From assembly GCF_005406125.1 (NCBI RefSeq), contig NZ_BIXZ01000010.1:42270-106269 (forward strand): a DNA stretch of 64,000 nt, read 5' to 3'. A program made the translations under genes and the position numbers. Within the stretch, counting starts at the first letter, position 1, and every line of letters starts with the position of its first letter. A model generated the notes under the pieces. The model did no database searches. It was not told where the DNA came from and saw nothing but the letters and a program-made list of their open reading frames with translations. Below are positions 1 through 64,000 of this stretch, one piece after another. Source of the DNA: Haloarcula mannanilytica (GTDB taxonomy: Archaea; Halobacteriota; Halobacteria; Halobacteriales; Haloarculaceae).

Positions 1-213
1 CGGGTCTTCCAGCGCGCTGATCGCGACCACTACATCGTACTCGGGGATGGAACCGACGAGTGGCTGGTCGTGCTCTGCAGCCAGGGCGACCGTGCATATC
101 CTGCTCCGCTCGCACATCGGACGGTTGCCGAGGATGCTGACGTAGAACGGGTAATCCAGGAACTCGCCGAAGAGAGCAACAACCTCATCGAACCCCCGGA
201 GGGGGAGCACTGA
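1..213 (+). CDS. C-terminal fragment of an unknown haloarchaeal protein
   Basis: The frame is open from the first base of the window and ends at TGA 211-213, giving the last 70 residues of a protein whose start lies outside. The tail is acidic and ends in IEPPEGEH. I do not recognise the family. The stop codon overlaps the next start as TGATG, so the two genes are probably translated together. Confidence 0.6.
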   Translation, partial: RVFQRADRDHYIVLGDGTDEWLVVLCSQGDRAYPAPLAHRTVAEDADVERVIQELAEESNNLIEPPEGEH

Positions 214-344
214 TGGAGACGCTTCGACTGGCGCGAGCCACCCACCAGCTCCTCGAACGTGGTGTCGAGGCGCTCGAGAAACTCGGGCGCGAACTGGAGC
301 GATACAACGACCGACAGGAGCGCACCGACGACACCGACTCGTGA
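213..344 (+). CDS. Small hypothetical protein, 43 aa
   Basis: ATG at 213 overlaps the previous stop (TGATG), and its own TGA (342-344) overlaps the GTG start of the next gene at 341. The product is a short, charged, probably single-helix protein (METLRLARATHQLLERGVEA at the N-terminus) with an acidic tail. The double overlap with both neighbours is the main reason to call it real. Function unknown. Confidence 0.5.
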   Translation: METLRLARATHQLLERGVEALEKLGRELERYNDRQERTDDTDS

Positions 345-1003
345 CCGAAACTCACTCTCTAGACCAAATACGGAGTACCGGCTTCCAGTATACGCCTACC
401 CCCGAGGGGTGCTCGTGTCCCATCCATCGCGACGGCCAGCCAGTCACGGCGCCGCTCGGTTTGCGGTTCGCAGAGCGGGTCCATATCGAATCGATCCCGC
501 GCCATGTCGCCGGCGCGATCTACGAAGCACACCATTCCTATATGGACGATGTCCCCCGGACGAATCTCGTCCATCACGGACTCTGTTACCAGAACCAGCT
601 ACTAGGTGCGATTACGTGGCGCTATCCGCTGATTCGCTCGCTGGAGTACGAGGGGGCGCGATTCGAGGGCGACGAAATCGTCGAGGCAGCACGGATTTGC
701 ATCGGTGTCGATTTCCCCAATCTCGCCTCTGCCGCCCTCGCCCAGTCGATGGAACGGTTCGTGCGTCGGCACGGCCAGCGACGAGGCGTTCGGCTCCTGC
801 TGACGTTCGTGCGAGCCGACTTCGACGGCTCGATGATCAAAGCGCTCAGAGACAAGGGCTGGCACTGTGCCGGTAAAACAGAGCCGGGTCAGGCTGGCAA
901 CCGACCAGACAAGCAGATCCGAGAGCAGCCGAAGTGGCGGTTTCTCTGCGAAGTCTCATCTGAATCAGACCGGGAACAGGCGCCACTCAATCGGTGGTCA
1001 TGA
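341..1003 (+). CDS. Possible Mom-like / GNAT-fold DNA-modification protein
   Basis: This 220-residue protein starts at GTG 341 in a 4-base overlap with the preceding small gene. The central part resembles the pattern of phage Mu Mom and related acetyltransferase-fold proteins: an HHSYM stretch (residues 64-68), a short beta region LLGAITW (87-93), then EAARICIGVDFPNLASAALA (115-134) followed by a helix and LLLTFVRADFDGSMIKALRD (152-171). In Mom-type proteins this arrangement carries the acyl-CoA-type fold that adds a carbamoylmethyl group to adenine in DNA. No homology search was possible, so a generic GNAT protein is the main alternative. It is the end of a three-gene overlapping run and converges on the DUF892 gene with a 6-base overlap. 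Confidence 0.45.
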   Translation: MTETHSLDQIRSTGFQYTPTPEGCSCPIHRDGQPVTAPLGLRFAERVHIESIPRHVAGAIYEAHHSYMDDVPRTNLVHHGLCYQNQLLGAITWRYPLIRSLEYEGARFEGDEIVEAARICIGVDFPNLASAALAQSMERFVRRHGQRRGVRLLLTFVRADFDGSMIKALRDKGWHCAGKTEPGQAGNRPDKQIREQPKWRFLCEVSSESDREQAPLNRWS

Positions 1004-1489
1004 CGACTGTCCCACGCGGCGGTCTTCAAGGAACTGTTGCATCCGTTCGAGTGCTGCCTGTGCCTCCGCACGGTTCTCTTGTAAGTTCGACACGGTCGGC
1101 TCCGGGAGCCCCAATTCATCGGCCAAGAGAACCAGCCGGTCAAGGAGCGTGATTTCTAGTCGCTCGTTGATCATCCCGATACTGATTACGTCGAGATCTC
1201 GGAGGTCGTCGTCTTCGACATCGAGGACAAATTGATCTTTCTCCGCGAGCAGCCCCTCCATAATTGGACTGCCCTGTTCGCGCGGTTCCATATCGAGCGT
1301 CGCGAAGATAGCCTCAATCCGGTCGATCTGGTCGACCGTATCACCTTCGTGGCCGCCGAAGATGGCCCGAACCTCGTCGCTCGCTGCGGCGGCAGCAAGA
1401 TCGCTATGAAGATCGAGGATTTCGATTTCGGCGTGATAGAGTTTCTGGAGTTCCCGATCGAAGAGTTCCCGCTTGGATGTGATGGACAT
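998..1489 (-). CDS. DUF892 (YciE-like) ferritin-like protein
   Basis: The 163-residue product begins SITSKRELFDRELQKLYHAE, followed by spaced acidic and histidine residues (E, H, E/H) over a predicted four-helix bundle. That is the pattern of the DUF892/YciE ferritin-like family, known for di-iron helical bundles associated with stress responses. The length fits the family. It sits five bases downstream of the next minus-strand gene (stop at 1495) and is likely cotranscribed with it. Actual metal binding is not shown by the sequence alone. Confidence 0.75.
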   Translation of the reverse strand: MSITSKRELFDRELQKLYHAEIEILDLHSDLAAAAASDEVRAIFGGHEGDTVDQIDRIEAIFATLDMEPREQGSPIMEGLLAEKDQFVLDVEDDDLRDLDVISIGMINERLEITLLDRLVLLADELGLPEPTVSNLQENRAEAQAALERMQQFLEDRRVGQSS

Positions 1490-1494
1490 CTCTA

Positions 1495-2085
1495 TCAGAC
1501 CTCCTCCGAATCGTCCTCGAGCAATTGATCGCGCAGACAGTCTTGCACGACGTCGGTATCGACAGCCCCACTCTCCATCAGGAGGTAGAGGCTGCCGGCG
1601 GACATCGGCTCGTCCGAGTGGAGGTCCTCAAGGAGCTCCGGGATTCCCACATCTGTGGCTTCAATATCCAGGGATACCGAATCGACAAGCAGACCATCCC
1701 GATGGCCGGCTCGTCGAAGCGCTGCCGTGAACAGCCGCTCAGGAACCGTCCCCTGCGACACCTGCCCGTCGCGCATCAAGGTGGCGATGCCCACCGTCCG
1801 GAGAAGAAACGCGAGGCCGTCGCGAACGCCCGCCTGGAGATCTTCATCCGCATTCTGCCACTGCTGCCCCCCATCCACTACTTCACCGAAAATTTCGCGC
1901 CACTCGTCGTCGTCCAACTCGTCGAGCAAAATCGAAAAATCCAGCATAGAGTTGTAGACGCGCTCACGGATATCTCGCCGGCGCTGATAGCGCTGCTGCT
2001 TCGCGTGTTGTCCGTCGTACACCTTCTCACCGGTCAACCACCGACGGTCTTCGGTGGTGAGCATCGCGTTCTTGCGGCCGGTCAT
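1495..2085 (-). CDS. Conserved haloarchaeal hypothetical protein
   Basis: The 196-residue acidic protein contains MLTTEDRRWLTGEKVYDGQH near the N-terminus and a basic QQRYQRRRDIRERVYN stretch, a combination I recognise as recurrent in haloarchaeal genomes and plasmids. No catalytic motif is visible. The start may be the second methionine (MLTTEDRR, about seven codons in), because conserved sequence begins there. It lies directly upstream of the DUF892 gene on the same strand, probably as a two-gene unit. Function unknown. Confidence 0.65.
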   Translation of the reverse strand: MTGRKNAMLTTEDRRWLTGEKVYDGQHAKQQRYQRRRDIRERVYNSMLDFSILLDELDDDEWREIFGEVVDGGQQWQNADEDLQAGVRDGLAFLLRTVGIATLMRDGQVSQGTVPERLFTAALRRAGHRDGLLVDSVSLDIEATDVGIPELLEDLHSDEPMSAGSLYLLMESGAVDTDVVQDCLRDQLLEDDSEEV

Positions 2086-2153
2086 ATACCCCTCGATGAG
2101 TGACAGCAGTAAAAACCCGTCCGAAAGTAAATCGGAGATACTACACGACTAGA

Positions 2154-2165
2154 GAAATATTATTT
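2154..2165 (+). promoter_or_regulatory. Probable TATA-type promoter of the chrA unit
   Basis: AAATATTATTTA is a strong haloarchaeal box A and lies about 25-30 bases before the ATG at 2189, the distance expected when transcription starts at or next to that ATG. This suggests that the mRNA begins with the small leader frame rather than with chrA itself. Confidence 0.5.
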
Positions 2166-2188
2166 ACCCCGTGGCGAGATAGCCGTCT

Positions 2189-2263
2189 ATGAGTCGTATC
2201 GTGTCTCGGTTGGAACCACCTGCCACCAGCGGCACTACGGGGGTGTTCAGAAACGGTGACTGA
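2189..2263 (+). CDS. Possible leader peptide, 24 aa, overlapping chrA start
   Basis: ATG 2189 opens a 24-codon frame (ending GVFRNGD) that stops at TGA 2261-2263, overlapping the GTG start of chrA at 2256 by eight bases. It begins where a leaderless transcript from the upstream TATA box would start. The overlap suggests that chrA is translated by coupling to, or reinitiation after, this short frame. It may instead be untranslated leader; nothing but position supports it. Confidence 0.3.
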   Translation: MSRIVSRLEPPATSGTTGVFRNGD

Positions 2264-3614
2264 CGTCGAAGCAGCCAGTGCTGTAGATGACTACAGCGGA
2301 CGATCGAGCCCTGCAAAACTCGTCGAGATTGCGCGCTACTTCCTGTTCATCGGTATCGTCGGATTCGGCGGGCCACTTGTCCACATCGCCATGATGGAGG
2401 ACGATCTGGTCGGTGAAGACTCACGAGGATGGACTGATGAGTCGATCTTCATGGAGGGGCTGGCGATCTGCAACATGCTCCCCGGACCGGCGTCGACGCA
2501 GCTCGGCATCTTCATGGGGTGGATTCGCGCCGGTAATCCGGGAGCGATCGTCGCCGGCTTCTTCTTTATGCTCCCGACGTTCATCCTCGTGGTCTTCTTC
2601 TCGTGGCTGTACTTCGCGTATCAGACATTGCCAGCTGTCGAAGCCGCCTTCTACGGAATCAATCCGGTCGTCATCGGACTCATCGTCGGTGCCGCCTACT
2701 CGATGGCTCAGAGCGCCCTTGCTGACGGGCAGTCACACGCCGAGTTTGACATCGGGTCGGATACCTGGTCGGTGGACTTCCTGCTGGTAGCACTACTGGT
2801 TGCCGCGACCGTCGCGACAGCCACACTGAATCCGAACCCCGTCCTCGAGTTCATTGTTGCTGGACTCATCGCTGTCGCGCTCTATCGGTCGGACTGGGTG
2901 CGGGCGAATGTGAAACGAATCGCCGCTGCCGGCGTCGTAACAGCCATCGTCGGTGGCCTGTACGCGCTCCGAAATCGCGTACTCGACCTGGTAGGCCCTC
3001 GAGTTCGGGCGGCGATCGAGGCCAGTCCGCTCTGGGGACTCGCGCTCGGTCTCTGGGCGAATCCGTGGGTGAAGCTGTTCCTGTTTATGATCTATACAGG
3101 GTCATTCATCTACGGTGGCGGACTCGTCCTCATCCCGTTCATCGAAAAGTACGTCGTCAACGAGTTCGCGTGGTTGACTGCACGGGAGTTCGTCGACGGC
3201 ATCGCCATCGGCCAGCTATCCCCCGGTCCCGTCGTGATGACGACGGCGTTTGTCGGCTACAAGTTGTTGCTAGACGTTTCCGGCGGTGTCGTGTGGATTG
3301 CGATTCTCGGAGCGCTGGTCGCCACGATTGGCGCGTTCGGCCCATCCTTCGTTTTCATCATGGGCTTCTTCCCGTATTTTGCGCGAGTCCGAGAGAACGA
3401 CATCATTCAGACGGCGCTAACGGGTGTCAACGCTGCTGTCGTCGGTGCGATCCTCGGCGCGACCGTCACACTCGCGGCAGAGTCGTTCGTCGACGTCTTC
3501 ACCGTCGCCCTCGCCGTCGTGACGTTCGGGCTGTTCGTCCGCGGGACGCACGCCGCATACCTGATTCTCGGCGGCGGCGGAGTCGGCATGACATGGTACT
3601 TCCTCGTCCTATGA
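2256..3614 (+). CDS. chrA: Chromate transporter ChrA, two-domain type
   Basis: This 452-residue membrane protein has the two homologous halves of long-chain CHR transporters. The first half has GIVGFGGPLVHIAMMEDDL (about residues 32-50) and CNMLPGPASTQLG; the second has YGGGLVLIPFIEKYVVNEF (about 287-305) and IGQLSPGPVVMTT. Around ten hydrophobic segments are visible. ChrA proteins export chromate across the cytoplasmic membrane. The GTG start at 2256 is chosen because the conserved region begins about 30 residues later and no better ATG is in frame. An MFS exporter follows 64 bases downstream, so the two may form one transport operon. Confidence 0.85.
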   Translation: MTDVEAASAVDDYSGRSSPAKLVEIARYFLFIGIVGFGGPLVHIAMMEDDLVGEDSRGWTDESIFMEGLAICNMLPGPASTQLGIFMGWIRAGNPGAIVAGFFFMLPTFILVVFFSWLYFAYQTLPAVEAAFYGINPVVIGLIVGAAYSMAQSALADGQSHAEFDIGSDTWSVDFLLVALLVAATVATATLNPNPVLEFIVAGLIAVALYRSDWVRANVKRIAAAGVVTAIVGGLYALRNRVLDLVGPRVRAAIEASPLWGLALGLWANPWVKLFLFMIYTGSFIYGGGLVLIPFIEKYVVNEFAWLTAREFVDGIAIGQLSPGPVVMTTAFVGYKLLLDVSGGVVWIAILGALVATIGAFGPSFVFIMGFFPYFARVRENDIIQTALTGVNAAVVGAILGATVTLAAESFVDVFTVALAVVTFGLFVRGTHAAYLILGGGGVGMTWYFLVL

Positions 3615-3678
3615 GTCAGGCACCGCCAATCAGGTACGGAAACGCAAGCACGCAATTGAGTTCAGCAGGATTCCGAGT

Positions 3679-5043
3679 ATGAGTCAGGAGCAAGTCACGG
3701 TTGAGACGGACGAATCGGGACCGCTAGACACATTCCGGCAGTTCTTCGCGTTGAAGCGAGACGTACTGGTGCTGTCGCTGGCGATGTTCGCCTTTAGTCT
3801 CGGTTTCCAGATGACTAGTCGGTTTCTCCCCAAGTACATGGTCGCGCTTGGCGCATCTGGGTTCGTGGTCGGTCTGTTCGGGACTGTCGGGAACATCATT
3901 TCAGCTGTGTTTCCGTATCCGGGCGGGGCTATTTCGGACCGCATCGGATCCCGCTACGCACTGACCCTCTTCGGGTTGATTTCGACGCTCGGCTTCGGTG
4001 TCTGGTTGGTCGCGCCGAATCTCGGAGCGTTCGCCGTCGCCGGCGTGACGATCCAGCCGTGGATCTGGATCTTCGTCGGCCTGCTGCTTGCGCAGGGGTG
4101 GAAGTCATTCGGACTCGGAGCGACGTTTGCAGTCGTCAAGCAGGCGACCGACCCCTCACAGCTGGCCGCAGGCTTCGCCAGTACGGAGACATTCCGCCGG
4201 ACGGCGTTCCTCATCGGGCCGGTGCTTGCGGCCGTCCTCATCGGCTTCCATCCGGACTTCACAGTGAGCTTCCAGTACGTGCTCGCGGTAGCGGTCGTCT
4301 TCGGTATCGTCGGAACGGTCGCCCAGCACCTCCTTTACGATGCCAGTGAGGACTCCCTCGGTAATTCGTTCGAGGGGGTCGCCCAGATCAGACACGACCT
4401 GCGGAATATGCCTGCCCCACTCCGTCCACTGTTGGTCGGAGATACGCTCGTCCGGTTCGCTAACGGGATGGTGTACGTCTTCTTCGTGCTGGTGATCACC
4501 CAGTTCTACCAGGTCGGCTTCGAGACGACTGTTTCGCTGGCTAGCTTCTCGTATGCGATCGATCTCTCACCAGAGGCATTCTTCGGGTATCTGCTGGGTG
4601 TGGAGATGCTGATCGCGCTGTTGATCATGGCGCCAGCAGCGAAAATCGCTGAGCGGGTCGGCCTCAAGCCGATTGTCGCGCTGGGGTTCGCAGTGTACGC
4701 GTTGTTTCCGGTCGTCCTAATCGGCGGGCCAGAGGTCCTTGCTCCGGTGATGCCGCTGCAGTGGGCGATGGTCCTCATTTTCGCGTTCTCCGGGCTGCGG
4801 TTCGCGGGGCTGCCCTCCCACAAAGCGTTGATCGTCGGCCCTGCTGAAGCTGGCGCCGCCGGACGCGTCACCGGGACCTACTATCTCCTCAGGAACACCG
4901 TCGTCATTCCGAGTGCTGCGCTGGGCGGCTACCTGTGGGAGTTCGTCAGTCCGGAAATTGCATTCACGATCGCAGCAGCTATCGGCGTCGTCGGAACGGG
5001 GTATTTCCTCGCCTTTGGGAAAGAGTTCGAAGCCTACGTCTGA
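3679..5043 (+). CDS. MFS transporter
   Basis: The 454-residue protein has about twelve hydrophobic segments in two six-helix halves. The loop after helix 2 reads GGAISDRIGSRYAL, matching the MFS signature G-x-x-x-D-R-x-G-R/S-R. A short hydrophilic tail (residues 1-25) precedes helix 1. Substrate cannot be assigned. Position directly after chrA suggests a related export role, but that is inference. The ATG at 3679 follows GAGT and is the first good start after the chrA stop. Confidence 0.8.
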   Translation: MSQEQVTVETDESGPLDTFRQFFALKRDVLVLSLAMFAFSLGFQMTSRFLPKYMVALGASGFVVGLFGTVGNIISAVFPYPGGAISDRIGSRYALTLFGLISTLGFGVWLVAPNLGAFAVAGVTIQPWIWIFVGLLLAQGWKSFGLGATFAVVKQATDPSQLAAGFASTETFRRTAFLIGPVLAAVLIGFHPDFTVSFQYVLAVAVVFGIVGTVAQHLLYDASEDSLGNSFEGVAQIRHDLRNMPAPLRPLLVGDTLVRFANGMVYVFFVLVITQFYQVGFETTVSLASFSYAIDLSPEAFFGYLLGVEMLIALLIMAPAAKIAERVGLKPIVALGFAVYALFPVVLIGGPEVLAPVMPLQWAMVLIFAFSGLRFAGLPSHKALIVGPAEAGAAGRVTGTYYLLRNTVVIPSAALGGYLWEFVSPEIAFTIAAAIGVVGTGYFLAFGKEFEAYV

Positions 5044-5097
5044 ACTCGTCTTGTCTTCTTCTCAACTGTGAGTGAAAACCAGACATCGGGAAGACGT

Positions 5098-5137
5098 TTA
5101 ACCAACAGAGCGGTGGTTTCATCGATATGTTGGTTAA
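5098..5137. repeat. TTAACCAACA inverted repeat, copy 1
   Basis: TTAACCAACA at 5098-5107 is repeated in inverse as TGTTGGTTAA at 5128-5137 with a 20-base spacer. It is one of five copies in the first 22 kb with identical or near-identical arms and unrelated spacers. It lies upstream of the truncated DUF932 stub and the first HNH gene, 10 bases before a T-tract/hairpin element. Two regulator half-sites about three DNA turns apart are the simplest reading; an RNA stem is the alternative. Confidence 0.8.
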
Positions 5138-5147
5138 CGTGGTGTTG

Positions 5148-5178
5148 TTTTTGCGCCCGGGAGAGGGGCGCAGGGCGC
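5148..5178 (+). promoter_or_regulatory. T-tract plus GC-rich hairpin leader, copy 1
   Basis: Five T residues are followed by GCGCCC...GGGCGC...GGGCGC, in which the left arm can pair with either of two right arms. It is one of eight such elements located just before genes of this window. It precedes the DUF932 stub at 5230. Confidence 0.6.
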
Positions 5179-5229
5179 GAGACGAGGCAGGCGGCCGTCG
5201 ATGAGCGTTCCTGCGTCGAGGTGACTGCG

Positions 5230-5424
5230 ATGAAAGACCCAGAGTCCAGAACCATCTTCGCCGGCGTCGATGGACGTACCGACACCGAACTACCAGAGTG
5301 GTACCGAGAGCGACACGGGGATGCAGACCCTGTGACCTTCGCCGAGGCGATTCGCGATCTTCCGCAGGCCGTCGGCAGGTTGAGAGTTTATAACGCATTA
5401 CGGAGGAACCGCGGAGGGAGGTGA
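5230..5424 (+). pseudogene. Truncated DUF932-family gene (N-terminal stub)
   Basis: From ATG 5230 the frame encodes MKDPESRTIFAGVDGRTDTE and continues to about residue 51 (LPQAVG), closely matching the first 51 residues of the intact DUF932-like gene at 6601. After that point similarity ends and the frame runs into 14 unrelated residues and a stop at 5422. The remaining 330 or so residues are gone and an HNH endonuclease gene follows at once. The stub keeps its upstream inverted repeat and hairpin leader. It is best read as a duplicated gene cut by insertion or recombination, though a short peptide could still be made. Confidence 0.75.
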
Positions 5425-5431
5425 CGGAGCT

Positions 5432-6259
5432 TTGACCGACCATATTTGTGACTACTGTGGCGAGTCGTTTGCAACCTCCAACGAATTGGGCGGCCACGTA
5501 ACCGCTGCCCATCGTCGCGACCAGATCGTAACGGACGCAGACCTAATTCTCGACGATATTCGGCGTGTTGCAGACGAATTAGGAAAGCCGCCGACAGCGA
5601 AGGAGATGAGCGAGCATGGTGAATACTCCCAGCGCGTCTGCCAGAACAAATTCGGGAGTTGGAATGAGGCGCTTCATGAGGCTGGCTACGTTCCAAATCG
5701 GAAATTCCGACTCACTGATCAGGATCTACTGGATGAAATCGACCGCCTTGCAGAGAAGTTCGGTCGCCCACCATCGAGCGGTGAAATTAATCAAGTGGGA
5801 AAGTATCACAAGTGTACGTATCTCGAACGATTCGGCGGGTGGGAAGAGGCACTCAACGAAGCAGGCTATCTGCAACCGAGATCGTATCAAGACTCCACGG
5901 AGATCCCCTACGGACCGAATTGGCTTGAGCAGCGGCAACGAGCCTTAGAACGGGATGACTTCGAGTGTCAAACGCCCTGGTGCGATGTAACCCAAATAGA
6001 GCATCAAGATCAGGTCGGGAAGGAACTCTACGTTCATCACATTATTCCGCGGAACTTTTTCTACGGGTCGGACGACCAGTTCGACTACCAGCAGGCCAAT
6101 GCCCTCTCAAATCTGGTGACTGTCTGTGCGAAACACCATCTAGTGTGGGAGGCTGTCGCTCCACAGCGATTAGATGTGCTAGCCTACGAGAGACAACCTA
6201 GGGCGAGCGCCCCCGCGGATCGCGTTTCTCTACCCCCAGAGGGAGGTGAGGGGGACTGA
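5432..6259 (+). CDS. HNH endonuclease with zinc finger and two HNH-associated repeats
   Basis: The 275-residue protein starts at TTG 5432, a few bases after a GGAG-type ribosome site, so that the N-terminal zinc finger CDYCGESFATSNELGGHVTA (Cys2His2 type, ending in a histidine) is complete. Two repeats of about 60 residues follow, each with the pattern L..A.ELG.PP...EM...G.Y....Y..RFG.W..AL..AGY, as in proteins of the HNH_repeat (homing-endonuclease associated) type. The C-terminus carries VHHIIPRNFF, an N in LSNLVTVC and KHH, the H-N-H metal and catalytic residues. Likely a DNA nuclease, possibly a self-spreading element: it sits exactly where the DUF932 copy is cut. Confidence 0.8.
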   Translation: MTDHICDYCGESFATSNELGGHVTAAHRRDQIVTDADLILDDIRRVADELGKPPTAKEMSEHGEYSQRVCQNKFGSWNEALHEAGYVPNRKFRLTDQDLLDEIDRLAEKFGRPPSSGEINQVGKYHKCTYLERFGGWEEALNEAGYLQPRSYQDSTEIPYGPNWLEQRQRALERDDFECQTPWCDVTQIEHQDQVGKELYVHHIIPRNFFYGSDDQFDYQQANALSNLVTVCAKHHLVWEAVAPQRLDVLAYERQPRASAPADRVSLPPEGGEGD

Positions 6260-6276
6260 CTCCCCTCGTGGTCGCT

Positions 6277-6525
6277 ATGGAAGACATTGAGCCCCATACA
6301 GACGAGGATATCCCGATTCCAGAGCGAGACGCAGTAACGCCGAATGAGCGACTCCACTGGCACCTCACAAACGCTCTCGTGAGCGCTGAATCTCCAGAGA
6401 CGACAGCGCATCTCCGAGAAGCGCTCTCAGTGTACCAAGACCTCCCGCCGACGCCCCTCGTCGAGTGTCCGCTCTGTGGAAAAGTCGGGCTTCCGGAGCG
6501 GATTCGTACCCACGAGTGCCAGTAG
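6277..6525 (+). CDS. Small conserved haloarchaeal zinc-binding protein
   Basis: The 82-residue product reads PERDAVTPNERLHWHLTNAL, then a helical middle and a C-terminal CPLCGKVGLPERIRTHEC with two CxxC-like pairs, a likely small zinc finger. I recognise it as a recurring haloarchaeal plasmid protein of unknown role. ATG 6277 is preferred to the GTG three codons earlier. It lies between the HNH gene and the DUF932 gene and is followed by a hairpin leader. Confidence 0.6.
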   Translation: MEDIEPHTDEDIPIPERDAVTPNERLHWHLTNALVSAESPETTAHLREALSVYQDLPPTPLVECPLCGKVGLPERIRTHECQ

Positions 6526-6539
6526 CCGCTGTAGCGTCG

Positions 6540-6567
6540 TTTTTTGCGCCATAATGGGTGGAGGCGC
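6540..6567 (+). promoter_or_regulatory. T-tract plus GC-rich hairpin leader, copy 2
   Basis: Six T residues, then GCGCC and, 12 bases later, GGCGC, with GGGTGGAGG in the right part. It stands 33 bases before the ATG of the intact DUF932 gene at 6601. Related to seven other elements in this window. Confidence 0.6.
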
Positions 6568-6600
6568 AGATCAGAACGCATCGCGCCTTCGGAGGATGTT

Positions 6601-7758
6601 ATGAAAGACCCAGAGACAGCGACGGTCTTCGCAGGACTCGATGGGAGAACTGACACCGAACTACCCGAGTGGTACGCCGAGCAACATGGCGAACCCGATC
6701 CGATCAGCTTCAGTGCGGCGATTCGAGAGCTTCCACAGGCAGTCGACACGGCAGTCGCGTATCGCAATCCATACACCGACGAGTGGGTCGAGACGGAGCG
6801 GTTCAACGCAATCGTCGAGCCGTCCCGGTTACAAGCAGAAGCAGGCGGCGACACCGGGACGGAGTCACTATTTCACATCCCGACTGACTCGTACTCGATC
6901 ATCAACCCGGTCGACGTCTACGGGCCGCTGGAGGAGGTCCTCCGCGAGGAGACCATCGACGGAACGTCGCTGGGTGACGTGATGTTCGGCGAAATCCGGC
7001 GTTACCGGGGTGGCGGCGAGGTCCACATGGATATCATGTTCGACGGCCTCGAGGTGCGCCTCCCCGGCCGGTCGGACCCGATCACGATGGGCGTCACGTC
7101 GGGCTACGACTTCTTCGGCGAGCACGCGGTCTACGTCGAGGGCTTCGCTCAGGACGGCTACTGTTTGAACACGATGCGCTCGCTCACCGACAAGGAGGTC
7201 ATCAAGCACGTCGGCGACGTGCGGAACTTCCGAACCTGGTGGGAGGAGCTCCTCGCACAGGTCGAACTCGTCGCCGACGACCTCTTCGAGTTCATCCGGG
7301 ACGCCCAGGACATCGACCTCGACTTCTCGGAGCTTCCGTTCACCGTCACGGAGTTCTACACCCTGCTGGGCTTCCCGGACTACCTGGCCGAACGCGCCGC
7401 GAGCGATGCGGAGGCCAACGCAGCCTCTCCCGTCGAGATCGACATGTGGACGCTGCATTCCGGCGCGACGTACGCGCTGACCCACTTCTTCCAGGGCAAG
7501 GAAGGCGCGTCGCTGGACGGCTACGTCCGGACGGCCAACGACATTCTGTTCAATCCGGAGGGCACCATCAAGCGCGTCGAACGGGCCTATGAAGAGCAGC
7601 TGGAGGCGGACGGCGACAACGGGACACAGGCGTCTCTCGCCGGCGAACGGGCGCTCGCGAGCATCGAGCGGGTCAGCGACGACCTACAGGAGAAGGTCGA
7701 TCAGTTCGAGGAGCGCGAGGATGCACTCCGCGAGCGGTTCCAAGAGGCGATGGCCTGA
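6601..7758 (+). CDS. DUF932-like phage/plasmid protein
   Basis: The 385-residue protein starts MKDPETATVFAGLDGRTDTE at ATG 6601; upstream codons in the same frame are leader sequence. The body (ETERFNAIVEPSR, then YSIINPVDVYGPLEEV, then a DIMFDGLEV core) looks like the DUF932 (phage/plasmid-like TIGR03299) group common on haloarchaeal plasmids, whose biochemical role is unknown. The last 40 residues are a charged coiled-coil-like helix. Its N-terminal 51 residues are duplicated in the broken copy at 5230. No signal peptide or membrane segment. Confidence 0.7.
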   Translation: MKDPETATVFAGLDGRTDTELPEWYAEQHGEPDPISFSAAIRELPQAVDTAVAYRNPYTDEWVETERFNAIVEPSRLQAEAGGDTGTESLFHIPTDSYSIINPVDVYGPLEEVLREETIDGTSLGDVMFGEIRRYRGGGEVHMDIMFDGLEVRLPGRSDPITMGVTSGYDFFGEHAVYVEGFAQDGYCLNTMRSLTDKEVIKHVGDVRNFRTWWEELLAQVELVADDLFEFIRDAQDIDLDFSELPFTVTEFYTLLGFPDYLAERAASDAEANAASPVEIDMWTLHSGATYALTHFFQGKEGASLDGYVRTANDILFNPEGTIKRVERAYEEQLEADGDNGTQASLAGERALASIERVSDDLQEKVDQFEEREDALRERFQEAMA

Positions 7759-7789
7759 AGCCGCGACGATGAGCTAGTCGTCTGGTCTG

Positions 7790-7816
7790 TTTTCTCTCCC
7801 TCAAGAGGTGGAGGGC
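7790..7816 (+). promoter_or_regulatory. T-tract plus hairpin leader, copy 3
   Basis: TTTT is followed by CTCTCCCTC, loop AA, GAGGTGGAGGG. The stem pairs CCTC with GAGG and CTCTC with GAGGG around a TG bulge. The sequence differs from other copies but the fold is kept. GGTGGAGG sits 9-12 bases before ATG 7824, so here the right arm overlaps a good ribosome-binding site. Confidence 0.6.
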
Positions 7817-7823
7817 GATCAAG

Positions 7824-8045
7824 ATGGAGAACTCCACGGACAGCGATGGGAGTGACGACAACTTCCCACCCGAGAAGCGCCTTGAAGCACCGAATTATCG
7901 ACTAATCGAGGCCGGAATCGCGACGATCCCCGACATGGAGACACTCCGAGAGTGCGTTGCGTACGAGAACGCACACCAGAACCGGACCCAGATTTTGCGT
8001 CGCCTCCAGTGGAAAGCCGAAGAGTTGCGTGAGAGTGAGGAGTAG
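7824..8045 (+). CDS. Small hypothetical haloarchaeal protein, 73 aa
   Basis: The acidic N-terminus (MENSTDSDGSDDNFPPEKRL) is followed by a short helical region with NYRLIEAGIATIPDMETLRE and a C-terminal basic/acidic helix. ATG 7824 has a GGTGGAGG ribosome site inside the upstream hairpin element. No recognisable domain. It is followed ten bases later by an inverted repeat of the TTAACCAACA family. Confidence 0.55.
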   Translation: MENSTDSDGSDDNFPPEKRLEAPNYRLIEAGIATIPDMETLRECVAYENAHQNRTQILRRLQWKAEELRESEE

Positions 8046-8054
8046 CGACCTGTC

Positions 8055-8096
8055 TTAACCAACTGTCGGAGCAAGGCACCATCCTGTGTTGGTTAA
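8055..8096. repeat. TTAACCAACA inverted repeat, copy 2
   Basis: TTAACCAACT (8055-8064; one base off the consensus) and TGTTGGTTAA (8087-8096) with a 22-base spacer. It lies upstream of the second HNH gene, 16 bases before a T-tract/hairpin element. Confidence 0.8.
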
Positions 8097-8112
8097 CGTC
8101 GAGTAGATCCCG

Positions 8113-8141
8113 TTTTTCGGGCCCCGGAAGGGGCGCGGGGC
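8113..8141 (+). promoter_or_regulatory. T-tract plus GC-rich hairpin leader, copy 4
   Basis: Five T residues followed by CCCC GGAA GGGG and a further GCGGGGC. It lies about 100 bases before the ATG of the HNH gene at 8245, farther from its gene than the other copies. Confidence 0.5.
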
Positions 8142-8244
8142 GGCCAGCAGCGGCCTCGCGAGGTCAGTCGTTACAGAGACACGAGCACTGACATTCAAAT
8201 ACCAAGCCGGGACCAAACTGAGTGACTCAATCACCTCACAAATC

Positions 8245-9462
8245 ATGGGCAACAAGCTGTATTCAAACAAAGAACTCCTCAATCGCCTCCAGCAATTCGC
8301 TTCAGAGCTTGGTCGACCCCCATCACTGAATGAGATGAATGCGTCCGGACCGCATGCTGCAAAGACATACACGGACCGGTTCGGCTCGTGGAATAAAGCC
8401 CTCAAGACTGCCGGACTTGAGACCGGCACAAACGAACCAAACGGGAGACCGGCGACACGGAAAGATGATCTGCTAGAGGATCTCAAGTCTGTTGCCGAAA
8501 CCGTCGGAGAGGCACCATCTGAGCGGAGCTACAGCGATCACGGAGAGTATTCGGTGAAAACATACTGTAAGCGGTTCGGCGGCTGGAATTCGGCGCTCCG
8601 GGCAGCTGATCTCGAATCCAACGTTGAGCTGAATCTTTCTGAAGAAAAACTCATTACCGCGTTACAAGAGTTCGCTGAGGAACTGGACCGACCACCCACG
8701 ACAGACGAGATGGATCAAGATGGGCCGTACACAACGGGCCCATACAAGCGGGTCTTCGGACATTGGAATCAAGCTCTTCGGCAGGCTGGGTTGGAGGTTA
8801 ACTATCCACGGAATGTGAGTGAGGAGGATCTACTCTCTGAACTCCAGAGATTAGCCCAAGAGCTGGGACATATCCCCCGGCGAGATGAGATGCGAGATCA
8901 GGGAAAATGGGGTGGAGCAATCTACCAGGATCGATTCGGCTCTTGGAACGAGGCTCTGGCAGCCGCTGGCTTCGAGCCAAATTCCCGGTGGCGAATTCCA
9001 CGGGAAGAGTTGATAGCCGAACTACGAGCCCTTACGAATGAACTGGGCCATCCGCCGACAACAACTGAAATGAACGAACACGGGAACTTCACAATCGATC
9101 CGTATCACCGCGAATTTGGAGGTTGGCGAACGGCACTTCAGGCGGCTGATCCAGATTACCTAGAAAACTACCGCCAATCAGATACTGAGACAATTCCGTT
9201 TGGTTCGGGTTGGTCACAGATTCGTGAAGAAATTATTGCGCGTGACAACGAAGCTTGTCTTCGCTGCGGTATGAGTCGCGAAGCTCACCGTGAGAGGTTC
9301 GGGCGTGACCTCCCAGTTCACCACCGGATTCCCCGACGACGATTCTACAATCACCCAGACCGGTCAGTGGAGGAGTCAAACGTTCCGAGTAACCTCCTGA
9401 CACTCTGTATTCCGTGCCATCGGCGTCTCGAACGGATGCCAGTTCAACCAGTGGTTGAGTAA
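8245..9462 (+). CDS. HNH endonuclease with five HNH-associated repeats
   Basis: The 405-residue protein contains five consecutive repeats of about 60 residues (starting near residues 8, 74, 133, 193 and 255), each with L..L...A.ELG.PP...EM...G......Y..RFG.WN.AL..AGLE. They match the repeats in the other two HNH proteins of this window. The C-terminus has CLRCGMSREAH, then VHHRIPRRRF, SNLLTLCIPCHRRLE, giving a zinc-knuckle plus H-N-H nuclease. There is no N-terminal zinc finger, unlike the other two. The repeats probably read DNA. Upstream stand the inverted repeat and hairpin module. Likely a selfish or defence-type nuclease; target unknown. Confidence 0.8.
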   Translation: MGNKLYSNKELLNRLQQFASELGRPPSLNEMNASGPHAAKTYTDRFGSWNKALKTAGLETGTNEPNGRPATRKDDLLEDLKSVAETVGEAPSERSYSDHGEYSVKTYCKRFGGWNSALRAADLESNVELNLSEEKLITALQEFAEELDRPPTTDEMDQDGPYTTGPYKRVFGHWNQALRQAGLEVNYPRNVSEEDLLSELQRLAQELGHIPRRDEMRDQGKWGGAIYQDRFGSWNEALAAAGFEPNSRWRIPREELIAELRALTNELGHPPTTTEMNEHGNFTIDPYHREFGGWRTALQAADPDYLENYRQSDTETIPFGSGWSQIREEIIARDNEACLRCGMSREAHRERFGRDLPVHHRIPRRRFYNHPDRSVEESNVPSNLLTLCIPCHRRLERMPVQPVVE

Positions 9463-9585
9463 TATTTGACCTTGATGGAAAGCTCGGTAGGCGATAGGTC
9501 GTGGACTGCGTACTGAGTACACTGCGCATACATAATGACGGTAACGAGGATGTAGACGTGGTCTATACGTACAGGCGACGTCGCT

Positions 9586-9837
9586 TCATTGCTCAGCAAG
9601 CCTCTCAAGTAAGGGTTTGACGGCTTCTTGGTCTGATTTCCAGTCGTCTTCAGACCGGATGACATACTTTTGTTGGCGCTTCCAACGGTCTCCATTCTGT
9701 TTCCAGAGATAAATACCGATCTCGCGCCCACTAAATCCGTTATACAGCACCACAGCTTTCCACCACTCGCTCGATTTGAAGATAGTCCTGCCCTCAAGAA
9801 CTTCTAACTGCTCGTGAGTTGGGAATTCGTCAGGCAT
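9586..9837 (-). CDS. Small protein, possible toxin partner of an RHH regulator
   Basis: ATG 9837 overlaps the end of the preceding gene (ATGCCTGA), so the two are coupled. The 83-residue product (MPDEFPTHEQLEVLEGRTIF, then WWKAVVLYNGFSGREIGIYL, then WKRQQKYVIRSEDDWK) is tryptophan- and lysine-rich and much less acidic than usual here. Size, coupling to a ribbon-helix-helix-like protein and an operator-rich promoter suggest a toxin-antitoxin-like pair, but I do not recognise the fold. Confidence 0.55.
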   Translation of the reverse strand: MPDEFPTHEQLEVLEGRTIFKSSEWWKAVVLYNGFSGREIGIYLWKQNGDRWKRQQKYVIRSEDDWKSDQEAVKPLLERLAEQ

Positions 9838-10177
9838 TGGCTTCACCCTCAAGTTTCTCAACGACGCGGTTGGCGGTCAACTCCGCGATCAGGGCTGCAG
9901 ATCCTTGGGAGGTATCGTCCATCTCTTTTAGCAATTCTTTGAAGTTGACTTGATCCTGGAGTTCACGGGCCTTTTCCGCGAGTTCTTCTTGATCCTCACG
10001 ACTCATCGATCCCAACTCTTCAATCGTTGTGCCCCAGCTCGGGATGCGGGGCCGAGGGTCGTGATAGGCGTCCAGAAGATGATTGAGATAGCCGTCCCAC
10101 GTGGAATTGTCAGGCTTTGAATTGATTAGACGTTCGTGTGTGTCCGGACTGACTTTGATGTTTTTACGGTCTGCCAT
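9830..10177 (-). CDS. Ribbon-helix-helix-like DNA-binding protein (antitoxin type)
   Basis: The 115-residue protein starts at ATG 10177 (MADRKNIKVSPDTHERLINS). NIKVSPDTHERL followed by a helix ending in LNHLLDAY is the beta strand-helix-helix pattern of VapB/CopG-like regulators. The C-terminal half is an acidic helical region that could bind the partner protein. The promoter holds several GTATCCCA boxes, consistent with autoregulation. Frame upstream of 10177 runs through these boxes and is not coding. Confidence 0.6.
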   Translation of the reverse strand: MADRKNIKVSPDTHERLINSKPDNSTWDGYLNHLLDAYHDPRPRIPSWGTTIEELGSMSREDQEELAEKARELQDQVNFKELLKEMDDTSQGSAALIAELTANRVVEKLEGEANA

Positions 10178-10239
10178 TGTATCCCATCTGTATCCCAGAG
10201 TGGAGGCTACAAGTAATTTGGGATAATATTGTATCCCAA
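10176..10239. promoter_or_regulatory. GTATCCCA operator cluster of the RHH operon
   Basis: TGTATCCCA occurs twice in tandem (10178-10196), touching the start codon, and a palindrome TTGGGATA...TGTATCCCAA spans 10218-10239, overlapping an AATATT box. GTGGGACAT at 10249-10257 may be a further half-site. The arrangement fits repression by the ribbon-helix-helix product of the gene it precedes. Confidence 0.6.
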
Positions 10240-10461
10240 GTTCAGCCAGTGGGACATAGAATCGATTAGCCAATTAGATTCTCCCAGATAGGGTACGGCC
10301 TTCGCTCAGCACAACCACCGTATTTTTGACCTCGTTTGTGTCAGTTTTCTCCACATAGCGTCTACTTGCCGCCAGTGTAAGGGAGGAGGGCCATCTACTC
10401 ACTATGAAGCCAGGAACCGTCGCGCAGAACCCCTTTAGCGGGTGAGCGACTACACAGGGTA

Positions 10462-11223
10462 ATGGACGAGTCGCCCGCAGCACAGTCGCAATCTCGCATC
10501 TACACGGCGCCGCGAACGGATGTCTCGCAGAATCAGGGCAAGTTCCGGATTCACTTCAATTTCCCCGGCCACGCCGTTCCCGACCACGACGACCACGGCT
10601 ACGGCCCGCTGGCGACCGTCGTGGAGTCGTTCATGGACCCCGGAACCCTGATTCGGATGCACCAGCACCGCAACGAGGAGATCATCTCGTGGGTCCCCGA
10701 GGGCGTGATGCGCCACGACGACCGTCAGGGCAACCAGCTGGTCACCGATTTCGATCACCTAATGGTGATGAACGCTGGTAGCGGCTTCTGGCACGCTGAG
10801 GAGACCCTCGCGGACGACCCGCCCCTGCGGATGCTCCAGATATTCGTGCGGCCGCATAGCCTCGACCTCGAGCCCGGCATCCAGCACGAGCCGATCCCGA
10901 ACCCGGTCGCCGGCGAGTGGCGCCACCTGTTCGGGCCCGAGGGGAGCGAGGCCCCGCTATCCGTTCGGAATGACGTCGACTGCTACGACTGCCGGCTCAC
11001 GGACGGGGCAACGACGACGCTCCCGTCCCGACCGGGCCGGCACACCTACCTATATGTCTTCGATGGCGCCGTCGAGATCGGGGATGAACCGGTCGGGTAC
11101 ACTGAGAGCGCCCTCGTGACCGGCGACGACGTGGCCGTTACTGCAACCGAGGACGCCACAATCGTCGCGTTCAGCATCAATCCCGACGCGCCGGTCACGC
11201 GCCAGGGGACCATCGGCCGCTGA
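10462..11223 (+). CDS. Pirin-family protein
   Basis: The 253-residue protein has the bicupin layout of pirins. The N-terminal cupin holds HQHRNEEIISWVPEGVMRHDD with the H-x-H and later H/E metal ligands, and the conserved MNAGSGFWHAEE motif; the C-terminal cupin (about 180-250) is more divergent (RPGRHTYLYVFDGAVEIGDE). Pirins bind iron; bacterial members act as quercetinase or regulators, and the role here is unknown. ATG 10462 is the natural start. The gene is alone on its strand with a 200-base upstream region in which I see no clear promoter box. Confidence 0.85.
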   Translation: MDESPAAQSQSRIYTAPRTDVSQNQGKFRIHFNFPGHAVPDHDDHGYGPLATVVESFMDPGTLIRMHQHRNEEIISWVPEGVMRHDDRQGNQLVTDFDHLMVMNAGSGFWHAEETLADDPPLRMLQIFVRPHSLDLEPGIQHEPIPNPVAGEWRHLFGPEGSEAPLSVRNDVDCYDCRLTDGATTTLPSRPGRHTYLYVFDGAVEIGDEPVGYTESALVTGDDVAVTATEDATIVAFSINPDAPVTRQGTIGR

Positions 11224-11249
11224 GACACCGGTGTACCGACTGTGAGTTG

Positions 11250-11277
11250 TTTTTCGCCCCCCTGAGAGGGTGAGGGC
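11250..11277 (+). promoter_or_regulatory. T-tract plus GC-rich hairpin leader, copy 5
   Basis: TTTTT, then GCCC-CCCT, loop GAG, AGGG, bulge TGA, GGGC. The same two-step stem with a purine bulge in the right arm is seen in copies 3 and 7. It precedes the small gene at 11302. Confidence 0.6.
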
Positions 11278-11301
11278 TTCAGCCGAAGTCCTCGCAATCA
11301 G

Positions 11302-11658
11302 GTGATTCCCGTGAGCCAACAACAGTCACCGAGAGATGTCTCGATCGACGACATTCCTGTCGATATCGACAACACGCAATCAGCGGAGGTCGATCCCGCC
11401 GACGTCCCGGCCGAAATCGAATCCATCACCCGTGGGCTCGCCGGTGAGCAGCCGCCGACGAATCCCATAGTGGTTCTCAAGGCGGCCCGGTGGTGGTACA
11501 TTCACGGCAAGGGCGGCACGGATCCCGCCTTCCAGTGGGCCATCGAGTGGGCGCGTCATCTTGCGACCGACACGCCCAGTGACGTCGAGCGGTTCGACGA
11601 GTTCCTCGAGTACCTCGTCACGGTCGGCTTTGCAGACGAACGCCACGAGCTCCGCTGA
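11302..11658 (+). CDS. Conserved haloarchaeal hypothetical protein, 118 aa
   Basis: Acidic N-terminal half (VSIDDIPVDIDNTQSAEVDP) and a C-terminal globular half with NPIVVLKAARWWYIHGKGGT and WAIEWARHLATDTPS. I recall similar proteins on haloarchaeal plasmids but no function. GTG 11302 and GTG 11311 are both possible starts. It follows a hairpin leader and is followed by another, ahead of the ArdC-like gene. Confidence 0.55.
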   Translation: MIPVSQQQSPRDVSIDDIPVDIDNTQSAEVDPADVPAEIESITRGLAGEQPPTNPIVVLKAARWWYIHGKGGTDPAFQWAIEWARHLATDTPSDVERFDEFLEYLVTVGFADERHELR

Positions 11659-11670
11659 CCGACAGCGCGG

Positions 11671-11700
11671 TTTTTTGAACGCCCCTGAGGGGTGCGGCGC
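11671..11700 (+). promoter_or_regulatory. T-tract plus GC-rich hairpin leader, copy 6
   Basis: TTTTTT, then GCCCCTGAGGGG (a tight hairpin) and TGCGGCGC. It precedes the ArdC-like gene at 11746 by about 46 bases. Confidence 0.55.
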
Positions 11701-11745
11701 GGTCTGAACAGACGCAGTCGCCGTGAACTTGATTCGGTGAACACA

Positions 11746-12693
11746 ATGGCTACGACTAGTAACTCGTCGGTCTCCTTCGAGGAGACCGACACGCGAGACG
11801 ACGAGATGAACAGTACGATCGAACAGTGGATCGATGAACTTGTCGCCGGCGTCGACGACGCGCAGGCTAGCGAGGAGTTCCAGGAGTGGCTCGACGTCCA
11901 GAGTCGCTTCCACGACTACTCCTACCGGAACACGCTCCTCATCAAGCAGCAGTGCCCCGAGGCGAGCCGGGTGGCGGGCTACCGGACGTGGCAAGAGGAG
12001 TTCGACCGGCACGTCAAGGAGGGCGAGTCGGCCATCTGGATCTGGGCGCCGATCATCACCAAACAGTGCCCGGAATGCGAGAACTCGCCGAGCTACCATG
12101 AGGACAGTGACTGTGAGTACGACGAGACGCCGCCCGAGGAGTGGTCCGAGGGCCTGGTCGGGTTCAAGCCCGCACCGGTGTTCGATGTCTCCCAGACCGA
12201 GGGCGAGCCACTTCCCGACTTAGACACGGAAGCGACCGGCGACGCCGGCGACCTCGTCGAACGGTTGACTGCCGCCGCTGATGAGCTCGGCGTGACGGTG
12301 CGAATTGTTCCAGCCGAGGAGTGGACGCACGGCGAGGCGAAGGGCATCTGCGAGCAGCTGAGTCTCGTCGATATGCAGCCGCGTGTCGAGGTGCGTGATC
12401 GGGAGAACGACGCTGATCTCGCCCGGACGCTGGTTCACGAGTACGCGCACGCCCTGCTCCACTTCGACGTCGACGACGATACGGAGCGGTCGAAACGCGA
12501 AGTCGAGGCCGAAGCCGTCGCGTACGTCGTCGGGCGGTACTGCGGGCTCGACACCAGTGGGTCAGCGTTCTACCTCGCAGCCTGGGAGTCGGACAATCCC
12601 GAGGTCGTTCGCGAGCGGCTCGGACGGATTAGTTCAACAGCAGAAGAGCTCATCGACGTGCTCGAAGGCGAATCCTCGTCCCAACCCAGTTAA
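11746..12693 (+). CDS. ArdC-like antirestriction protein with HEYAH metalloprotease domain
   Basis: From ATG 11746 the protein has 315 residues. The N-terminal domain (QWIDELVAGVDDAQASEEFQ, RNTLLIKQQCPEASRVAGYR, TWQEEF) resembles the ssDNA-binding N-terminal domain of ArdC-type plasmid proteins. A four-cysteine insert CPECENSPSYHEDSDC suggests a zinc knuckle. The C-terminal part has TLVHEYAHALLHFD, the HExxH zincin motif, and a downstream EVEAEAVAYVVG that would supply the third ligand, as in ArdC/IrrE-like peptidases. ArdC proteins protect incoming plasmid DNA against host restriction. The start could also be the next ATG 20 codons in. The stop codon overlaps inverted repeat copy 3. Confidence 0.75.
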   Translation: MATTSNSSVSFEETDTRDDEMNSTIEQWIDELVAGVDDAQASEEFQEWLDVQSRFHDYSYRNTLLIKQQCPEASRVAGYRTWQEEFDRHVKEGESAIWIWAPIITKQCPECENSPSYHEDSDCEYDETPPEEWSEGLVGFKPAPVFDVSQTEGEPLPDLDTEATGDAGDLVERLTAAADELGVTVRIVPAEEWTHGEAKGICEQLSLVDMQPRVEVRDRENDADLARTLVHEYAHALLHFDVDDDTERSKREVEAEAVAYVVGRYCGLDTSGSAFYLAAWESDNPEVVRERLGRISSTAEELIDVLEGESSSQPS

Positions 12694-12731
12694 CCAACAG
12701 GGTGATGGATTCCTTCCGCTCTGTTGGTTAA
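12690..12731. repeat. TTAACCAACA inverted repeat, copy 3
   Basis: TTAACCAACA 12690-12699 and TGTTGGTTAA 12722-12731, spacer 22 bases. The left arm includes the stop codon of the ArdC-like gene; the right arm almost touches the T-tract of the hairpin leader of the SWIM gene. Confidence 0.85.
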
Positions 12732-12732
12732 G

Positions 12733-12765
12733 TTTTTTCTGCGCCCGCCGAGGGGCGGAGGCGCA
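12733..12765 (+). promoter_or_regulatory. T-tract plus GC-rich hairpin leader, copy 7
   Basis: TTTTTT, then TGCGCC-CGCC, loop GAGG, GGCG, bulge GA, GGCGCA. This is the clearest two-step stem of the family. ATG 12782 lies 17 bases beyond it. Confidence 0.65.
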
Positions 12766-12781
12766 TTCAGATCTCCGTCGA

Positions 12782-13600
12782 ATGATGACTGAACCAAATC
12801 TCACGACGGTCCTTGAGGAAGCCGAGCACGTTGCCGAGCAGCACGACCAGGTCGCTCGAACGACAGACAACCAAGCTCACGAGTACCTCCGATACGCCGT
12901 CCTCCGGGTGCTTGAAGGCGAGGCGAATCACCTCCCAGCAGACTGGACGCCGATCGACGGCGTGACCGTCGGTTACGGCAGCGACGACGCGATGTTCGAC
13001 AGTTGGAGCGCCAGCGAAGACTGGTGGGAGACCGTCCCGCCGCAGGAGGCGTGTACCCGCTTCCGGGTGTTCTTCCCGGACGACCACCAGACGGTCCCCC
13101 GGGTCATCGTCGACGTGATGGCCACGCTCGGTGCCTGGCGCGTCTGGACCGGGAGCGCAGCCGCGTGCGGCTCCTACGACCATCGCGAGCGCCGCGAAGT
13201 CCACTACCTGTGGCCGGAAGGCCATCCGGTCGAGGAAGTGCTCCACGAGCGGCTCAGGGGGCCTGCGGAAGCCCTCGCTCCCGACGGTGGCCGAACGGGC
13301 GATGTTCGCGACCGACTGGTCGTCGACGAGAACGCACAGTTGGAGGACGATCTTGAGCCCCGCACGAAGCGTGCCGTCGCCGAAGCGATGGACGTCTCAC
13401 TCCTCTCGAAGGGTGGCCGCTACGAGGTACAGTCTGCGTCCGGGAACCGGTACGAAGTCGACGTCATCGACGAATCGTGTACCTGTCCTGACTGGCAGCA
13501 ACGTTCACCCGAAGGCGGCTGCAAGCACCTGCGCCGCGTCGATCACGAGATCAAACGGGGCCGCGTTCCCCGACCAGACGGCCGCCTTCCCTCCCCGTAG
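12782..13600 (+). CDS. SWIM zinc-finger protein
   Basis: The 272-residue protein (ATG 12782 or 12785) ends with a SWIM motif CTCPDWQQRSPEGGCKHLRR (CxC...CxH) preceded by a YEVQSASGNRYEVDVIDES strand region. SWIM domains bind DNA or protein and are frequent in haloarchaeal plasmid proteins. The N-terminal 170 residues (HEYLRYAVLRVLEGE, then TVGYGSDDAMFDSW) show no recognised catalytic motif. It is preceded by an inverted repeat plus hairpin module and converges on the AbiE pair. Confidence 0.75.
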   Translation: MMTEPNLTTVLEEAEHVAEQHDQVARTTDNQAHEYLRYAVLRVLEGEANHLPADWTPIDGVTVGYGSDDAMFDSWSASEDWWETVPPQEACTRFRVFFPDDHQTVPRVIVDVMATLGAWRVWTGSAAACGSYDHRERREVHYLWPEGHPVEEVLHERLRGPAEALAPDGGRTGDVRDRLVVDENAQLEDDLEPRTKRAVAEAMDVSLLSKGGRYEVQSASGNRYEVDVIDESCTCPDWQQRSPEGGCKHLRRVDHEIKRGRVPRPDGRLPSP

Positions 13601-13611
13601 TCGTGGTCAGA

Positions 13612-14415
13612 CTACTCCACGGGACGGACTGTGTCGCCATCCCGACGGACCCGGTCGAACGTTGAGAGATACGCAATCCGGTCGTAAACCTCCTCGTCAT
13701 CCAGCTCCAGTTCCGCGGCCAGTTCGTCGACGGTCATCGGTTCATCGAGTGCCTGGAGGACTTCGAGCCCCCGGTAGTACCTATTCGTGAGCTCTTGGAC
13801 GTGGCCCTCGATCGGCGTGGTCACTCCGTACCGCTCCTCGAGTTCGACCAGGGCCTCGTTCGCGAACGTGGCGAACTGATCGTCACCTAGGCGTTCGATC
13901 TGGGCTTCGAGCTCAGCCTGGACGACGTCGTAATCGAGGCCGGCCTGCACGAGCATATTCATGTCCTCGATGTCGTCGTCGCGGCCTGCGATCGCCTTGA
14001 ACAGGAAGATATCCTCGTTGCTGACCAGCCGGACCGTCAGTCGATCCGTGTCGAGGAACTGCTCGCTGCGCTGTTGCATCCCGTCGGTGAGCACGAGCTT
14101 GTTCGCGACCTGCTGGTTGAAGATGTCGAGGCGACACCCATCGTCGTTCTCGACGCAGCTCGTCGCGCCAAGCGCCCGGTAATCTGGATCCAGCGACTGG
14201 ACCTCCGCATACCCGAGGTCCATCAGGACCGCCCACAGCTGACCGTACGCGTCGCCATCTGGGACGACCAGGTCGATATCTTTCGTCGCCCCCTTGAGGT
14301 CGCGCAGCGACATCGCGCCACCACCGATCAGGTAGACCGTGAGCGGTTCAGATAGCCCGTTCCCGATTCGCTGGAATTCGTTCTCGATGTACTCGCGTCC
14401 GAATGTTGGTCTCAT
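13612..14415 (-). CDS. Nucleotidyltransferase toxin, AbiEii/DUF6036 type
   Basis: The 267-residue protein has YLIGGGAMSLRDLKGATKDI followed by DLVV: the G-G/S-x-A ... D-x-D pattern of minimal nucleotidyltransferases, as in AbiEii (MenT-like) toxins. The C-terminal 60 residues look like a winged helix (MTVDELAAELELDDEEVYDR). Its start overlaps the stop of the upstream HTH gene by four bases. AbiE toxins modify tRNA or other targets and cause growth arrest or phage abortive infection. A non-toxic DUF6036 nucleotidyltransferase is the alternative. Confidence 0.75.
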   Translation of the reverse strand: MRPTFGREYIENEFQRIGNGLSEPLTVYLIGGGAMSLRDLKGATKDIDLVVPDGDAYGQLWAVLMDLGYAEVQSLDPDYRALGATSCVENDDGCRLDIFNQQVANKLVLTDGMQQRSEQFLDTDRLTVRLVSNEDIFLFKAIAGRDDDIEDMNMLVQAGLDYDVVQAELEAQIERLGDDQFATFANEALVELEERYGVTTPIEGHVQELTNRYYRGLEVLQALDEPMTVDELAAELELDDEEVYDRIAYLSTFDRVRRDGDTVRPVE

Positions 14416-15338
14416 TGTGGTAGTGGCACCTCGTAGTCAGCCGCCAGTTTCTGAAACTCGTCCCACTCCGGGAGCCGGTCGTCGTCGACCTCGCCGTGCG
14501 TCTCGAGGTAGCGGAGCAGGGCGCCGATTTCGTCTTCGAGACCATACTTCGCCGCCTGCTCTCGGAGGTCCGCCTCGTCGACGTCGACGTGGCTGAGCAG
14601 GAGGAGACAGTACGAGCGGTGGCGGCTGCCGTCGTCGATCAGTAGTGTGTGACAGCAAAGTTCCGCCGGTGAGACTGCGTCGAGATCCTCGGAGTAGAAG
14701 TAGTAGCGGTGGCCGGTGAGTAGGAACTGGAGGTCATAGGCTGCAAATCGAGCGAGGCCGGTTTCGTGGAACGCCTCCGCGTCGATCTCCGTCTCGGTCT
14801 GGGTGAGGAATTCGTCGTAGTCTTCCCAGAGAATCGTGCCCTTCGGGGCGACGGCTTCGAGGCGCTGGCGATGTAGATGGTGTGCGAGTTCACGGGCGAA
14901 CTCGTGGAGGCGGTCGAAGTCGGCGTTGAAGTCATAGTGACCGTCGGCTGTCCCGACGAGACCTCGGTCGCGAAGCCGCTTGAGGACGCGGTTAACCGTG
15001 TTGCGGTAGTTGTCGCTCCGGTCGGCGAGCTCGGAGACGGTTCGCGGCTGGTCGAGGTAGTACAGCACCTCGAGTGCCTTGCCGGTCAGCAGCTCGGGGA
15101 ACTCGATGTGGGAGTGCTGGCGGACGAGGTCCTGATAGAGTTCGACGGCGCGAGCATCCGACGGGACGACTCGTTTTCGCCGGCCGTCGCGTTCCGTGTA
15201 GACGAGCCCCCTCTCGACGAGGTCGGCGACGGCACGAGAGAGGTAGCTCTCGCTGTGGTCGAGCTTCGCCGCGAGTTCGGAGATCGTGTCGCCGCGGTCG
15301 ACCGTGGCGAGGACCTCGAGTTCGATGCGCCGGAGCAC
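14412..15338 (-). CDS. HTH regulator / antitoxin of the AbiE-type pair
   Basis: The 308-residue protein starts at GTG 15338. Two winged-helix regions are visible: TISELAAKLDHSESYLSRAV with a wing ending KRVVPSDA (about 17-64), and RTVSELADRSDNYRNTVNRV (about 98-117). The remaining 160 residues form a separate domain (FLLTGHRYYFYSEDL, HTLLIDDGSRHRSY), like the C-terminal antitoxin domain of AbiEi-type regulators. A TATA box within an inverted repeat lies about 25 bases upstream, giving a leaderless mRNA and a site for self-repression. Confidence 0.75.
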   Translation of the reverse strand: MLRRIELEVLATVDRGDTISELAAKLDHSESYLSRAVADLVERGLVYTERDGRRKRVVPSDARAVELYQDLVRQHSHIEFPELLTGKALEVLYYLDQPRTVSELADRSDNYRNTVNRVLKRLRDRGLVGTADGHYDFNADFDRLHEFARELAHHLHRQRLEAVAPKGTILWEDYDEFLTQTETEIDAEAFHETGLARFAAYDLQFLLTGHRYYFYSEDLDAVSPAELCCHTLLIDDGSRHRSYCLLLLSHVDVDEADLREQAAKYGLEDEIGALLRYLETHGEVDDDRLPEWDEFQKLAADYEVPLPQ

Positions 15339-15340
15339 GG

Positions 15341-15390
15341 TGTAACATAGTAAGAAACTTACATATAAAGAAGTTTCGAGTAGTGTTACA
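15341..15390. promoter_or_regulatory. Inverted-repeat operator around the AbiE promoter
   Basis: TGTAACATAGTAAGAAACTT (15341-15360) and AAGTTTCGAGTAGTGTTACA (15371-15390) form an inverted repeat, 14 of 20 positions matching (outer seven and inner seven). They flank ACATATAAAG, whose complement is a box A for the minus-strand gene starting at 15338. A dimeric winged-helix protein bound here would cover the promoter. Confidence 0.7.
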
Positions 15391-15422
15391 GACAGAGAAG
15401 AACAAGAGCTTGCTCCATCGTC

Positions 15423-15463
15423 TTAACCAACAAAACTATGGGAAGAGAGACCGTGTTGGTTAA
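15423..15463. repeat. TTAACCAACA inverted repeat, copy 4
   Basis: TTAACCAACA 15423-15432 and TGTTGGTTAA 15454-15463, spacer 21 bases. It ends 14 bases before ATG 15478 of a small gene, with no hairpin element between, and lies 33 bases from the AbiE operator on the other side. Confidence 0.85.
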
Positions 15464-15477
15464 CACGGAGAGAGTCG

Positions 15478-15801
15478 ATGTCCTACGAACCACCGTCCCC
15501 ACCGGCGAACCTCCCGGCGGAGCTCGTCAACACGCTCAACGAAGCCACATCGGAGCATCTTCGGGACGTTGCCAGCTACGCCGAGGCGTTGGCCGAATAC
15601 AAGGAGCGTGAAGCTCGTCTCGAGGAGGAAGCGGACGACGCCGACGTCGAGGAGCGCCCCGATGACCTCCCAGACGACGTGCCGGCCAAGGCGACGATCA
15701 CGATCAAGGAGATCAACGACAACCGCTACTACTACTGGCAGTGGCGGGAAGGCGATTCGGTGACGTCGAAGTACAAAGGGCCGGTGAATCCCGACGAGTA
15801 G
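15478..15801 (+). CDS. Small conserved haloarchaeal protein, DUF6788-like
   Basis: The 107-residue protein has a helical N-terminus (LPAELVNTLNEATSEHLRDV), an acidic linker and a C-terminal motif TIKEINDNRYYYWQWREGDS ending SKYKGP. That RYYYWQWREG-type motif recurs in haloarchaeal proteins I associate with DUF6788. Function unknown. Inverted repeat copy 4 sits directly before the ATG. Confidence 0.55.
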   Translation: MSYEPPSPPANLPAELVNTLNEATSEHLRDVASYAEALAEYKEREARLEEEADDADVEERPDDLPDDVPAKATITIKEINDNRYYYWQWREGDSVTSKYKGPVNPDE

Positions 15802-15859
15802 ACGAGATGGAACTGTAGCCTGATGTTCGTTTCAATGTGATTCGTAGCGTAGCAGATGA

Positions 15860-16358
15860 CACCCCCCAGAGTGTGAATGGGATTGATTTACCCGACACCC
15901 CTCGGTGTGAATGGGCTACCAACCGTCGCTCTCTGAGGAGGTTTCTCGTCGAAAGAACCCATAGAAACACATGGATAGATTACGCCTCGTTTACCCCCAC
16001 ACCCCTCAGTGTGAATGGTCCACCACCCAAGGTACCGCGATTAAGAAGCCCTTAACACCAGAAGTCCTCACGCCGTAGGGCGGGTTCTCGCCTCAGTGGC
16101 GAAGCTTCGGCTTCGGTACAAGGCCTCGCCTTTCAAAATACGTCTACTCGGAGGGCTGTTTCAACTGCAGTATAATAAAGATAACTACAACTGCGGTGCG
16201 GTGCAGTAGCGGAGCGGGTCAGCTACCGTGGCAGAACGTGTAAGCCGCTCTCCGTCCATGATAGGTCCTCAGACGGACGACACAGCTTCTACGGGTCGAG
16301 TCCGGCTCCGTCTTTACAACAGTCGTGACCTATGGGGGACCATTCACACCGAGGGGTG
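15860..16358. repeat. Origin-type repeats downstream of orc1 (candidate replication origin)
   Basis: Three direct copies related to CACCCCTCGGTGTGAATGGG lie at 15860-15881, 15896-15915 and 16000-16018; a fourth in inverse orientation is at 16340-16358, at the end of the orc1 gene. Between the third and fourth is about 320 bases without a gene, with an AT-rich tract (TATAATAAAGATAACTACAA, about 16171-16190) that could be the unwinding element. Inverted Orc-box clusters around an AT-rich stretch beside an orc1/cdc6 gene are the known form of haloarchaeal origins. The same repeat occurs on the other side of orc1. Confidence 0.7.
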
Positions 16359-16364
16359 GGGGTG

Positions 16365-17633
16365 TCACCATCCCATCAACGTCTGGAGTTCCGGCGTCGA
16401 GTTGATCAGTCCAGTTCGTGTACTCTCGACGTCTCCTTGGAGCGAATACGACCTGAACTTCCCCTGATCTCCACCTTCCTTCTTTTTCGATTCGAGAACT
16501 CCTGTCGTCACGTGTTTGTTCAGAAGCTCAAGCGCACGATTATACCCCTTGGGCTCTACTTCGACATCCCGTGCTACTGTTTGGTATACCTCGTGAATCT
16601 CTGACGTCCGGAACCATTCTTTCTCCGGGTTATTCCGGTCAAGACGTGTGAGAGCGAACAGGAGTAATTTCCCGGACAACGGAGTCCCTTTCACCATCTC
16701 CATAAAGAGTTCAACTTCGACGAGTTCGTCAGCCTCGAGAACGTGATCCGCGGTCACGATATCGTCGCCTTCTTCGTCGGCGATCTCGCCCGCATTCCGG
16801 AACAATCGGACTGCGCGTCGAGCGTCTCCGTGTTCTTCAGCTGCGAGTTCAGCTGTAGTTGGAATCACCTCGTCATCAAGGACACCGTCGTAAAATGCGT
16901 CCCGTCGATTTTCGAGGATTGCGATGAGCTGGTCTTCTTCGTACGGTGTGAACGTTCGGTGTTCTGGCTGGAGAGTCGATTGAACCCGTGATTCGATTTC
17001 TCCTTTGAATTCGATGTCGTTCGAAATCCCGATTGTTACGACTGGGAAGTCAACGTCGTCTTTTGATTGTGTCCGGGATAGCGTGTAGAGGACTTCGTTG
17101 ACTTCTCCGTGCTTGTCGATTTCATCGATGATGACGACAAGACCGCCAGAGAACTCCCTCTGAACAACGGGCCACAATTTCCGATCCCGATAATGTTCAG
17201 CTGAGAGACCTTGATAAGGGACATCGAGCGGGTTCTCTGCTTTCGCGTTCACCTGCTCTGCGATCTTTCGGAAAGTGGAGGTATACGTAGAGATGGGGTC
17301 CGGGTTAATGTAGGCAGTAACGATCGGGGAGTCCGTTCCTTCGGTTGCTGCTTCGAGCCGCTCACAGACGTGTCTTGCAACTAGTGTCTTCCCCGTCCCG
17401 GTTTCGCCCCACTCCAAGACGTTATCCGGGACGCTATTTGTCCGCATCTTTCGGAGATTCTTGGCCAGGAACGTGATATGGTCGTCTCGTCCGACAATTC
17501 GATTGGCGTCAGGAACGTTATCGATCTCGAGCAACCACGGTTTCTCAAAAATATCCGATTCGTCTTCCTCATCCCCTTCATCGACGTTTAAAATCTCGTC
17601 GACGGTTGTTTGCGTGGAATCGTCGTTTGGCAT
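16365..17633 (-). CDS. Orc1/Cdc6 replication initiator
   Basis: From ATG 17633 the protein has 422 residues: acidic N-terminus, Walker A GETGTGKT (76-83), Walker B VVIIDEIDKHG (about 166-176), sensor region VTIGISNDIEF with an arginine-rich stretch, and a C-terminal winged helix (RTSEIHEVYQTVARDVEVEP). This is the architecture of archaeal Orc1/Cdc6 proteins, which bind origin repeats and load the MCM helicase. The start is chosen because a TATA box (complement of CATATAGG, 17657-17664) lies about 28 bases upstream; a second ATG seven codons earlier is too close to it. Origin-type repeats stand on both sides and one half-site overlaps the TATA box, suggesting self-control. Confidence 0.9.
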   Translation of the reverse strand: MPNDDSTQTTVDEILNVDEGDEEDESDIFEKPWLLEIDNVPDANRIVGRDDHITFLAKNLRKMRTNSVPDNVLEWGETGTGKTLVARHVCERLEAATEGTDSPIVTAYINPDPISTYTSTFRKIAEQVNAKAENPLDVPYQGLSAEHYRDRKLWPVVQREFSGGLVVIIDEIDKHGEVNEVLYTLSRTQSKDDVDFPVVTIGISNDIEFKGEIESRVQSTLQPEHRTFTPYEEDQLIAILENRRDAFYDGVLDDEVIPTTAELAAEEHGDARRAVRLFRNAGEIADEEGDDIVTADHVLEADELVEVELFMEMVKGTPLSGKLLLFALTRLDRNNPEKEWFRTSEIHEVYQTVARDVEVEPKGYNRALELLNKHVTTGVLESKKKEGGDQGKFRSYSLQGDVESTRTGLINSTPELQTLMGW

Positions 17634-17650
17634 GAGCGGACCAATTCGCC

Positions 17651-17753
17651 CCATTCACATATAGGTTGTCCACCCTCGGTGTGATTGATTAACCTCCATT
17701 CACACTCCGGGGGGTGTTCCATTGAGCAAGGCCCCCCCAGAGTGTGAATGGGA
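17651..17753. repeat. Origin-type repeats upstream of orc1
   Basis: A half-site CCATTCACA (about 17650-17658) overlaps the orc1 promoter; a degenerate direct copy lies at 17671-17687, an inverse copy at 17696-17716 and a direct copy at 17732-17753. All are variants of the repeat found at 15860-16358. Mixed orientation and variable centre bases argue for binding sites rather than simple duplication. Confidence 0.7.
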
Positions 17754-17807
17754 TCAACCTCGTCGCCCACTTGTGGTTTGCTCGTCTCAAGTGCCATCTG
17801 AGACTAC

Positions 17808-19979
17808 TCATCCGTTCCGGGCTGCTGTAAACTCCGTCAGCTCCACCTCTCGTGTCTCTGCGAGTCTCCGTCGAATGTCTGTACGATCCCACCCGAGGGG
17901 CAACAGTACGCTCTCAACCGCTCTGACCAGCTGCGTCTCGTAGTAGGTAGCGTCGTAGGTCTCGATCTCCTCGTGCGCGAGGGCGACCCGGTCTCGCGAG
18001 GATTTCTCGTCGTCGACGACTACGTACTCGATATCTTGGCCCGGGTGGACTGCCAGGTCCTGCTCGCGAGCTCGCTTCAAAGCCGCCACGTTCTGGGTAT
18101 TCTGTGAGTAGCCTTCCAAGGGCTTGGAGACACGATTCCGTTCGACGAGCCGCTCTACTGCTACGTTGCCCGCCTGCAGTTCGTCGATTGCTCGTTCGAG
18201 ACGTCCGAGCACCGCGTCCGGTGACCGCGTAGCATCGAGCCGGTCGAGACAGTCCCGCTGGATGTCCTCGATGAACGGCGGGGTTGAGCGTTGCCGAGCT
18301 TCGATACCGCGTATCTTGAAGTCGTCGTCGCCGGCGACCTTCCCGAAGTACTTCGTCAACGCCCCGGCGTCGCTCTCGCGCTGCGGGACGAACGCGACCC
18401 AGCCGTAGTGGGCTTCGTGTTCGAGCCGAATCTCGACGGTCTCCGTGATCTCTGTCGCAAGCGCCTCGAGGTCCTCGCGATCCTCGTCGTCGACGTCAGG
18501 ATCGGGCGTCACCCAGATGGAGTCGACAATACCATGGACGACGCGCCAACCGCCGGCTTCCAGCTGCTGTTTCGCAGTCAGCAGAATTTCGCGAGCATAC
18601 GCGTTGATCGCCTCGTGACACTCGATGCGACCGAACTTCGCATTGCTGAACCCCTGATACCCGAAGCAGGCGACGAGGATCCACTTCAGCGCACCTGACC
18701 GCCCTTCGAGTTCGGCCAGTCGGTCCTCGTCGGGGTCGTCTCGCTCTTTCTCGCGACGGATGGCCGCCTTGATCTCGTCACGAGCGTCGATGATGGGTTG
18801 GAGGACGTCGACGAGATAGCCGCGGTCGTCGCAGATCGAGTACCCGAGGCCGGGAACATCCTCGCGGTCGTCGTGGCAGTCACATCGAATGACGTCGGGT
18901 GAGACGTTTCGCGTACAGATGATGTTCGGGTACAGCGAGGAGAAGTCGAGCTCGTGGACGTTCTCGTGGACGCCGACCTCGGGCACGAAGATGAAGCCGC
19001 CACGGTCGGCGTCGTGGAGCGTCCCCATCGGCTTGTAGCACTCGTGGCGCCAGGAGTTCCACGGTACGAGGACACCACGTTCGTGGGCTTCACAGATCTG
19101 GATCGCCGTCAGCACGTTCCCGATCGACGCCCACGCGAGCTCCTGAACGGGCTTTTTCGAGCGCGACACGAGGTCGAGGACGCCGTCGAGGTTCGTCTCC
19201 CCGTAGAAGAACGTGTTCGACTCGTCGATGATCGCCCGCCCGGGGACGTTGTACCGTGCCGGCGAGTGACCGACGCGACCGTAGCTTGCGTAGGTCGACG
19301 CACCGGCGAGTTGCTGATAATCGACGTCCGGCCACCGACTCAGCGAGAAATCGTCGACGCCGGAGTCCGTCGCCATCTCGTACAGCGTCGGGATAATCTC
19401 ACTCGTCGAACAGACCAAGATGTCCGGATTGTGCTTTTCGAGCGCTGCTTGCACGGCATTCAAGAGCTCTGTCGGCGAGCCAGTTACAGTATTGCCGGCC
19501 ACCGTCAGTTCTTCATAGATGTCGTTGCTCGTTTCGGTCACCGGAACGCTGAGCCGGAGCGTCGACAGTTCGCTGGCTGGCGTCGGATCGGCGCCGGTCT
19601 CCAGACAGTACCGGAACTCTCGCGAGAAGTCGACGTTGAAACAGGCGATATCCCCGACTGGATAGGCCGACAGCTGACGCGCTTGCCGGGCGAGTGGAGT
19701 GACGCGGTCGATGTGGACGACGTCGACGGCGAGGACGGCCTCCTCGTCCCGTCGAAAGCCCGGCCGTCGCGCAACCATCTCGGTCGCGACGACATCTGGG
19801 TGCTGGTCGTACACCGACTGGAATGTCGTGAGGTCGAGGTCGGACGCTGGGTCGCGAGCGGCGACGTAGAAGCGTGGGGTGTAGTCATCGCGCTCGGTCG
19901 CGACGGTGCCGTCGGCGGTTGCCTCCCACTCCAGGACGCGGCCGTCGTCCAGAAAGTCGATACTGAACGGCATCGTCAC
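17808..19979 (-). CDS. Plasmid-type family B DNA polymerase with degenerate exonuclease
   Basis: The 723-residue protein has polymerase motif A DFSSLYPNIICTRN (about 343), motif B KWILVACFGYQGFSNAKFGR (about 430) and motif C HGIVDSIWV (about 483). Motif C keeps the second aspartate of the usual YGDTDS but not the first. The exonuclease region near 185 reads NPDILVCSTSEIIPTLYEM, without the normal N-x-x-x-F/Y-D residues, so proofreading is probably lost. GTG 19979 overlaps the previous stop (TGA) by four bases; ATG 19973 is also possible. It is the third gene of a RecA-like/small protein/PolB unit beside orc1, and may replicate or repair the plasmid. Confidence 0.85.
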   Translation of the reverse strand: MTMPFSIDFLDDGRVLEWEATADGTVATERDDYTPRFYVAARDPASDLDLTTFQSVYDQHPDVVATEMVARRPGFRRDEEAVLAVDVVHIDRVTPLARQARQLSAYPVGDIACFNVDFSREFRYCLETGADPTPASELSTLRLSVPVTETSNDIYEELTVAGNTVTGSPTELLNAVQAALEKHNPDILVCSTSEIIPTLYEMATDSGVDDFSLSRWPDVDYQQLAGASTYASYGRVGHSPARYNVPGRAIIDESNTFFYGETNLDGVLDLVSRSKKPVQELAWASIGNVLTAIQICEAHERGVLVPWNSWRHECYKPMGTLHDADRGGFIFVPEVGVHENVHELDFSSLYPNIICTRNVSPDVIRCDCHDDREDVPGLGYSICDDRGYLVDVLQPIIDARDEIKAAIRREKERDDPDEDRLAELEGRSGALKWILVACFGYQGFSNAKFGRIECHEAINAYAREILLTAKQQLEAGGWRVVHGIVDSIWVTPDPDVDDEDREDLEALATEITETVEIRLEHEAHYGWVAFVPQRESDAGALTKYFGKVAGDDDFKIRGIEARQRSTPPFIEDIQRDCLDRLDATRSPDAVLGRLERAIDELQAGNVAVERLVERNRVSKPLEGYSQNTQNVAALKRAREQDLAVHPGQDIEYVVVDDEKSSRDRVALAHEEIETYDATYYETQLVRAVESVLLPLGWDRTDIRRRLAETREVELTEFTAARNG

Positions 19980-20281
19980 GGGTTCGCGTCCGGTGGGGCA
20001 CTCTCTTGATCATCGCGTGCTGCGACCGCAGCTTCGAGCTCCTCGAGGCGTTCCTCGTGGTCGTCGAGGCGGGCCTCCTGTTCGAGATCGATGCTGAGCA
20101 GCGCCGGCAGCAGCGGATTTTGGTGGTTCAACAGCCCGCTCGCGTCGGCGTGCTCGCGGGCGTACTCGAACAGCCGGTCGAAGCGCGGCTGGTCGCGACG
20201 CCGCAGTGCCCGGCGGAACTCCGCCCACCGCTCTTCGATGGCCCGGAGCGCATCCCGGTACGTCGGGTTTGTGCGCCCCAT
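19976..20281 (-). CDS. Small conserved partner protein in the PolB operon
   Basis: Start ATG 20281 is supported by GGAGG nine bases upstream; longer in-frame sequence is the end of the RecA-like gene read in another frame. The 101-residue product MGRTNPTYRDALRAIEERWA... continues with FDRLFEYAREHADASGLLNH and a C-terminal coiled-coil helix. I recognise it as a regular neighbour of haloarchaeal plasmid PolB genes, of unknown role. Position between the RecA-like gene and PolB, with overlap to PolB, suggests a shared complex. Confidence 0.65.
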   Translation of the reverse strand: MGRTNPTYRDALRAIEERWAEFRRALRRRDQPRFDRLFEYAREHADASGLLNHQNPLLPALLSIDLEQEARLDDHEERLEELEAAVAARDDQESAPPDANP

Positions 20282-20283
20282 CG

Positions 20284-21228
20284 CTATCGGCCTCCTGTCC
20301 CGGTCGCGGTCCACGCATCGAGCAAGGGATTCGCGGTGGCCGTCACAGTCTCACCGTCAGCGGTGACGCCCGTCCCGACACCCTCCGGCGTCGGCGTTGA
20401 CGGCGCCGGTGTCGTCGGTTCCACGCCGACCTGCGTGGCGCGTGCCGCGAGCAGCTGCCGCCAGTACGCGAACGTCGTCTGGTAGTACGCGCCGTCGTCA
20501 ACGGGATAGACGAGCGTCTCGAAGTCCTCACCGACGACCCGTGGCCCCATCCGCGTCTGCTCGCACTCGAGGTGGTGGTCGGCGACCGTCGCGACTGGCT
20601 CGGTGAATTCGTTTCGTTCGTTTCGCGTAACGAGTACCGGGATATCGTACCCCTCGGCGTAGGTCGCCAGCCGGGCGAGAGTTCGAGCCTGGAGAGTTTT
20701 CGCGTGGGTCTCGCTGAGGGTATCGTCGGCGCGGTACTGGGCGTCGACGGCCGGCGCGACGATGAGGGCGGGTGTATGGGGCGACGTGCCCTCGTCACGA
20801 CTTGGTGCCCCTCGACCGGTCGCCCCGGCGTCGGTGGTGGACATCTGGATTGACTTGTTCACTGCCGTCGGAAGATCACAGACAGCGCCGTAGTGCTGGT
20901 AGGCGGTGAATCCGCGTGCCACGTGGATTCGGTTGAGCAACCGTTGACTGGGCGCGATCTGAGCGAGTGTCGTCGTCGTCGCGTGTCCGTTTGCGTCGAC
21001 CCAGAAGGCGGGTCCGTCGTGCAGGAGGAGATGGTCGAGCACGAGCGACTGCAGGATCGGGACACCGCGGCCTCCCTCGACGTCGAGCAGCGTGATGCCG
21101 TCGCCGAGTGACGGCAACAACATCTCGTTCGTAGCTGGATCGGCCTGGTCAGCGAGGGACCGATTGCGGTCAGCACCCCGAGTTGGCTGGTCCACCGCTA
21201 ATCGGTTCGACGTTGTGTGTTCTCCCAT
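20284..21228 (-). CDS. RecA/RadA-superfamily-like protein lacking a normal P-loop
   Basis: The 314-residue protein has the order of a RecA core: LGDGITLLDVEGGRGVPILQ where a Walker A would stand, VARGFTAYQHYG, a PALIVAPAVDAQYR strand at the Walker B place, and IPVLVTRNERNEF like the later RecA strands. The GxxxxGKT lysine is missing (EGGRGVPI), so ATP hydrolysis is unlikely. The C-terminus is a proline/threonine-rich tail. It heads the operon with a small protein and PolB. Probably a structural or DNA-binding recombinase-like accessory; this is inference. Confidence 0.6.
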   Translation of the reverse strand: MGEHTTSNRLAVDQPTRGADRNRSLADQADPATNEMLLPSLGDGITLLDVEGGRGVPILQSLVLDHLLLHDGPAFWVDANGHATTTTLAQIAPSQRLLNRIHVARGFTAYQHYGAVCDLPTAVNKSIQMSTTDAGATGRGAPSRDEGTSPHTPALIVAPAVDAQYRADDTLSETHAKTLQARTLARLATYAEGYDIPVLVTRNERNEFTEPVATVADHHLECEQTRMGPRVVGEDFETLVYPVDDGAYYQTTFAYWRQLLAARATQVGVEPTTPAPSTPTPEGVGTGVTADGETVTATANPLLDAWTATGTGGR

Positions 21229-21384
21229 ATTCGATTAGAGGTCAACGTTCCCGATAAGCCGCGGCGTGTCGCTTCCGCGTTTCAGGGAACTCGACTTGAT
21301 CCCCTCCAATCCCGGTACAGTCCCGAGTAGTCTCCGTTTGGATCCTGTTTCCGAGAATAGTTCCTGAATCCAGCGTTCTCCGTG

Positions 21385-21425
21385 TTAACCAACAACCGCC
21401 CGATTGACGCCGGCGTGTTGGTTAA
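21385..21425. repeat. TTAACCAACA inverted repeat, copy 5
   Basis: TTAACCAACA 21385-21394 and TGTTGGTTAA 21416-21425, spacer 21 bases, between the divergent RecA-like/PolB operon and the hypothetical gene at 21500. It could control either or both. Confidence 0.85.
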
Positions 21426-21499
21426 ACCTCCACAGCTGTAGTCTCGAGCCTGACTGCTCGGAATGTTAATGCTCAACGCCACGTTGGAAGAGGTGCTCT

Positions 21500-22090
21500 A
21501 TGAGCTACCCACGAACCCACGTCGACCACCGAAACCCCGATCACCACGAGTCAATGCACCCAACTCGAAATATCGTGAATGCCCACGTTGTTGCCGGGGA
21601 ATTTCTCACTTCGCGGTACCACGAGGCGCTTCAAACTGTTCTCCATCCCCTCGGCGAGTCTTTGGACACCAAAGACCAACATGCGCTCAACGACCTTGGC
21701 ATCGTCCATGCTACTGGTTCCTTGAACGAGCTATCCCCGATCGTTCGCACATACGTCAAACTCGAGGAGTATTGGACACGCACCCATCGTACTGCGCTCA
21801 ACGAACTATTCGCTGATCGACGTGCTCACGTCCTGAGTTGCTGTACGCGGTTCCTTTCTGAGTTCCCTCGACACACTCTTGAAGCCGAATCCGGCCGTTC
21901 CGGAACTGCGCTGGATACTACCCTTGCTCCGCTTCTTGAGTGCGGATTTCTCTCACACACAGATGATGAGAAAACCCCATACTCTGTTGATGAACACCAC
22001 GCGCTATATCGACCGACTGAACGGCTCTTCGACGCACTTCTTGAACAAGCAGCTGTTCTCTGTGAGCTTCTGCCGCCGACCGAGCTCTAA
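21500..22090 (+). CDS. Hypothetical protein, 196 aa
   Basis: ATG 21500 follows GGAAGAGGTG at a suitable ribosome-site distance. The protein is histidine-rich at the N-terminus (HVDHRNPDHHESMHPTRNIV) and otherwise helical, with IVRTYVKLEEYWTRTHRTAL and a possible winged-helix-like end. No motif that I recognise. It is unusual for the region in having many cysteines and histidines and less acidity. It follows inverted repeat copy 5. Confidence 0.5.
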   Translation: MSYPRTHVDHRNPDHHESMHPTRNIVNAHVVAGEFLTSRYHEALQTVLHPLGESLDTKDQHALNDLGIVHATGSLNELSPIVRTYVKLEEYWTRTHRTALNELFADRRAHVLSCCTRFLSEFPRHTLEAESGRSGTALDTTLAPLLECGFLSHTDDEKTPYSVDEHHALYRPTERLFDALLEQAAVLCELLPPTEL

Positions 22091-22155
22091 TCGACGATTC
22101 AGAGCCGTTCACATTTCCAGATACGTTGAAGACTCTCCCGGCCGGACCCGGATGT

Positions 22156-22845
22156 ATGTGTGGCCGGAACTCGCTCTTCATCGACCAAGCAGACCTCGAG
22201 GCCCGCTTCGACGCCGAGGTCGTCGCTGACGGCGGGTATACACCCCGATACAACATCGCGCCTGGCGACGACCTCCACATCATCACGAACGAGGCTCAAG
22301 ACGAGATCGACGTCTACCACTGGGGGCTGATTCCGTTCTGGGCGGACAAGCCCGAGGAGGGCATCATCAACGCTCGCTCCGAGACTGCCGACGAGAAACG
22401 CGTCTTCGAGCGGGCGTGGGAATCACGTCCCTGCCTTGTCCCCTCGTCAGGGTTCTACGAGTGGAAATCGCCGAACGGCGGGTCGAAACAGCCCTATCGG
22501 ATTTACCGGGAGGACGACCCCGCATTCGCGATGGCTGGGCTCTGGGATGTCTGGGAGGGCGACGACGAGACGATCTCGTGCGTCACGATTCTCACGACGG
22601 AGCCGAACGACTTGATGAACTCAATCCACGACCGGATGCCGGTCGTCCTCCCGCAGGACGCGGAATCCGACTGGCTCGCCGCAGATCCGGCCACCCGAAA
22701 GGAACTGTGCCAGCCGTATCCGAAGGACGATCTGGACGTCTACGAAATCTCGACGCGGGTCAACAACCCCGGCAACGACGATCCCCAGGTCATCGAGCCG
22801 CTGGACCACGAGCAATCGGGCCTCGGCGAGTTCAGTTCGGGATAG
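22156..22845 (+). CDS. SOS response-associated (SRAP, HMCES/YedK) protein
   Basis: ATG 22156 is chosen because the mature protein must begin Met-Cys: MCGRNSLFIDQADLEARF. Cys2 forms a crosslink with abasic sites in ssDNA. Other family marks are YNIAPGDDLHI, WGLIPFWADKPEEG, NARSET, the SSGFYEW glutamate and HDRMPVVL histidine. The 229-residue length is normal. SRAP proteins shield abasic sites at stalled forks; on a plasmid next to polymerase and initiator genes it probably supports replication of damaged DNA. Confidence 0.9.
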   Translation: MCGRNSLFIDQADLEARFDAEVVADGGYTPRYNIAPGDDLHIITNEAQDEIDVYHWGLIPFWADKPEEGIINARSETADEKRVFERAWESRPCLVPSSGFYEWKSPNGGSKQPYRIYREDDPAFAMAGLWDVWEGDDETISCVTILTTEPNDLMNSIHDRMPVVLPQDAESDWLAADPATRKELCQPYPKDDLDVYEISTRVNNPGNDDPQVIEPLDHEQSGLGEFSSG

Positions 22846-22860
22846 TTGACGGCGTAACGG

Positions 22861-23889
22861 TTACTGCATCGGCGACGCCGCTGCCGAATCGACGAGCGAA
22901 TACTCTCGATCCCGACTCGTCCCTTCCGCCTCGAGGAGGTTGTACTGCTCCATCTTCGAGAGGTACGTCCGAACAGTCCGTTTGGTCCGTGGATCATCGA
23001 CGGCCTCGGAATAGCGCTCGTGGATCTCGCTCGGTCCGACCGGGCCGTGCTCGCGAACGATGTCGTAGACGACGCGCTGGTGCGGCGTGAGCGAGTCGAG
23101 GCTCTTCTGCTTGATTTGGGCCCGAGCATCCTCGGCGGCGTCCAGGAGAATGTCGTCGGTGATGCGCTCGTGGTTCTCGCGATCTGCCTTGCCGGCGGCC
23201 GTTCGAAGGATGCCGATTGCGAGGCGGGCGTCGCCGGCGGCCGCGTCGGCGATCCGGTAGAGCTGGTCGTCGGTGATGACGTCCTCGTCGAGCCCCCACT
23301 TTGCCCGAGCACTCAGGATGTCGTACAGCTGCTCGTCGTGGTACTTGCCCATCCGGACATGTTCGCTGGAGCGTAGCCGGCTCACGAGGCGGTCGTCGAC
23401 GCGGCTGAACAGCTCCTCTTCCTTGTTCGCGATGCAGATGATCGCGAACTGCGGGAGGCTGTGGAGGTCGTAGATGACGCTGGGGTCTTCGAGCTGGTCG
23501 ACCTCGTCGAGGATGATGACGGTTCGCGGGCCGTCGTGTTGTTGGAGCCGGTCGACGAGTTCGTCGTGGGGCGTCGACTGCCGGTGGATGTCGATGGTGG
23601 CGCCGAGGTCGTCGAGGATCTGGTAGAGCGTCCGAAATCGGGTGTAGTTACGCCAGCAGTTGACGTAGGTAGCCTCGACGTCGAGAACCTCTTCTCGAAG
23701 TCGTTCCGTGACGAATTTCGAAATACACGTCTTCCCTGTCCCGCTGGGTCCGGTGACGATAGCTGTGTCGGCTGGTTCTCCGTTCGTGATGGGTTCGAGA
23801 ACGCTGGAGAGGTGGTTGACTTCGGCGTCGCGATGCTCAACTTCCCGAGGGACGAACCCAGCGCGGAGTACGCGAGCATCGCGGATCAT
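22861..23889 (-). CDS. Second Orc1/Cdc6-family ATPase, short type
   Basis: The 342-residue protein has Walker A GPSGTGKT (47-54), Walker B TVIILDEVDQLED (about 123-135), a sensor IICIANKEEEL and arginine region LVSRLRSSEHVRMG, and a C-terminal winged helix (HQRVVYDIVREHGPVGPSEI). This is a Cdc6/Orc1 shape, without the acidic N-terminal extension of the orc1 at 16365. No Orc-box repeats like those around the first orc gene are seen near it, so it may act at another origin or be accessory. Convergent to the SRAP gene with a 15-base gap. Confidence 0.85.
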   Translation of the reverse strand: MIRDARVLRAGFVPREVEHRDAEVNHLSSVLEPITNGEPADTAIVTGPSGTGKTCISKFVTERLREEVLDVEATYVNCWRNYTRFRTLYQILDDLGATIDIHRQSTPHDELVDRLQQHDGPRTVIILDEVDQLEDPSVIYDLHSLPQFAIICIANKEEELFSRVDDRLVSRLRSSEHVRMGKYHDEQLYDILSARAKWGLDEDVITDDQLYRIADAAAGDARLAIGILRTAAGKADRENHERITDDILLDAAEDARAQIKQKSLDSLTPHQRVVYDIVREHGPVGPSEIHERYSEAVDDPRTKRTVRTYLSKMEQYNLLEAEGTSRDREYSLVDSAAASPMQ

Positions 23890-24202
23890 CTGTATCTGGT
23901 AGACTACTTTCTGGTCATAAAAGTGTAACTGGGGTGTTTCCGGAAACGCTCTTGCCTAGGAGATTGGTTCGAAGATTCCGTTCCATCGGTAGTTATTCGC
24001 AATTTAGGCGTTTCTCTAGTCAACACGATTTTCAGCCGACTTAAGCGGGAAATTGAGATGACACAATAAACGATGCGCCGGTCTATTGAGCACTTCGCCA
24101 GAGCGCTCGATACGGTTGCCCTCGATCTGGTTAGACCTGTCTAAATCGACGAAGTGTGCGTTTTTGTTGGGAAGAAAGGCCGCGAGCGTGAAGTTCCCAC
24201 AA
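23890..24202. other. Gene-free stretch between the Cdc6-like gene and the defence operon
   Basis: About 310 bases with no convincing coding frame; short frames here lack starts or overlap the end of the next gene. No repeat or hairpin of note. It marks the boundary to lower-GC sequence downstream. Confidence 0.4.
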
Positions 24203-25438
24203 TCACCTGTTCCAGTTAACGCCGCTGGTATCATTTTGCTGGGAGTCTGTGACTGCCAGTGTGATTCTTCCTTTACCTGGGATCCTGGGAGGCTCTTTAC
24301 TGAGAGCGATCTTGCCGTCTTGCTCGAGTCCACTTACGTAACGACGGGCTGATTCGGTTGCACAAGCGAATTTGTCGGTGTTCCGGGTTACATACTGACT
24401 GAGTTCAGACTGAAGGTAATCCCAGACCTCTCTCCCATCTGAAAAACCCCAACGGTCGGATAATTGTCCGTTTGATGTGGGTTGTTGCTCTACAATATCG
24501 ATTACTCGACGGTCAAAGGTATCTATACTTCTGTCCTGAATCGTGATTTCGAACGGTCGCCAAGCGGTTGATCCGCCTGGCCAAAGATTCCCGTACAGGC
24601 ACCGATAGAGAACCTGTCCTCCCTGCGTAACTAACTCCCGTAGCTGACTGTCGTTCTCAATTGATGCATATTCGCTGACATCCATCAAAAATAGACTGAA
24701 CGACTGAAATGCACCTAGTGAGGGATTGCGCCGGCAACGAGATTTGTGGAAGCTAATGCTCTTTTTAACGCTCTGGACTGTATGCTGTTTCCGGCGGTAA
24801 CTGTCCTCAGTGCTCTGGAATCGCTCTATAACGCGTTCTGCGTCCGACAAATCGCTAATAATCGGCAAAGGTCCGAGGGTTGATTTTGCGAATCCGACTT
24901 GATCATCGAGATCCATCTTTATCTCGTCTTCTGGGATTCCCCAGTAATCGATTGCTTGATCTACGTATTTATTCCGAGAAGTAGAGTTGCGCTTCGTTGT
25001 GATTTCAGGACGGGAAATCGGACATCGATCGTTAGCGTCTAACAAGTATCCACTTAGAGTTGGGTCGATACACCGTGCCGAAAATGGTATTGCTTCTACA
25101 GTATAGACATATTCTGCACCCTCGGTATCCACGACCCTTAGTACACCGAAGTGGTCCGTAAGAAGGTCCATTGGCTCATATTTCATCCAATTGAACAAAT
25201 CATCTAGCTCTTCCTTGTCGATGGGGAAGTCTGGAGCGAGTTCATTTGCGGTGTATCGGGCACCCTTGAGGCGATCGACAACGAGATCGGTGACTGGTTC
25301 CTCAAAAACGTGAATTCCGCCACGTCTGTTTGAAGGTACTGTTTCTGCAATCTTGCCGTCGGTCACGACGTGGCCCGCGTCCACAAGCTCTTGCCTTTCT
25401 ACCTCGGGCTTGTCATAGAATTCGTCTGTCGGAATCAT
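24203..25438 (-). CDS. wHTH protein of the restriction operon, paralogue of 37796-38950
   Basis: The 411-residue protein shares several blocks with the protein at the other end of the operon: GVLRVVDTEGAEYVYTVEAI then PF.AR.IDPTL (versus GVIRGVDSDG.SLYYTLQTI, PFFARVVDPTL), and LGPLPIISD...ERVIERF (versus LLPLPYIED...ERVSRRF). An N-terminal wHTH-like segment (YTANELAPDFPIDKEELDDL) and a C-terminal one (NGQLSDRWGFSDGREVWDYL) can be seen. No enzyme motif. Last gene of the minus-strand operon, 72 bases after the nuclease gene. Probably a DNA-binding or regulatory component; unknown family. Confidence 0.65.
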   Translation of the reverse strand: MIPTDEFYDKPEVERQELVDAGHVVTDGKIAETVPSNRRGGIHVFEEPVTDLVVDRLKGARYTANELAPDFPIDKEELDDLFNWMKYEPMDLLTDHFGVLRVVDTEGAEYVYTVEAIPFSARCIDPTLSGYLLDANDRCPISRPEITTKRNSTSRNKYVDQAIDYWGIPEDEIKMDLDDQVGFAKSTLGPLPIISDLSDAERVIERFQSTEDSYRRKQHTVQSVKKSISFHKSRCRRNPSLGAFQSFSLFLMDVSEYASIENDSQLRELVTQGGQVLYRCLYGNLWPGGSTAWRPFEITIQDRSIDTFDRRVIDIVEQQPTSNGQLSDRWGFSDGREVWDYLQSELSQYVTRNTDKFACATESARRYVSGLEQDGKIALSKEPPRIPGKGRITLAVTDSQQNDTSGVNWNR

Positions 25439-25510
25439 AGCTTTCGGGTGTATCGGTTGGTTATTCTCTGATCCAGTTCGTACATTATTGGTATTCGTGC
25501 CGGTAAGCGC

Positions 25511-28500
25511 TCAGGTAGATTCAATCAACCGGCTGATGAGTGAGTTCCGTTCCAAAGTTTCTCGATCGCCAACTAATGTAACGTCTTGTGCACAGTTGAA
25601 GCAGGTGTAGAGTTGCTCAATATCACTCACGGGCGGAGTGACCACTCGTTCTTCGCCTGTAACGGCGATACTGACTACAGCTGAGTCTACATGAGCTCCA
25701 GATAGCTGATCGGGGAGACGAACCGCTATGTCTTTCCCAATTTCTTCTAACTCTTCTTGAATGGCATTTGCATGGGCGACAAAGGGAGTAACAACCAAAT
25801 CTGGAGAGACGTTTGTACAAACTTCAGCTACCTTTTCAGCTTCGGCTTTATTCTGTGTCAGGCGCTGATGAAGGTATGGTGTCGCATGTACGGGGATACT
25901 GACCTTCAGACGATGATGATCGCTATCAATAGGATTACTGGTCCGGACTTTGAATCTGATGTCCTGGATTGTGTATGTCTCGCCGAACGTTAGTGCGCTC
26001 GCGTCAAGGGTTCTAAGTTGTTGTAGAGACTGAGAGATATGGACTGCATCAACTTGTTCGACTGGTTCCAGCCGGATGAAGCGGGTTTCGTCTTCTTCAG
26101 TGGATGTTGGTACTTGATACTCTAGTGAGGTTTCACCGATGGCCGTTGCTATTGCTCCATCCGTATCTCTAAATTCGAAACTTCCGTCAATAGTCTCAGC
26201 GTCAAGTTCCAGCCCCGAAAATGCAGATTGCATTGTACGAGTGAGTTCTGCTTTCACCTGAATGCTCTGACTGTCGTCGCTCTCAACATTCGCGAACCGC
26301 CGGTATAGACGGTTAAAATACGCCTCGTCAAGACGGGCCTCTCTAGCCTCCCCACTGACAATCTCAGGACCAGACCGTCGAGTGTCACCAATTGCCGCTA
26401 CTCGATCGCCGAGAATCTGGAGGAAATGGAACTGGGGTTCTGCAAGACTTTCCGCACCCACAATTACGATTGTGTCGAAGAATTTGTCAGTATGGGGCCG
26501 AACCGACTCATCACCATCTCGCATAGCGTGGAATACCTGTTCACTAAGCGCATAGCGTGCCGATGAAACCACGACAGATGCGTCGCGAAGCCCCTCATAA
26601 ATCTCGTGCCCATCAGACGTTCCAGTAAGACCCGTCGTCGCTCCACCAGCGAATCCGTCCATTCTAGTCGCCCCTTCGACTGATGAAAGTCGCTCTTCGA
26701 CCGAGTCGGTTATTTCAGGCCGCGTACAGAGAATTAACGCGCGTTGTTCATCGTCAGGTATCTCTTCGCCACCAGCGGGGCTTGGATACTGCTGCGTGGC
26801 AAGTTTTGTAACAATATCAGTAACGAGCGTAGTCCGCTCGCGACGGACTGGAACATCCAGATATAATTCCTTTGCGTCGGTGTACTCGGAAAGAGAATTT
26901 AGGTCCGAAGGGTCAAGACTGTCCTCGTTATCGCCGGCCTTTCCTGTCGTTTCAAGGAGGGGTGATACTTCTCCTCGCTGAGCGTAGTCCAGTTGTGACA
27001 ACAGCTCACGTGGTAGAGAATCAGCGGCGACGGTACGGACGGCTTCATACGTCTCCGTAGGATCAAGGAAGGCTGAATTGGGCGTTGATTTCAGCTGGAA
27101 GACATACTTGTTCTCAACCCGGCCATAGTATGTGGCTTCTTGATAGTATTCTGTGCCGGTCTGCATGAGACGCACGCCCGAACCTGGGGTAAAGGACGGA
27201 ACTAGCCCCGCATCTGACGTGAAGACCATCCTTCGTTGCCCCTCTAAGGCGTTAAGCTTGAGATCAGGGATTCGTAACCCTGCCTCTGACAGTGTTTCTG
27301 GAGCTAATTGCTCAAGTTCGTAGCCTAATCGTTTCCGATGGTCTCGCTCAGTGTTCAGTCCCTGACGAAGCCCCGTGTAATGGTCGGTGACAGCGGGATC
27401 TCGGAATTCGAGTCGTTGGTCACAATCGTCGAAAAGCGGACACTGGGATATGATGTTCCCTTCATCGTCTGATTCAAAGCACGGCCAACGGCGCTCAGAC
27501 TGACAGTAGTATTGACAAGGTGATGGAAGAATCTCATTTTCCTCTTGGTCGGTTGTCGGTGACTTGAACGTACAGCCAGTACAATCCCGACCGTAAGTCG
27601 TCGGCACACCGAATCCATCGCGAAGAACAGATGCCTCATTCCGGAGAGAAAGAATGTCTTCTACATCGCGGCGCCGTAATTCGACTTCTTCCAACACGAC
27701 GCTCGATTCGTTCGCAAGGTTCGGATACACGAGATAGCCGCTGACCCCTTTGTCAATTCGATCATGAAGACGCTCTCCCGTCTCAAGAGTTTCGACGAGG
27801 AATGCTAGGAGATAGACCCGGAGCTGAAATCGGTGATGATTCCGTGTTTTATCGGTCAGCTTGTAGTTGGTTTTGAGATCATAGGGGGTCCCATCGATGA
27901 TTAGGTCAACGCGGCCATTAAAGCCGACAGAGGCAGATAGGCCTACTTCTGCACTAACGTTAGTCGCTGAAGCGATTCGATTTGTAAACTCGTCGTCTGT
28001 CAGAAGACGAGTAGCAGCATCTAACGCGTTCTCCCGAATTCGGTTGGGGCTCACCCATGCCAACCGACACAGAGCCATCTCGATAGAATACTCTGACTCA
28101 ATTAGCTCTTCAAGAGACGCCTCAACTTGAGCTTCCGACCATCCACCTTTGAATTGACCTTTGCCCCCTTCTTCGATGGCGTGTTCTACTAATGTGTGGA
28201 CAATTCTACCTTTGATTGCTCCGGGAGAAAGATCGTACCTACCGGGTGAATATACGTTCTTCTCGTAGAGAAGGTCGTAAATACGGGGGCACTCGCTAGC
28301 GGAGCGCATCTCACTTTTGCCGATTGCGGTATCCGGGTCTCGGATTATGATTCCGGTGACGTTGAAATACCACTTGCCGTTGTGTGTGTTAGGGATCCCC
28401 CTGACGACGACCGACTCGTCTTGCTGTAAAGGCACCTCGTCGATTATTTCACGAAGATACGATGCGGTTCGCCCGAACGAGTCCGTCCAAGCAGGATCCT

Positions 28501-28684
28501 CATGCCAGATCGAGAGGAAGGCATCACCTTCGAACTGACCAGACACCCGAACTGGATACAGTGTCTTGTCTCCGCCTTGTTGCCCTCTTCTTGGGTCACC
28601 AACGACTGTACATCGGATAGTGACTTCCTGGCCATAGTGCGTCTCGTCGTCAACGATGTCCTGAATCGGATAGATCATCTTCAT
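25511..28684 (-). CDS. PD-(D/E)XK nuclease fused to degenerate Dna2-like helicase
   Basis: The 1057-residue protein begins with an OB-fold-like region (1-120, ending VTGIIIRDPDTAIG). A Cas4/Dna2-type nuclease follows: SECPRIYDLLYEKN, GAIKGRIVHTLVEHA, then GRVDLIIDGTPYDLKTNYK (about 259-277) giving the D...D-x-K active site, and cysteines DCTGC (about 368) and CQYYC...C..C that may hold an iron-sulphur cluster. The C-terminal half resembles an SF1 helicase (VIVGAESLAEPQFHF near 745, AAIGDTRRSGPE, a final VTLVGDRETL), but no Walker A GKT is visible. So it is probably a nuclease with a structural helicase fold. It overlaps the DUF1998 gene by four bases and is the likely effector. Confidence 0.75.
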   Translation of the reverse strand: MKMIYPIQDIVDDETHYGQEVTIRCTVVGDPRRGQQGGDKTLYPVRVSGQFEGDAFLSIWHEDPAWTDSFGRTASYLREIIDEVPLQQDESVVVRGIPNTHNGKWYFNVTGIIIRDPDTAIGKSEMRSASECPRIYDLLYEKNVYSPGRYDLSPGAIKGRIVHTLVEHAIEEGGKGQFKGGWSEAQVEASLEELIESEYSIEMALCRLAWVSPNRIRENALDAATRLLTDDEFTNRIASATNVSAEVGLSASVGFNGRVDLIIDGTPYDLKTNYKLTDKTRNHHRFQLRVYLLAFLVETLETGERLHDRIDKGVSGYLVYPNLANESSVVLEEVELRRRDVEDILSLRNEASVLRDGFGVPTTYGRDCTGCTFKSPTTDQEENEILPSPCQYYCQSERRWPCFESDDEGNIISQCPLFDDCDQRLEFRDPAVTDHYTGLRQGLNTERDHRKRLGYELEQLAPETLSEAGLRIPDLKLNALEGQRRMVFTSDAGLVPSFTPGSGVRLMQTGTEYYQEATYYGRVENKYVFQLKSTPNSAFLDPTETYEAVRTVAADSLPRELLSQLDYAQRGEVSPLLETTGKAGDNEDSLDPSDLNSLSEYTDAKELYLDVPVRRERTTLVTDIVTKLATQQYPSPAGGEEIPDDEQRALILCTRPEITDSVEERLSSVEGATRMDGFAGGATTGLTGTSDGHEIYEGLRDASVVVSSARYALSEQVFHAMRDGDESVRPHTDKFFDTIVIVGAESLAEPQFHFLQILGDRVAAIGDTRRSGPEIVSGEAREARLDEAYFNRLYRRFANVESDDSQSIQVKAELTRTMQSAFSGLELDAETIDGSFEFRDTDGAIATAIGETSLEYQVPTSTEEDETRFIRLEPVEQVDAVHISQSLQQLRTLDASALTFGETYTIQDIRFKVRTSNPIDSDHHRLKVSIPVHATPYLHQRLTQNKAEAEKVAEVCTNVSPDLVVTPFVAHANAIQEELEEIGKDIAVRLPDQLSGAHVDSAVVSIAVTGEERVVTPPVSDIEQLYTCFNCAQDVTLVGDRETLERNSLISRLIEST

Positions 28685-30813
28685 TTGCCTCCATCAAGTA
28701 CCGCTAGTGCGCGTGCGAGGAGACGGCGGTCGAGCATCTGTTCTTGATACCGATACTGGTGTGTGCAGGAATCCCGTTTTAGACAGTCCGGGCATGCATG
28801 AATACACTGCTTGGTTACCTCTTCTATCCGTTCAGCCAACTCACTGAGATCGCGGCGCTGGGAACGTCTATTCGCAAACCGACGATACGTTTCTCTGACC
28901 CGGGTGTCGAAGAACGTTCGGTCCTCCAAAGCAAATACTAAGTCTACCGGCCGTGGTGTGCGGTTTAGTTGTTCCTTTGTTGTCGTATATGTCTCAGCAA
29001 CAACGCTATAGAAGCGGGCCATTTCCCGAGTTTCGGCAATTCGGTTAAGGCGTCGGTGAAGTAGCGGTTTGACGTCATCGTACCGAGCGTACGAGAAGTC
29101 GACTCCAAGGTCCTGAAACACATCATTGAACTCGGGTACGTCGCGCCCAGATGCAATCTCGTTCGTTTGGGCGAGGTCAAACACGTACTCTCCAGAGTAT
29201 TCCTTCAGCAAGGAAACCAACGTCTCTTCTGTAGCACCAATATGGCAGCTCGACTGTTCAGCAAGCCCGCTTAGCAGTTCAGTATCGGATAGCTCGCGTA
29301 AGTCATCGAAGACTTCACGGCTCACACCAGCACCGCCTTGAATTGAATCATAGATACCGATCTCAACGGTTTCGCCGCTCGTCTCTACGAAGTTCACGTC
29401 ATACCAAGCTTCGAAGTCACCACCTCCGGCACTGTATTCTGCCGCCCACGAAGCAAGTCCATGTTTGAGTGAATGGATAAAGACATGCTCAGCAAATTGC
29501 CTCACTGACTCGCCGTCAGCACACTCCTCAATGATGGATTCCAACGAATCTCCATATTCATCCAGAAGCGTCTCATAAGTCGAGATTTCCCCGTCATCGT
29601 AATCAAGCAACCCTAACCGCCGGTCCTTAGACGGTAAGAGGCTCGGAAGACGTGCTTCAATGTCGTTAACACTGGCCTCAAATAGCGAGTCTGGCCCGTC
29701 AGACCCCATCGAAAAGAGGTAGTCAACCGCAATTAGGGCACGATAGAACGGGGTAACGCTAAATGCGTGCTCGAGAGCCTCCTCTTGGAAGAACAGGCGA
29801 TCCCATAATCGACGGTATAAGAGCGAAAATTGGAGGTCTCGGAAAAGTGGCGTTTCTTTCTGGAAGACTTTGTCAAGTAACTCAGTGACTATCGACCGGT
29901 CTATATCAAACATCAGAACCTGGCTTTCCTCACGGCTACCGACGAATGCAGTGGCGTCATCTTCCTCGTGACGATAGCGAATTACCTCAGAGAATGTCCT
30001 CTCTTCGCCGTATAACGTCAACAGGGTGGCATAGTACGATTTAAGAAATGTCGCGTCGCTGTTGAACTCTCCCTGCTCAATAAGGCCACCGGTCATCGTC
30101 GACAAATCCAGTGACTCTGGACTGTCACCTCGTCCAAGGGGGTGCTTAAACCAGAGGAACTGCGAGGTCGGATCACTTTTCAGCGTCGTGAGCTCCTCTT
30201 CCGGGACGTCCTCTGGTTTCTGGTTCCTTACAACCCCGTTCGCAGAATCCCAATAGTAGTGCGTATGCTCTCCGTTCTCACCCACGCTCGGATTCCAGAC
30301 GATGAACTGTTGGGGAATATAGACGCTTACCTCATCTACAGGGTGCTCAAACGGTGTGTACCGCTCTTCTTCACTCTGTGGTAGAATCTCGGACAGTTGG
30401 CTGGATGTTCGAATGCGCAGCCCGTCGTTAATATCTGCAAATCCTCTTCTCGATGAAGGCCCGAAATCGCCAGTCCATAGGTCGAATTCCCATCGACGTT
30501 TGTAGCCGCCGGGCAGAAAGCTCCCCAACATAAGATCGAGCGGCTCATTCGCCAAAAAGCCGCCATTCGCGTTGACAACACTGATGTTACCGCCGACCTG
30601 CTCAGAGATGAACGTACCAGGAACGCTAAATGGCCTTGTTGCCTCTGGATCAAGTTCGAAGAGGTCTGGTATATGGCAATATGGACGGAAACGATTACGC
30701 TGGACCTTATCGAGTAGGTCAGATTGGTATTGAATCAGGCCATTAAGTCGTGCCAGCAATCGCTCTTCTTGCGTTAGGTCATCTGCTTCCGAGAGAGGAG
30801 TTTGATCGCTCAT
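28681..30813 (-). CDS. DUF1998 (DrmB/MrfA-type) zinc-binding protein
   Basis: The 710-residue protein ends with HACPDCLKRDSCTHQYRYQE (about 673-692), the cysteine cluster of DUF1998/MrfA zinc-binding domains. An internal LKHGLASWAAEYSAGGGDFE block and IGIYDSIQGGAGVSRE (compare the D-x-x-x-G-G-x-G motif of DUF1998 proteins) support this. In DISARM the equivalent gene, drmB, always accompanies the drmA helicase; here the DEVH helicase gene lies directly upstream with a four-base overlap. Expected to work as a complex with that helicase on DNA. Confidence 0.7.
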   Translation of the reverse strand: MSDQTPLSEADDLTQEERLLARLNGLIQYQSDLLDKVQRNRFRPYCHIPDLFELDPEATRPFSVPGTFISEQVGGNISVVNANGGFLANEPLDLMLGSFLPGGYKRRWEFDLWTGDFGPSSRRGFADINDGLRIRTSSQLSEILPQSEEERYTPFEHPVDEVSVYIPQQFIVWNPSVGENGEHTHYYWDSANGVVRNQKPEDVPEEELTTLKSDPTSQFLWFKHPLGRGDSPESLDLSTMTGGLIEQGEFNSDATFLKSYYATLLTLYGEERTFSEVIRYRHEEDDATAFVGSREESQVLMFDIDRSIVTELLDKVFQKETPLFRDLQFSLLYRRLWDRLFFQEEALEHAFSVTPFYRALIAVDYLFSMGSDGPDSLFEASVNDIEARLPSLLPSKDRRLGLLDYDDGEISTYETLLDEYGDSLESIIEECADGESVRQFAEHVFIHSLKHGLASWAAEYSAGGGDFEAWYDVNFVETSGETVEIGIYDSIQGGAGVSREVFDDLRELSDTELLSGLAEQSSCHIGATEETLVSLLKEYSGEYVFDLAQTNEIASGRDVPEFNDVFQDLGVDFSYARYDDVKPLLHRRLNRIAETREMARFYSVVAETYTTTKEQLNRTPRPVDLVFALEDRTFFDTRVRETYRRFANRRSQRRDLSELAERIEEVTKQCIHACPDCLKRDSCTHQYRYQEQMLDRRLLARALAVLDGGK

Positions 30814-33599
30814 TTGTTGGAAGTGTTCTCCAAGTCGAGATTCCCCGCCGCAATCTCCTGGAAAAGCCGGCGCTTGAACTTCAGATCATCAAGGCTCTCC
30901 TCGAGATCGGCCTGACGAGTCCCTCTAGGGAAGCGTGCTGCCTCCCAGAATTCTTGGATGTCCCCTCCACCTACACTTGCAGGTGTTAACGGGGCCTGTG
31001 TTAGATTGATGTAGTCTCCAATTTCATCAATCACGGCAGTAATCTGCTCCTCGGGCACCATCGGGAACGCCTTGCGGAGCCAGTTAGCGATCTCATCCTG
31101 CTCATGTGTGAATTTCTCGTCTAACTCCTCAATGTCTAATCTTCGGTATATCTCGTCCGCGGTTTCGTTGTCAGTGACGTTCAAGTAATCGAAGATGGCA
31201 GAGACGAGGTGCTCTGTTCGAACAAACCTGTTCTCTTCATCCAGATTGATTTCGAGGTACCTCTCATCTGGGTCAGAGAGCAGGTTTTCATGGTGGAAGT
31301 AGAATGCGTCTTCAGGACGTGACCCGAGAACGACTACTGAGATTGGTTGATCATCAGGATCACGACCTCCTCTCCCTTTCCGTTGTACGAATCCGGGGAT
31401 GTTCATTGGTGCTCGGTACTGGAAGGTTCCAATTATGCCGGGATGATCGAACCCAACTTCCAGTGCGCTAGTAGTGACCATAAGGTCCCAATTGTCGTCT
31501 TCAACGCGGGTCCCATCCGGAGTCTCGGTTCGGCCACTTTTGTGCAGGTAGACATCCATCGGCTCAAGGTCAAGCTCGTCGGTCATCGTCCACCAGCACT
31601 CACCTGCCTCATAGACTGGGCATGGATTCAGGTTCTTGTTCGGAGGAAGTGGTTCACAGACCGCCCGTTCATGGGATGCTGCATTCGATCTGAACTGGTG
31701 CTTGGGGCAGTCTGGATTCGTCCCTGGTTCATCTTCGTCTCGCAGGAAAGCATCAGGAGTACGGAGAGTAAATAACTCCTGACCCTCGACACCTCGTCCA
31801 GACTCTGCGTCTTGGATATAATCACCTAGTCTTTTGACGGAATCGATCGAGTCAACGAACCCCAGAATTTTGTTCTTCAGTTGACCCTCGTCAGACTCCT
31901 GTTTGAGGATCGTATGGTACATCGTGAAGGCGACCTGAATCATGGACGAGAGATTCGTTACGTTCGTCTCTTCGAAGTCCTCTGGCCCCCATTCACGCCG
32001 AGGTTTGTACTTTGCTTCACCCTGTGGAACCTGGACCTCTCGGGGGTCTGTAGCCTTTATAAATACGAGATATTCCCACCCGATTTCTTCAATCTCACTC
32101 TCTTTTCTAAATTCCTTACTCGTCTCCTTCCATGGGATGTCTTCGTTCTTCCCTCGGGGAGTGATCTCTCTAGCACTGGGTGCCCCAAATATTGCCTCCG
32201 TGAACTGTTCAGCGTTTGATATTGTTGCACTGGAGGCAACCAAGTTGGGTTGTTGGTCAGGATCGACTTCACGCATCGCAGCTTGGAACCGCCGCATTAC
32301 GTTTGCGACATGCATTCCGTACTGGTTCGTATAGACGTGAACCTCGTCGAGGACAACGAACTTTGGAGGTGACGCGTGTTTCCAGAACTGATCGTAGCCC
32401 CGGTGATCCATCAACCGTCGATGAAGAGTATCGGGAGTGACTACGATGATGTCGGCTGTGGCTCCCTTATCTGATCGGGCAAAGTCAGCCTTATGCGCGG
32501 GATCCTTGTCACAGACCATTTCATCGGTCGGCATTCCCCCATCACAGCCGTCAACGGGGCAGCTGATCTCGGATTGGCTTGCACTACCGTGTTGGAGAGC
32601 AACTGTTATCGGGAGCGAATGATAGGGCAGTTCGTCGTCAGCAGCGATAATCTGTTCAATCTCGTATAGATACTCGACGATGCGCTCAAATTGGTTATCA
32701 CACAGATCTTTTCGGGGGTATGCAAGAACAGCGTCAACACCGCCTACCCGAATGTTGTCATGGTTCGCCGTCAGGCTGTATGCGAGTATCGGGAACAAGA
32801 AGGCCTCTGTCTTACCACCGCCGGTGCTCGCGGTAATAACGTGGGCCCGTTCTTCGTTTCGTTCGGTAACTGCCCGGCGATAGAGTTCATCGAGGGATCT
32901 CCCCTGGAATGAAGCTAACCCGGTCATACCCCGGCGCTTACAAAGCCTGTATATCAGGGTGAGCGCATCATTCGTGGCCTCTCGCCAGTCTGTACGCCCG
33001 ACAGACCCAAACTCAGAAGCAGGTTCGCCGGTGCTTGCGCGCTGTAAAATCTCTCTAATTTTGTCCCCCAAGTCAATTCCTTGGTCGCCCCATTTAGGCT
33101 TCTCACGGGACTGTATGTCCATCTTGACCATCTTCGTGAGACTGGGAGCATGCTCGAATCCACTTTGGTCAGCGAACCGCTGGCGAAGTAGTGCGAAGTA
33201 CCTAGTGACTTCTGCTACACGACTCCGAACGCGTTGTTTGTCGTAGACATAGAGTAGGACATCCCTTTCGACAAGCTTGTCGATGACGTGTTGGAAGAGT
33301 AGCTGGCTGGCCGTTTTGGTAGTTAGCTGAGCAGGGAATACGTAGGTAATATCGATATTTTCGCCAGTCTCCGGTTCATTCTCACCGAGTACGAAGGTTC
33401 GGTGAAACCGATCGAACAGGTCGGACAGTGCTACCGTAGAATCGTAGTTACCGGCGTTGATCTGCTGCTTACAAGCATTATCAACCCATCTAAGGACATG
33501 CTGTTGGAGGTCATCATGGTCTTCCCCGTCAACTAGAACCTCCCACATCTCCTTGACAGCATCAAGGTGCTCATGCTGTCCCATCGCTGCATTACTCAT
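30810..33599 (-). CDS. DEVH-box SF2 helicase, DrmA-like
   Basis: The 929-residue protein has Walker A ITASTGGGKTEAFLFPILAY (near residue 260), VDAVLAYPRKDLCDNQ (motif Ia), box II VVLDEVHVYTNQYG (near 425), motif III SSATISNAEQF, and C-terminal motifs TTSALEVGFDHPG and FVQRKGRGGRDPDD with the arginine finger. A cysteine-rich insert (CPKHQF ... CEPLPPN ... CPVYEAGECWW, about 630-680) may bind zinc. The N-terminal 250 residues are unassigned. Family resemblance is to DrmA, DpdJ and other defence helicases that pair with DUF1998 proteins. Overlaps its neighbours at both ends. Confidence 0.75.
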   Translation of the reverse strand: MSNAAMGQHEHLDAVKEMWEVLVDGEDHDDLQQHVLRWVDNACKQQINAGNYDSTVALSDLFDRFHRTFVLGENEPETGENIDITYVFPAQLTTKTASQLLFQHVIDKLVERDVLLYVYDKQRVRSRVAEVTRYFALLRQRFADQSGFEHAPSLTKMVKMDIQSREKPKWGDQGIDLGDKIREILQRASTGEPASEFGSVGRTDWREATNDALTLIYRLCKRRGMTGLASFQGRSLDELYRRAVTERNEERAHVITASTGGGKTEAFLFPILAYSLTANHDNIRVGGVDAVLAYPRKDLCDNQFERIVEYLYEIEQIIAADDELPYHSLPITVALQHGSASQSEISCPVDGCDGGMPTDEMVCDKDPAHKADFARSDKGATADIIVVTPDTLHRRLMDHRGYDQFWKHASPPKFVVLDEVHVYTNQYGMHVANVMRRFQAAMREVDPDQQPNLVASSATISNAEQFTEAIFGAPSAREITPRGKNEDIPWKETSKEFRKESEIEEIGWEYLVFIKATDPREVQVPQGEAKYKPRREWGPEDFEETNVTNLSSMIQVAFTMYHTILKQESDEGQLKNKILGFVDSIDSVKRLGDYIQDAESGRGVEGQELFTLRTPDAFLRDEDEPGTNPDCPKHQFRSNAASHERAVCEPLPPNKNLNPCPVYEAGECWWTMTDELDLEPMDVYLHKSGRTETPDGTRVEDDNWDLMVTTSALEVGFDHPGIIGTFQYRAPMNIPGFVQRKGRGGRDPDDQPISVVVLGSRPEDAFYFHHENLLSDPDERYLEINLDEENRFVRTEHLVSAIFDYLNVTDNETADEIYRRLDIEELDEKFTHEQDEIANWLRKAFPMVPEEQITAVIDEIGDYINLTQAPLTPASVGGGDIQEFWEAARFPRGTRQADLEESLDDLKFKRRLFQEIAAGNLDLENTSNK

Positions 33600-36500
33600 T
33601 GGTCATCACGACCGTTATGTCCTCGATGTCACTCGTAGAGTCCGAGTAGACATCTTTGAGTTGACTAAACGCTTCTGTCTCATTGAAGTCTGTCTCAGTG
33701 ACGATCTTCGTGAAACTCCCATCATACTCACGCAAGGCAGCGACAAATTGCTCACGCCGAGTCGGCCCTTTTGCGCGTTCACGAAGGTCGTCAATGAGTG
33801 TTGGCGCCGTGGCGAAGTCGCCCTTCTTTACGGTTTTCCGTGCTTCTTCAAGCAGGTCTTTCCCTTCCTCGTCGGATATTTCCGGGTCGAGGTCATCGAG
33901 CTGTTTTAGATACTGTTGTTGCTGCTGCTCAATCCCTTGTGCCTGATCTTTGAGTGACTTGAGGTCTGGTTCAATCTCTTCGAGGGTGCTGAGGGCAACC
34001 TGGAATTCGCCACTGTTGAACTGATCTCGGTAATCGTCAAATCGGGATTCAATTGTCTCAAGTTGGTCTTCTAGTTCCGCGTGCGAAGAGTTCTCTGCTG
34101 AAATAGCGTCGATATGGTCTTTCGCGCTGTCCGCTATGTCACGGAGTTGCTTGTATTTCTCAGTACATTTCGACTTGACTCCCAGAAGTTGCTCAACCTC
34201 ATCGTCTATCGTATCTACCCGGTCATCGATGCTCCCAGTTCGTTTCGCAAGCCTCTCATACTGCTCGTTATCAATGAGAGACTCAAGTTCCGTATCCAGT
34301 TCTCCCAACTCGTCATCGTAGTCATCAAGCTGAGACCCAAATGAACCCTCTACATCAGATTTCGAAATTTCCCGTCGAAGATCGTCAATATCGTCCCGAA
34401 CTGAAACTGCGTTACCGATGATCTTCTCTTTGCGGTCAGAGACAGTATCTTCCAGGTCTTCCTCTAGTCCCACTATATCATCAATGAGGGCCCGAACCTC
34501 GTTCAGGTCGTTGTGGGTCGGGTTGAAAACTTCATCAAACTGATCGAGTTGAGTGGTGTAGTCCTCAATTCGGTTCTTGTAGCTATTGATACTCTTGGCG
34601 TCAAGCGAAACCGCTTCTTCGTAGAGCGCCTGCGCCGCATCCAGCCTAGATTGTGCTCGGGACCTAGCTTCATTATACTGGTCCTCAACACTAACTATGT
34701 CGTACGCGTCGTGAATCTCTCCTTCCCGTTCAACTGTCGTGGGCTCAACGTAGTTCTGTCTCTGGAGATGGTCCAGATACCACTGAATCATCGCATTCTC
34801 GTCACCACGTGAACATCCAAGGGCAAAATCCGTAGTGACCTGTGCTTGGATTTCTTCCATAGTTAGCGCCCCTTGCTCATTGAGTCGTCGATAAATCTCG
34901 TACCAAGGAGGCCTATCGTTCTCAATATCTGGGTAAATCAACCGTTGACCAGATTTGGCTACTAGATTCTGATCCTTTAGACCGATCATATGGTCGGATT
35001 TTAGATTATAGCTCTGTATATCTAATTCATCTTGTAAATTCCCGATCGTAAACTCCCGGGCGTCGTTCTTTTCTAAATGATCAATCACATCTCGATGGAC
35101 TTTGTCAGGAAATGGAAGGATGGTCTCAGTGAAGGTCTCTTGTAAGCCACCGATAATGCCGATCTCAGAGATCAATGTATGCCCATCGACCATTCCTTCA
35201 GCTTGAATCTCAGAATCACCGAGCGCCAGTAATCTACCATAAATGAAATTATCACGTTGTTCGGTAGAGAGATTGACCTCTATGATGCGGTCGGTGACAA
35301 ACTGTCGCTCTTCGCTGTCTAGCCCGTTAACATACTTATTCGCCTCCGCGGATTGCTGCTGATTTTGCTTTACCAACGCACCGAAGGTAGCCCCCTGGGA
35401 TTGGTAGGCTTCGACGTAGAGCTTGAGCAATTCTACGGGGATCTCTTGGCCGTTATAGACCCCAACGGCGACAGTTGGCTTTCCTTTTCCTGGCCCTCGA
35501 TCAACATCAATTAAATAAAGAGCGTATTCGTACCGGCCGGAGGCGATGGTGACTGGATCCTTGTGCAGGCTCCCTTTACCCATCGATTGAACCGCCAGCG
35601 CTAGCCCACGTGAAAGGTATCTCTGGTATTTATCTGGGGCATTGGTTGCTTGAAGATCGAGTTTCTGTATTTCCGTACCTTCGTCACCTTTTCCGCGGAA
35701 GAGGAAGTCCTTCGCCTCTTCGCTCAGAACGTAATAGTATCGGCCGTGTCGGTCACGTTTTTCAAGGACGCGGATTTCGCCAGCATCCTCTCCCTCCACA
35801 GTAACCGGACTCATCAGAGCGCCAGGAACGCCGTCTGAGAAGGAGTTCTCTGGAATCGCATCTCCTTCTCCAATGAGGCGCCCCTCCAAACGCTCGAAGT
35901 CATCTCGTGCGTCAGGGTGTGCATCCTCGAGCGCCTTCTTGAGTGTGGTGAGGGCTTCTCCACTTAGGAGATCCTCGTCACGCACAAGAGAGGTGAAATC
36001 TCTAAGAGCGTAAACGATAGCATCGCCATCAATCCTGTCCGCATCTACCTTCGCTGCGTAGTTGAGGGCTTCAGAGTATATCTGAAGGATCGATCGTGGA
36101 TGGCCGCCCGTAACCTCAGTTACAACATCGATAGTGTCCTCCACAATCGGTGAAATATCACTACGGTTGGAAGTTCGGTGTACATCCATCCGGTCAATTA
36201 GCATCTCCTTGACGTCCGATTCAGTAAGATCGCCGAGATAAATGTCGTCTCCTTGGAATCTTTGAACTAACGCATTACCAAGCGAGTCGTCGTCATCCTC
36301 GTATTGGGTAATTGCCATTCGTGCACCTTGAGAGAACCCAAGGAGAATGTGCAGGCCCGAGGTGTTCAATTCGTTAACAAAGTGGAGGAACGAGCGAATA
36401 AACCGTTGCACCTTCTGCTCGTCATTTTCTGCCTCAATATCTTCTGCTTCGTCGATGAAGAGGTAGACTGAGCGGTATCCTAGTTCTTCCCTGGCGTGTG

Positions 36501-36984
36501 TGACGATTTTTCGAAGGTTTGTGGCAACGTTGTCTTGCAGACGTTCATATTGATAGGCCTCGTCGACACTATTGTCCGGTTCAACATCAGGAAGTGCCTC
36601 TACGTAGTCCTGAAGTCTAGGTTCGTCTTCTAGTATCTCCTCAACAATTTTCTCATACAGCCGACGAATACTCAGGCCTAAGTTGCCGACGTATACTGCT
36701 AGTGCTTCGTACGTTTCCCCCTCGACTTCAACGCCTTCTCTTACCTCGTCCCGCAACTCGATGAGATGGTGGGATTTACCTGTCCCATATTCTCCGAAAA
36801 TCAGCCGACGCTTCATAAGGTCGGGCTCACGAATGCCCGATTGGACGAATTCACGCAGGCGATACTCCTGATCATCCCTTCCAACCAAACTATACTGTGC
36901 CGCAATCTCCTCATCCGCGATAGTGGTCGAGAATGGGTCTCGTTCCAACCCTAGTTCGTCGAATTTGCTTGCTGGTTCACTCAT
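33592..36984 (-). CDS. Large AAA ATPase with C-terminal coiled coil (DpdH/BrxC-like role)
   Basis: ATG 36984 is favoured because it overlaps the upstream stop as ATGAGTGA; it removes six residues from the longest frame. Walker A is GEYGTGKS near residues 64-71 and Walker B SVYLFIDEAEDI near 172-183. The middle holds a winged-helix-like domain (EFTIGNLQDELDIQSYNLKS), and residues about 760-1050 are a long charged coiled coil (many EDL/DDL heptads). This is the layout of large defence ATPases such as BrxC and DpdH. It may assemble the complex or gate nuclease activity. The start resembles the second ATPase in this window (47946): a short L...DPF/NPF motif before the P-loop. Confidence 0.7.
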   Translation of the reverse strand: MSEPASKFDELGLERDPFSTTIADEEIAAQYSLVGRDDQEYRLREFVQSGIREPDLMKRRLIFGEYGTGKSHHLIELRDEVREGVEVEGETYEALAVYVGNLGLSIRRLYEKIVEEILEDEPRLQDYVEALPDVEPDNSVDEAYQYERLQDNVATNLRKIVTHAREELGYRSVYLFIDEAEDIEAENDEQKVQRFIRSFLHFVNELNTSGLHILLGFSQGARMAITQYEDDDDSLGNALVQRFQGDDIYLGDLTESDVKEMLIDRMDVHRTSNRSDISPIVEDTIDVVTEVTGGHPRSILQIYSEALNYAAKVDADRIDGDAIVYALRDFTSLVRDEDLLSGEALTTLKKALEDAHPDARDDFERLEGRLIGEGDAIPENSFSDGVPGALMSPVTVEGEDAGEIRVLEKRDRHGRYYYVLSEEAKDFLFRGKGDEGTEIQKLDLQATNAPDKYQRYLSRGLALAVQSMGKGSLHKDPVTIASGRYEYALYLIDVDRGPGKGKPTVAVGVYNGQEIPVELLKLYVEAYQSQGATFGALVKQNQQQSAEANKYVNGLDSEERQFVTDRIIEVNLSTEQRDNFIYGRLLALGDSEIQAEGMVDGHTLISEIGIIGGLQETFTETILPFPDKVHRDVIDHLEKNDAREFTIGNLQDELDIQSYNLKSDHMIGLKDQNLVAKSGQRLIYPDIENDRPPWYEIYRRLNEQGALTMEEIQAQVTTDFALGCSRGDENAMIQWYLDHLQRQNYVEPTTVEREGEIHDAYDIVSVEDQYNEARSRAQSRLDAAQALYEEAVSLDAKSINSYKNRIEDYTTQLDQFDEVFNPTHNDLNEVRALIDDIVGLEEDLEDTVSDRKEKIIGNAVSVRDDIDDLRREISKSDVEGSFGSQLDDYDDELGELDTELESLIDNEQYERLAKRTGSIDDRVDTIDDEVEQLLGVKSKCTEKYKQLRDIADSAKDHIDAISAENSSHAELEDQLETIESRFDDYRDQFNSGEFQVALSTLEEIEPDLKSLKDQAQGIEQQQQQYLKQLDDLDPEISDEEGKDLLEEARKTVKKGDFATAPTLIDDLRERAKGPTRREQFVAALREYDGSFTKIVTETDFNETEAFSQLKDVYSDSTSDIEDITVVMTNE

Positions 36985-37744
36985 GGATTTTGGCTCCTTC
37001 AAGTACGCTTTCGTTGAGAGTCAACTGTTTGTAGCTACCTTCAGAAACGATACCGGCAGTGTGGAGTCTTTTGATGTAGTTGTCGAATGTGCTTCGAGGG
37101 ATACCGTATAATGTTTCTAATCTCTCAAAGAGTTCTGGTTCTCGAATACTACCTCCGTCTCCAATCAAATCAGAATATTCTTCGTAGATAACGTGTGCGA
37201 AGAGGCGAACAGGCCATCTTCCTTGGATGTAGCCATTATCAGCCGGTTCAATAACGTCGGCATCTTCCAGAAGATTGAGGCCCATGTCAATTGTGAATTG
37301 ATTCATCTTGTCATCAATGAACGCTTCAGCATCAAATTCCCGCATTACTTCGTAATCCTTGACCGGGCCTTTTCGGTAGATGAATTTCGAGAGGACGAGC
37401 AGCATCGGGTGTTGGTACATGATATTCGCGAGGATTCGGTCTGCTTGAGACCGCTGATCTCCTGCACCAACGACTTCCTCACCTGAATAAGTTAACACGG
37501 CCCCCTTGTCGTTAAATTCCTCTTCGGATGTTAGTCGATACCCTTCTTCGCTATTTTTTATAATATTTGCATCACGAAGTTGCTCGATAATGTCGTCTGC
37601 TCCTTCTGTAGCGGTTTCATCAGCATCGATTGTTTTCCGTTGTCTCAGTGCGTCTGTAAGCTCCTCCTTGGACATCGGGCCTGATTCTGCGATCAATTGA
37701 ATGCCGGCCCGTAGTTGGAAGAGACGCGCATACTGGAGGGTCAT
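36977..37744 (-). CDS. Winged-helix protein upstream of the large ATPase
   Basis: The 255-residue protein has at least two winged-helix segments: PMSKEELTDALRQRKTIDAD near the N-terminus and LYGIPRSTFDNYIKRLHTAG near the C-terminus. Overlap with the ATPase gene (ATGAGTGA) suggests a fixed complex. BREX- and Dpd-type systems also place a small wHTH protein beside the large ATPase (for example DpdG beside DpdH), which is the comparison I would test first. Confidence 0.65.
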   Translation of the reverse strand: MTLQYARLFQLRAGIQLIAESGPMSKEELTDALRQRKTIDADETATEGADDIIEQLRDANIIKNSEEGYRLTSEEEFNDKGAVLTYSGEEVVGAGDQRSQADRILANIMYQHPMLLVLSKFIYRKGPVKDYEVMREFDAEAFIDDKMNQFTIDMGLNLLEDADVIEPADNGYIQGRWPVRLFAHVIYEEYSDLIGDGGSIREPELFERLETLYGIPRSTFDNYIKRLHTAGIVSEGSYKQLTLNESVLEGAKIHE

Positions 37745-37795
37745 TCGAATAAGATATTGTTGGTCTCGCTCATAAGTAGATAAAGGCTTCCCTGA

Positions 37796-38950
37796 CTACT
37801 CCCACGTTTTCCCCTGTCTCTGGAAATAATGAAATGTTGACTTCTCGTTCTTTTTGCTGATAACACCTGTATTGGCCAATCGTTCTAGAACTGCCTTGAC
37901 TTCTGATTTATCCGTTCCCAATTGAATATCTCGTGGGAGTTCTTCGTATATCTCGGCAGGAGTTCGATGTTTCTCTGAGAGGATTAATTGGATTTCATCT
38001 CGAAGATTAATCTCTGTGTCCTCTGTCGAATCGTCGATGTCCTTAGTAGGTTCATCGGGATGAAGCGATCGGGCTATTTGCTCTACCCAATCGCTGATTT
38101 CGTTGTGAAGGACATAGTCACCAGACTGGTCTACATACCACTCAAAATCAGCGAAATCAATACTCATTACTTGATAAGTAGCTATTCCAGCTTGGTTCTG
38201 TTCGATACGACCTATGAATTCTTCACCGACTTCCTGGATATGATCTGACGTTCCACGAAACATACGGTAGACCCCCTCAACCTGCCTAAACCGACGAGAA
38301 ACACGTTCATAGTGATCATCGTCTTCAATATATGGTAGCGGAAGTAATGATGTATCGACATATGCGCGGTCAAACTCAGTCAAGTATTCGAACACTTCCT
38401 CCGGGTCAATATTCCAGTATTCACCGATAACGAAGGCGTAGTCTTCATCCAGTTCAGTGACTTTTCCACCAGGGATATGTTCGGCAATATGAGGGAGCGT
38501 ATCGACATACTCGTCCAGTCCCAATAGAGAAAACATCAACGTTGGATCTACTACACGAGCGAAGAATGGGATTGTTTGAAGCGTATAATAGAGTGACCTT
38601 CCGTCACTGTCGACACCGCGTATCACACCGTGCCGTTCCTCAAGAAGGTTCAGTTTGAAATTCTCGTTCGTAAAGTCGTCTGACCCGCGTCGGCGATACT
38701 TATGTAGTATACGTCGAACGTCCGCGGGTTGTACGCTAAAGTGGTTTGCTAATTCTTCGATAGTGTATTGACCCTGCTCCAGTTGATCCAACACTAATTG
38801 GTCGAGAGAGCGTTCAAATATTCGAACAGCAGGGTTTCCCTTTGGCAGTTCATTTAGAAGTTGGTCAGTAGTCGCAACGCGCTTATTATGGACCAAGCGT
38901 CGTTGTTTGGTTTGTGAGAGGGAGTAGAAATCGACATCGTCAGCATACAT
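37796..38950 (-). CDS. wHTH protein, first gene of the restriction operon
   Basis: ATG 38950 is preferred over TTG 38962 because a box (complement of CAGATATTTC, about 38971-38980) lies 25-30 bases upstream, giving a leaderless start MYADDVDFYSLSQTKQRRLV. Segments YTIEELANHFSVQPADVRRI and HRTPAEIYEELPRDIQLGTD look like DNA-binding helices. The centre (YYTLQTIPFFARVVDPTLMF) is shared with the gene at the opposite end of the operon. Function unknown; regulatory or target-recognition role likely. Confidence 0.65.
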   Translation of the reverse strand: MYADDVDFYSLSQTKQRRLVHNKRVATTDQLLNELPKGNPAVRIFERSLDQLVLDQLEQGQYTIEELANHFSVQPADVRRILHKYRRRGSDDFTNENFKLNLLEERHGVIRGVDSDGRSLYYTLQTIPFFARVVDPTLMFSLLGLDEYVDTLPHIAEHIPGGKVTELDEDYAFVIGEYWNIDPEEVFEYLTEFDRAYVDTSLLPLPYIEDDDHYERVSRRFRQVEGVYRMFRGTSDHIQEVGEEFIGRIEQNQAGIATYQVMSIDFADFEWYVDQSGDYVLHNEISDWVEQIARSLHPDEPTKDIDDSTEDTEINLRDEIQLILSEKHRTPAEIYEELPRDIQLGTDKSEVKAVLERLANTGVISKKNEKSTFHYFQRQGKTWE

Positions 38951-38992
38951 ATTGATAGCCAACTCTCGGTGACAGATATTTCTGTTCCTGTC

Positions 38993-39268
38993 TTACTCGC
39001 ACCAACAGTGAACTGGACCGGTGTTTTGCTCCTCGCCCTGTGATTCGATTTCGCAAACGAAAAACTCACCTTCCGGATACATGATGAACCGATCTTCATC
39101 GATGTTCTGAACGGAAGCCACATCCTCAATCTCCCACTCAGCGCCCTCATTGCCGTCCCACGTGTAGTAGTCGTCTTCACCATCTACTGCGAAGTCGAGT
39201 ACACCGGTTCCGCTACCGATGATGTGCTGAACCTGACTTAGTCGGGTTGATTGTGTGATTCTGCCCAT
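38993..39268 (-). CDS. Small acidic hypothetical protein, 91 aa
   Basis: The product is rich in Asp, Glu and Trp (TGVLDFAVDGEDDYYTWDGN, then FIMYPEGEFFVCEIESQG) and ends CWCE, typical of a soluble haloarchaeal protein. It lies 43 bases upstream of the restriction operon in the same orientation. No family recognised. No clear TATA box, so the start is uncertain. Confidence 0.5.
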   Translation of the reverse strand: MGRITQSTRLSQVQHIIGSGTGVLDFAVDGEDDYYTWDGNEGAEWEIEDVASVQNIDEDRFIMYPEGEFFVCEIESQGEEQNTGPVHCWCE

Positions 39269-39584
39269 GAGTCAATTTCATTCGGCTACGGTAATCAATG
39301 TCCGCCACTTCAGAGGAAGGGGAGTAGTGCCAACGATGGAACTGGCATTTTCACCGCCGCGCATCCCACTACGCGGCGCTTTGTCGTCCGATTAGACGAA
39401 TGAGTGAAACCACCATAGGTATTCACAAACTAGAACTGTTGGATGATTATTAGATTACTTTCTGCATCGGGCACCCTGGGATCGGTGTCTCCCGCACCGG
39501 TCCTACTCTCCGTGAGCCACACCCGCGTCGAGAAGAATTTGCGCCAGAACCGCCCTATTCGAGGATAAATCGGTTCAGCGGCGT
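39269..39584. other. Gene-free stretch with a GC hairpin
   Basis: About 315 bases between the small gene and queC. It holds GCCGCG (39356-39361) and CGCGGC (39372-39377), a perfect six-base-pair stem with a ten-base loop, and otherwise nothing that looks coding. It separates the GC-rich preQ0 genes from the lower-GC restriction operon. Confidence 0.4.
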
Positions 39585-40280
39585 CTATAATTCGGTATAA
39601 TCGGGGCGCTCGGCGTATTCGATTGGATCGCGCTCGCCGAGATTTTGGAACGCCTGGAGACGGAACGCACACGCGTCACACGTGCCACACGCTGGTGCTT
39701 CTTCCCGGTAGCAGCTCCAGGTGTGTTCATAGGGGACGTCGAGTTCGAGACCGCGTTCGGCGATGTCTGTTTTCGACAACTCGACGAACGGCGCTTCGAC
39801 GCTGATCTCCGTCTCCGGTTTCGTGCCGACGTCGACGACCTGCTGGAACGCCTCGAAGAACTCCGGTCGGCAGTCCGGATACCCCGAGAAGTCCTCGCTG
39901 TGCGCACCGATAAACACGGCCTCACAATCGTTGGCTTCTGCATACGACGTCGCCATCGACAGCAGGTTCGCGTTCCGGAACGGTACGTAGGAGCTCGGAA
40001 TCTCGTCACTCTCCAAGTCTGCCTCCTCGACGTCCATCTCGTCGTCAGTGAGACTCGACGCACCGATCTTCGAGAGGTGGTCCGTCGTCAAGTGGAGGAA
40101 GTCTGCGGCGTCGAAGGCCTCGGCCTGGGCCTGCGCACATTCGTACTCCTTACTCTCGGTCTGCTGGCCGTAGGACGTGTGCAGCATGTACAACTCGTAG
40201 CCAGCATCCTGCGCGACAGCCGCTGCGGTCGCACTATCCATTCCCCCAGACGCCAGGATTACCGCTCGTTGCTCGCTCAT
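39585..40280 (-). CDS. queC: 7-cyano-7-deazaguanine (preQ0) synthase QueC
   Basis: The 231-residue protein has the PP-loop ASGGMDSA (10-17), which adenylates 7-carboxy-7-deazaguanine before it is converted to the nitrile preQ0. The zinc site is complete: C190, C198, C201 and C204 in CYREEAPACGTCDAC. HTSYGQ and the PFRNANLLS motif are also present. Its start overlaps the end of folE by four bases. In this setting it should supply preQ0 for the neighbouring transglycosylases, in addition to any chromosomal copy used for archaeosine in tRNA. Confidence 0.92.
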   Translation of the reverse strand: MSEQRAVILASGGMDSATAAAVAQDAGYELYMLHTSYGQQTESKEYECAQAQAEAFDAADFLHLTTDHLSKIGASSLTDDEMDVEEADLESDEIPSSYVPFRNANLLSMATSYAEANDCEAVFIGAHSEDFSGYPDCRPEFFEAFQQVVDVGTKPETEISVEAPFVELSKTDIAERGLELDVPYEHTWSCYREEAPACGTCDACAFRLQAFQNLGERDPIEYAERPDYTEL

Positions 40281-40885
40281 ACCTGACCCTCCGTACGGTT
40301 GACCGCTGCTTGGAACCGCTCACGTTCTGCCTCAGTCGGTTCTCCGGCAGTTGCCCTGGTGGTGGTCGTGCTTCTCGTCTCGACGCCGCGCATCGCCTCA
40401 CAGAGGTGCGTTGCGTTCATTTCGACAAAGACGGTAGCTGCGTCTAGTTCCTCTTTGAGTCCCGACGCGATGTCGTTCGTCAGCTGTTCCTGCATTGTGA
40501 GTTTTCGTGACTGCCAGCGGACGTACCGAGTCAGCTTCGAGAGCCCTACCACCTCGTCTGTCGGCCGATACGCCAAATGAACTGTTCCAAAGAACGGCAA
40601 CAAGTGGTGCTCACACAGCGAATACACGGGAATTGCGGTTTTGACAACGAGATCGGTCGTCTCGGCGTCGAAGGTCCGCATCGTCGGCTTCGCGGCCTCC
40701 CGTTGGCCTTCGGTGAGTGTCGCGAAGGCGTCCGGTACGCGGCGCTGCCAGGTCTCAGTCAGTGCGTTACTGTCCGGATCCTCGCCGACGGCCTCTAACA
40801 GGAGGCGAACGCCCCGCTGTGCCTTCTCGTAGTCGATGTCTGATTCTACCTCGCCAGTCGCGAATTGAGAGTGCGTCCTCGTCAT
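40277..40885 (-). CDS. folE: GTP cyclohydrolase I, FolE (type IA)
   Basis: The 202-residue protein contains YSLCEHHLLPFFGTVHLAYR (89-108) with the zinc ligand C91 and catalytic histidines, VVGLSKLTRYVRWQSRKLTM, and ATHLCEAMRGVETRSTTTTR with the second zinc cysteine. It makes dihydroneopterin triphosphate from GTP, the first step to preQ0. This is the bacterial-type enzyme; archaea generally use MptA/FolE2 (type IB), so the gene is probably of foreign origin and came with the DNA-modification island. Order queD-queE-folE-queC on one strand. Confidence 0.92.
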   Translation of the reverse strand: MTRTHSQFATGEVESDIDYEKAQRGVRLLLEAVGEDPDSNALTETWQRRVPDAFATLTEGQREAAKPTMRTFDAETTDLVVKTAIPVYSLCEHHLLPFFGTVHLAYRPTDEVVGLSKLTRYVRWQSRKLTMQEQLTNDIASGLKEELDAATVFVEMNATHLCEAMRGVETRSTTTTRATAGEPTEAERERFQAAVNRTEGQV

Positions 40886-40886
40886 G

Positions 40887-41660
40887 TTACGTTTCGGGGG
40901 CGTCGTTCCAGAGGTCTACGTGCAATCGGGGCGTGTACCGGTAGCCGTACTCCATCGCGAGTTCAGCTACCTCATTCCGGCGGGCATCGAGTTCGTCTCG
41001 AGTCGTCCCCTCGGGCATCAGCAGCACGTCGGAATCCGGGATACGACTCGCCGCCACCGATCGGACGTCGGCGAGGAGGGATTCGATCTCGGGCAGGTCG
41101 TCGGGGCCAGTGACGACAAACTTGAGTTGTACGTTGTAGTTGTCGACGAGCGCGCCGAGTGCATCGAGGTCGATACGTCGTTCTTCGTGCCGGTCTGCCC
41201 ACTCACCATCGCCCTTGGGGTCTCTCTCAGGGGTAGGTGTACTGGAGGCGAGTTTCGGACTGATGCTCGCCAGATCGATGGGGGCGTCGCGGTGGATCGT
41301 GCCGTTTGTTTCAACGGTGGTGTGGTAGCCGAGATCGTCGAGTTGCTGGAGGAGCGTGACCGCGTCATCGTGGATAAGCGGTTCACCACCAGTTAGGACG
41401 ACGTGGTCGGCATCGTCGTGTGACTGGACTTCCTCGACGATGTCGTCGACGCTCATTGTGGCGTGGGTTGGCTCCCAGGAGGTGTGGTAGGAGTCACAGA
41501 ACCAACATCGGAGATTACATCCGCTGGTGCGGACGAACACCGAAGGCGTCCCGGTGAACTTCCCTTCGCCCTGGAGCGAGTAGAAGAGCTCGTTGACCGG
41601 CAGTGCTGCGCCATCGACATCGTCCGCTGGCTGCTCATCAGCTGTCGAACTGACTGGCAT
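40887..41660 (-). CDS. queE: 7-carboxy-7-deazaguanine synthase QueE
   Basis: The 257-residue radical SAM enzyme carries GCNLRCWFCDSYHT with C48, C52 and C55 for the 4Fe-4S cluster, FYSLQGEGKFTGTPSVFVR just before it, and VVLTGGEPL. It turns 6-carboxytetrahydropterin into 7-carboxy-7-deazaguanine. The acidic N-terminal 20 residues are typical of halophiles. Its start overlaps the stop of queD by one base, and it ends one base before folE, so the four genes form one transcription unit. Confidence 0.93.
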   Translation of the reverse strand: MPVSSTADEQPADDVDGAALPVNELFYSLQGEGKFTGTPSVFVRTSGCNLRCWFCDSYHTSWEPTHATMSVDDIVEEVQSHDDADHVVLTGGEPLIHDDAVTLLQQLDDLGYHTTVETNGTIHRDAPIDLASISPKLASSTPTPERDPKGDGEWADRHEERRIDLDALGALVDNYNVQLKFVVTGPDDLPEIESLLADVRSVAASRIPDSDVLLMPEGTTRDELDARRNEVAELAMEYGYRYTPRLHVDLWNDAPET

Positions 41661-42115
41661 CAGTGTGTCGCCCCCGCACAGAGCTCCGATGTCTCCCGCA
41701 CCGCTACTGAGATGTCTGAGACTGACTCTGGAAGTGTCTCGAGGAGTTTTCGTTCCAAGACGAGCCCCATTACTTCCGCGGTCGGTGGGTGTTCGAGAAC
41801 GACGAGTGAATCACCGTCGCCGCTCTGCTCGAAGGCGTCGATGAGGGGGTCGTCCTTTTCGAGGAGGAAGCGGTGGTCCCAGTCATCTATTACTGAGGTA
41901 ATATCTCCTTTGTCTACGACCCAGCCATCTTGGGTGAGAGAACCAGTGACCTCCACCGAGATTTCGTAGTTGTGTCCATGTGGACGACTACATTTCCCAT
42001 CGTGGTGGAGGAGGCGGTGCCCGGTGCTGATTCGGATCGGATTGTCCTTTCCTATGAATAGTGTCCTCTCACCAGACTCGGAAAGGTCGGAGACCGATTC
42101 TTGTTCAAGATGCAC
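41660..42115 (-). CDS. queD: 6-carboxy-5,6,7,8-tetrahydropterin synthase QueD
   Basis: The 151-residue protein has H33 and the block GKCSRPHGHNY (C42 nucleophile; H46 and H48 zinc ligands) and a C-terminal HPPTAE glutamate. It converts dihydroneopterin triphosphate to 6-carboxytetrahydropterin. It starts at GTG 42115 about 30 bases after a box A (complement of TAAGTATTATC, about 42143-42153), and is first in the queD-queE-folE-queC unit. That promoter is back to back with the one for the gene at 42224. Confidence 0.9.
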   Translation of the reverse strand: MHLEQESVSDLSESGERTLFIGKDNPIRISTGHRLLHHDGKCSRPHGHNYEISVEVTGSLTQDGWVVDKGDITSVIDDWDHRFLLEKDDPLIDAFEQSGDGDSLVVLEHPPTAEVMGLVLERKLLETLPESVSDISVAVRETSELCAGATH

Positions 42116-42223
42116 ACCAAGAGGTTCTCTCAGTATTCACTAAGTATTATCGGTAGCATACTCACTATGTCCCTAATCACGTGAGGAAATTATATTGCGG
42201 TTGGTAAATTAGAGCCAATAGTT

Positions 42224-42895
42224 GTGGAAACGTCGTCAGCCAGGCACCTAGAGACGGTTCAGCCGGATTGGGACGACCTTCCGCTAGCTTGCGAGTTGCT
42301 TGAGTTGCGACGGCGTGAGCCGAATGCCGATCTGCGGACATTAGCTTTCAACAGAGGTGTCGTGGGGTCAAGAAAAGTTCAGCACGTGACTCAACTCTTG
42401 GAACTGCTTGACCTTCTGGATGAGGGCGAACTAACTGAAAGAGGGCGATGGCTTACTGAAGCGTATGAACCTGCACTGCAACAGAGTCATTCTGGAGCAA
42501 AGTTAGGCATCGGAGTGAAAGATTCGCTATCGTGTACCGAACAGGCCCTTCTCTGGATGGTTATTTTTTATGAGCACCGTTTGCCAATGCTGGCAGTTCT
42601 CCATCAGCTCACAGTTGAAACCGTTCCGACAACTCAAGACACACCAGCGGCACAGAGGTTCGGTGAGCGAATCGACCATCTCTACCCCGATGTCGATAGT
42701 GACAGTTCGTGGGTACCACGTGCTAAAGTACACTACAAGTGGTTAGTCCACCTGGAACTCGCGAAGATTCGGTCAAGTAGTTACGTTCTGACCGAGATCG
42801 GCGACGGTGTTTTTGAGCAAGATGAGGCAGAGTATCCTGACCAATGGGATTCGATACAGATCCATACTGGCCCTACACTATCTGACTTCGGTTAG
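42224..42895 (+). CDS. Winged-helix-like hypothetical protein
   Basis: GTG 42224 lies about 28 bases after AAATTATATTG, consistent with a leaderless mRNA. The 223-residue protein has helices like DLRTLAFNRGVVGSRKVQHV followed by LDLLDEGELTERGRWLTEAY, a typical wHTH ending. No enzyme motif. It is divergent from the preQ0 operon and 80 bases upstream of the large TGT-like gene; probably a regulator or DNA-binding part of the modification module. Confidence 0.55.
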   Translation: METSSARHLETVQPDWDDLPLACELLELRRREPNADLRTLAFNRGVVGSRKVQHVTQLLELLDLLDEGELTERGRWLTEAYEPALQQSHSGAKLGIGVKDSLSCTEQALLWMVIFYEHRLPMLAVLHQLTVETVPTTQDTPAAQRFGERIDHLYPDVDSDSSWVPRAKVHYKWLVHLELAKIRSSSYVLTEIGDGVFEQDEAEYPDQWDSIQIHTGPTLSDFG

Positions 42896-42975
42896 TTAGT
42901 GCCAGTTACAGAGTGAGGGACTTCAAACGGATTTATAGGATGCCCTCCCATCGCTACTACTGGTGACTATCTAAC

Positions 42976-45879
42976 GTGCGGTTCTACGTACCTGAGTGGG
43001 ACGACGCAGTCGACTCCCACTACGATTTCGAACACGACGAACTCTCTACCTTGAATCGTCAAGAGCGCGATCTGGACTATATCTGGGACATTTTCGAGCC
43101 CGAAACCACACCAGTAGACGGGGTTCTCATATCTCGCGAACAGGTCGAAGAGACAAACCGCAAAGCCGAGCGACTAGCCCAGTACGGTGTCTACGATGAC
43201 CCCGTACTTTCTATCCCGAATTGGTTACCGACGATTAGTGACTGCGGGGCTTGGGGGTACAAGTCGCTCCCTTTCCCACCGTACGGGAACGAGGATATGC
43301 TCGACTTCTACGAGACGCTGGACGTTACTGTCGGCGTCACTATCGACCACCTCGTTCTAGGGTCAGGAAAGGACAAGGGGCGGCTTTATCTTGACGAACG
43401 CGCGTTCGACGGAGAACTCAACAAAGGCGACATCCCCGATCCCATCACCGACGTCGTTGACGTTATGATCGAGGAATGGCCAGAGGAATGGCCCTCATAT
43501 GTCGACGAGTACGAGCCGACGATTCGTACTGATCCCGATATAGAAGTTGAGCCGTTCATCGCTGAGGACTTTCGGGGTGACATTGATACCGTTCTGTCCC
43601 GGCTCGCACAGGATTCACGTGCGGTCTATCGCGAACACGACGCCGAGTTCCGCTACGACCTGACGCTGCGGAACGCCCGAGAGATGTATGACCTCTACCA
43701 GCGTCGTGACTATCCGTTCCGACTGATGGTCGCTATCCAGGGATGGAACCCTGATTCATACAGTAAGGCCACCGAGGAAGTGCTTGGTATGGGTTATGAC
43801 TACCTCGGAATCGGGGGAGTCGCAGGTAGCCCAGTTCACGACGTTCGTGGAATCGTCAAGAGCGTCGGGAAGACGATCAAGCAGTTCGAACGAGAAAACA
43901 ACACCCGCATCGACTCTCACGTCTTCGGCTTCGCGAAGACTGAGGCGTTCGAGACGATTGGTCGGTCGGGGATGACTAGTTTCGATAGCGCGAGTATGCT
44001 TCGTTCGGCGTGGACCGGTGGACAGAATTATCGTCTTGATAACGACGAACGCTACGATGCCATTCGAGTTCGCTATCCATCGAGCCGGGACGATCTCGAC
44101 GAAGCTGTTGAAACGTCCCTACGCGGTCGTGAAACATTGGTGGCACTCCGGGCATACGATACAGGAGATTCGATTCGTAATGCTCTCGAGAGTTGGTACG
44201 AACAGGCTGAGAAGGTGCTTCCAGCGACGAGAGAATATCTCCTGGAACACCGCCACGATGATCAGTATGATGAGTCGCTCCTACAGGACATAGAAAGAGC
44301 GTTCCGAGAGGATTTCGAGTATGGCCGCGAGGTTCAGGCGAGCTTCAGTGATAATCTCCGTAGTAAGTTAGTCAAACTCCTGCGGGAAGATACCCCGACT
44401 GCTCCAGTTCCGTTCGAGGAGTACGACGAACTACTGAGCACAGCGGTAGACGTATTTGAGGAGTTCCCACACGCGAAGACCGTTTTGAACGAGCCGTACG
44501 TTGTCAGTGACTATGATCGAGTCTGGGCGATTGTCCGGGATTACGCTACTTGGATCGGTGACGACGACCTGCTCCAAGAGTATCAAGACACCCTTCGAAG
44601 TCGTCCGTGGGAGAAATGTGACTGTCCAATTTGTAGAGAGTACGGTGTCGAGGTTTGCATCTTCCGGGGGAACGATCGGAATCGGAGACGAGGGTTCCAC
44701 AACACACGACGCTTCTATGATGAATTCGAGGAAGACCTTCCGAAGATTCTCGTCGCGACCCAAGGGGATGCAGCCTACAGTGGCTACGAAACTGTTGAAG
44801 ACTATCTGCGCGACAAACACTCCTCGTTCTGGACTCAGACGCATGACCTTCCTGTTGCAGAGATTGGTGTACTAGATGCGAACGGCGTGAGTGAGTGGTG
44901 GGAAGAAACCCCGTCGCTCGTCTCGTTCGCCCCAGATCGTATGGCAGCAAACGTCGGCGAACAAGCAGCGAGGTACCAGCACCTCTTCGTACACACATTG
45001 GATGGTGAACTTGACGAAGAAGCCGTAGCGGCTGCTCGGGAAAACGGTTGCGAGGTACACACCAATAGCAACCCTCGAGACTTGCGAGATGAAATACTCG
45101 AGGTCTGCGGGCAAAACTATGCAGCTAGTGACGACTTCGTGCCTCATCCACCTGAGATTGATACCGAAAACGGATTGGACATCCTTGTCATCGACCAATG
45201 TTCAGGATCGAAGGAGATACCAGACGACGCGCCGATTTTCGGTGAAGAGGAAACTCTCCAATTCTCTCGTGAAGACCTACTCGCTCGGGATAATGTGCCA
45301 GGTATTGCAGCACGCGACCTATACACGGGACGCCAGCAAAACCACGTCAAGAGTGCAGTTAGATGGCTTCTGCGACAAGGTCACGACGTCGACCGTTACT
45401 TCGTAAGTGCAGGATTTGGCCTTGTCGCAGAAGACGAGTATCTCCCCCCCTACGAGGTAACATTCAGCTCAATGAATGTTAGCGACATAAGAGAGCGATC
45501 TGCGAAACTCGACATTCAAAAAGACCTGCGACACCTCCTTCAAGAGGCCGATTATGATGTCGTCTTCTTTACCCTTGGGAAGGACTATTACACCAGTATC
45601 GACATCGACGAGATGGTCCAGGAGGTACGTTCAGACCGGATTGGTGTGGTCTTCAATCGCGAACTTGTCGAAGACCAATTTGACAATATCGAATCCATTC
45701 CCGCGCGGACAGAGGACGCAAAAGAACATAGCACGATCGTTGTTGGACTCAAGGGTCACTATATGAAGAATTTCGCTCGATACATCGATACTGTCGATAC
45801 TCTTCGCCCGGAAACTATCGAAGAACTATGTCGGCGAGTAGAGGAAGTACCACCACAAGCGGAATTCGAGTCTGAGTGA
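42976..45879 (+). CDS. TGT/DpdA-like transglycosylase fused to a DUF6884-like domain
   Basis: The 967-residue protein has a TGT-like core: PTISDCGAWGYKSLPFPPYG with the putative catalytic D89, VGVTIDHLV, YDYLGIGGVAGSPVHD (equivalent of the GLAIGG loop), HVFGF and TSFDSASM with a second Asp near 336, and zinc residues CDCPICREYGVEVC (near 548) followed by a histidine. Residues about 735-870 form another domain: ILVIDQCSGSKEIPDD, ARDLYTGRQQN, YFVSAGFGLVAEDEYLPPYE, which I assign to DUF6884. TGT-like DpdA enzymes exchange guanine in DNA for preQ0. Lack of tRNA-binding PUA and the neighbours point to DNA rather than tRNA. GTG start. Confidence 0.75.
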   Translation: MRFYVPEWDDAVDSHYDFEHDELSTLNRQERDLDYIWDIFEPETTPVDGVLISREQVEETNRKAERLAQYGVYDDPVLSIPNWLPTISDCGAWGYKSLPFPPYGNEDMLDFYETLDVTVGVTIDHLVLGSGKDKGRLYLDERAFDGELNKGDIPDPITDVVDVMIEEWPEEWPSYVDEYEPTIRTDPDIEVEPFIAEDFRGDIDTVLSRLAQDSRAVYREHDAEFRYDLTLRNAREMYDLYQRRDYPFRLMVAIQGWNPDSYSKATEEVLGMGYDYLGIGGVAGSPVHDVRGIVKSVGKTIKQFERENNTRIDSHVFGFAKTEAFETIGRSGMTSFDSASMLRSAWTGGQNYRLDNDERYDAIRVRYPSSRDDLDEAVETSLRGRETLVALRAYDTGDSIRNALESWYEQAEKVLPATREYLLEHRHDDQYDESLLQDIERAFREDFEYGREVQASFSDNLRSKLVKLLREDTPTAPVPFEEYDELLSTAVDVFEEFPHAKTVLNEPYVVSDYDRVWAIVRDYATWIGDDDLLQEYQDTLRSRPWEKCDCPICREYGVEVCIFRGNDRNRRRGFHNTRRFYDEFEEDLPKILVATQGDAAYSGYETVEDYLRDKHSSFWTQTHDLPVAEIGVLDANGVSEWWEETPSLVSFAPDRMAANVGEQAARYQHLFVHTLDGELDEEAVAAARENGCEVHTNSNPRDLRDEILEVCGQNYAASDDFVPHPPEIDTENGLDILVIDQCSGSKEIPDDAPIFGEEETLQFSREDLLARDNVPGIAARDLYTGRQQNHVKSAVRWLLRQGHDVDRYFVSAGFGLVAEDEYLPPYEVTFSSMNVSDIRERSAKLDIQKDLRHLLQEADYDVVFFTLGKDYYTSIDIDEMVQEVRSDRIGVVFNRELVEDQFDNIESIPARTEDAKEHSTIVVGLKGHYMKNFARYIDTVDTLRPETIEELCRRVEEVPPQAEFESE

Positions 45880-46018
45880 TCCTCCACTACCAAGTGGCAT
45901 CGTACGTGTTCTTCCGCTCCTAAGAACCATCCCCCACCCTAGGATAAATGACATATTATTGAACGGTCCATATTGCCCCATTCACTAAATAAGAGGACAG
46001 CCTACCCGAGCGGGAGGC

Positions 46019-47053
46019 ATGTTGTATCGACGCAGGAAACTCGACCTCCCCCGAGGGGAATTAGATACCCCTGTTCTCTTCCCCGTCAGAAACATCGGGA
46101 AGCGGTCGAGTGACAATACACCGACGTACGTCGGCACGATCCCAGAGTTCTCGGCAGCGATGATCAACGCGAGATCAATTCGCAACCGAGACCCAATGTG
46201 GCAGAGAATATCGAATGGTGTAACATTACGGGAGGAAATGGACGTCCCCGAGGACACCATCGTTTTCGCTGATAGTGGTGGGTTCGATTTCGCCAACGAA
46301 GAAGTGGACACTACCCCAGCAAAAACGCTTGATACCCAGAGACAATTGGACGCGGACATCCTCGGTACAGTCGACATTCCTCTCTCAAGGGAGAATCGGG
46401 CAGCAGAAAACCAACGGCGAATCGACCAAAGCATCGAGTACGCACTCAAAGCGAGCGACCATCACGATGGGGAGGGCCTTCTCTTCGCGAGTGTCCATGG
46501 TTACGATCCAGAGACGATCCGGAATAACATACAATACTTAGAGAAGAATGGTGAATTCGATGGCTATGCCCTCGGAAGTATGGTTCCAATACGAACCGAC
46601 TATAAAAAAGTAACAAAGCTGATACTATCTGCACGAAACGCGACAGACAAGCACCTCCACGTGTATGGTCTCGGAGGTCTCGTCTATCAACCACTGCTGC
46701 TCTACTTGGGGGTCGACAGTTTCGACTCTTCGGCCTTCATTCGTAGTGCAGGCAACCGGAACTACCTAATTCCGGGATTCGGGGGAGAAGAACTACGGAA
46801 TATCGAGGAACTAGACAGGCTCCCCTGTCCATGCCCAGTGTGTGGACAAAAAGCACTCGACGAGATTCGCGAAGACCGAACTGCCCTGACCCAGCATAAT
46901 CTCTGGGCACTTGCGACCGAGCTGCGACGCTTCCGGTATGTCGCCGAATCTGGTCGAGATATTGAGGAGTACCTCGACTTGCGCTTCAGCGGAAACGAGG
47001 TCACTAAGCGGGCATACGAAACCGCGAAGCAACAGATGAGGAGGCTCTCATGA
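46019..47053 (+). CDS. dpdA: DpdA-like (TGT-family) DNA guanine transglycosylase
   Basis: The 344-residue protein contains FADSGGFDFANEEV (catalytic Asp near 85), LLFASVHGYDPETI, GYALGSMVPI, LHVYGLGG, GVDSFDSSAF (nucleophile Asp near 235-238) and a zinc site CPCPVCGQKA (near 269) followed by HNLW. These are the main TGT landmarks in order. At single-domain length, without PUA or ArcS-type extensions and next to preQ0 genes, DNA modification is the better guess than tRNA archaeosine synthesis. ATG 46019 lies about 30 bases after CACTAAATAAG. The next two genes overlap or abut it, forming an operon. Confidence 0.75.
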   Translation: MLYRRRKLDLPRGELDTPVLFPVRNIGKRSSDNTPTYVGTIPEFSAAMINARSIRNRDPMWQRISNGVTLREEMDVPEDTIVFADSGGFDFANEEVDTTPAKTLDTQRQLDADILGTVDIPLSRENRAAENQRRIDQSIEYALKASDHHDGEGLLFASVHGYDPETIRNNIQYLEKNGEFDGYALGSMVPIRTDYKKVTKLILSARNATDKHLHVYGLGGLVYQPLLLYLGVDSFDSSAFIRSAGNRNYLIPGFGGEELRNIEELDRLPCPCPVCGQKALDEIREDRTALTQHNLWALATELRRFRYVAESGRDIEEYLDLRFSGNEVTKRAYETAKQQMRRLS

Positions 47054-47946
47054 GCGATGAGAGACCAACTGTAAGGCCAGTCACTCTCAGCCGGATGGCT
47101 GAACTGACTCATGCCTGTGAAGCAGTTAGCAAGTCGACTGTAGATCTTGAGGACGACTTGGAGGTAAGTCACCGCCGTGCACGTGAAACAATCCTTGAAG
47201 CAAAGCGTATCTCCTTGCTCGACGAAGATGATTCTGGCGAGGAACCAGTCTATACGACGACTGATGTCGGTTTGTCATTCCTTAGTGCAATTCGCGACGA
47301 GGACTGGAGCCAAGTAAGTACGATCTTGGAGACACGTAGTCCCCACTACGGGACATTCATCGAGGTTCTCGAAAACGTCGAAAACGCTGGTTTAGACACA
47401 CTCTTGACTCAATTGGAAGAGGCACAAGAGTTCAGCCCATATTCATATAATCAAACGAGTGTGGAGGTCCTTGGGGATTGGGCTGAGCGGTTGGGCCGAG
47501 TCCAACGAAACGCGTTCACAGGTAACTACTACTTGGTAGACCAGGCGGCGATATCCGCTAACTACCACTACCTGCTTTTGGACGTGTACGACGATCTTGA
47601 AGAGAGAGCAGGTGTTGACCTTCGACAACGCTACCTGTCGATTCCACGTCTCCGTGAGGAGACCTGTGAACGCCTCGGCTGCACTCGCGATGATTTCGAC
47701 GCAGCGCTACTGGAGCTCTGCCGACAGAACGTCGGTAAGCTCGAGCTGTCGGGAGCGCCAATGGATACGGCTGCGAAGGATTCCGCACTCGGCATCAAGC
47801 GTATAGCGCTCTCTGAAGAGGACGGTTTAGTTAGCACATCCCAGTCCACTCAGCAGGTTATGGCTGGCGTTGAACAGTTCGGTAAGAAATACTACTACCT
47901 CGCGGTGCATGACCGCGACATCGAATACTCGCAGGAGGCTACATAA
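47050..47946 (+). CDS. wHTH protein in the modification operon
   Basis: ATG 47050 overlaps the dpdA-like stop by four bases. The 298-residue protein begins with a helix-turn-helix (EAVSKSTVDLEDDLEVSHRR, then ETILEAKRISLL) and a possible second one near LREETCERLGCTRDDFDAAL. It pairs with the ATPase that follows, repeating the small wHTH plus ATPase pair seen at 36977/33592. A DpdG-like role is possible; I cannot verify the family. Confidence 0.6.
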   Translation: MSDERPTVRPVTLSRMAELTHACEAVSKSTVDLEDDLEVSHRRARETILEAKRISLLDEDDSGEEPVYTTTDVGLSFLSAIRDEDWSQVSTILETRSPHYGTFIEVLENVENAGLDTLLTQLEEAQEFSPYSYNQTSVEVLGDWAERLGRVQRNAFTGNYYLVDQAAISANYHYLLLDVYDDLEERAGVDLRQRYLSIPRLREETCERLGCTRDDFDAALLELCRQNVGKLELSGAPMDTAAKDSALGIKRIALSEEDGLVSTSQSTQQVMAGVEQFGKKYYYLAVHDRDIEYSQEAT

Positions 47947-49103
47947 TGTCCGACACATTCACGATCACCGACGAACAGCAAGACTACTCACAGTACGACC
48001 TAAACGCGAACCCCTTCCCATACAGTCCAGTTCCAGCTGAAGACCCCGAGATTTACTGTGGGCAGCAGCACGTTTCGGATAAGATCAGCTCGACGGTTTC
48101 GTCGATGTTGTCTACTGGGAAGTCGAAACATCTGGTAGTCACTGGAAAGTATGGGAATGGGAAGTCTCACACGCTCAAATACACGCGCTCGCTCCTCCGT
48201 GGTCGCGACGACGTCGTCGTGGGATATGTCGCCCAGCCTGGTGAAGGATTTCTCGACATCTACCACGAGTTTGTCTACGACCTGGGTTTCAACCGAGTCC
48301 AAGAGCTCGCGTACGAGTTTCTTGCATCTGTGGCGAGAGATGTCACCGACACAAACCCGATCGGTGCCAGTGGGATGGAATCGCTGATTGACGAAGGCGA
48401 TGTGCTGCTCTCGGAAATTGTCCCCGAGGCGATTCGCCGCCTCAGCGATGTGACGAAATTCGCCGACTTTGCGCGTGCCATTATCCACATGGTGTACGAG
48501 GACACGAATCTCTACGCGTGGCAGTTGCTTACCGCAGAGGGGATTCGTTACGAGCAGCGCAAGGAGATGGAAATTCACAGCGCACTCGACGACGACACGA
48601 TGGGTGTTCGGGCCTTCACTGCACTCAAAAATATGCTCCTCGAACTCGGTTATACGGGTATTTTCGTCTTCGTCGACGAGTTCGAGAGCATCGCGCGACT
48701 CTCACCAAAGGATGAACAGGCAACACTCAACAGCATTCGGCACCTGATGGATCAGAACAGTTCGGGACTGTGCATGCTGTTTGGTTGTGCTCCCGAGGTA
48801 TGGCAAGATGTGATGAGTGAGTACCACGCGTTCAGTGAGCGAATTGGGGAAGAAGTTGCTCTGAAACCCCTTACAAGTGAGAACCTCTATGAGTTGGTAC
48901 GTGATTATCTAGATCAAGAGAGAGTGTCTTCTGCTGATAATGAAGGGATAGAGCCATTCTCTGAGGAGGCGTTGGATTTGATTCTCCAAACATCACAGGG
49001 CAATATCCGACAGGTCCTATCTATGTGTAGTCGTATCCTCGATGATGCTGCAGAATCAAAGGAAAATAAAATCACAGCTGCTTGGGTGGAAGAGACGGTC
49101 TGA
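47946..49103 (+). CDS. AAA ATPase of the modification operon
   Basis: The 385-residue protein has LNANPFPYSP, then Walker A VVTGKYGNGKSHTLKY (P-loop near 67-74) and Walker B GIFVFVDEFESI (near 238), a sensor SSGLCMLFGCAPEVW and a C-terminal helical lid (GNIRQVLSMCSRILDD). It is close in size to ATPases used as DNA-loading partners, and might supply the ATP-dependent step that DpdB provides in the bacterial DNA deazaguanine system; that is inference. Its start overlaps the previous stop by one base. Confidence 0.65.
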   Translation: MSDTFTITDEQQDYSQYDLNANPFPYSPVPAEDPEIYCGQQHVSDKISSTVSSMLSTGKSKHLVVTGKYGNGKSHTLKYTRSLLRGRDDVVVGYVAQPGEGFLDIYHEFVYDLGFNRVQELAYEFLASVARDVTDTNPIGASGMESLIDEGDVLLSEIVPEAIRRLSDVTKFADFARAIIHMVYEDTNLYAWQLLTAEGIRYEQRKEMEIHSALDDDTMGVRAFTALKNMLLELGYTGIFVFVDEFESIARLSPKDEQATLNSIRHLMDQNSSGLCMLFGCAPEVWQDVMSEYHAFSERIGEEVALKPLTSENLYELVRDYLDQERVSSADNEGIEPFSEEALDLILQTSQGNIRQVLSMCSRILDDAAESKENKITAAWVEETV

Positions 49104-49114
49104 TAATCAATAAT

Positions 49115-49357
49115 TCAAGTGTTACCATTTCGGGGATCGTCAACGAATTCATAAAGCCCCTCCGTGACCTTAGTTACCCATCCAGCAGCGATGAGTTGCC
49201 TAAGTGCATAATTCACCTGCTGCTTGTTTAGGCCGGTCTGTTCCCGTAGGAATAATGGGTTTGCTCGTCCCCAGGGTTGAGATGAACCCTGCCCTTCCTT
49301 CAAAACATTCAGGATTTCTTCCTCGTTTTCACTCGGAGCGTATTCCTCATTAGTCAT
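49115..49357 (-). CDS. Small winged-helix regulator
   Basis: ATG 49357 gives an 80-residue protein MTNEEYAPSENEEEILNVLK with NPLFLREQTGLNKQQVNYAL and RQLIAAGWVTKVTEGLYEF, a clear MarR/PhiH1-like winged helix. Longer frames upstream run through sequence without coding character. It converges on the ATPase gene with an 11-base gap. Likely a haloarchaeal plasmid/virus-type transcription regulator. Confidence 0.7.
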   Translation of the reverse strand: MTNEEYAPSENEEEILNVLKEGQGSSQPWGRANPLFLREQTGLNKQQVNYALRQLIAAGWVTKVTEGLYEFVDDPRNGNT

Positions 49358-49465
49358 GTGTGGCGAATACGCATCTGTTCGTATAGTCGTATCCTTCCCC
49401 AATAGTCTAACAGAGTATATTACTACGTTAGAATTAAGGGTCTGGGAGAGTGTTGAAGGTATGAA

Positions 49466-49515
49466 GCGCGGCCCCTCAGAAACGAGGGCGGTGCTGGAGA
49501 CACCGCGCCCGCGCT
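49466..49515. other. Two adjacent GC-rich hairpins
   Basis: CCCTC (49473-49477) pairs with GAGGG (49484-49488), and GCGGTG (49488-49493) pairs with CACCGC (49501-49506) across a CTGGAGA loop. Flanking GCGCGG and CCGCGC could close a larger stem. No gene is evident here. It may be a small structured RNA, a terminator-like fold or the end of a lost element. Confidence 0.3.
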
Positions 49516-49644
49516 GCCTGAGACAGACAGCATGTACATTCAAACCGACAACCTGCAAAAATCCGATGGTCAGAATCGGTATGTACCGCCGAGAGGAATT
49601 CGAGGAGATCTTGTATTACGTCTACTGCTTACTACCCCAGTAGC

Positions 49645-49962
49645 GTTGCGAATGTCCTTGGAATACTCGGAAATGAACGGCGAGTCCTTCTATTAAATTA
49701 CTTATTCCTATTCGGGTACGAACAGGATATTGATGTCCGACATCTGGCTAGGGTGATTGGAAGCGTCGAAAATGGAACTTCACCACGAGAAGTCACTTCC
49801 CAAGATTATGAATCAATATATAATGGGTTGATTCAGAACCACCTGCCAAAGCTCGCCAAATACGATATTATTGATTACGACGATCGCGCTAAAGTCGTAA
49901 CAGTCACTCCTCGTATTGAGGAGTATGTGATCCTGATTGTGATTGCTCGAATGATCGACTGA
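49645..49962 (+). pseudogene. DUF7344-like HTH gene without a start codon
   Basis: In this frame the translation VANVLGILGNERRVLLLNYL continues into DIDVRHLARVIGSVENGTSP and NGLIQNHLPKLAKYDIIDYD, the pattern of haloarchaeal DUF7344-type HTH proteins (LGNERR...VL.YL...LA..I...E......HLPKL...G...YD). The frame is open back to a TGA near 49516 but has no ATG, GTG or TTG before the conserved start; the first is GTG 49753, which would remove a third of the domain. ATG 49652 is in another frame. A lost start or small indel is likely. Confidence 0.55.
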
Positions 49963-49970
49963 CACGGTCA

Positions 49971-50000
49971 TTTTATTCCGCCTCACTATGGGCGGAGGCG
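49971..50000 (+). promoter_or_regulatory. T-tract plus GC-rich hairpin leader, copy 8
   Basis: TTTT ATTC, then CGCC and GGCG-GA-GGCG, so the left arm has two possible partners. GGAGG is about ten bases before ATG 50008. It is the only copy of this family far from the first 13 kb. Confidence 0.6.
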
Positions 50001-50007
50001 AGATCCA

Positions 50008-50319
50008 ATGAGACTCTCGATACGAGTTATCGATCAAGAAGAGAACGAGCAGACAATTTCCGGCGTCAAGCGGGATGACTGGGAAAGCATGAATGATCCC
50101 TGTCCGGAGTGTGGAGGGCTTGAGTTCAACCATTTTTCAGTATCTGGCGGGCATTACGGAGCACGTGATTCTGCTGTCGTAATGCGTTCTGATTTTTGGG
50201 ATGCTGAGCAATCCCTATTCACACGATGCCGTGAGTGCCGTGAGATTCTCTACAAGCATCCTGCATTTGAGCTCCTCTTTCCCTCGGATGATAGTGAGAA
50301 AATCTCTTTAGACTTCTAA
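50008..50319 (+). CDS. Small zinc-ribbon protein, 103 aa
   Basis: Two CxxC pairs, PCPECGGLEF and CRECREILY, about 40 residues apart, indicate a zinc ribbon. Between them is a HFSVSGGHYGARDSAVVMRS strand region. ATG 50008 has a GGAGG ribosome site in the upstream hairpin. No known family; may bind nucleic acid. Confidence 0.6.
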   Translation: MRLSIRVIDQEENEQTISGVKRDDWESMNDPCPECGGLEFNHFSVSGGHYGARDSAVVMRSDFWDAEQSLFTRCRECREILYKHPAFELLFPSDDSEKISLDF

Positions 50320-50430
50320 TCTCCCCTCACTAATGCTAAAGTCGTTGTATATCCGGTTAAGCTTCGCCAGCGGCCACTGGAACTGGGCGTAGTTATTGCT
50401 AATGTACTCGATGGTGCTGGAATGACCGGG
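50308..50430 (-). pseudogene. Possible gene remnant (C-terminal end)
   Basis: The minus strand reads GHSSTIEYISNNYAQFQWPL then AKLNRIYNDFSISEGRLEV and a stop at 50308-50310, a composition that looks like real protein rather than shadow. There is no start or sensible continuation upstream. It overlaps the end of the zinc-ribbon gene by 12 bases. Probably the tail of a lost gene. Confidence 0.25.
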
Positions 50431-50560
50431 TACACCTAGACATATTCGATGTCGAGGGAAGGACAGAGGCCGGTCTTTGGCACCCCGCCCTGATTTCCCT
50501 GCGGCTGTCGCTCGAATCCTGTGGGGAGGCCGAACGATTCGGAAAAATCCCTGTACTCAA

Positions 50561-50659
50561 CGAACAAAATGAGCAGAACGAGTAAAACGAACGTAACGAA
50601 TAGAACGAATTAGTTGATGGCAACGAGTGTGTTTATCTCCACGAGCGAAACGAACAGTT
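50561..50659. repeat. 9-bp iteron cluster 1 upstream of parA
   Basis: Units of nine bases of the form CGAACNAAA: at 50561, 50570, 50579, 50588, 50597 and 50606, then in the same phase at 50624, 50642 and 50651. About 30 bases separate it from cluster 2. Short phased direct repeats beside parA are typical of a plasmid centromere (parS/parC-type) site. Confidence 0.75.
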
Positions 50660-50687
50660 GGTTTTAACATCGTAGTAATCCTCTCAC

Positions 50688-50768
50688 CGAGTGAAACACC
50701 CTCACCGAACGCACCGAACTAAACGACCAAAACGAACGAAACGAACACAACGAGAGAAACGAAGATAA
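50688..50768. repeat. 9-bp iteron cluster 2, adjoining the parA start
   Basis: Nine consecutive nine-base units from 50688 to 50768, seven of them close to CGAACNAAA (for example CGAACTAAA, CGACCAAAA, CGAACGAAA, CGAACACAA). The last unit runs into ATG 50768, so a protein bound here would also cover the parA promoter and start. Confidence 0.8.
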
Positions 50769-51586
50769 TGACCGACACCAACACCGCACGAATCACGGTG
50801 GCGAATCAGAAGGGAGGCGCGGGGAAGACAACCGACGTCATTCATACTGGCGGCGCACTCGCTGCCCGAGGCCACGACGTCCTCCTGGTCGATATCGACT
50901 ACCACGGAGGGCTCACCTGCTCGCTTGGCTACAACGATCTGTACTACGACACCGACCGTACGACGCTGTTCGACGTCCTCGACTTCGACCAGATGGAGTC
51001 GGTGAACGACATCATCGTCGAGCACGAGGAATTCGACATCCTTCCCGCCAGCGAGAAACTCGCGAACAACAAGAACATCCAGACGCTGCTTGAGGCGCCG
51101 AAGAGTCGCGAGCGGTTGGAGATGACTCTCGACGAACTCGAGAAGGACTACGACTACATCATCGTCGACACGCCGCCATCCCTGAACGTCCTCACCGACA
51201 ACGCCCTCGTCGCAACCGGCAACGTCGCCATCCCCGTCATTCCCGAGAAGCTCAACGCCAACAGCCTCCAGATTTTCGCAAAGCAGCTGAGCTCCCTCGA
51301 ACAGGCGTACGGAGACATCAATCGGCTTGCGATTGTCTGTAACCGTGTCGAGCAGAACGCCGAGCACCGCGATACCATTGAGGAGATAAAGTCAGCGTAC
51401 TCCCTCCCAGTGTTCGAGATCCCGAAGCGGACCGACCTCTCTCAGTCGATTGGCGAGGGGGTGTCCGTCTTCGGATTCGGCAAAGAGAACCAGCGCGTCG
51501 AGGATGCACGCGACCTGTTCAACGAGATTGCCGACCTGTTCGACGAGACGTTTGAGAAGACCGCGCCTGAGGAGGTGGAAGCATGA
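50768..51586 (+). CDS. parA: ParA-type partition ATPase
   Basis: The 272-residue protein has the deviant Walker A VANQKGGAGKTTDVIHTGGA (11-30), motif A' LLVDIDYHGGLT and Walker B YIIVDTPPSLN, as in ParA/Soj. It lacks a long N-terminal HTH, so DNA binding for autoregulation would fall to the partner. ParA ATPases move plasmid copies along the nucleoid. It overlaps the downstream gene by four bases and is enclosed by 9-bp iterons. Confidence 0.92.
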   Translation: MTDTNTARITVANQKGGAGKTTDVIHTGGALAARGHDVLLVDIDYHGGLTCSLGYNDLYYDTDRTTLFDVLDFDQMESVNDIIVEHEEFDILPASEKLANNKNIQTLLEAPKSRERLEMTLDELEKDYDYIIVDTPPSLNVLTDNALVATGNVAIPVIPEKLNANSLQIFAKQLSSLEQAYGDINRLAIVCNRVEQNAEHRDTIEEIKSAYSLPVFEIPKRTDLSQSIGEGVSVFGFGKENQRVEDARDLFNEIADLFDETFEKTAPEEVEA

Positions 51587-51990
51587 GCGAAGGCTGGGGC
51601 GATGCTTCCGGCATCGAGGGCAACTACGAAGAGGAGGACGACGAGGCTGATTCCAGCGAAACGAGTGAGGTAAGTGAAACGGTGGAAACCAGTTCATCGA
51701 CCGAAACGACCGAATCGACTTCAACGAATGAAACGAACAAAACGAGCAAAACGAAGACAAACATCAAGGACGAGTGGAATGGGCGGACGATCTACATTCC
51801 CGACGATGTCCTCGACGGGATGGAGGATACCTACCTCGAGTCCCAGCTGAAGCTCCGCAAGGCGGGCCAGGACGAGTTCAAGAAGAACCGCCACTTCTAC
51901 CCACTACTCGTTCAGTTCGGTATTGAGGCGCTCTCTGAGGCGGATGCCGAGGAAATCCAGGCTCGGCTCTCGGAACTCGGCGACAAATGA
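51583..51990 (+). CDS. ParA partner protein (centromere-binding candidate) with SET-repeat linker
   Basis: The 135-residue protein has an acidic N-terminus, a linker of three-residue units (SET, SEV, SET, VET, SSS, TET, TES, TST, NET, NKT, SKT, KTN; about residues 25-60), and a C-terminal domain beginning WNGRTIYIPDDVLDGMEDTY that resembles a ribbon-helix-helix or haloarchaeal partition partner. The linker is encoded by the same 9-bp iteron found upstream of parA. The partner would bind these repeats and stimulate ParA. Not a classical ParB. Confidence 0.7.
   Translation: MSEGWGDASGIEGNYEEEDDEADSSETSEVSETVETSSSTETTESTSTNETNKTSKTKTNIKDEWNGRTIYIPDDVLDGMEDTYLESQLKLRKAGQDEFKKNRHFYPLLVQFGIEALSEADAEEIQARLSELGDK
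51653..51760 (+). repeat. 9-bp iteron cluster 3 inside the ParA partner gene
   Basis: About twelve nine-base units in the coding frame, including CGACCGAAA, CGAATGAAA, CGAACAAAA and CGAGCAAAA at 51698, 51725, 51734 and 51743. They are the same motif as clusters 1 and 2. Nine bases equal three codons, so the DNA repeat produces the Ser/Glu/Thr linker. Confidence 0.8.
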
Positions 51991-52336
51991 CCTCGCGCAG
52001 AACGAGGACCGACAGTAGTTGAGACCGGTTCTCTCAATGCATACGGTTTCGATTGGTTCTGCCGGGGTCCGATTCCATCAGGTGCTGACCAGAGTGGACC
52101 GGTGTTAGATAGGAGTACGAGTATAACAGTCGAGTGGCCACAACCTCAGAGGACAGAACTGTTGTGTGACCACTGTCGCCACCATTCCAACAAAACCCGT
52201 CACAAGCTTCTGACTAACCCTGAAAAACCGTCTTAGCAACACTCAGCAATTTCGAAGCAACTTGATGTCTCTCAGAGTACCGGTATCCCATGATCGTGAG
52301 AGGGCAGATCCACAATCACTATAACACCGACTCTGA
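51991..52336. other. Gene-free stretch before nikR
   Basis: About 345 bases between the partition locus and the nickel island. No convincing frame, hairpin or repeat; a minus-strand open frame through nikR appears to be shadow. It may hold the parA-unit terminator or remnants of a lost element. Confidence 0.4.
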
Positions 52337-52379
52337 ATATAACAATCCTTAATATTTTGTGGGGGCAATATTGTTATAT
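52337..52379. promoter_or_regulatory. Inverted repeat at the nikR promoter (candidate NikR site)
   Basis: ATATAACAAT (52337-52346) and ATTGTTATAT (52370-52379) are a perfect 10-bp inverted repeat with centres 33 bases apart. It encloses a TTAATATT box and touches the start codon at 52378. NikR tetramers bind two half-sites separated by about two to three turns, so this is a natural autoregulatory site. Confidence 0.6.
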
Positions 52380-52806
52380 GAGTGTGGTGAGCGTCTCGAT
52401 GCCGGAAGAGTTGCTTGATCGAATTGACCAGTTCGCGGACGATCACGGCTATACTGGTCGCAGTGAAGTACTTCGTGAGGCGAGCCGAAACCTCCTCGGT
52501 GAGTTCGAGGATAAGAAACTCGAAGATCGAGACTTGATGGGCGTCGTTACAGTGGTTTTCGATTACGAAACGACCAGCGTCGAGGAGAAGATGATGCACC
52601 TTCGACACGAGCACGAAGACCTCGTTGCTTCGAACTTCCACAGCCACGTCGGCGGACACCATTGCATGGAACTGTTCGTCCTTGAGGGGTCGCTCGAAGA
52701 CATCTCCACGTTCGTCGGGAAGATCAGAGCGACGAAAGACACGCTCACAATCGACTATTCTGTCCTGCCCGTCGACGACTTCGGACCGCTCGCGGACGTC
52801 AGCTGA
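52378..52806 (+). CDS. nikR: Nickel-responsive regulator NikR
   Basis: From ATG 52378 the protein has 142 residues: ribbon-helix-helix [20 protein letters not shown] (3-22) with [16 protein letters not shown], then an ACT-like domain. Ligands match E. coli NikR shifted by one: H77, H88, H90 and C96 (in HSHVGGHHC). It should bind Ni(II) and repress nickel uptake genes. It is the first gene of the nickel island and has an inverted repeat over its own promoter. Confidence 0.9.
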
Positions 52807-52974
52807 TTCTATTCTCGAACTCACGGAGGCCTCCATTTCTACCGGTTAGGCCGTGCATCGTTGGGGTCAGCGTTCTAACTCCCGACCGTCTTCCCCAAAT
52901 CACTCCACGGAATTCAGCTTCGTCTCGCCAGCTACTGCTGTGACGAGCGATCGGTCAAAGCCAACTCGAGGAGT

Positions 52975-53013
52975 TAATAATAACTACCCAGACGAGAATC
53001 ACAGATATTATTA
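52975..53013. promoter_or_regulatory. AT-rich inverted repeat before the ABC importer (candidate NikR site)
   Basis: TAATAATA (52975-52982) and TATTATTA (53006-53013), centres 31 bases apart. The right arm is part of the likely box A (TTATTATATTT), 28-30 bases before ATG 53041. Spacing is like the nikR site; base content alone could give such a repeat, so confidence is moderate. Confidence 0.5.
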
Positions 53014-53040
53014 TATTTGGATACAGATTTAACAACATCG

Positions 53041-54069
53041 ATGGTCCAACTCACGCGGCGACGATTGCTCCAAGGCGCAGGCACAACTGCAGTTGCTGCA
53101 ACGGGACTCACCGGCTGTCTCGGGCGAGGGAGTGGCTCACTCAACTCCCTGACCGTCGCCTACGTCCCGATCTACCCGAACATGCAACACTATGTGATGG
53201 AACAGGAGGGCTACTACGAGAACGTCGCCGCGGACGTCACTATCGAGCGATTCAGCTCGGGGCCGAGCGTCGTCAAGGCCTTCGCGAGCGGCGACGTCGA
53301 TGTCGCGCTCTTTGGCATTACCCCGGCGATGGCCCTCGTCGACAAGGGCACGGACGCAGGCGTCCTCGCGGCGAATTCGAGAAACGGCTTCAAGATCATG
53401 GGGACAACCGAACTCGCCGACCGCTACGAACAGGAGGGGGCAGCCACGTTCGAACACTTCGAGGAAGAGCATGGTCGGAAGGTCCAGTTCGGTGCACCAC
53501 CGGACGGAAGCGTTCCCGATATCGTCCTCCGGTACTGGCTTCAGGAGGATCTCGCAGTCGGTAAGATGAAGTCCGTCATCAACAAGTCGAAGGTCCCGCC
53601 GGCGAAGGCGGTCCAGACGATCCAGTCGGGTGACATCGACGCGACGATCATCCAGGAACCGTTCGCAACCATCATCGACCGAGAGGACGGCTTCGGCGAA
53701 CTTGCCTGGTCCGGGAACATCTTGGAGAATCACCCGGTCACGGTGCTGTTCGCGAACCAGCAGGTACTCGACGACAGTGAGGTCGCGCAATCACTGGTCG
53801 AACAGCACGTAGCCGCGACCGAGTTCACCGAATCCTCGCCGGATGCAGCCGCAGCCCACGCCGCGTCCGTAATCGGCTCCGGCGTGAGCGAGGACCTCGC
53901 GACGGCCGCCATGGACTCGAAGGCATCCGAGTTCATCTCGAACCCACACGCAATCACCGACCAGGCCGCGACGATGGGCGAGTTCGTCTCGAACGCCAGC
54001 AACATCGAGGAACCGATTGCGACCGAGAACCTGTTCGCGATCGACCCCTACGACGCGAGTCAGAAATGA
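53041..54069 (+). CDS. ABC transporter substrate-binding lipoprotein (NMT1/SsuA type)
   Basis: ATG 53041 is chosen because TTATTATATTT lies about 30 bases upstream and it opens a perfect signal: MVQLTRRRLLQGAGTTAVAA then TGLTGC, i.e. a Tat motif RRRLLQ and a lipobox with Cys near 26. The 342-residue protein has SLTVAYVPIYPNMQHYVMEQ and GDVDVALFGITPAMALVD, as in NMT1/SsuA/TauA-type binding proteins. Those usually carry sulphonates, nitrate or thiamine precursors. Here a NikR gene on each side of the three-gene unit suggests nickel or a nickel complex. Confidence 0.8.
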   Translation: MVQLTRRRLLQGAGTTAVAATGLTGCLGRGSGSLNSLTVAYVPIYPNMQHYVMEQEGYYENVAADVTIERFSSGPSVVKAFASGDVDVALFGITPAMALVDKGTDAGVLAANSRNGFKIMGTTELADRYEQEGAATFEHFEEEHGRKVQFGAPPDGSVPDIVLRYWLQEDLAVGKMKSVINKSKVPPAKAVQTIQSGDIDATIIQEPFATIIDREDGFGELAWSGNILENHPVTVLFANQQVLDDSEVAQSLVEQHVAATEFTESSPDAAAAHAASVIGSGVSEDLATAAMDSKASEFISNPHAITDQAATMGEFVSNASNIEEPIATENLFAIDPYDASQK

Positions 54070-54908
54070 CCACGCGTACTAACACCCGTTCCGACACCGT
54101 CTTTACCGGCAGCTTCGAGGGTGACCTGCGGCGGTATCTGCGCGGCCTGGGCGGACTCCTTGCGTTCCTCCTCGTGTGGTGGGTCGGCGCAGTGACGACC
54201 CAGCCCACGTATCTGGTCCCGGGACCCCTCGAGTCGGCGTATGCCTTCGTCGACCTGTTCGCAACTTCGACTGCGATTGTCGTCCCCATCTTGGGGTCAA
54301 GTCTAGTACTACCGACTGGGCTCGCACACCTCGCACAGACGCTGTTCCACTACGTGCCGGGGCTCCTTCTCGGCGCACTCTGTGGCATCAGTCTCGGCCT
54401 TGCGATGGGCTGGAACGGTGCACTTGAAGACTGGTTGCGGCCGCTCGTCCGGGTACTGCGGCCGATTCCGCCGCTCGCGTGGGTTGTCTTCGCCATCGTC
54501 TGGTTCGGCATCCATCACACCGGCGCAGCGTTCATCGTCTTCGTCGGCGCGTTCTGGATTAACTTCTACGGCGCCTACGGTGGTGTGGAGGGGGTTTCGA
54601 GCGACCTGACCGACGCCGCGTCGACGCTCGGTGTGGAACGCGATTTCTCAATGCTGAAACTCGTCGCGCTCCCCAGCGCCGCGCCCCAGGTGTTGACGGG
54701 ATTCCGAACGAGCATCGGCCGGTGCTGGATGATCGTCGTGGGCGCCGAGCTGTTCGGCGCACCAGGCGTCGGCTACGAGATTATCAACGCCTCGAACAAC
54801 CTCGCGATGGCCACCAGTGTCGCGTATATGTTCGTGATCAGCCTCGCGTTCCTCTGTATGGACGTTGGATTTCGATTCGTCGAACGGAGGATGCTCGCGT
54901 GGCGATGA
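54066..54908 (+). CDS. ABC transporter permease (SsuC/TauC type)
   Basis: The 280-residue protein has about six membrane segments and the EAA-type loop [20 protein letters not shown] followed by [12 protein letters not shown], the site that contacts the ATPase. The N-terminal 40 residues are hydrophilic. ATG 54066 overlaps the previous stop by four bases. Confidence 0.85.
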
Positions 54909-55693
54909 GTGAGCAATCATCCACGGAGCCCGAGGAGGCGCCCAGCGAGAAGATCACTGTTCGGAACGTCAGCAAGGCGTACGAGTCGACGCAAGCGCTC
55001 TATGACATATCGTTCTCGGTGTCGGAGGGCGAGTTCTGCTGTGTCGTCGGACCGTCCGGCTGTGGAAAGACCACGCTGTTGCGAGCGATTGCGGGACTCG
55101 ACGACCCGGACAGTGGGTCGGTCCTTGTCGGTGAAGAACCGGTCACTGCACCGGGTCTCGACCGGGGCATGGTCTTCCAGGAGTACGCCCTGTTCCCGTG
55201 GCGAACCGTCCGCGGGAACGTCCGGTTCGGCCTCGACCGACCCGCGTGTGAGTGCGCGGACTGCGAGGCGCGAGTTCGGGAGCTGGTCGACCTCGTCGGA
55301 CTCGAGGAGTTCGAGGATGCGTATCCGAAGGAGCTGTCCGGCGGCATGAAACAGCGCGTCGGCATCGCTCGCGCACTCGCCCCGGACCCGGAGATTCTCC
55401 TGATGGACGAGCCGTTCGGGAGCGTGGACGCGCGGACCCGCGACCGCTTGCACGCCGAACTACTGGATATCTGGGCGCAGACCGAACAGACGGTCGTGTT
55501 CGTCACGCACGACATCGACGAGGCGGTGACGCTGGCCGACCGGGTCGTCGTGATGGACGCCGACCCGGGAACCGTACAGTCGACCATCTCTATCGACCTA
55601 GAGCGGCCGCGCGAGCGAACAGCCCACGAGTTCGTCGACTACGTGGCCCGCATCAGAGACGAACTCGGGAGCCCGGTCGATGGGAGATACTGA
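54905..55693 (+). CDS. ABC transporter ATP-binding protein (SsuB/TauB type)
   Basis: From ATG 54905 (overlapping the permease stop as ATGA) the protein has 262 residues: Walker [12 protein letters not shown]-loop [13 protein letters not shown], signature [15 protein letters not shown], Walker [13 protein letters not shown] and switch [20 protein letters not shown] stretch between Q-loop and signature is unusual and might bind metal. It powers the importer of the two preceding genes. Confidence 0.88.
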
Positions 55694-55708
55694 CGAGGTC
55701 CACCGAGA

Positions 55709-56140
55709 ATGCCGATAGTGAGCGCATCCATGACGGAGCGACTCCGGGACGACCTCGATACACTTGCGGAAGCACACGGGTACAGCGGTCGAAGCGAAGT
55801 GATTCGCGACGCGTGCCAGTCGCTGATCGAAGCGTACCGGGAAACGGAGTACGAGGGGAAGCGGGTATTGGCAACCGTGACCGCGGTCTTCGGGTACGAC
55901 AATCCGACGGTAGAGGGACAGATGGTGGAGATTCGCCGCGAGTTCGAGGCGTCGATTCGCTCGAATTCGCACAACTGCCTTGAGGACAACGCAGGGTGCG
56001 TCGAGACGTTCGTCCTCGAAGCCGGCTACAGCGACTTCCTCCGGTTTATCGGGCTAGTTCGAGGTGCGGGCGAGTCAGTCTCGGTCGAGTACACGGTTGT
56101 CCCCGTCGATACGATGCAACCGGAGAGCGGCGAGCACTGA
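55709..56140 (+). CDS. Divergent NikR paralogue
   Basis: The 143-residue protein keeps the ribbon-helix-helix (PIVSASMTERLRDDLDTLAE, YSGRSEVIRDACQSLI) and ACT-like fold of NikR. The nickel site is altered: position 77 is Arg in place of His, H88 is kept, the next ligand is C90 instead of His, and a Cys stands at 97 (SHNCLEDNAGC). This H-C-C set suggests a different metal or geometry, perhaps cobalt or zinc. It ends the ABC operon, 15 bases after the ATPase gene. Confidence 0.8.
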   Translation: MPIVSASMTERLRDDLDTLAEAHGYSGRSEVIRDACQSLIEAYRETEYEGKRVLATVTAVFGYDNPTVEGQMVEIRREFEASIRSNSHNCLEDNAGCVETFVLEAGYSDFLRFIGLVRGAGESVSVEYTVVPVDTMQPESGEH

Positions 56141-56212
56141 GTACGTCGTCACTGGCGGGTTCGACAAGAACACGACCAGTCTATATTAATTCTTGCCGAG
56201 AATAACCCATTA

Positions 56213-56254
56213 GTTATTATCTGCTATGTTCTAGTATGGCAAGTTTATTATAAC
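56213..56254. promoter_or_regulatory. AT-rich inverted repeat before nikM (candidate NikR site)
   Basis: GTTATTAT (56213-56220) and ATTATAAC (56247-56254) match at seven of eight positions, centres 34 bases apart, 25 bases before ATG 56280. The right arm is also the probable box A (TTTATTATAA). Weaker than the nikR site. Confidence 0.45.
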
Positions 56255-56279
56255 CTTGGACAGAATTGTTAAACCAGAG

Positions 56280-56960
56280 ATGGCACACATTCACCTCGGA
56301 GAAGGCTCGTTCCCACTATGGGCACTGGTACTCTGGACGCTGCTCGGCGTCGGACTGATCAGTGCCGTAGTCTACCGAGTCCGGAAAGGCGGCATCAAGA
56401 CACACCAGATCGCGCTCGCCGGCATCGGCGCGGCCGCGAGCTTCGCGATCTTCCAGTTGAACATCCCCGTCTGGGGTGGCATCCATATGAACCTCACCGG
56501 ACTCGTAGGGATTCTTGCTGGGCCGCTGCTCGGAGCGCTCATCGCACTGGTCGTCAACATCTTCTCGGCAGCACTCGGCCACGGTGCAGTCGGCCTCCTC
56601 GGCGCGAATACGCTCGTCAACGCGAGCGAAGCAATCGTCGCCTACTACGCGTTCAAGACCCTGATGGGGATGGACTGGGACGTCTTCCCCGCCAGCGCCA
56701 GTGCTGCGACACTCGGCCTCTCGGCAGGCGCGTTCCTGATGGGAGCGATCATCGTCATCAGCGGCGTGAACGGGAGCGCGCTGCCGCGTGGTGACCTGAC
56801 GATCGCGGTCGCTGGTCTCGTCGGGCTCAACCTCGGCGTCGCCGTCATCGAGGGCATCCTGACGGGATTCATCGTTCAGTTCCTCGCCTCCGTCCGCCCC
56901 GACCTCGTCGGTCTCGCCGACCGTGACACCCAGGAGGAGCCGACGGGGGTGACCGCCTGA
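56280..56960 (+). CDS. nikM: NikM/CbiM-type nickel/cobalt ECF substrate-binding membrane protein
   Basis: ATG 56280 gives MAHIHLGEGSFPLWALVLWT, keeping the short N-terminal His-containing end that coordinates the metal in CbiM/NikM. The in-frame TTG eight codons earlier overlaps the promoter and is rejected. About six to seven membrane segments; PVWGGIHMNLTGLVGILAGP and LGHGAVGLLGANTLVNASEA are family blocks. 226 residues. Choice of nickel over cobalt rests on the NikR neighbours. Confidence 0.85.
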   Translation: MAHIHLGEGSFPLWALVLWTLLGVGLISAVVYRVRKGGIKTHQIALAGIGAAASFAIFQLNIPVWGGIHMNLTGLVGILAGPLLGALIALVVNIFSAALGHGAVGLLGANTLVNASEAIVAYYAFKTLMGMDWDVFPASASAATLGLSAGAFLMGAIIVISGVNGSALPRGDLTIAVAGLVGLNLGVAVIEGILTGFIVQFLASVRPDLVGLADRDTQEEPTGVTA

Positions 56961-57283
56961 TGCAGCGCTGGAAGCAGTACGGTGGCCTTGCCGGCCTCTT
57001 CGCTGCCTTTCTCGCCGCCGGCTACTGGGGTTTCACCGCGACGGGCGGTGCCCTGCCGTGGGCCAAACGCTCAGCGAAAGCCCTCCAGCGCGGTGTGCAG
57101 GAGGGCGGCGGTTCGCTTGTCGACTTCGGCCGCGGTATCGTGGTGGCCGGCCCCATTCGGAAGGGCGGACTGATTCTCGAATTCAGCGCGCTCGTCTTCG
57201 TGCTGGTTGTCCTCGGTATCGGACTGTACGTGTACGTCGACCGCTACGGCGGCTTCGAGGACGGGGAACGCCCGGCTCGGTAA
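56960..57283 (+). CDS. Small membrane component (NikN/CbiN-like)
   Basis: ATG 56960 overlaps the nikM stop (TGATG). The 107-residue protein has two membrane segments (GLAGLFAAFLAAGYWGF and FSALVFVLVVLGIGLYVYVD) around a hydrophilic loop, the usual topology of CbiN/NikN, which help the M subunit. Sequence identity to either is not evident; the assignment rests on size, topology and place. Confidence 0.65.
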   Translation: MQRWKQYGGLAGLFAAFLAAGYWGFTATGGALPWAKRSAKALQRGVQEGGGSLVDFGRGIVVAGPIRKGGLILEFSALVFVLVVLGIGLYVYVDRYGGFEDGERPAR

Positions 57284-57285
57284 CC

Positions 57286-58098
57286 GTGACGACACTCTCG
57301 AACCACGTTCCCGACCCGCGACTCATCACGGCGTTCGCCGAACGGCGAGACGGACCATTGCACCGCGTCAATCCATGGACGAAGGTCGGCGTCGTCGGTG
57401 CACTCGTCCTCGCCGTCACGGTGTTCGACCGCCTCGCGCTCTTGGCCGGACTGTACGGAGCCGTGCTGGTGGTCTACGGGCTGGCGGGCCTTCCGTATCG
57501 ACGGTTAGCTGGCTGGTACACGCTCCCGATGCTGTTCATCGTCTCCGTCGCCGGGCCGCTGGCGTTTCTCGAACCGGGCACACCCATCGGTGGCGCGCTC
57601 CCGACGCCGCTCGGTGAGCTTTCGGTCACGTGGGCGGGGCTCGTCCTCTTCGCGGAGCTCAGCTGTCGATCACTCACAGTCGTCACATTTGCCCTGACGG
57701 CGTCGATGACGACCAAATATACCGATGTCGCGTACATGCTCGGGCGATTGCTCCCGCGGCCGATCGACCAGATCGCCTTGCTCACCTACCGGTTCACGTT
57801 CGTGATGATCGAAACACTGGAGGACCTCGTGAAAGCCGCGCTGTCCCGCGGTGCGAACTTCTCGGAGTTCTGGTCGAACAAGCGACTGTACGCGAGAATC
57901 CTCGGTATGACGATGCTGTCGGCAATCGAGCAGTCCGAACGACTCGTCAAGTCGATGGAAGCCCGTGGCTACAACGGTGACATCACGCTGTACGGCGACG
58001 TCTCGCGGCCACCGATCCACGAACTGTTCGTCGTGATCGGGTCGTACGTCGCTGTCGTCGGCTACGCAGCGGTCGCGGTCTACGGGGTGGGACTGTGA
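57286..58098 (+). CDS. nikQ: ECF transporter T component, NikQ/CbiQ
   Basis: GTG 57286 follows the previous stop by two bases; longer frames overlap that gene. The 270-residue protein has HRVNPWTKVGVVGALVLAVT, several membrane segments and the coupling-helix motif VKSMEARGYNGD with the conserved Ala-Arg-Gly, which connects to the ATPase. Part of nikMNQO. Confidence 0.85.
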   Translation: MTTLSNHVPDPRLITAFAERRDGPLHRVNPWTKVGVVGALVLAVTVFDRLALLAGLYGAVLVVYGLAGLPYRRLAGWYTLPMLFIVSVAGPLAFLEPGTPIGGALPTPLGELSVTWAGLVLFAELSCRSLTVVTFALTASMTTKYTDVAYMLGRLLPRPIDQIALLTYRFTFVMIETLEDLVKAALSRGANFSEFWSNKRLYARILGMTMLSAIEQSERLVKSMEARGYNGDITLYGDVSRPPIHELFVVIGSYVAVVGYAAVAVYGVGL

Positions 58099-58970
58099 GT
58101 CGAGACGATTCACCGCTGGTCGATCTTCAGTGTGAGGCCCACACCTACCCCGACGGGACGGTCGGGATGCACGACGTCGACTTCTCGGTGTACCCCGACG
58201 AAGTCGTCGCACTCGTCGGCGGCAACGGTGCCGGGAAGTCGACACTCCTCGAACACCTGAACGGGACGCTCGTTCCCGACGACGGCGAACTCGTCGTCGA
58301 CAGCACGCCGATCACCAAAGACAACACGGCACACGCACGGAGGGAAGTCGGCTTCGTCTTCCAGGATGCCGATACGCAACTCGTCGCCCCCACGGTCCTC
58401 GATGACGTGATGTTCGGCCTCCAGAACTACGGCGTCCCCGGTGAGGAAGCGAGAGCGCGCGCTCGCGAGGCGCTCGCGACCGTCGACGCGAGTCATCTCG
58501 AAGACCGAATCCCCCACTACCTGAGCGGTGGCGAGAAACGCCTCGTCGGCCTCGCCGGTGTGCTCGTCCTCGAACCGAGCGTTGTCGTGCTGGACGAACC
58601 ACTCGCGGGCCTCGACCCCGAGCGGTCCCAACTGGTCGCCGACCGGATCGAGCAGATTCACGAGGACGGTATCAGCGTCGTTCTGTCGACGCACGACCTC
58701 GAATTTGCCGCTGAAGTCGCAGACCGAGTCTGCGTGATGGCCGACGGCAACGTCGTTGGAAGCGGAACGCCCCGAGCGGTGTTCTACGACGACGCGCTGT
58801 TGTCGGAAGCGAACCTGCACCCGCCGAGTGCGGTCCGTGTAGCTCGCGAGGCAGGGCTTGGGACGACCGCACAGCCAGTTACGGAAGCGGATCTCGTGTC
58901 GCTCCTCACAGAAGCCAGCAACTTGGAAACCACACAGACACCCTCTCCAGATGGGCGCGGACACAACTGA
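58095..58970 (+). CDS. nikO: ECF transporter ATPase, NikO/CbiO
   Basis: GTG 58095 overlaps the nikQ stop by four bases. The 291-residue protein has Walker A LVGGNGAGKSTLLEHLNGTL, Q-loop VGFVFQDADTQLVAPTV, signature YLSGGEKRLVGLAGVL, Walker B VVVLDEPLAGLD and STHDLEFA. It energises nickel/cobalt uptake. A transposase gene begins 80 bases after its stop. Confidence 0.88.
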   Translation: MSRDDSPLVDLQCEAHTYPDGTVGMHDVDFSVYPDEVVALVGGNGAGKSTLLEHLNGTLVPDDGELVVDSTPITKDNTAHARREVGFVFQDADTQLVAPTVLDDVMFGLQNYGVPGEEARARAREALATVDASHLEDRIPHYLSGGEKRLVGLAGVLVLEPSVVVLDEPLAGLDPERSQLVADRIEQIHEDGISVVLSTHDLEFAAEVADRVCVMADGNVVGSGTPRAVFYDDALLSEANLHPPSAVRVAREAGLGTTAQPVTEADLVSLLTEASNLETTQTPSPDGRGHN

Positions 58971-59050
58971 GGCCCACCCCCGGTATCTTGTGCCGCTTCC
59001 TCGGCAGATCGAGACCGGTGCGTTGAGGCACGCGTACTCCACCAGTTCTC

Positions 59051-60727
59051 ATGGGAGTAAATGAGTTGTCTCATCGAACTGTTTTCCGAAGAATTGCGCG
59101 TCGGTCCAATGTTGAGTGGCCGGTATATAATTCGACACCGCTGTACGATCGAACGTCGCTCGCTGGACTGGAATCAGATATGCGGACAGTCTCAGAGGCG
59201 TGGTTTGACCACGAGAGCCACCACTCCGTTGAGAAGTTCGTCTGCGTACTCCCGCTAGCCTACTTCAGATTCGAGGCCCACGACTGTTATGGAAGGTCGA
59301 CACGCTACGAGATGGACACTCTCTTTCGCGTGTTCGTGCTGAAAGAACTCCACGGATGGGAGCACGAAACAGAACTCCTCGACTACCTCGATAGTCATCC
59401 CGCACTCCGAGAACGCTTAGAGTTGGCGACGGTGCCCGATCAATCGACACTGTGGCGCATCTGGAACGAGCGCTTCACGCGAGATATCCGCGAGACGATC
59501 CAGAAAGCGGCTCGAACGATCCTCATCAAAGCGCAAAACGCAGATGTCGCCGTACCACGCGAACCAGAACGAAACCTTCCGGATCGAGGCCACAACGCTA
59601 CTGAATCGGACCCTGACAATCAGGCCCTCCTCGACAAGACAGGGAGGATCACCGACCACGTCAGTCGCCTCGTGTTCCCCGTGTTCTCGCTCAATCGTGG
59701 CGAGGGCTGTGAGATTCCCGAGAACGCCTACTGGGGCTTACAGACCTACTTGGGACTCCGTGAGAACTTAGCGGCTAACGAGGGCGCTCGGAGCTTCATT
59801 CACGAATCGACACGTGATCGAACTCCACTCGGGCACGGCCATCGCGACCAGATTCGTGATTTCTCTATCGAGCAGATTCGCGAGATGTACCGACAGGCAG
59901 TCCGACAACTCATTAACGAGCTCGCGGGGACAGAGGAGTTCTTCCGCGCAGGAATCGTCGCTATCGACATCACCGAGGATGACCCCTTTACGGGCGATCG
60001 CACCGGCCACGAGGACGAGATTATTGGGACGAAGGAGAGGACCGACGAGTACGCCTACCAGTGGGCGACGGTCCAGATAGTCGGTAACGCACTCCCGCTC
60101 GTCCTTGATGCCCGCCCAGTACGGAAAGGCCAGTCACGGAAGGAGATCGTCGAGGATCTGCTCAACTCTGCCGAGGATCTCATTCACATCGATAACATCC
60201 TAATGGACCGGGAGTTCGACAGCCAGCACATCCTGGAGATGATCAGCCAGCGGGGACTTTCCTACGTCGTGCCGAAGCGGATGCAGACCAGCGAGAAAGC
60301 CCAGGCCAAGCGGTTGCTCCAGCGCGATCAAGATCGATACGAGACCGACCGCAAACTCCATCTCGGGAAGAACGAGTGGCACGAGACTACGCTAATCTAC
60401 CGTCGGAAAGAGGACTCAGAGCACGACGACCATCGACAGTATTCGGTGTTCATGACGAATGGAGGGAGTGGTCACCTCACGGAGTACGGGTATCGCTGGG
60501 AGATAGAGAGTGGCTACAGGTCGATCAAACGTTTCATGGCCGCCACGACGTCGAAGCATTTCGGGTTGCGGTTTTTCTATTTCGCGTTTGCGTGTCTGCT
60601 GTACTCGATCTGGCGAGCTGTGGATTTGCTCGTGCAGGTCGAGTTGACCGGAGAGTATGAGCACTCACCGGTGATTACAGCGGACAACACGCTGACGCTG
60701 CTGAAGAAGGAAACAGGAATCGGGTAG
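59051..60727 (+). mobile_element. DDE transposase (IS4-like), intact
   Basis: The 558-residue protein has VAIDITEDDPFTGDRTG (first Asp), ILMDREFDSQHILEM (second Asp) and YGYRWEIESGYRSIKRFMAA, the Y-R-E-K signature with the catalytic Glu. About 250 residues precede the catalytic core. It resembles long IS4-type haloarchaeal transposases but I cannot name the IS. I could not find convincing terminal inverted repeats or target duplications around 58971-59050 or 60728-60900, so element ends are unknown. The frame is complete and could be active. Confidence 0.8.
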
Positions 60728-61179
60728 ATAACTGTTCAGTCCGGGCTAACGCCGATTTTCTGAGTGGCAACGCTGTCGGCAATCCCAGAGATTCACCGAT
60801 ATAGTTGAACGTATGATAGGAGAGGCCGCTTGAGAGGCGATCCGAAGCCGTTTCTGATCGTGGACTCGGTTGAAACCACGCATCACAGCCCCGCTATCCC
60901 CGGTGTAGTCTCAACTTCCCAGGACCGAGATTTTGTATAGCGATATACGATATACATTTTCCTGTAGTGCGGAATTCCGGCGCTAAGAGACTCTAGACAC
61001 CCGAATTCTCTCGATGGCTCGAAAACAACAAGTGGTCCGGATTATGCCAATAATCACGACCAGTTTCAAGTATCCCGACGCCGTCGGTGAAGCACGAATG
61101 CTGGAACCGCCTCACGACGACGCTTCCCCTGGGGTAGAGCCACCGAGACCAGGCCCGCAGGATGGTGGAGGGCCGGTGA
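60728..61179. other. Gene-free stretch with AT-rich palindromic repeat
   Basis: About 450 bases with no convincing gene. At 60935-60955 there is GTATAGCGATATACGATATA plus C: a GTATA-GCGA-TATAC palindrome followed by a second GATATAC. It looks like a promoter/operator left from a lost gene or the outer part of the transposon. Nothing else stands out. Confidence 0.4.
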
Positions 61180-62406
61180 ATGCCTGACAGGGCTCTATCG
61201 ACGACCCTCGACGACAGCTTCGAGCGGTACCTCCAGGACAAGGGGAAAGGCCGTGGTGGCGACGGCGGGAATTACCGACGCAACGCAGCCCGCGAGCTCG
61301 AGCGATTCGCTGAATGGGCCGCCGGTGAGGGTGGTGACGACGACTGGACCGGCGTCGTCCCCGACGACGTCGACAGAGAGCCCACCTTCGAGGACCTTGA
61401 TGAACGGGTCTTTCGGGAGTACGCACGGCATCTCGCCGGCGATCGGGGCCTCAAGCAGAATACTGTACAAACCTACTACCGCTATATCTCTGCCTGGTGC
61501 GGATGGTGCGTCAACGAGGGGTATCTTGAGGCCCATTACGCGCAGCGGGCGAGTGCGATGGCACCGCTCCCCGAGGACGACGGCCGCAAGCCCGGCGACC
61601 AGCAGGCCTGGACGTCCGAGCAGCGCCACGCGATCACCCGCCACGTCGATGAACGGGCCCGTGACGCCGTCGAGGCGTACACGACACTTCCAGAGGATAC
61701 TGATCCCCTCGACAAGCAGCGAGCGCGCTACGGAGCGCTGAAGGCGGCTCGTGACCGGGCTCTGGTGTTCGTCCTCGCGTACACCGCAGTTCGGGTCGGG
61801 GAGCTACTCCGGGATCCCAACGACCCACGCCGGCGCGGCGTCCGCTGGGAGGACCTCTCCCTTGACGACGGGAGTATGGACGTCTACCGGAAGAAACAGC
61901 AATGGGATGCCGCGAGCCTCCCCGATCCGGTGATCTCGCCGTTGCGAAGCTATCGCCAGCTGATGGACCCACCAACGGAGCGCTGGCCGGTGTTTCCGAC
62001 ATTCGACCAACGGACGCTCGCAGAGCTCGTCCGGGAAGAGCTAGCCGAACGAGGGGAACGCCCAGAAGCAATCGCTGAACGCCGTGCGGAGTACGCTCGC
62101 GACCTGTTGCTGGCGCTCGATGAGGATATGCGGCCGCCGTCGATCACGACGGACGGCGCACGGTCGATTCTCCAACAGCTATCGGAGACCGCAGAGATCG
62201 ACATCGACCATCCGAAACACGATTATCTTGCTCCACACGGTGGTCGACGTGGGATGGGGGAGGTACTTGTCCGCGCGTTTGGGTACACGGTGGCGGCCCG
62301 GTATCTCGATAATTCCGAGGAGATGGTGCGTGAGAGGTACTCACATATCGAAGCGGGAGAGCTGGGAGATGTGGCGACGGAAGCTCTCGATGAAATCGAT
62401 TCTTAG
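61180..62406 (+). CDS. Tyrosine recombinase / integrase (XerC/D-like)
   Basis: The 408-residue protein has an N-terminal SAM-like core-binding domain (LDERVFREYARHLAGDRGLK, TVQTYYRYISAWCGWCVNEG) and a catalytic domain with Arg in LAYTAVRVGELL, HGGRRGMGEVLVRAFGY (H-x-x-R) and RERYSHIE with the nucleophile Tyr near 387. A 60-residue insert lies between. ATG 61180 follows GGTGA. Likely resolves or integrates the replicon; no att site recognised and no tRNA gene is near. Confidence 0.85.
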   Translation: MPDRALSTTLDDSFERYLQDKGKGRGGDGGNYRRNAARELERFAEWAAGEGGDDDWTGVVPDDVDREPTFEDLDERVFREYARHLAGDRGLKQNTVQTYYRYISAWCGWCVNEGYLEAHYAQRASAMAPLPEDDGRKPGDQQAWTSEQRHAITRHVDERARDAVEAYTTLPEDTDPLDKQRARYGALKAARDRALVFVLAYTAVRVGELLRDPNDPRRRGVRWEDLSLDDGSMDVYRKKQQWDAASLPDPVISPLRSYRQLMDPPTERWPVFPTFDQRTLAELVREELAERGERPEAIAERRAEYARDLLLALDEDMRPPSITTDGARSILQQLSETAEIDIDHPKHDYLAPHGGRRGMGEVLVRAFGYTVAARYLDNSEEMVRERYSHIEAGELGDVATEALDEIDS

Positions 62407-62470
62407 GTTGGTATCCCGTCTCTCTCAATAACCAACATTTCTATTCAACACCCTGCTCGAATAAGAACAG

Positions 62471-63310
62471 ATGGATTGTCCCCAGTGCTCAAAATCCTTC
62501 TCGAATTCAGATGGGCTGGTAACTCACCTGACGAACGCCCACAATATTTCAAGAATTGAGGCTAGAAAGAGGGTAATAGAAATTCCTGATTCTAGAGATT
62601 CTGACCAGGAGGAAACTCCAGCAAATTCGCCTGGAAAGGATGCTGCGTCCAACTCGGACCGCCAGGTGATGCTCAATCGTTTCCGCCGACAATATGACGC
62701 ACTCGGACGAATGCCGACGCCTTACGAATTAGATGAGATAGATGGATACAGTCGCGAAGACTATATCAATGAGTTCGGCTCCGTGTACGGTACAGCCGTC
62801 TTCGCTGGGTTGACTGATCTTGAACCCGGAAGGTACGATCGCGATGCGGATGGATCGAAACAATACAGCGAGTGGGATCTAATTAGTGAGCTCTGGCGAG
62901 TCTTTGAGTTGACAGGCAAAGCGTCGGTTCGAATGATGGATCACGCCGGCAAGTACAGTAGTCAAACCTACCAGTACCGATTTGGGAGCTGGTCGGAAGC
63001 CCTGAATAGAGCGAATATTGACGGCCCAGACCCGTCCATTCCGGCAAGTCGTGACTCTCGGCAGAAGCACTACGCAAGCGCAGAGTGGAAAGAACTCCGT
63101 ACACAGGCACTAAAACGAGATGACTATGAGTGCCAATCGTGTGGGATCTCTGAAGAGAAGCATCAAGAGAAATTTGGTGTCGGATTGAACGTGCATCATT
63201 TGACTGATATTGCAGAATTTGAGGACCCGGCTGATGCTGATGTTGTAGAGAACTTAGAGACACTTTGTGCAGAATGCCACGGAGAACACCATCCGTTCTC
63301 TGAAAAATAG
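62471..63310 (+). CDS. HNH endonuclease with zinc finger and two HNH-associated repeats
   Basis: The 279-residue protein starts MDCPQCSKSFSNSDGLVTHL, a Cys2His2 finger, then has two repeats (R..YDALGRMPTPYELDEIDG..., and LISELWRVFELTGKASVRMM...YRFGSWSEALNRAN). The C-terminus has CQSCGISEEKHQEK, NVHHLTDIAEF, ENLETLCAECHGEHH: zinc ribbon plus H-N-H nuclease. It has the same plan as the protein at 5432. It follows the integrase by 64 bases; its codons are more AT-rich than the integrase, suggesting separate arrival. Confidence 0.8.
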   Translation: MDCPQCSKSFSNSDGLVTHLTNAHNISRIEARKRVIEIPDSRDSDQEETPANSPGKDAASNSDRQVMLNRFRRQYDALGRMPTPYELDEIDGYSREDYINEFGSVYGTAVFAGLTDLEPGRYDRDADGSKQYSEWDLISELWRVFELTGKASVRMMDHAGKYSSQTYQYRFGSWSEALNRANIDGPDPSIPASRDSRQKHYASAEWKELRTQALKRDDYECQSCGISEEKHQEKFGVGLNVHHLTDIAEFEDPADADVVENLETLCAECHGEHHPFSEK

Positions 63311-63393
63311 AATCCTCATACCCATTTTATCTCGACATATTCTCTTGTCATCTGTAATTCGGAACAGCGGAACGTTCAAGCAGACCACGTATT

Positions 63394-63884
63394 TTGTTTC
63401 AGTTGACTGTGCCGTTCAGAGCACTCGACGACGGGAGGATTGTCACACCCACACAGGTCGATGACCAGCAGCCCGTCGAATGTCCTGAGTGCCGAGGTAT
63501 CCTTTATCCTCGCGACGGAGACTACCGTGCCCGCCACTTCTTTCACGCTGCCGACGACGCAGACGAGGCCTGTTCAAAGGCGAGCCAGGGGGAATCAGAT
63601 ACCCACGCTCGCTGTACGGCACTGGCGGTCGCTACCCTTGCTGACCAATATCCGAATGCAGCACGCGTCGGGGCTGAAATCACAATCGACGCGACAGGGA
63701 CGCCGACAACTCCCAAGACCCGACGGGCCGACGCCCTCGTTGAGTTCGATGAGGAAAACCCCTTCGAGGCGGCCTCGTCATCGAGGTTCAACACAAGCAC
63801 CACAGCAAGGACATCGAAGGAACCACCCACGATTACCTTTCAGCGGGGTACTCAGTCGCGTGGTTAGAGTCTGATAGTGATTAA
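63394..63884 (+). pseudogene. CoiA-like gene broken by a frameshift
   Basis: The first frame encodes FRALDDGRIVTPTQVDDQQP, VECPECRGILYPRDGDYRAR and FFHA, then RRADALVEFDEENPF, as in haloarchaeal plasmid proteins with a CoiA-like zinc-binding N-terminus and PD-(D/E)XK-like core. After ENPF (about 63764) the frame turns to low-complexity Ser/Thr. In another frame the expected sequence resumes: GGLVIEVQHKHHSKDIEGTT, then HDYLSAGYSVAWLESDSD and a stop at 63882. A one- or two-base indel near 63764-63770 explains this. The start (TTG 63394 or GTG 63409) is uncertain. Confidence 0.75.
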
Positions 63885-64000
63885 GTCGAATCTTTACCGA
63901 TAAGATACGGCCAAATGTTTGGTTCGCTGATCGTGTTCACTCCTCGTAAGATGTAGTCTTTCAGCGACGAGAGATCAGGCACAAGCCGGTACTTGAACCA
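63881..64000 (-). CDS. C-terminal fragment of a minus-strand gene
   Basis: The minus strand is open from the window edge and reads WFKYRLVPDLSSLKDYILRG, VNTISEPNIWPYLIGKDST and stop TAA (63881-63883). Composition is protein-like and the end meets the CoiA-like gene with a four-base overlap. 39 residues are visible; family not recognised. Confidence 0.55.
   Translation of the reverse strand, partial: WFKYRLVPDLSSLKDYILRGVNTISEPNIWPYLIGKDST

What the first reader, a model, noticed from the sequence alone, without database searches (positions are those of the whole stretch)
24203..49103. Candidate archaeal 7-deazaguanine DNA modification and restriction island combining Dpd-like and DISARM-like parts
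Seen: preQ0 genes queD-queE-folE-queC; two TGT-family proteins without tRNA-binding domains; two AAA ATPases each paired with a wHTH protein; and an overlapping operon of DEVH helicase, DUF1998 protein, and PD-(D/E)XK nuclease fused to a helicase fold. Known: the bacterial dpd island puts preQ0-derived bases into DNA through DpdA and restricts unmodified DNA with helicases and ATPases; DISARM uses DrmA helicase plus DrmB (DUF1998) with a methyltransferase. Inferred: this haloarchaeal locus uses a deazaguanine mark in place of methylation and the nuclease-helicase operon as effector. No DpdB, DpdC, DrmC (PLD) or methyltransferase is visible, so it would be a new arrangement.
Basis: partly seen in the sequence, partly recalled or inferred. 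Interest (0 to 1): 0.95.

Follow-up and report, generated by a model that had tools for sequence, protein, structure and literature searches.

The report
Swappable archaeal deazaguanine DNA-restriction island
A salt-loving archaeon carries a gene island that is predicted to mark its own DNA with a modified guanine and likely to destroy unmarked DNA; in two related archaea the marking genes are nearly the same, but a different set of predicted destroying genes sits beside them.

Summary
The island is real and coherent. The other half is a DpdJ-like helicase, its DUF1998 part as a separate gene (DrmB/MrfA-like fold), a Dna2-like nuclease whose helicase domain lacks Walker motifs, and an AAA-coiled-coil ATPase. 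In 391 haloarchaeal genomes the window-type helicase occurs only with DpdA (16 of 16), and DpdA with the short TGT (55 of 56). Haloarcula vallismortis has a 97%-identical modification half but a different restriction half between the same flanks, so the effector is exchanged as a block. Relatives are bacterial Dpd and the haloarchaeal BRIGADE systems (2025 preprint); the window lacks the ARMADA-like helicase of BRIGADE, and no DpdB, DpdH or PLD nuclease was detected: a third effector type, in 8 of 391 genomes. Published mass spectrometry of halovirus HVTV-1, which its authors tentatively ascribe to a host DpdA on the H. vallismortis contig with the sibling core, is indirect support for DNA modification. 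The base in this host and restriction are untested. Verdict: new variant of a known kind.

The parts
24203..25438 (-). DUF5797-domain protein (411 aa), downstream end of the effector module; distant paralogue of 37796-38962
   Evidence: Pfam DUF5797 54 bits; 95-99% identical copies in G110, G171, G285, G356, G302; 26-27% matches to the 388-aa family
25511..28684 (-). Predicted effector nuclease: Cas4/Dna2-like PD-(D/E)XK domain with conserved cysteines, fused to a Dna2/Upf1-type SF1 helicase fold without Walker motifs
   Evidence: PDDEXK_1 54.9 bits, Dna2 24.1 bits; H163, D260, D269, K271, C132, C368, C371, C390, C394 invariant in 11 of 11 rows; Foldseek top hit Dna2 5ean E 9.6e-28, TM 0.35; no Walker A in 15 of 16 homologues (the one pattern hit, G061 residue 464, lies before the helicase part) and no Walker B in 16 of 16
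28681..30813 (-). DUF1998/MZB protein (DrmB-like), separate from the helicase
30810..33599 (-). DpdJ-like SF2 (YprA-family) helicase core
   Evidence: PADLOC DpdJ E 1.4e-55; NCBIfam DpdJ 177 bits, below the equivalog cut-off 800; Walker A and DEVH present in 17 of 17 family members
33592..37002 (-). AAA ATPase with long predicted coiled-coil C-terminus, specific to this effector type
   Evidence: AAA_22/AAA_16 and coiled-coil-type hits; related to the BrxD-like ATPase of the core (hhalign probability 98.3, E 1.6e-14), not to the DpdH-like c15 family (probability 2.4); 8 of 391 genomes
36977..37744 (-). Small partner of the AAA-coiled-coil protein, predicted winged-helix
   Evidence: Overlapping gene; only weak PqqD/MntR-type hits; beside the ATPase in G110, G171, G285, G356, G167, G061
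37796..38962 (-). Predicted HTH protein (388 aa), upstream end of the effector module
   Evidence: Weak HTH matches; in G110, G171, G285, G356, G167 at this place and, at 36%, elsewhere in the G061 locus
38994..38994 (.). Cassette junction: homology to Haloarcula vallismortis (97.3% over 13,041 bp to the right) stops here and resumes at 23949
   Evidence: blastn; G384 breaks at the same base
39585..40280 (-). QueC
   Evidence: Pfam QueC 255.6 bits, TIGR00364 over cut-off
40277..40885 (-). FolE (GTP cyclohydrolase I)
   Evidence: Pfam 177.6 bits
40887..41660 (-). QueE (radical SAM)
   Evidence: Radical_SAM 63 bits; best NCBIfam hits are QueE models, below their cut-offs
41660..42115 (-). QueD
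   Evidence: PTPS 70.9 bits, over cut-off
42224..42895 (+). Unknown 223-aa protein upstream of dpdA
   Evidence: No Pfam hit; 7 members among the related loci
42976..45879 (+). DpdA with C-terminal DpdC-like (DUF6884) domain
   Evidence: NCBIfam DpdA 276.8 bits, cut-off 200; DUF6884 over cut-off; PADLOC DpdC 2e-7; D89, D337, C548/C550/C553/H575 invariant in 18 rows
46019..47053 (+). Second, short TGT (catalytic domain only), near-obligate partner of DpdA
   Evidence: Pfam TGT 93.5 bits; D85, D236, C270/C272/C275/H293 invariant in 17 rows; these columns align with own arcTGT; in 55 of 56 DpdA genomes
47050..47946 (+). Small partner of the BrxD-like ATPase, predicted winged-helix
   Evidence: Overlapping gene, no family hit; kept between the short TGT and the ATPase in related loci
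47946..49103 (+). BrxD-like AAA ATPase, candidate substitute for DpdB (inferred)
   Evidence: BrxC_BrxD 54.4 bits over cut-off; PADLOC BrxD 1.7e-11; Walker A and B in 17 of 17

Best explanation
The island is likely a Dpd-type restriction-modification system of haloarchaea in which a conserved modification core is paired with one of several exchangeable restriction cassettes. Inferred steps: QueD, QueE, FolE and QueC make extra preQ0; DpdA with its short TGT partner and the small-protein/BrxD-like ATPase pair swaps guanine for preQ0 in DNA, the ATPase doing the job that DpdB does in bacteria; the DpdC-like domain hydrolyses the nitrile to the amide (dADG). Unmarked DNA would be recognised by the AAA-coiled-coil ATPase and its partner, unwound by the DpdJ-like helicase with its DUF1998 part in trans, and degraded by the Dna2-like nuclease, whose Walker-less helicase domain likely serves as a DNA-binding or docking scaffold. 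Shown here: gene identities, conserved catalytic motifs, co-occurrence, and a different effector block between the same flanks in a close relative. Not shown: the base in this host's DNA, the ATPases' roles, the recognition rule and restriction itself.
For: DpdA over NCBI's curated cut-off with a DUF6884/DpdC-like domain; the two domains are separate neighbouring pieces in 20 of 56 genomes and fused in the opposite order in Paenibacillus and a cyanobacterium, so they belong together. A full-length arcTGT, a further TGT-family protein that I read as ArcS (my label) and a second QueC sit elsewhere in the genome, so the island is probably not needed for tRNA archaeosine. Co-occurrence in 391 genomes: DpdA 56, short TGT 56, shared 55; window-type helicase 16 genomes, all with DpdA (Fisher p 4e-15, relatedness not corrected); AAA-coiled-coil 8, all with that helicase. 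Exchange: H. vallismortis (G051) matches the window at 97.3% over 38994-52000 and 94.3% over 22123-23949, with a 20 kb tandem-YprA/PLD cassette in between instead of this 15 kb one; on a DpdA tree of 23 rows the three effector types need 8 changes where 2 is the least possible; the close tandem-YprA type (26 genomes) and the window-type helicase (16) share no genome among the 56 (P 3.5e-6, relatedness not corrected). In vivo hint: HVTV-1 has about 30% of its G as dPreQ1 without a viral DpdA, and its authors propose the host DpdA on AOLQ01000002 (PMC6884629, passages), the contig of L016, whose four core proteins are 98-99% identical to the window's.
Against: No chemistry on any haloarchaeal host DNA was available. 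14 of 56 DpdA genomes have neither of the two effector helicases counted, 5 of them with one long ARMADA-like match, so the core may also work with other effectors or alone. Effector labels are more clustered on the DpdA tree than chance (8 changes, shuffled mean 11.3, as low in 4 of 200), so exchange is repeated but not free. Helicase, nuclease and ATPase functions rest on homology; the AlphaFold models are of middling confidence (mean pLDDT 67.6 and 65.3, pTM 0.68 and 0.47). DpdB was sought with one model in 40 of the 56 genomes. The winged-helix labels are weak.
Confidence: 0.72

Rival explanations
1. Two independent neighbours: a deazaguanine modification unit and an unrelated defence operon that share a plasmid defence island without working together.
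For: The core occurs with other effectors or with neither of the two helicases counted (14 of 56); the halves differ in GC (0.498 vs 0.526-0.594); they are separate operons.
Against: The window-type helicase was found only in DpdA genomes (16 of 16), as was the close tandem-YprA type (26 of 26), and the two cassettes stand in for one another at one junction. Co-occurrence numbers are inflated by relatedness.
Confidence: 0.13
2. The effector is aimed at foreign DNA that bears a different deazaguanine (such as dPreQ1 of halovirus HVTV-1), the host mark being tolerated: a type IV-like, modification-dependent restriction.
For: Haloviruses of the Druskaviridae encode the preQ0/G+ pathway (PMC8651126, passages); HVTV-1 carries dPreQ1 (PMC6884629, passages).
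Against: Bacterial Dpd, the nearest characterised relative, acts against unmodified DNA (as told in PMC11888242, passages); HVTV-1 infects H. vallismortis, a species whose sequenced strain carries the sibling core, though with the other effector.
Confidence: 0.08
3. It is a reduced or eroded BRIGADE type I system that lost its ARMADA-like helicase and is no longer active.
For: The helicase/DUF1998/nuclease triad is shared with genomes that also have an ARMADA-like helicase (32-45% identity in the triad).
Against: All genes are open with motifs kept; the set is kept in 8 genomes of 7 genera, down to 42% identity in the AAA-coiled-coil and 58% in the helicase; a specific ATPase/partner pair stands where the others have c14-c15.
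Confidence: 0.07
4. An accessory archaeosine (tRNA) modification cluster.
For: The short TGT is nearest arcTGT among curated models (134 bits vs DpdA 34).
Against: The genome has its own full-length arcTGT; no PUA hit in the island TGTs; DpdA over the DpdA cut-off; tight linkage to helicases and a nuclease.
Confidence: 0.03

Closest known systems
BRIGADE types I and II (haloarchaeal YprA systems; PMC12458937)
   Same: Haloarchaeal; deazaguanine biosynthesis cluster; YprA-family helicase of the Dpd branch; PD-(D/E)XK or PLD nuclease. The window's modification core is 97% identical in DNA to one attached to a tandem-YprA cassette, which I take for type II, and its helicase/DUF1998/nuclease triad is homologous to that of type I-like loci.
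   Different: No ARMADA-like YprA helicase found, no DpdH-like c15, no c14/c16/c18/c19 and no PLD in the island; instead an AAA-coiled-coil plus small partner. The preprint's supplement (system maps) could not be read, so the authors may have seen such loci; equating my loci with their types is my inference from the text.
Bacterial Dpd (dpdA-K; Thiaville 2016 recalled, not read; summarised in PMC11888242 passages)
   Same: preQ0 genes, DpdA, DpdC-like domain, DpdJ-like helicase with a nuclease.
   Different: No DpdB or DpdK detected; helicase and DUF1998 part in separate genes, the latter keeping four invariant cysteines where canonical Dpd lost the zinc cluster (per PMC12458937); BrxD-like ATPases; DpdA-DpdC order opposite to that of the Paenibacillus and cyanobacterial fusions.
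DISARM (DrmA/DrmB/DrmC plus methyltransferase)
   Same: Helicase and DUF1998 protein as separate neighbouring genes; DrmB fold match.
   Different: Helicase nearer DpdJ; no methyltransferase or DrmC hit.
BREX-related capture systems with TGT (PMC12839542, passages)
   Same: TGT combined with BREX-like ATPases.
   Different: No PglZ, HerA/FtsK or GNAT among the hits here; DpdC-like domain present.

Membership tests
Dpd | DpdA transglycosylase | tested here: met
   NF041059 276.8 bits, cut-off 200
Dpd | preQ0 biosynthesis genes in the island | tested here: met
   QueC, FolE, QueE, QueD
Dpd | DpdC | tested here: met
   As a fused C-terminal domain: DUF6884 over cut-off, PADLOC DpdC E 2e-7
Dpd | DpdB (DGQHR/ParB-like ATPase) | tested here: not met
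   TIGR03187: 0 of 40 DpdA genomes over cut-off, window genome included; 1 of 40 (G162) below it; 16 of the 56 not tested. One model only; passages of PMC12839542 say DpdB has been suggested dispensable in certain clusters
Dpd | DpdJ helicase | tested here: inconclusive
   Best PADLOC family DpdJ E 1.4e-55 but 177 bits against the equivalog cut-off of 800
Dpd | DpdH ATPase and DpdK PLD nuclease | tested here: not met
   No hit; AAA-coiled-coil does not align with the DpdH-like c15 family (hhalign probability 2.4)
Dpd | dPreQ0 or dADG in DNA | not testable with these tools
   Needs LC-MS
BRIGADE | Deazaguanine biosynthesis cluster in a halophilic archaeon | tested here: met
BRIGADE | Usually two YprA-like helicases, at least one ARMADA-like | tested here: not met
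   One ARMADA-like query at E <= 1e-20 finds only the DpdJ-like gene in the window genome; the only MZB match is a 914-aa frame on C1, a search that also missed the window's own DUF1998 gene, so it is not exhaustive
BRIGADE | PLD or PD-(D/E)XK nuclease | tested here: met
   PDDEXK_1 54.9 bits
DISARM | DrmB (DUF1998) as a separate gene | tested here: met
DISARM | DNA methyltransferase and DrmC | tested here: not met
   No such family hit among the island proteins
DISARM | DrmA helicase | tested here: inconclusive
   DrmA 72.8 bits but DpdJ 186.7
BREX | PglZ and BrxX | tested here: not met
   BREX-type hits are to ATPases and helicases (BrxC/D, BrxHI/HII) only

The most novel reading that the evidence does not exclude
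Haloarchaea hold a modular DNA-immunity platform: one deazaguanine-marking core, in which two transglycosylases and a BrxD-type ATPase replace the DpdA-DpdB pair of bacteria, is served by at least three interchangeable restriction cassettes that swap as blocks beside it; the window carries an undescribed third cassette built on a split DpdJ-like helicase and a Dna2-like nuclease with a dead motor.
Probability: 0.45. Interest if true: 0.78.

Novelty: new variant of a known kind. Interest (0 to 1): 0.62.

Why it matters
If right, mark and cutter in this immune system are separable modules: the same mark protects against chemically different cutters, so a population can change its restriction enzyme without changing its epigenome. 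It also offers a direct test of an open question from HVTV-1 (who writes its deazaguanine, and does the virus borrow the host's self-mark?), because the suspected host enzyme sits in the sibling island of H. vallismortis. The near-obligate second TGT suggests that DNA transglycosylation here needs two TGT subunits, as eukaryotic tRNA TGT does (recalled).
Full report
Setting. The window is G000:C10:42270-106269 of a 4.2 Mb genome in 33 contigs. The effector half is AT-richer than the flanks (GC 0.498 against 0.597 left and 0.579 right). The flanks hold replication and mobility genes (two Cdc6, a family B polymerase, ParA, a transposase, an integrase-like protein), and the near-identical copy in Halorientalis litorea lies on a 140 kb plasmid, so a plasmid setting is likely.

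Modification half. QueC, FolE, QueE and QueD are present. Gene 42976-45879 scores 276.8 bits against NCBI's DpdA model (cut-off 200) and carries a C-terminal DUF6884 domain that PADLOC calls DpdC-like. In 20 of 56 genomes the DpdC-like part is matched as a separate piece right after a DpdA of about 730 residues. In Paenibacillus sp. 37 and in Allocoleopsis the same domains are fused in the opposite order, DpdC first. The second gene, 46019-47053, is a TGT catalytic domain alone. Both TGTs keep both aspartates and the Cys3-His site in every family member aligned (18 rows for DpdA, 17 for the short TGT), and these columns align with the genome's own arcTGT. That arcTGT, and another TGT-family protein that I read as ArcS, lie on contig C1, and a second QueC lies on C2. 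The operon ends with a small protein and a BrxD-like ATPase. No DpdB was found with TIGR03187 over its cut-off in 40 of the 56 DpdA genomes (0 of 40; one, G162, below cut-off). I infer that the BrxD-like ATPase may take DpdB's role. Paenibacillus also has a second short TGT near dpdA, followed by a 246-aa protein and a DpdH-like ATPase, which suggests that a TGT2-partner-ATPase order is not confined to haloarchaea.

Survey. 391 genomes of the class, drawn evenly from a larger group, were searched with five proteins. DpdA: 56 (E <= 1e-20; one, G131, only a partial 38% match). Short TGT: 56 (E <= 1e-40), 55 shared; G166 has only DpdA, G034 only the short TGT. Same contig in 52 of 55, within 5 kb start to start in 45. 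Helicase: 35 genomes at E <= 1e-20, all with DpdA; in 16 the match is 46-100% identical over most of the length, in the other 19 it is a local match of about 30% to 1.8-kaa YprA helicases. AAA-coiled-coil: 8 genomes, all among the 16. The ARMADA-like helicase of Natrialba hulunbeirensis as query: 77 of 391 at E <= 1e-20, of which 26 have a copy at 50% identity or more over nearly the full length, all 26 with DpdA and none with the window-type helicase (P 3.5e-6 among the 56, not corrected for relatedness). Fourteen DpdA genomes have neither.

Three effector types (labels mine). Alpha: two tandem YprA helicases and a PLD protein (27.7 bits, cut-off 27), preceded by c18-c14-c15(DpdH-like)-c19 in the locus read in full, G005, and in part in G384; this fits BRIGADE type II. 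Beta: c16 with helicase, DUF1998 and Dna2-like nuclease, plus an ARMADA-like helicase of 34-40% identity to the query in the same genome (7 genomes; an eighth, G387, has only a weak 33% match); in G349 and G305 the two helicases lie about 27 and 115 kb apart. This fits BRIGADE type I. Gamma: the window's, with the AAA-coiled-coil and its partner before the triad and no ARMADA-like helicase at this threshold (8 genomes: G000, G110, G171, G285, G356, G302, G167, G061). G302's module is split by contig ends.

Exchange. Window 38994-52000 matches H. vallismortis (G051) at 97.3% over 13,041 bp and window 22123-23949 matches at 94.3%; between them the window has 15 kb of gamma and G051 20 kb of alpha. 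G384 breaks at the same base. G171 and G110 carry the window's arrangement at 98% over 28 kb. In a 23-row DpdA tree the nearest rows to the window are G110 (gamma), G051 (alpha) and G171 (gamma); the three labels need 8 changes with 2 the least possible, yet they are more clustered than shuffled labels (mean 11.3, as low in 4 of 200). Only rows whose effector I had read were put in the tree (23).

Link to experiment. PMC6884629 (passages) reports that halovirus HVTV-1, whose host is H. vallismortis, has about 30% of its G as dPreQ1 although it encodes no DpdA, and suggests as a possibility that the host DpdA (EMA11768 on AOLQ01000002) inserts the base. That contig is L016/G051:C2, whose four core proteins are 98-99% identical to the window's. 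This is indirect: no mutant was reported in the passages, and EMA11768 itself was not fetched here; G051 has one DpdA and one short TGT match, both on that contig.

Literature. PMC12458937 (outline, sections 5, 8, 26 and passages) describes BRIGADE as haloarchaeal hybrids with a deazaguanine cluster, usually two YprA-like helicases, and PLD or PD-(D/E)XK nucleases, and mentions many uncharacterised Dpd-like classes. PMC12839542 (passages) describes another TGT-bearing BREX-related system. PMC11888242 and PMC8651126 were read in passages. Thiaville 2016, Yuan 2018 and Gedara 2023 are recalled or seen only as cited.

Judgement. A real, conserved, probably functional haloarchaeal Dpd relative; a new variant rather than a new kind. 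The most interesting results are the cassette exchange, the two-TGT core, and the direct experimental handle through HVTV-1.

Noticed in passing
8245-9462: 405-aa protein with five homing-endonuclease-associated HNH_repeat stretches and a weak HNH domain.
   Followed up: no
16365-19979 and 22861-23889: Cdc6 (16365-17654) beside a family B DNA polymerase (17808-19979), and a second Cdc6 next to the island: plasmid-type replication genes.
   Followed up: partly
50768-51586: ParA-family partition ATPase just right of the island.
   Followed up: no
59051-60727 and 61180-62406: Transposase (DDE_Tnp_1) and a phage-integrase-SAM-like protein at the right of the window.
   Followed up: no
L055 (G285:C69:22619-28792): Halorubrum ezzemoulense has DpdA next to a diverged, inverted BrxD-partner-short TGT unit (53-75% identity) with a second queD-queE-queC set: the core itself can be replaced in part.
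   Followed up: no
L073:21040-21963: Bacterial Dpd island of Paenibacillus sp. 37 has a second short TGT near dpdA, followed by a 246-aa protein and a DpdH-like ATPase.
   Followed up: partly
G162:C4:122011-123066: DGQHR-domain (DpdB/DndB-like) protein below the family cut-off, about 10 kb from the DpdA core.
   Followed up: no
G387:C40:61759-69420 (L045/L046) and G030:C7:138680-146257 (L047/L048): A four-gene set (c35, c44, c45, c46), c44 locally similar to the AAA-coiled-coil family (hhalign 84.9), lies in two DpdA loci: possibly a further effector type.
   Followed up: partly
L072:2922-3806: 294-aa protein beside a cyanobacterial dpdA reads like a divergent TGT-fold protein by eye; no PADLOC hit.
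   Followed up: no
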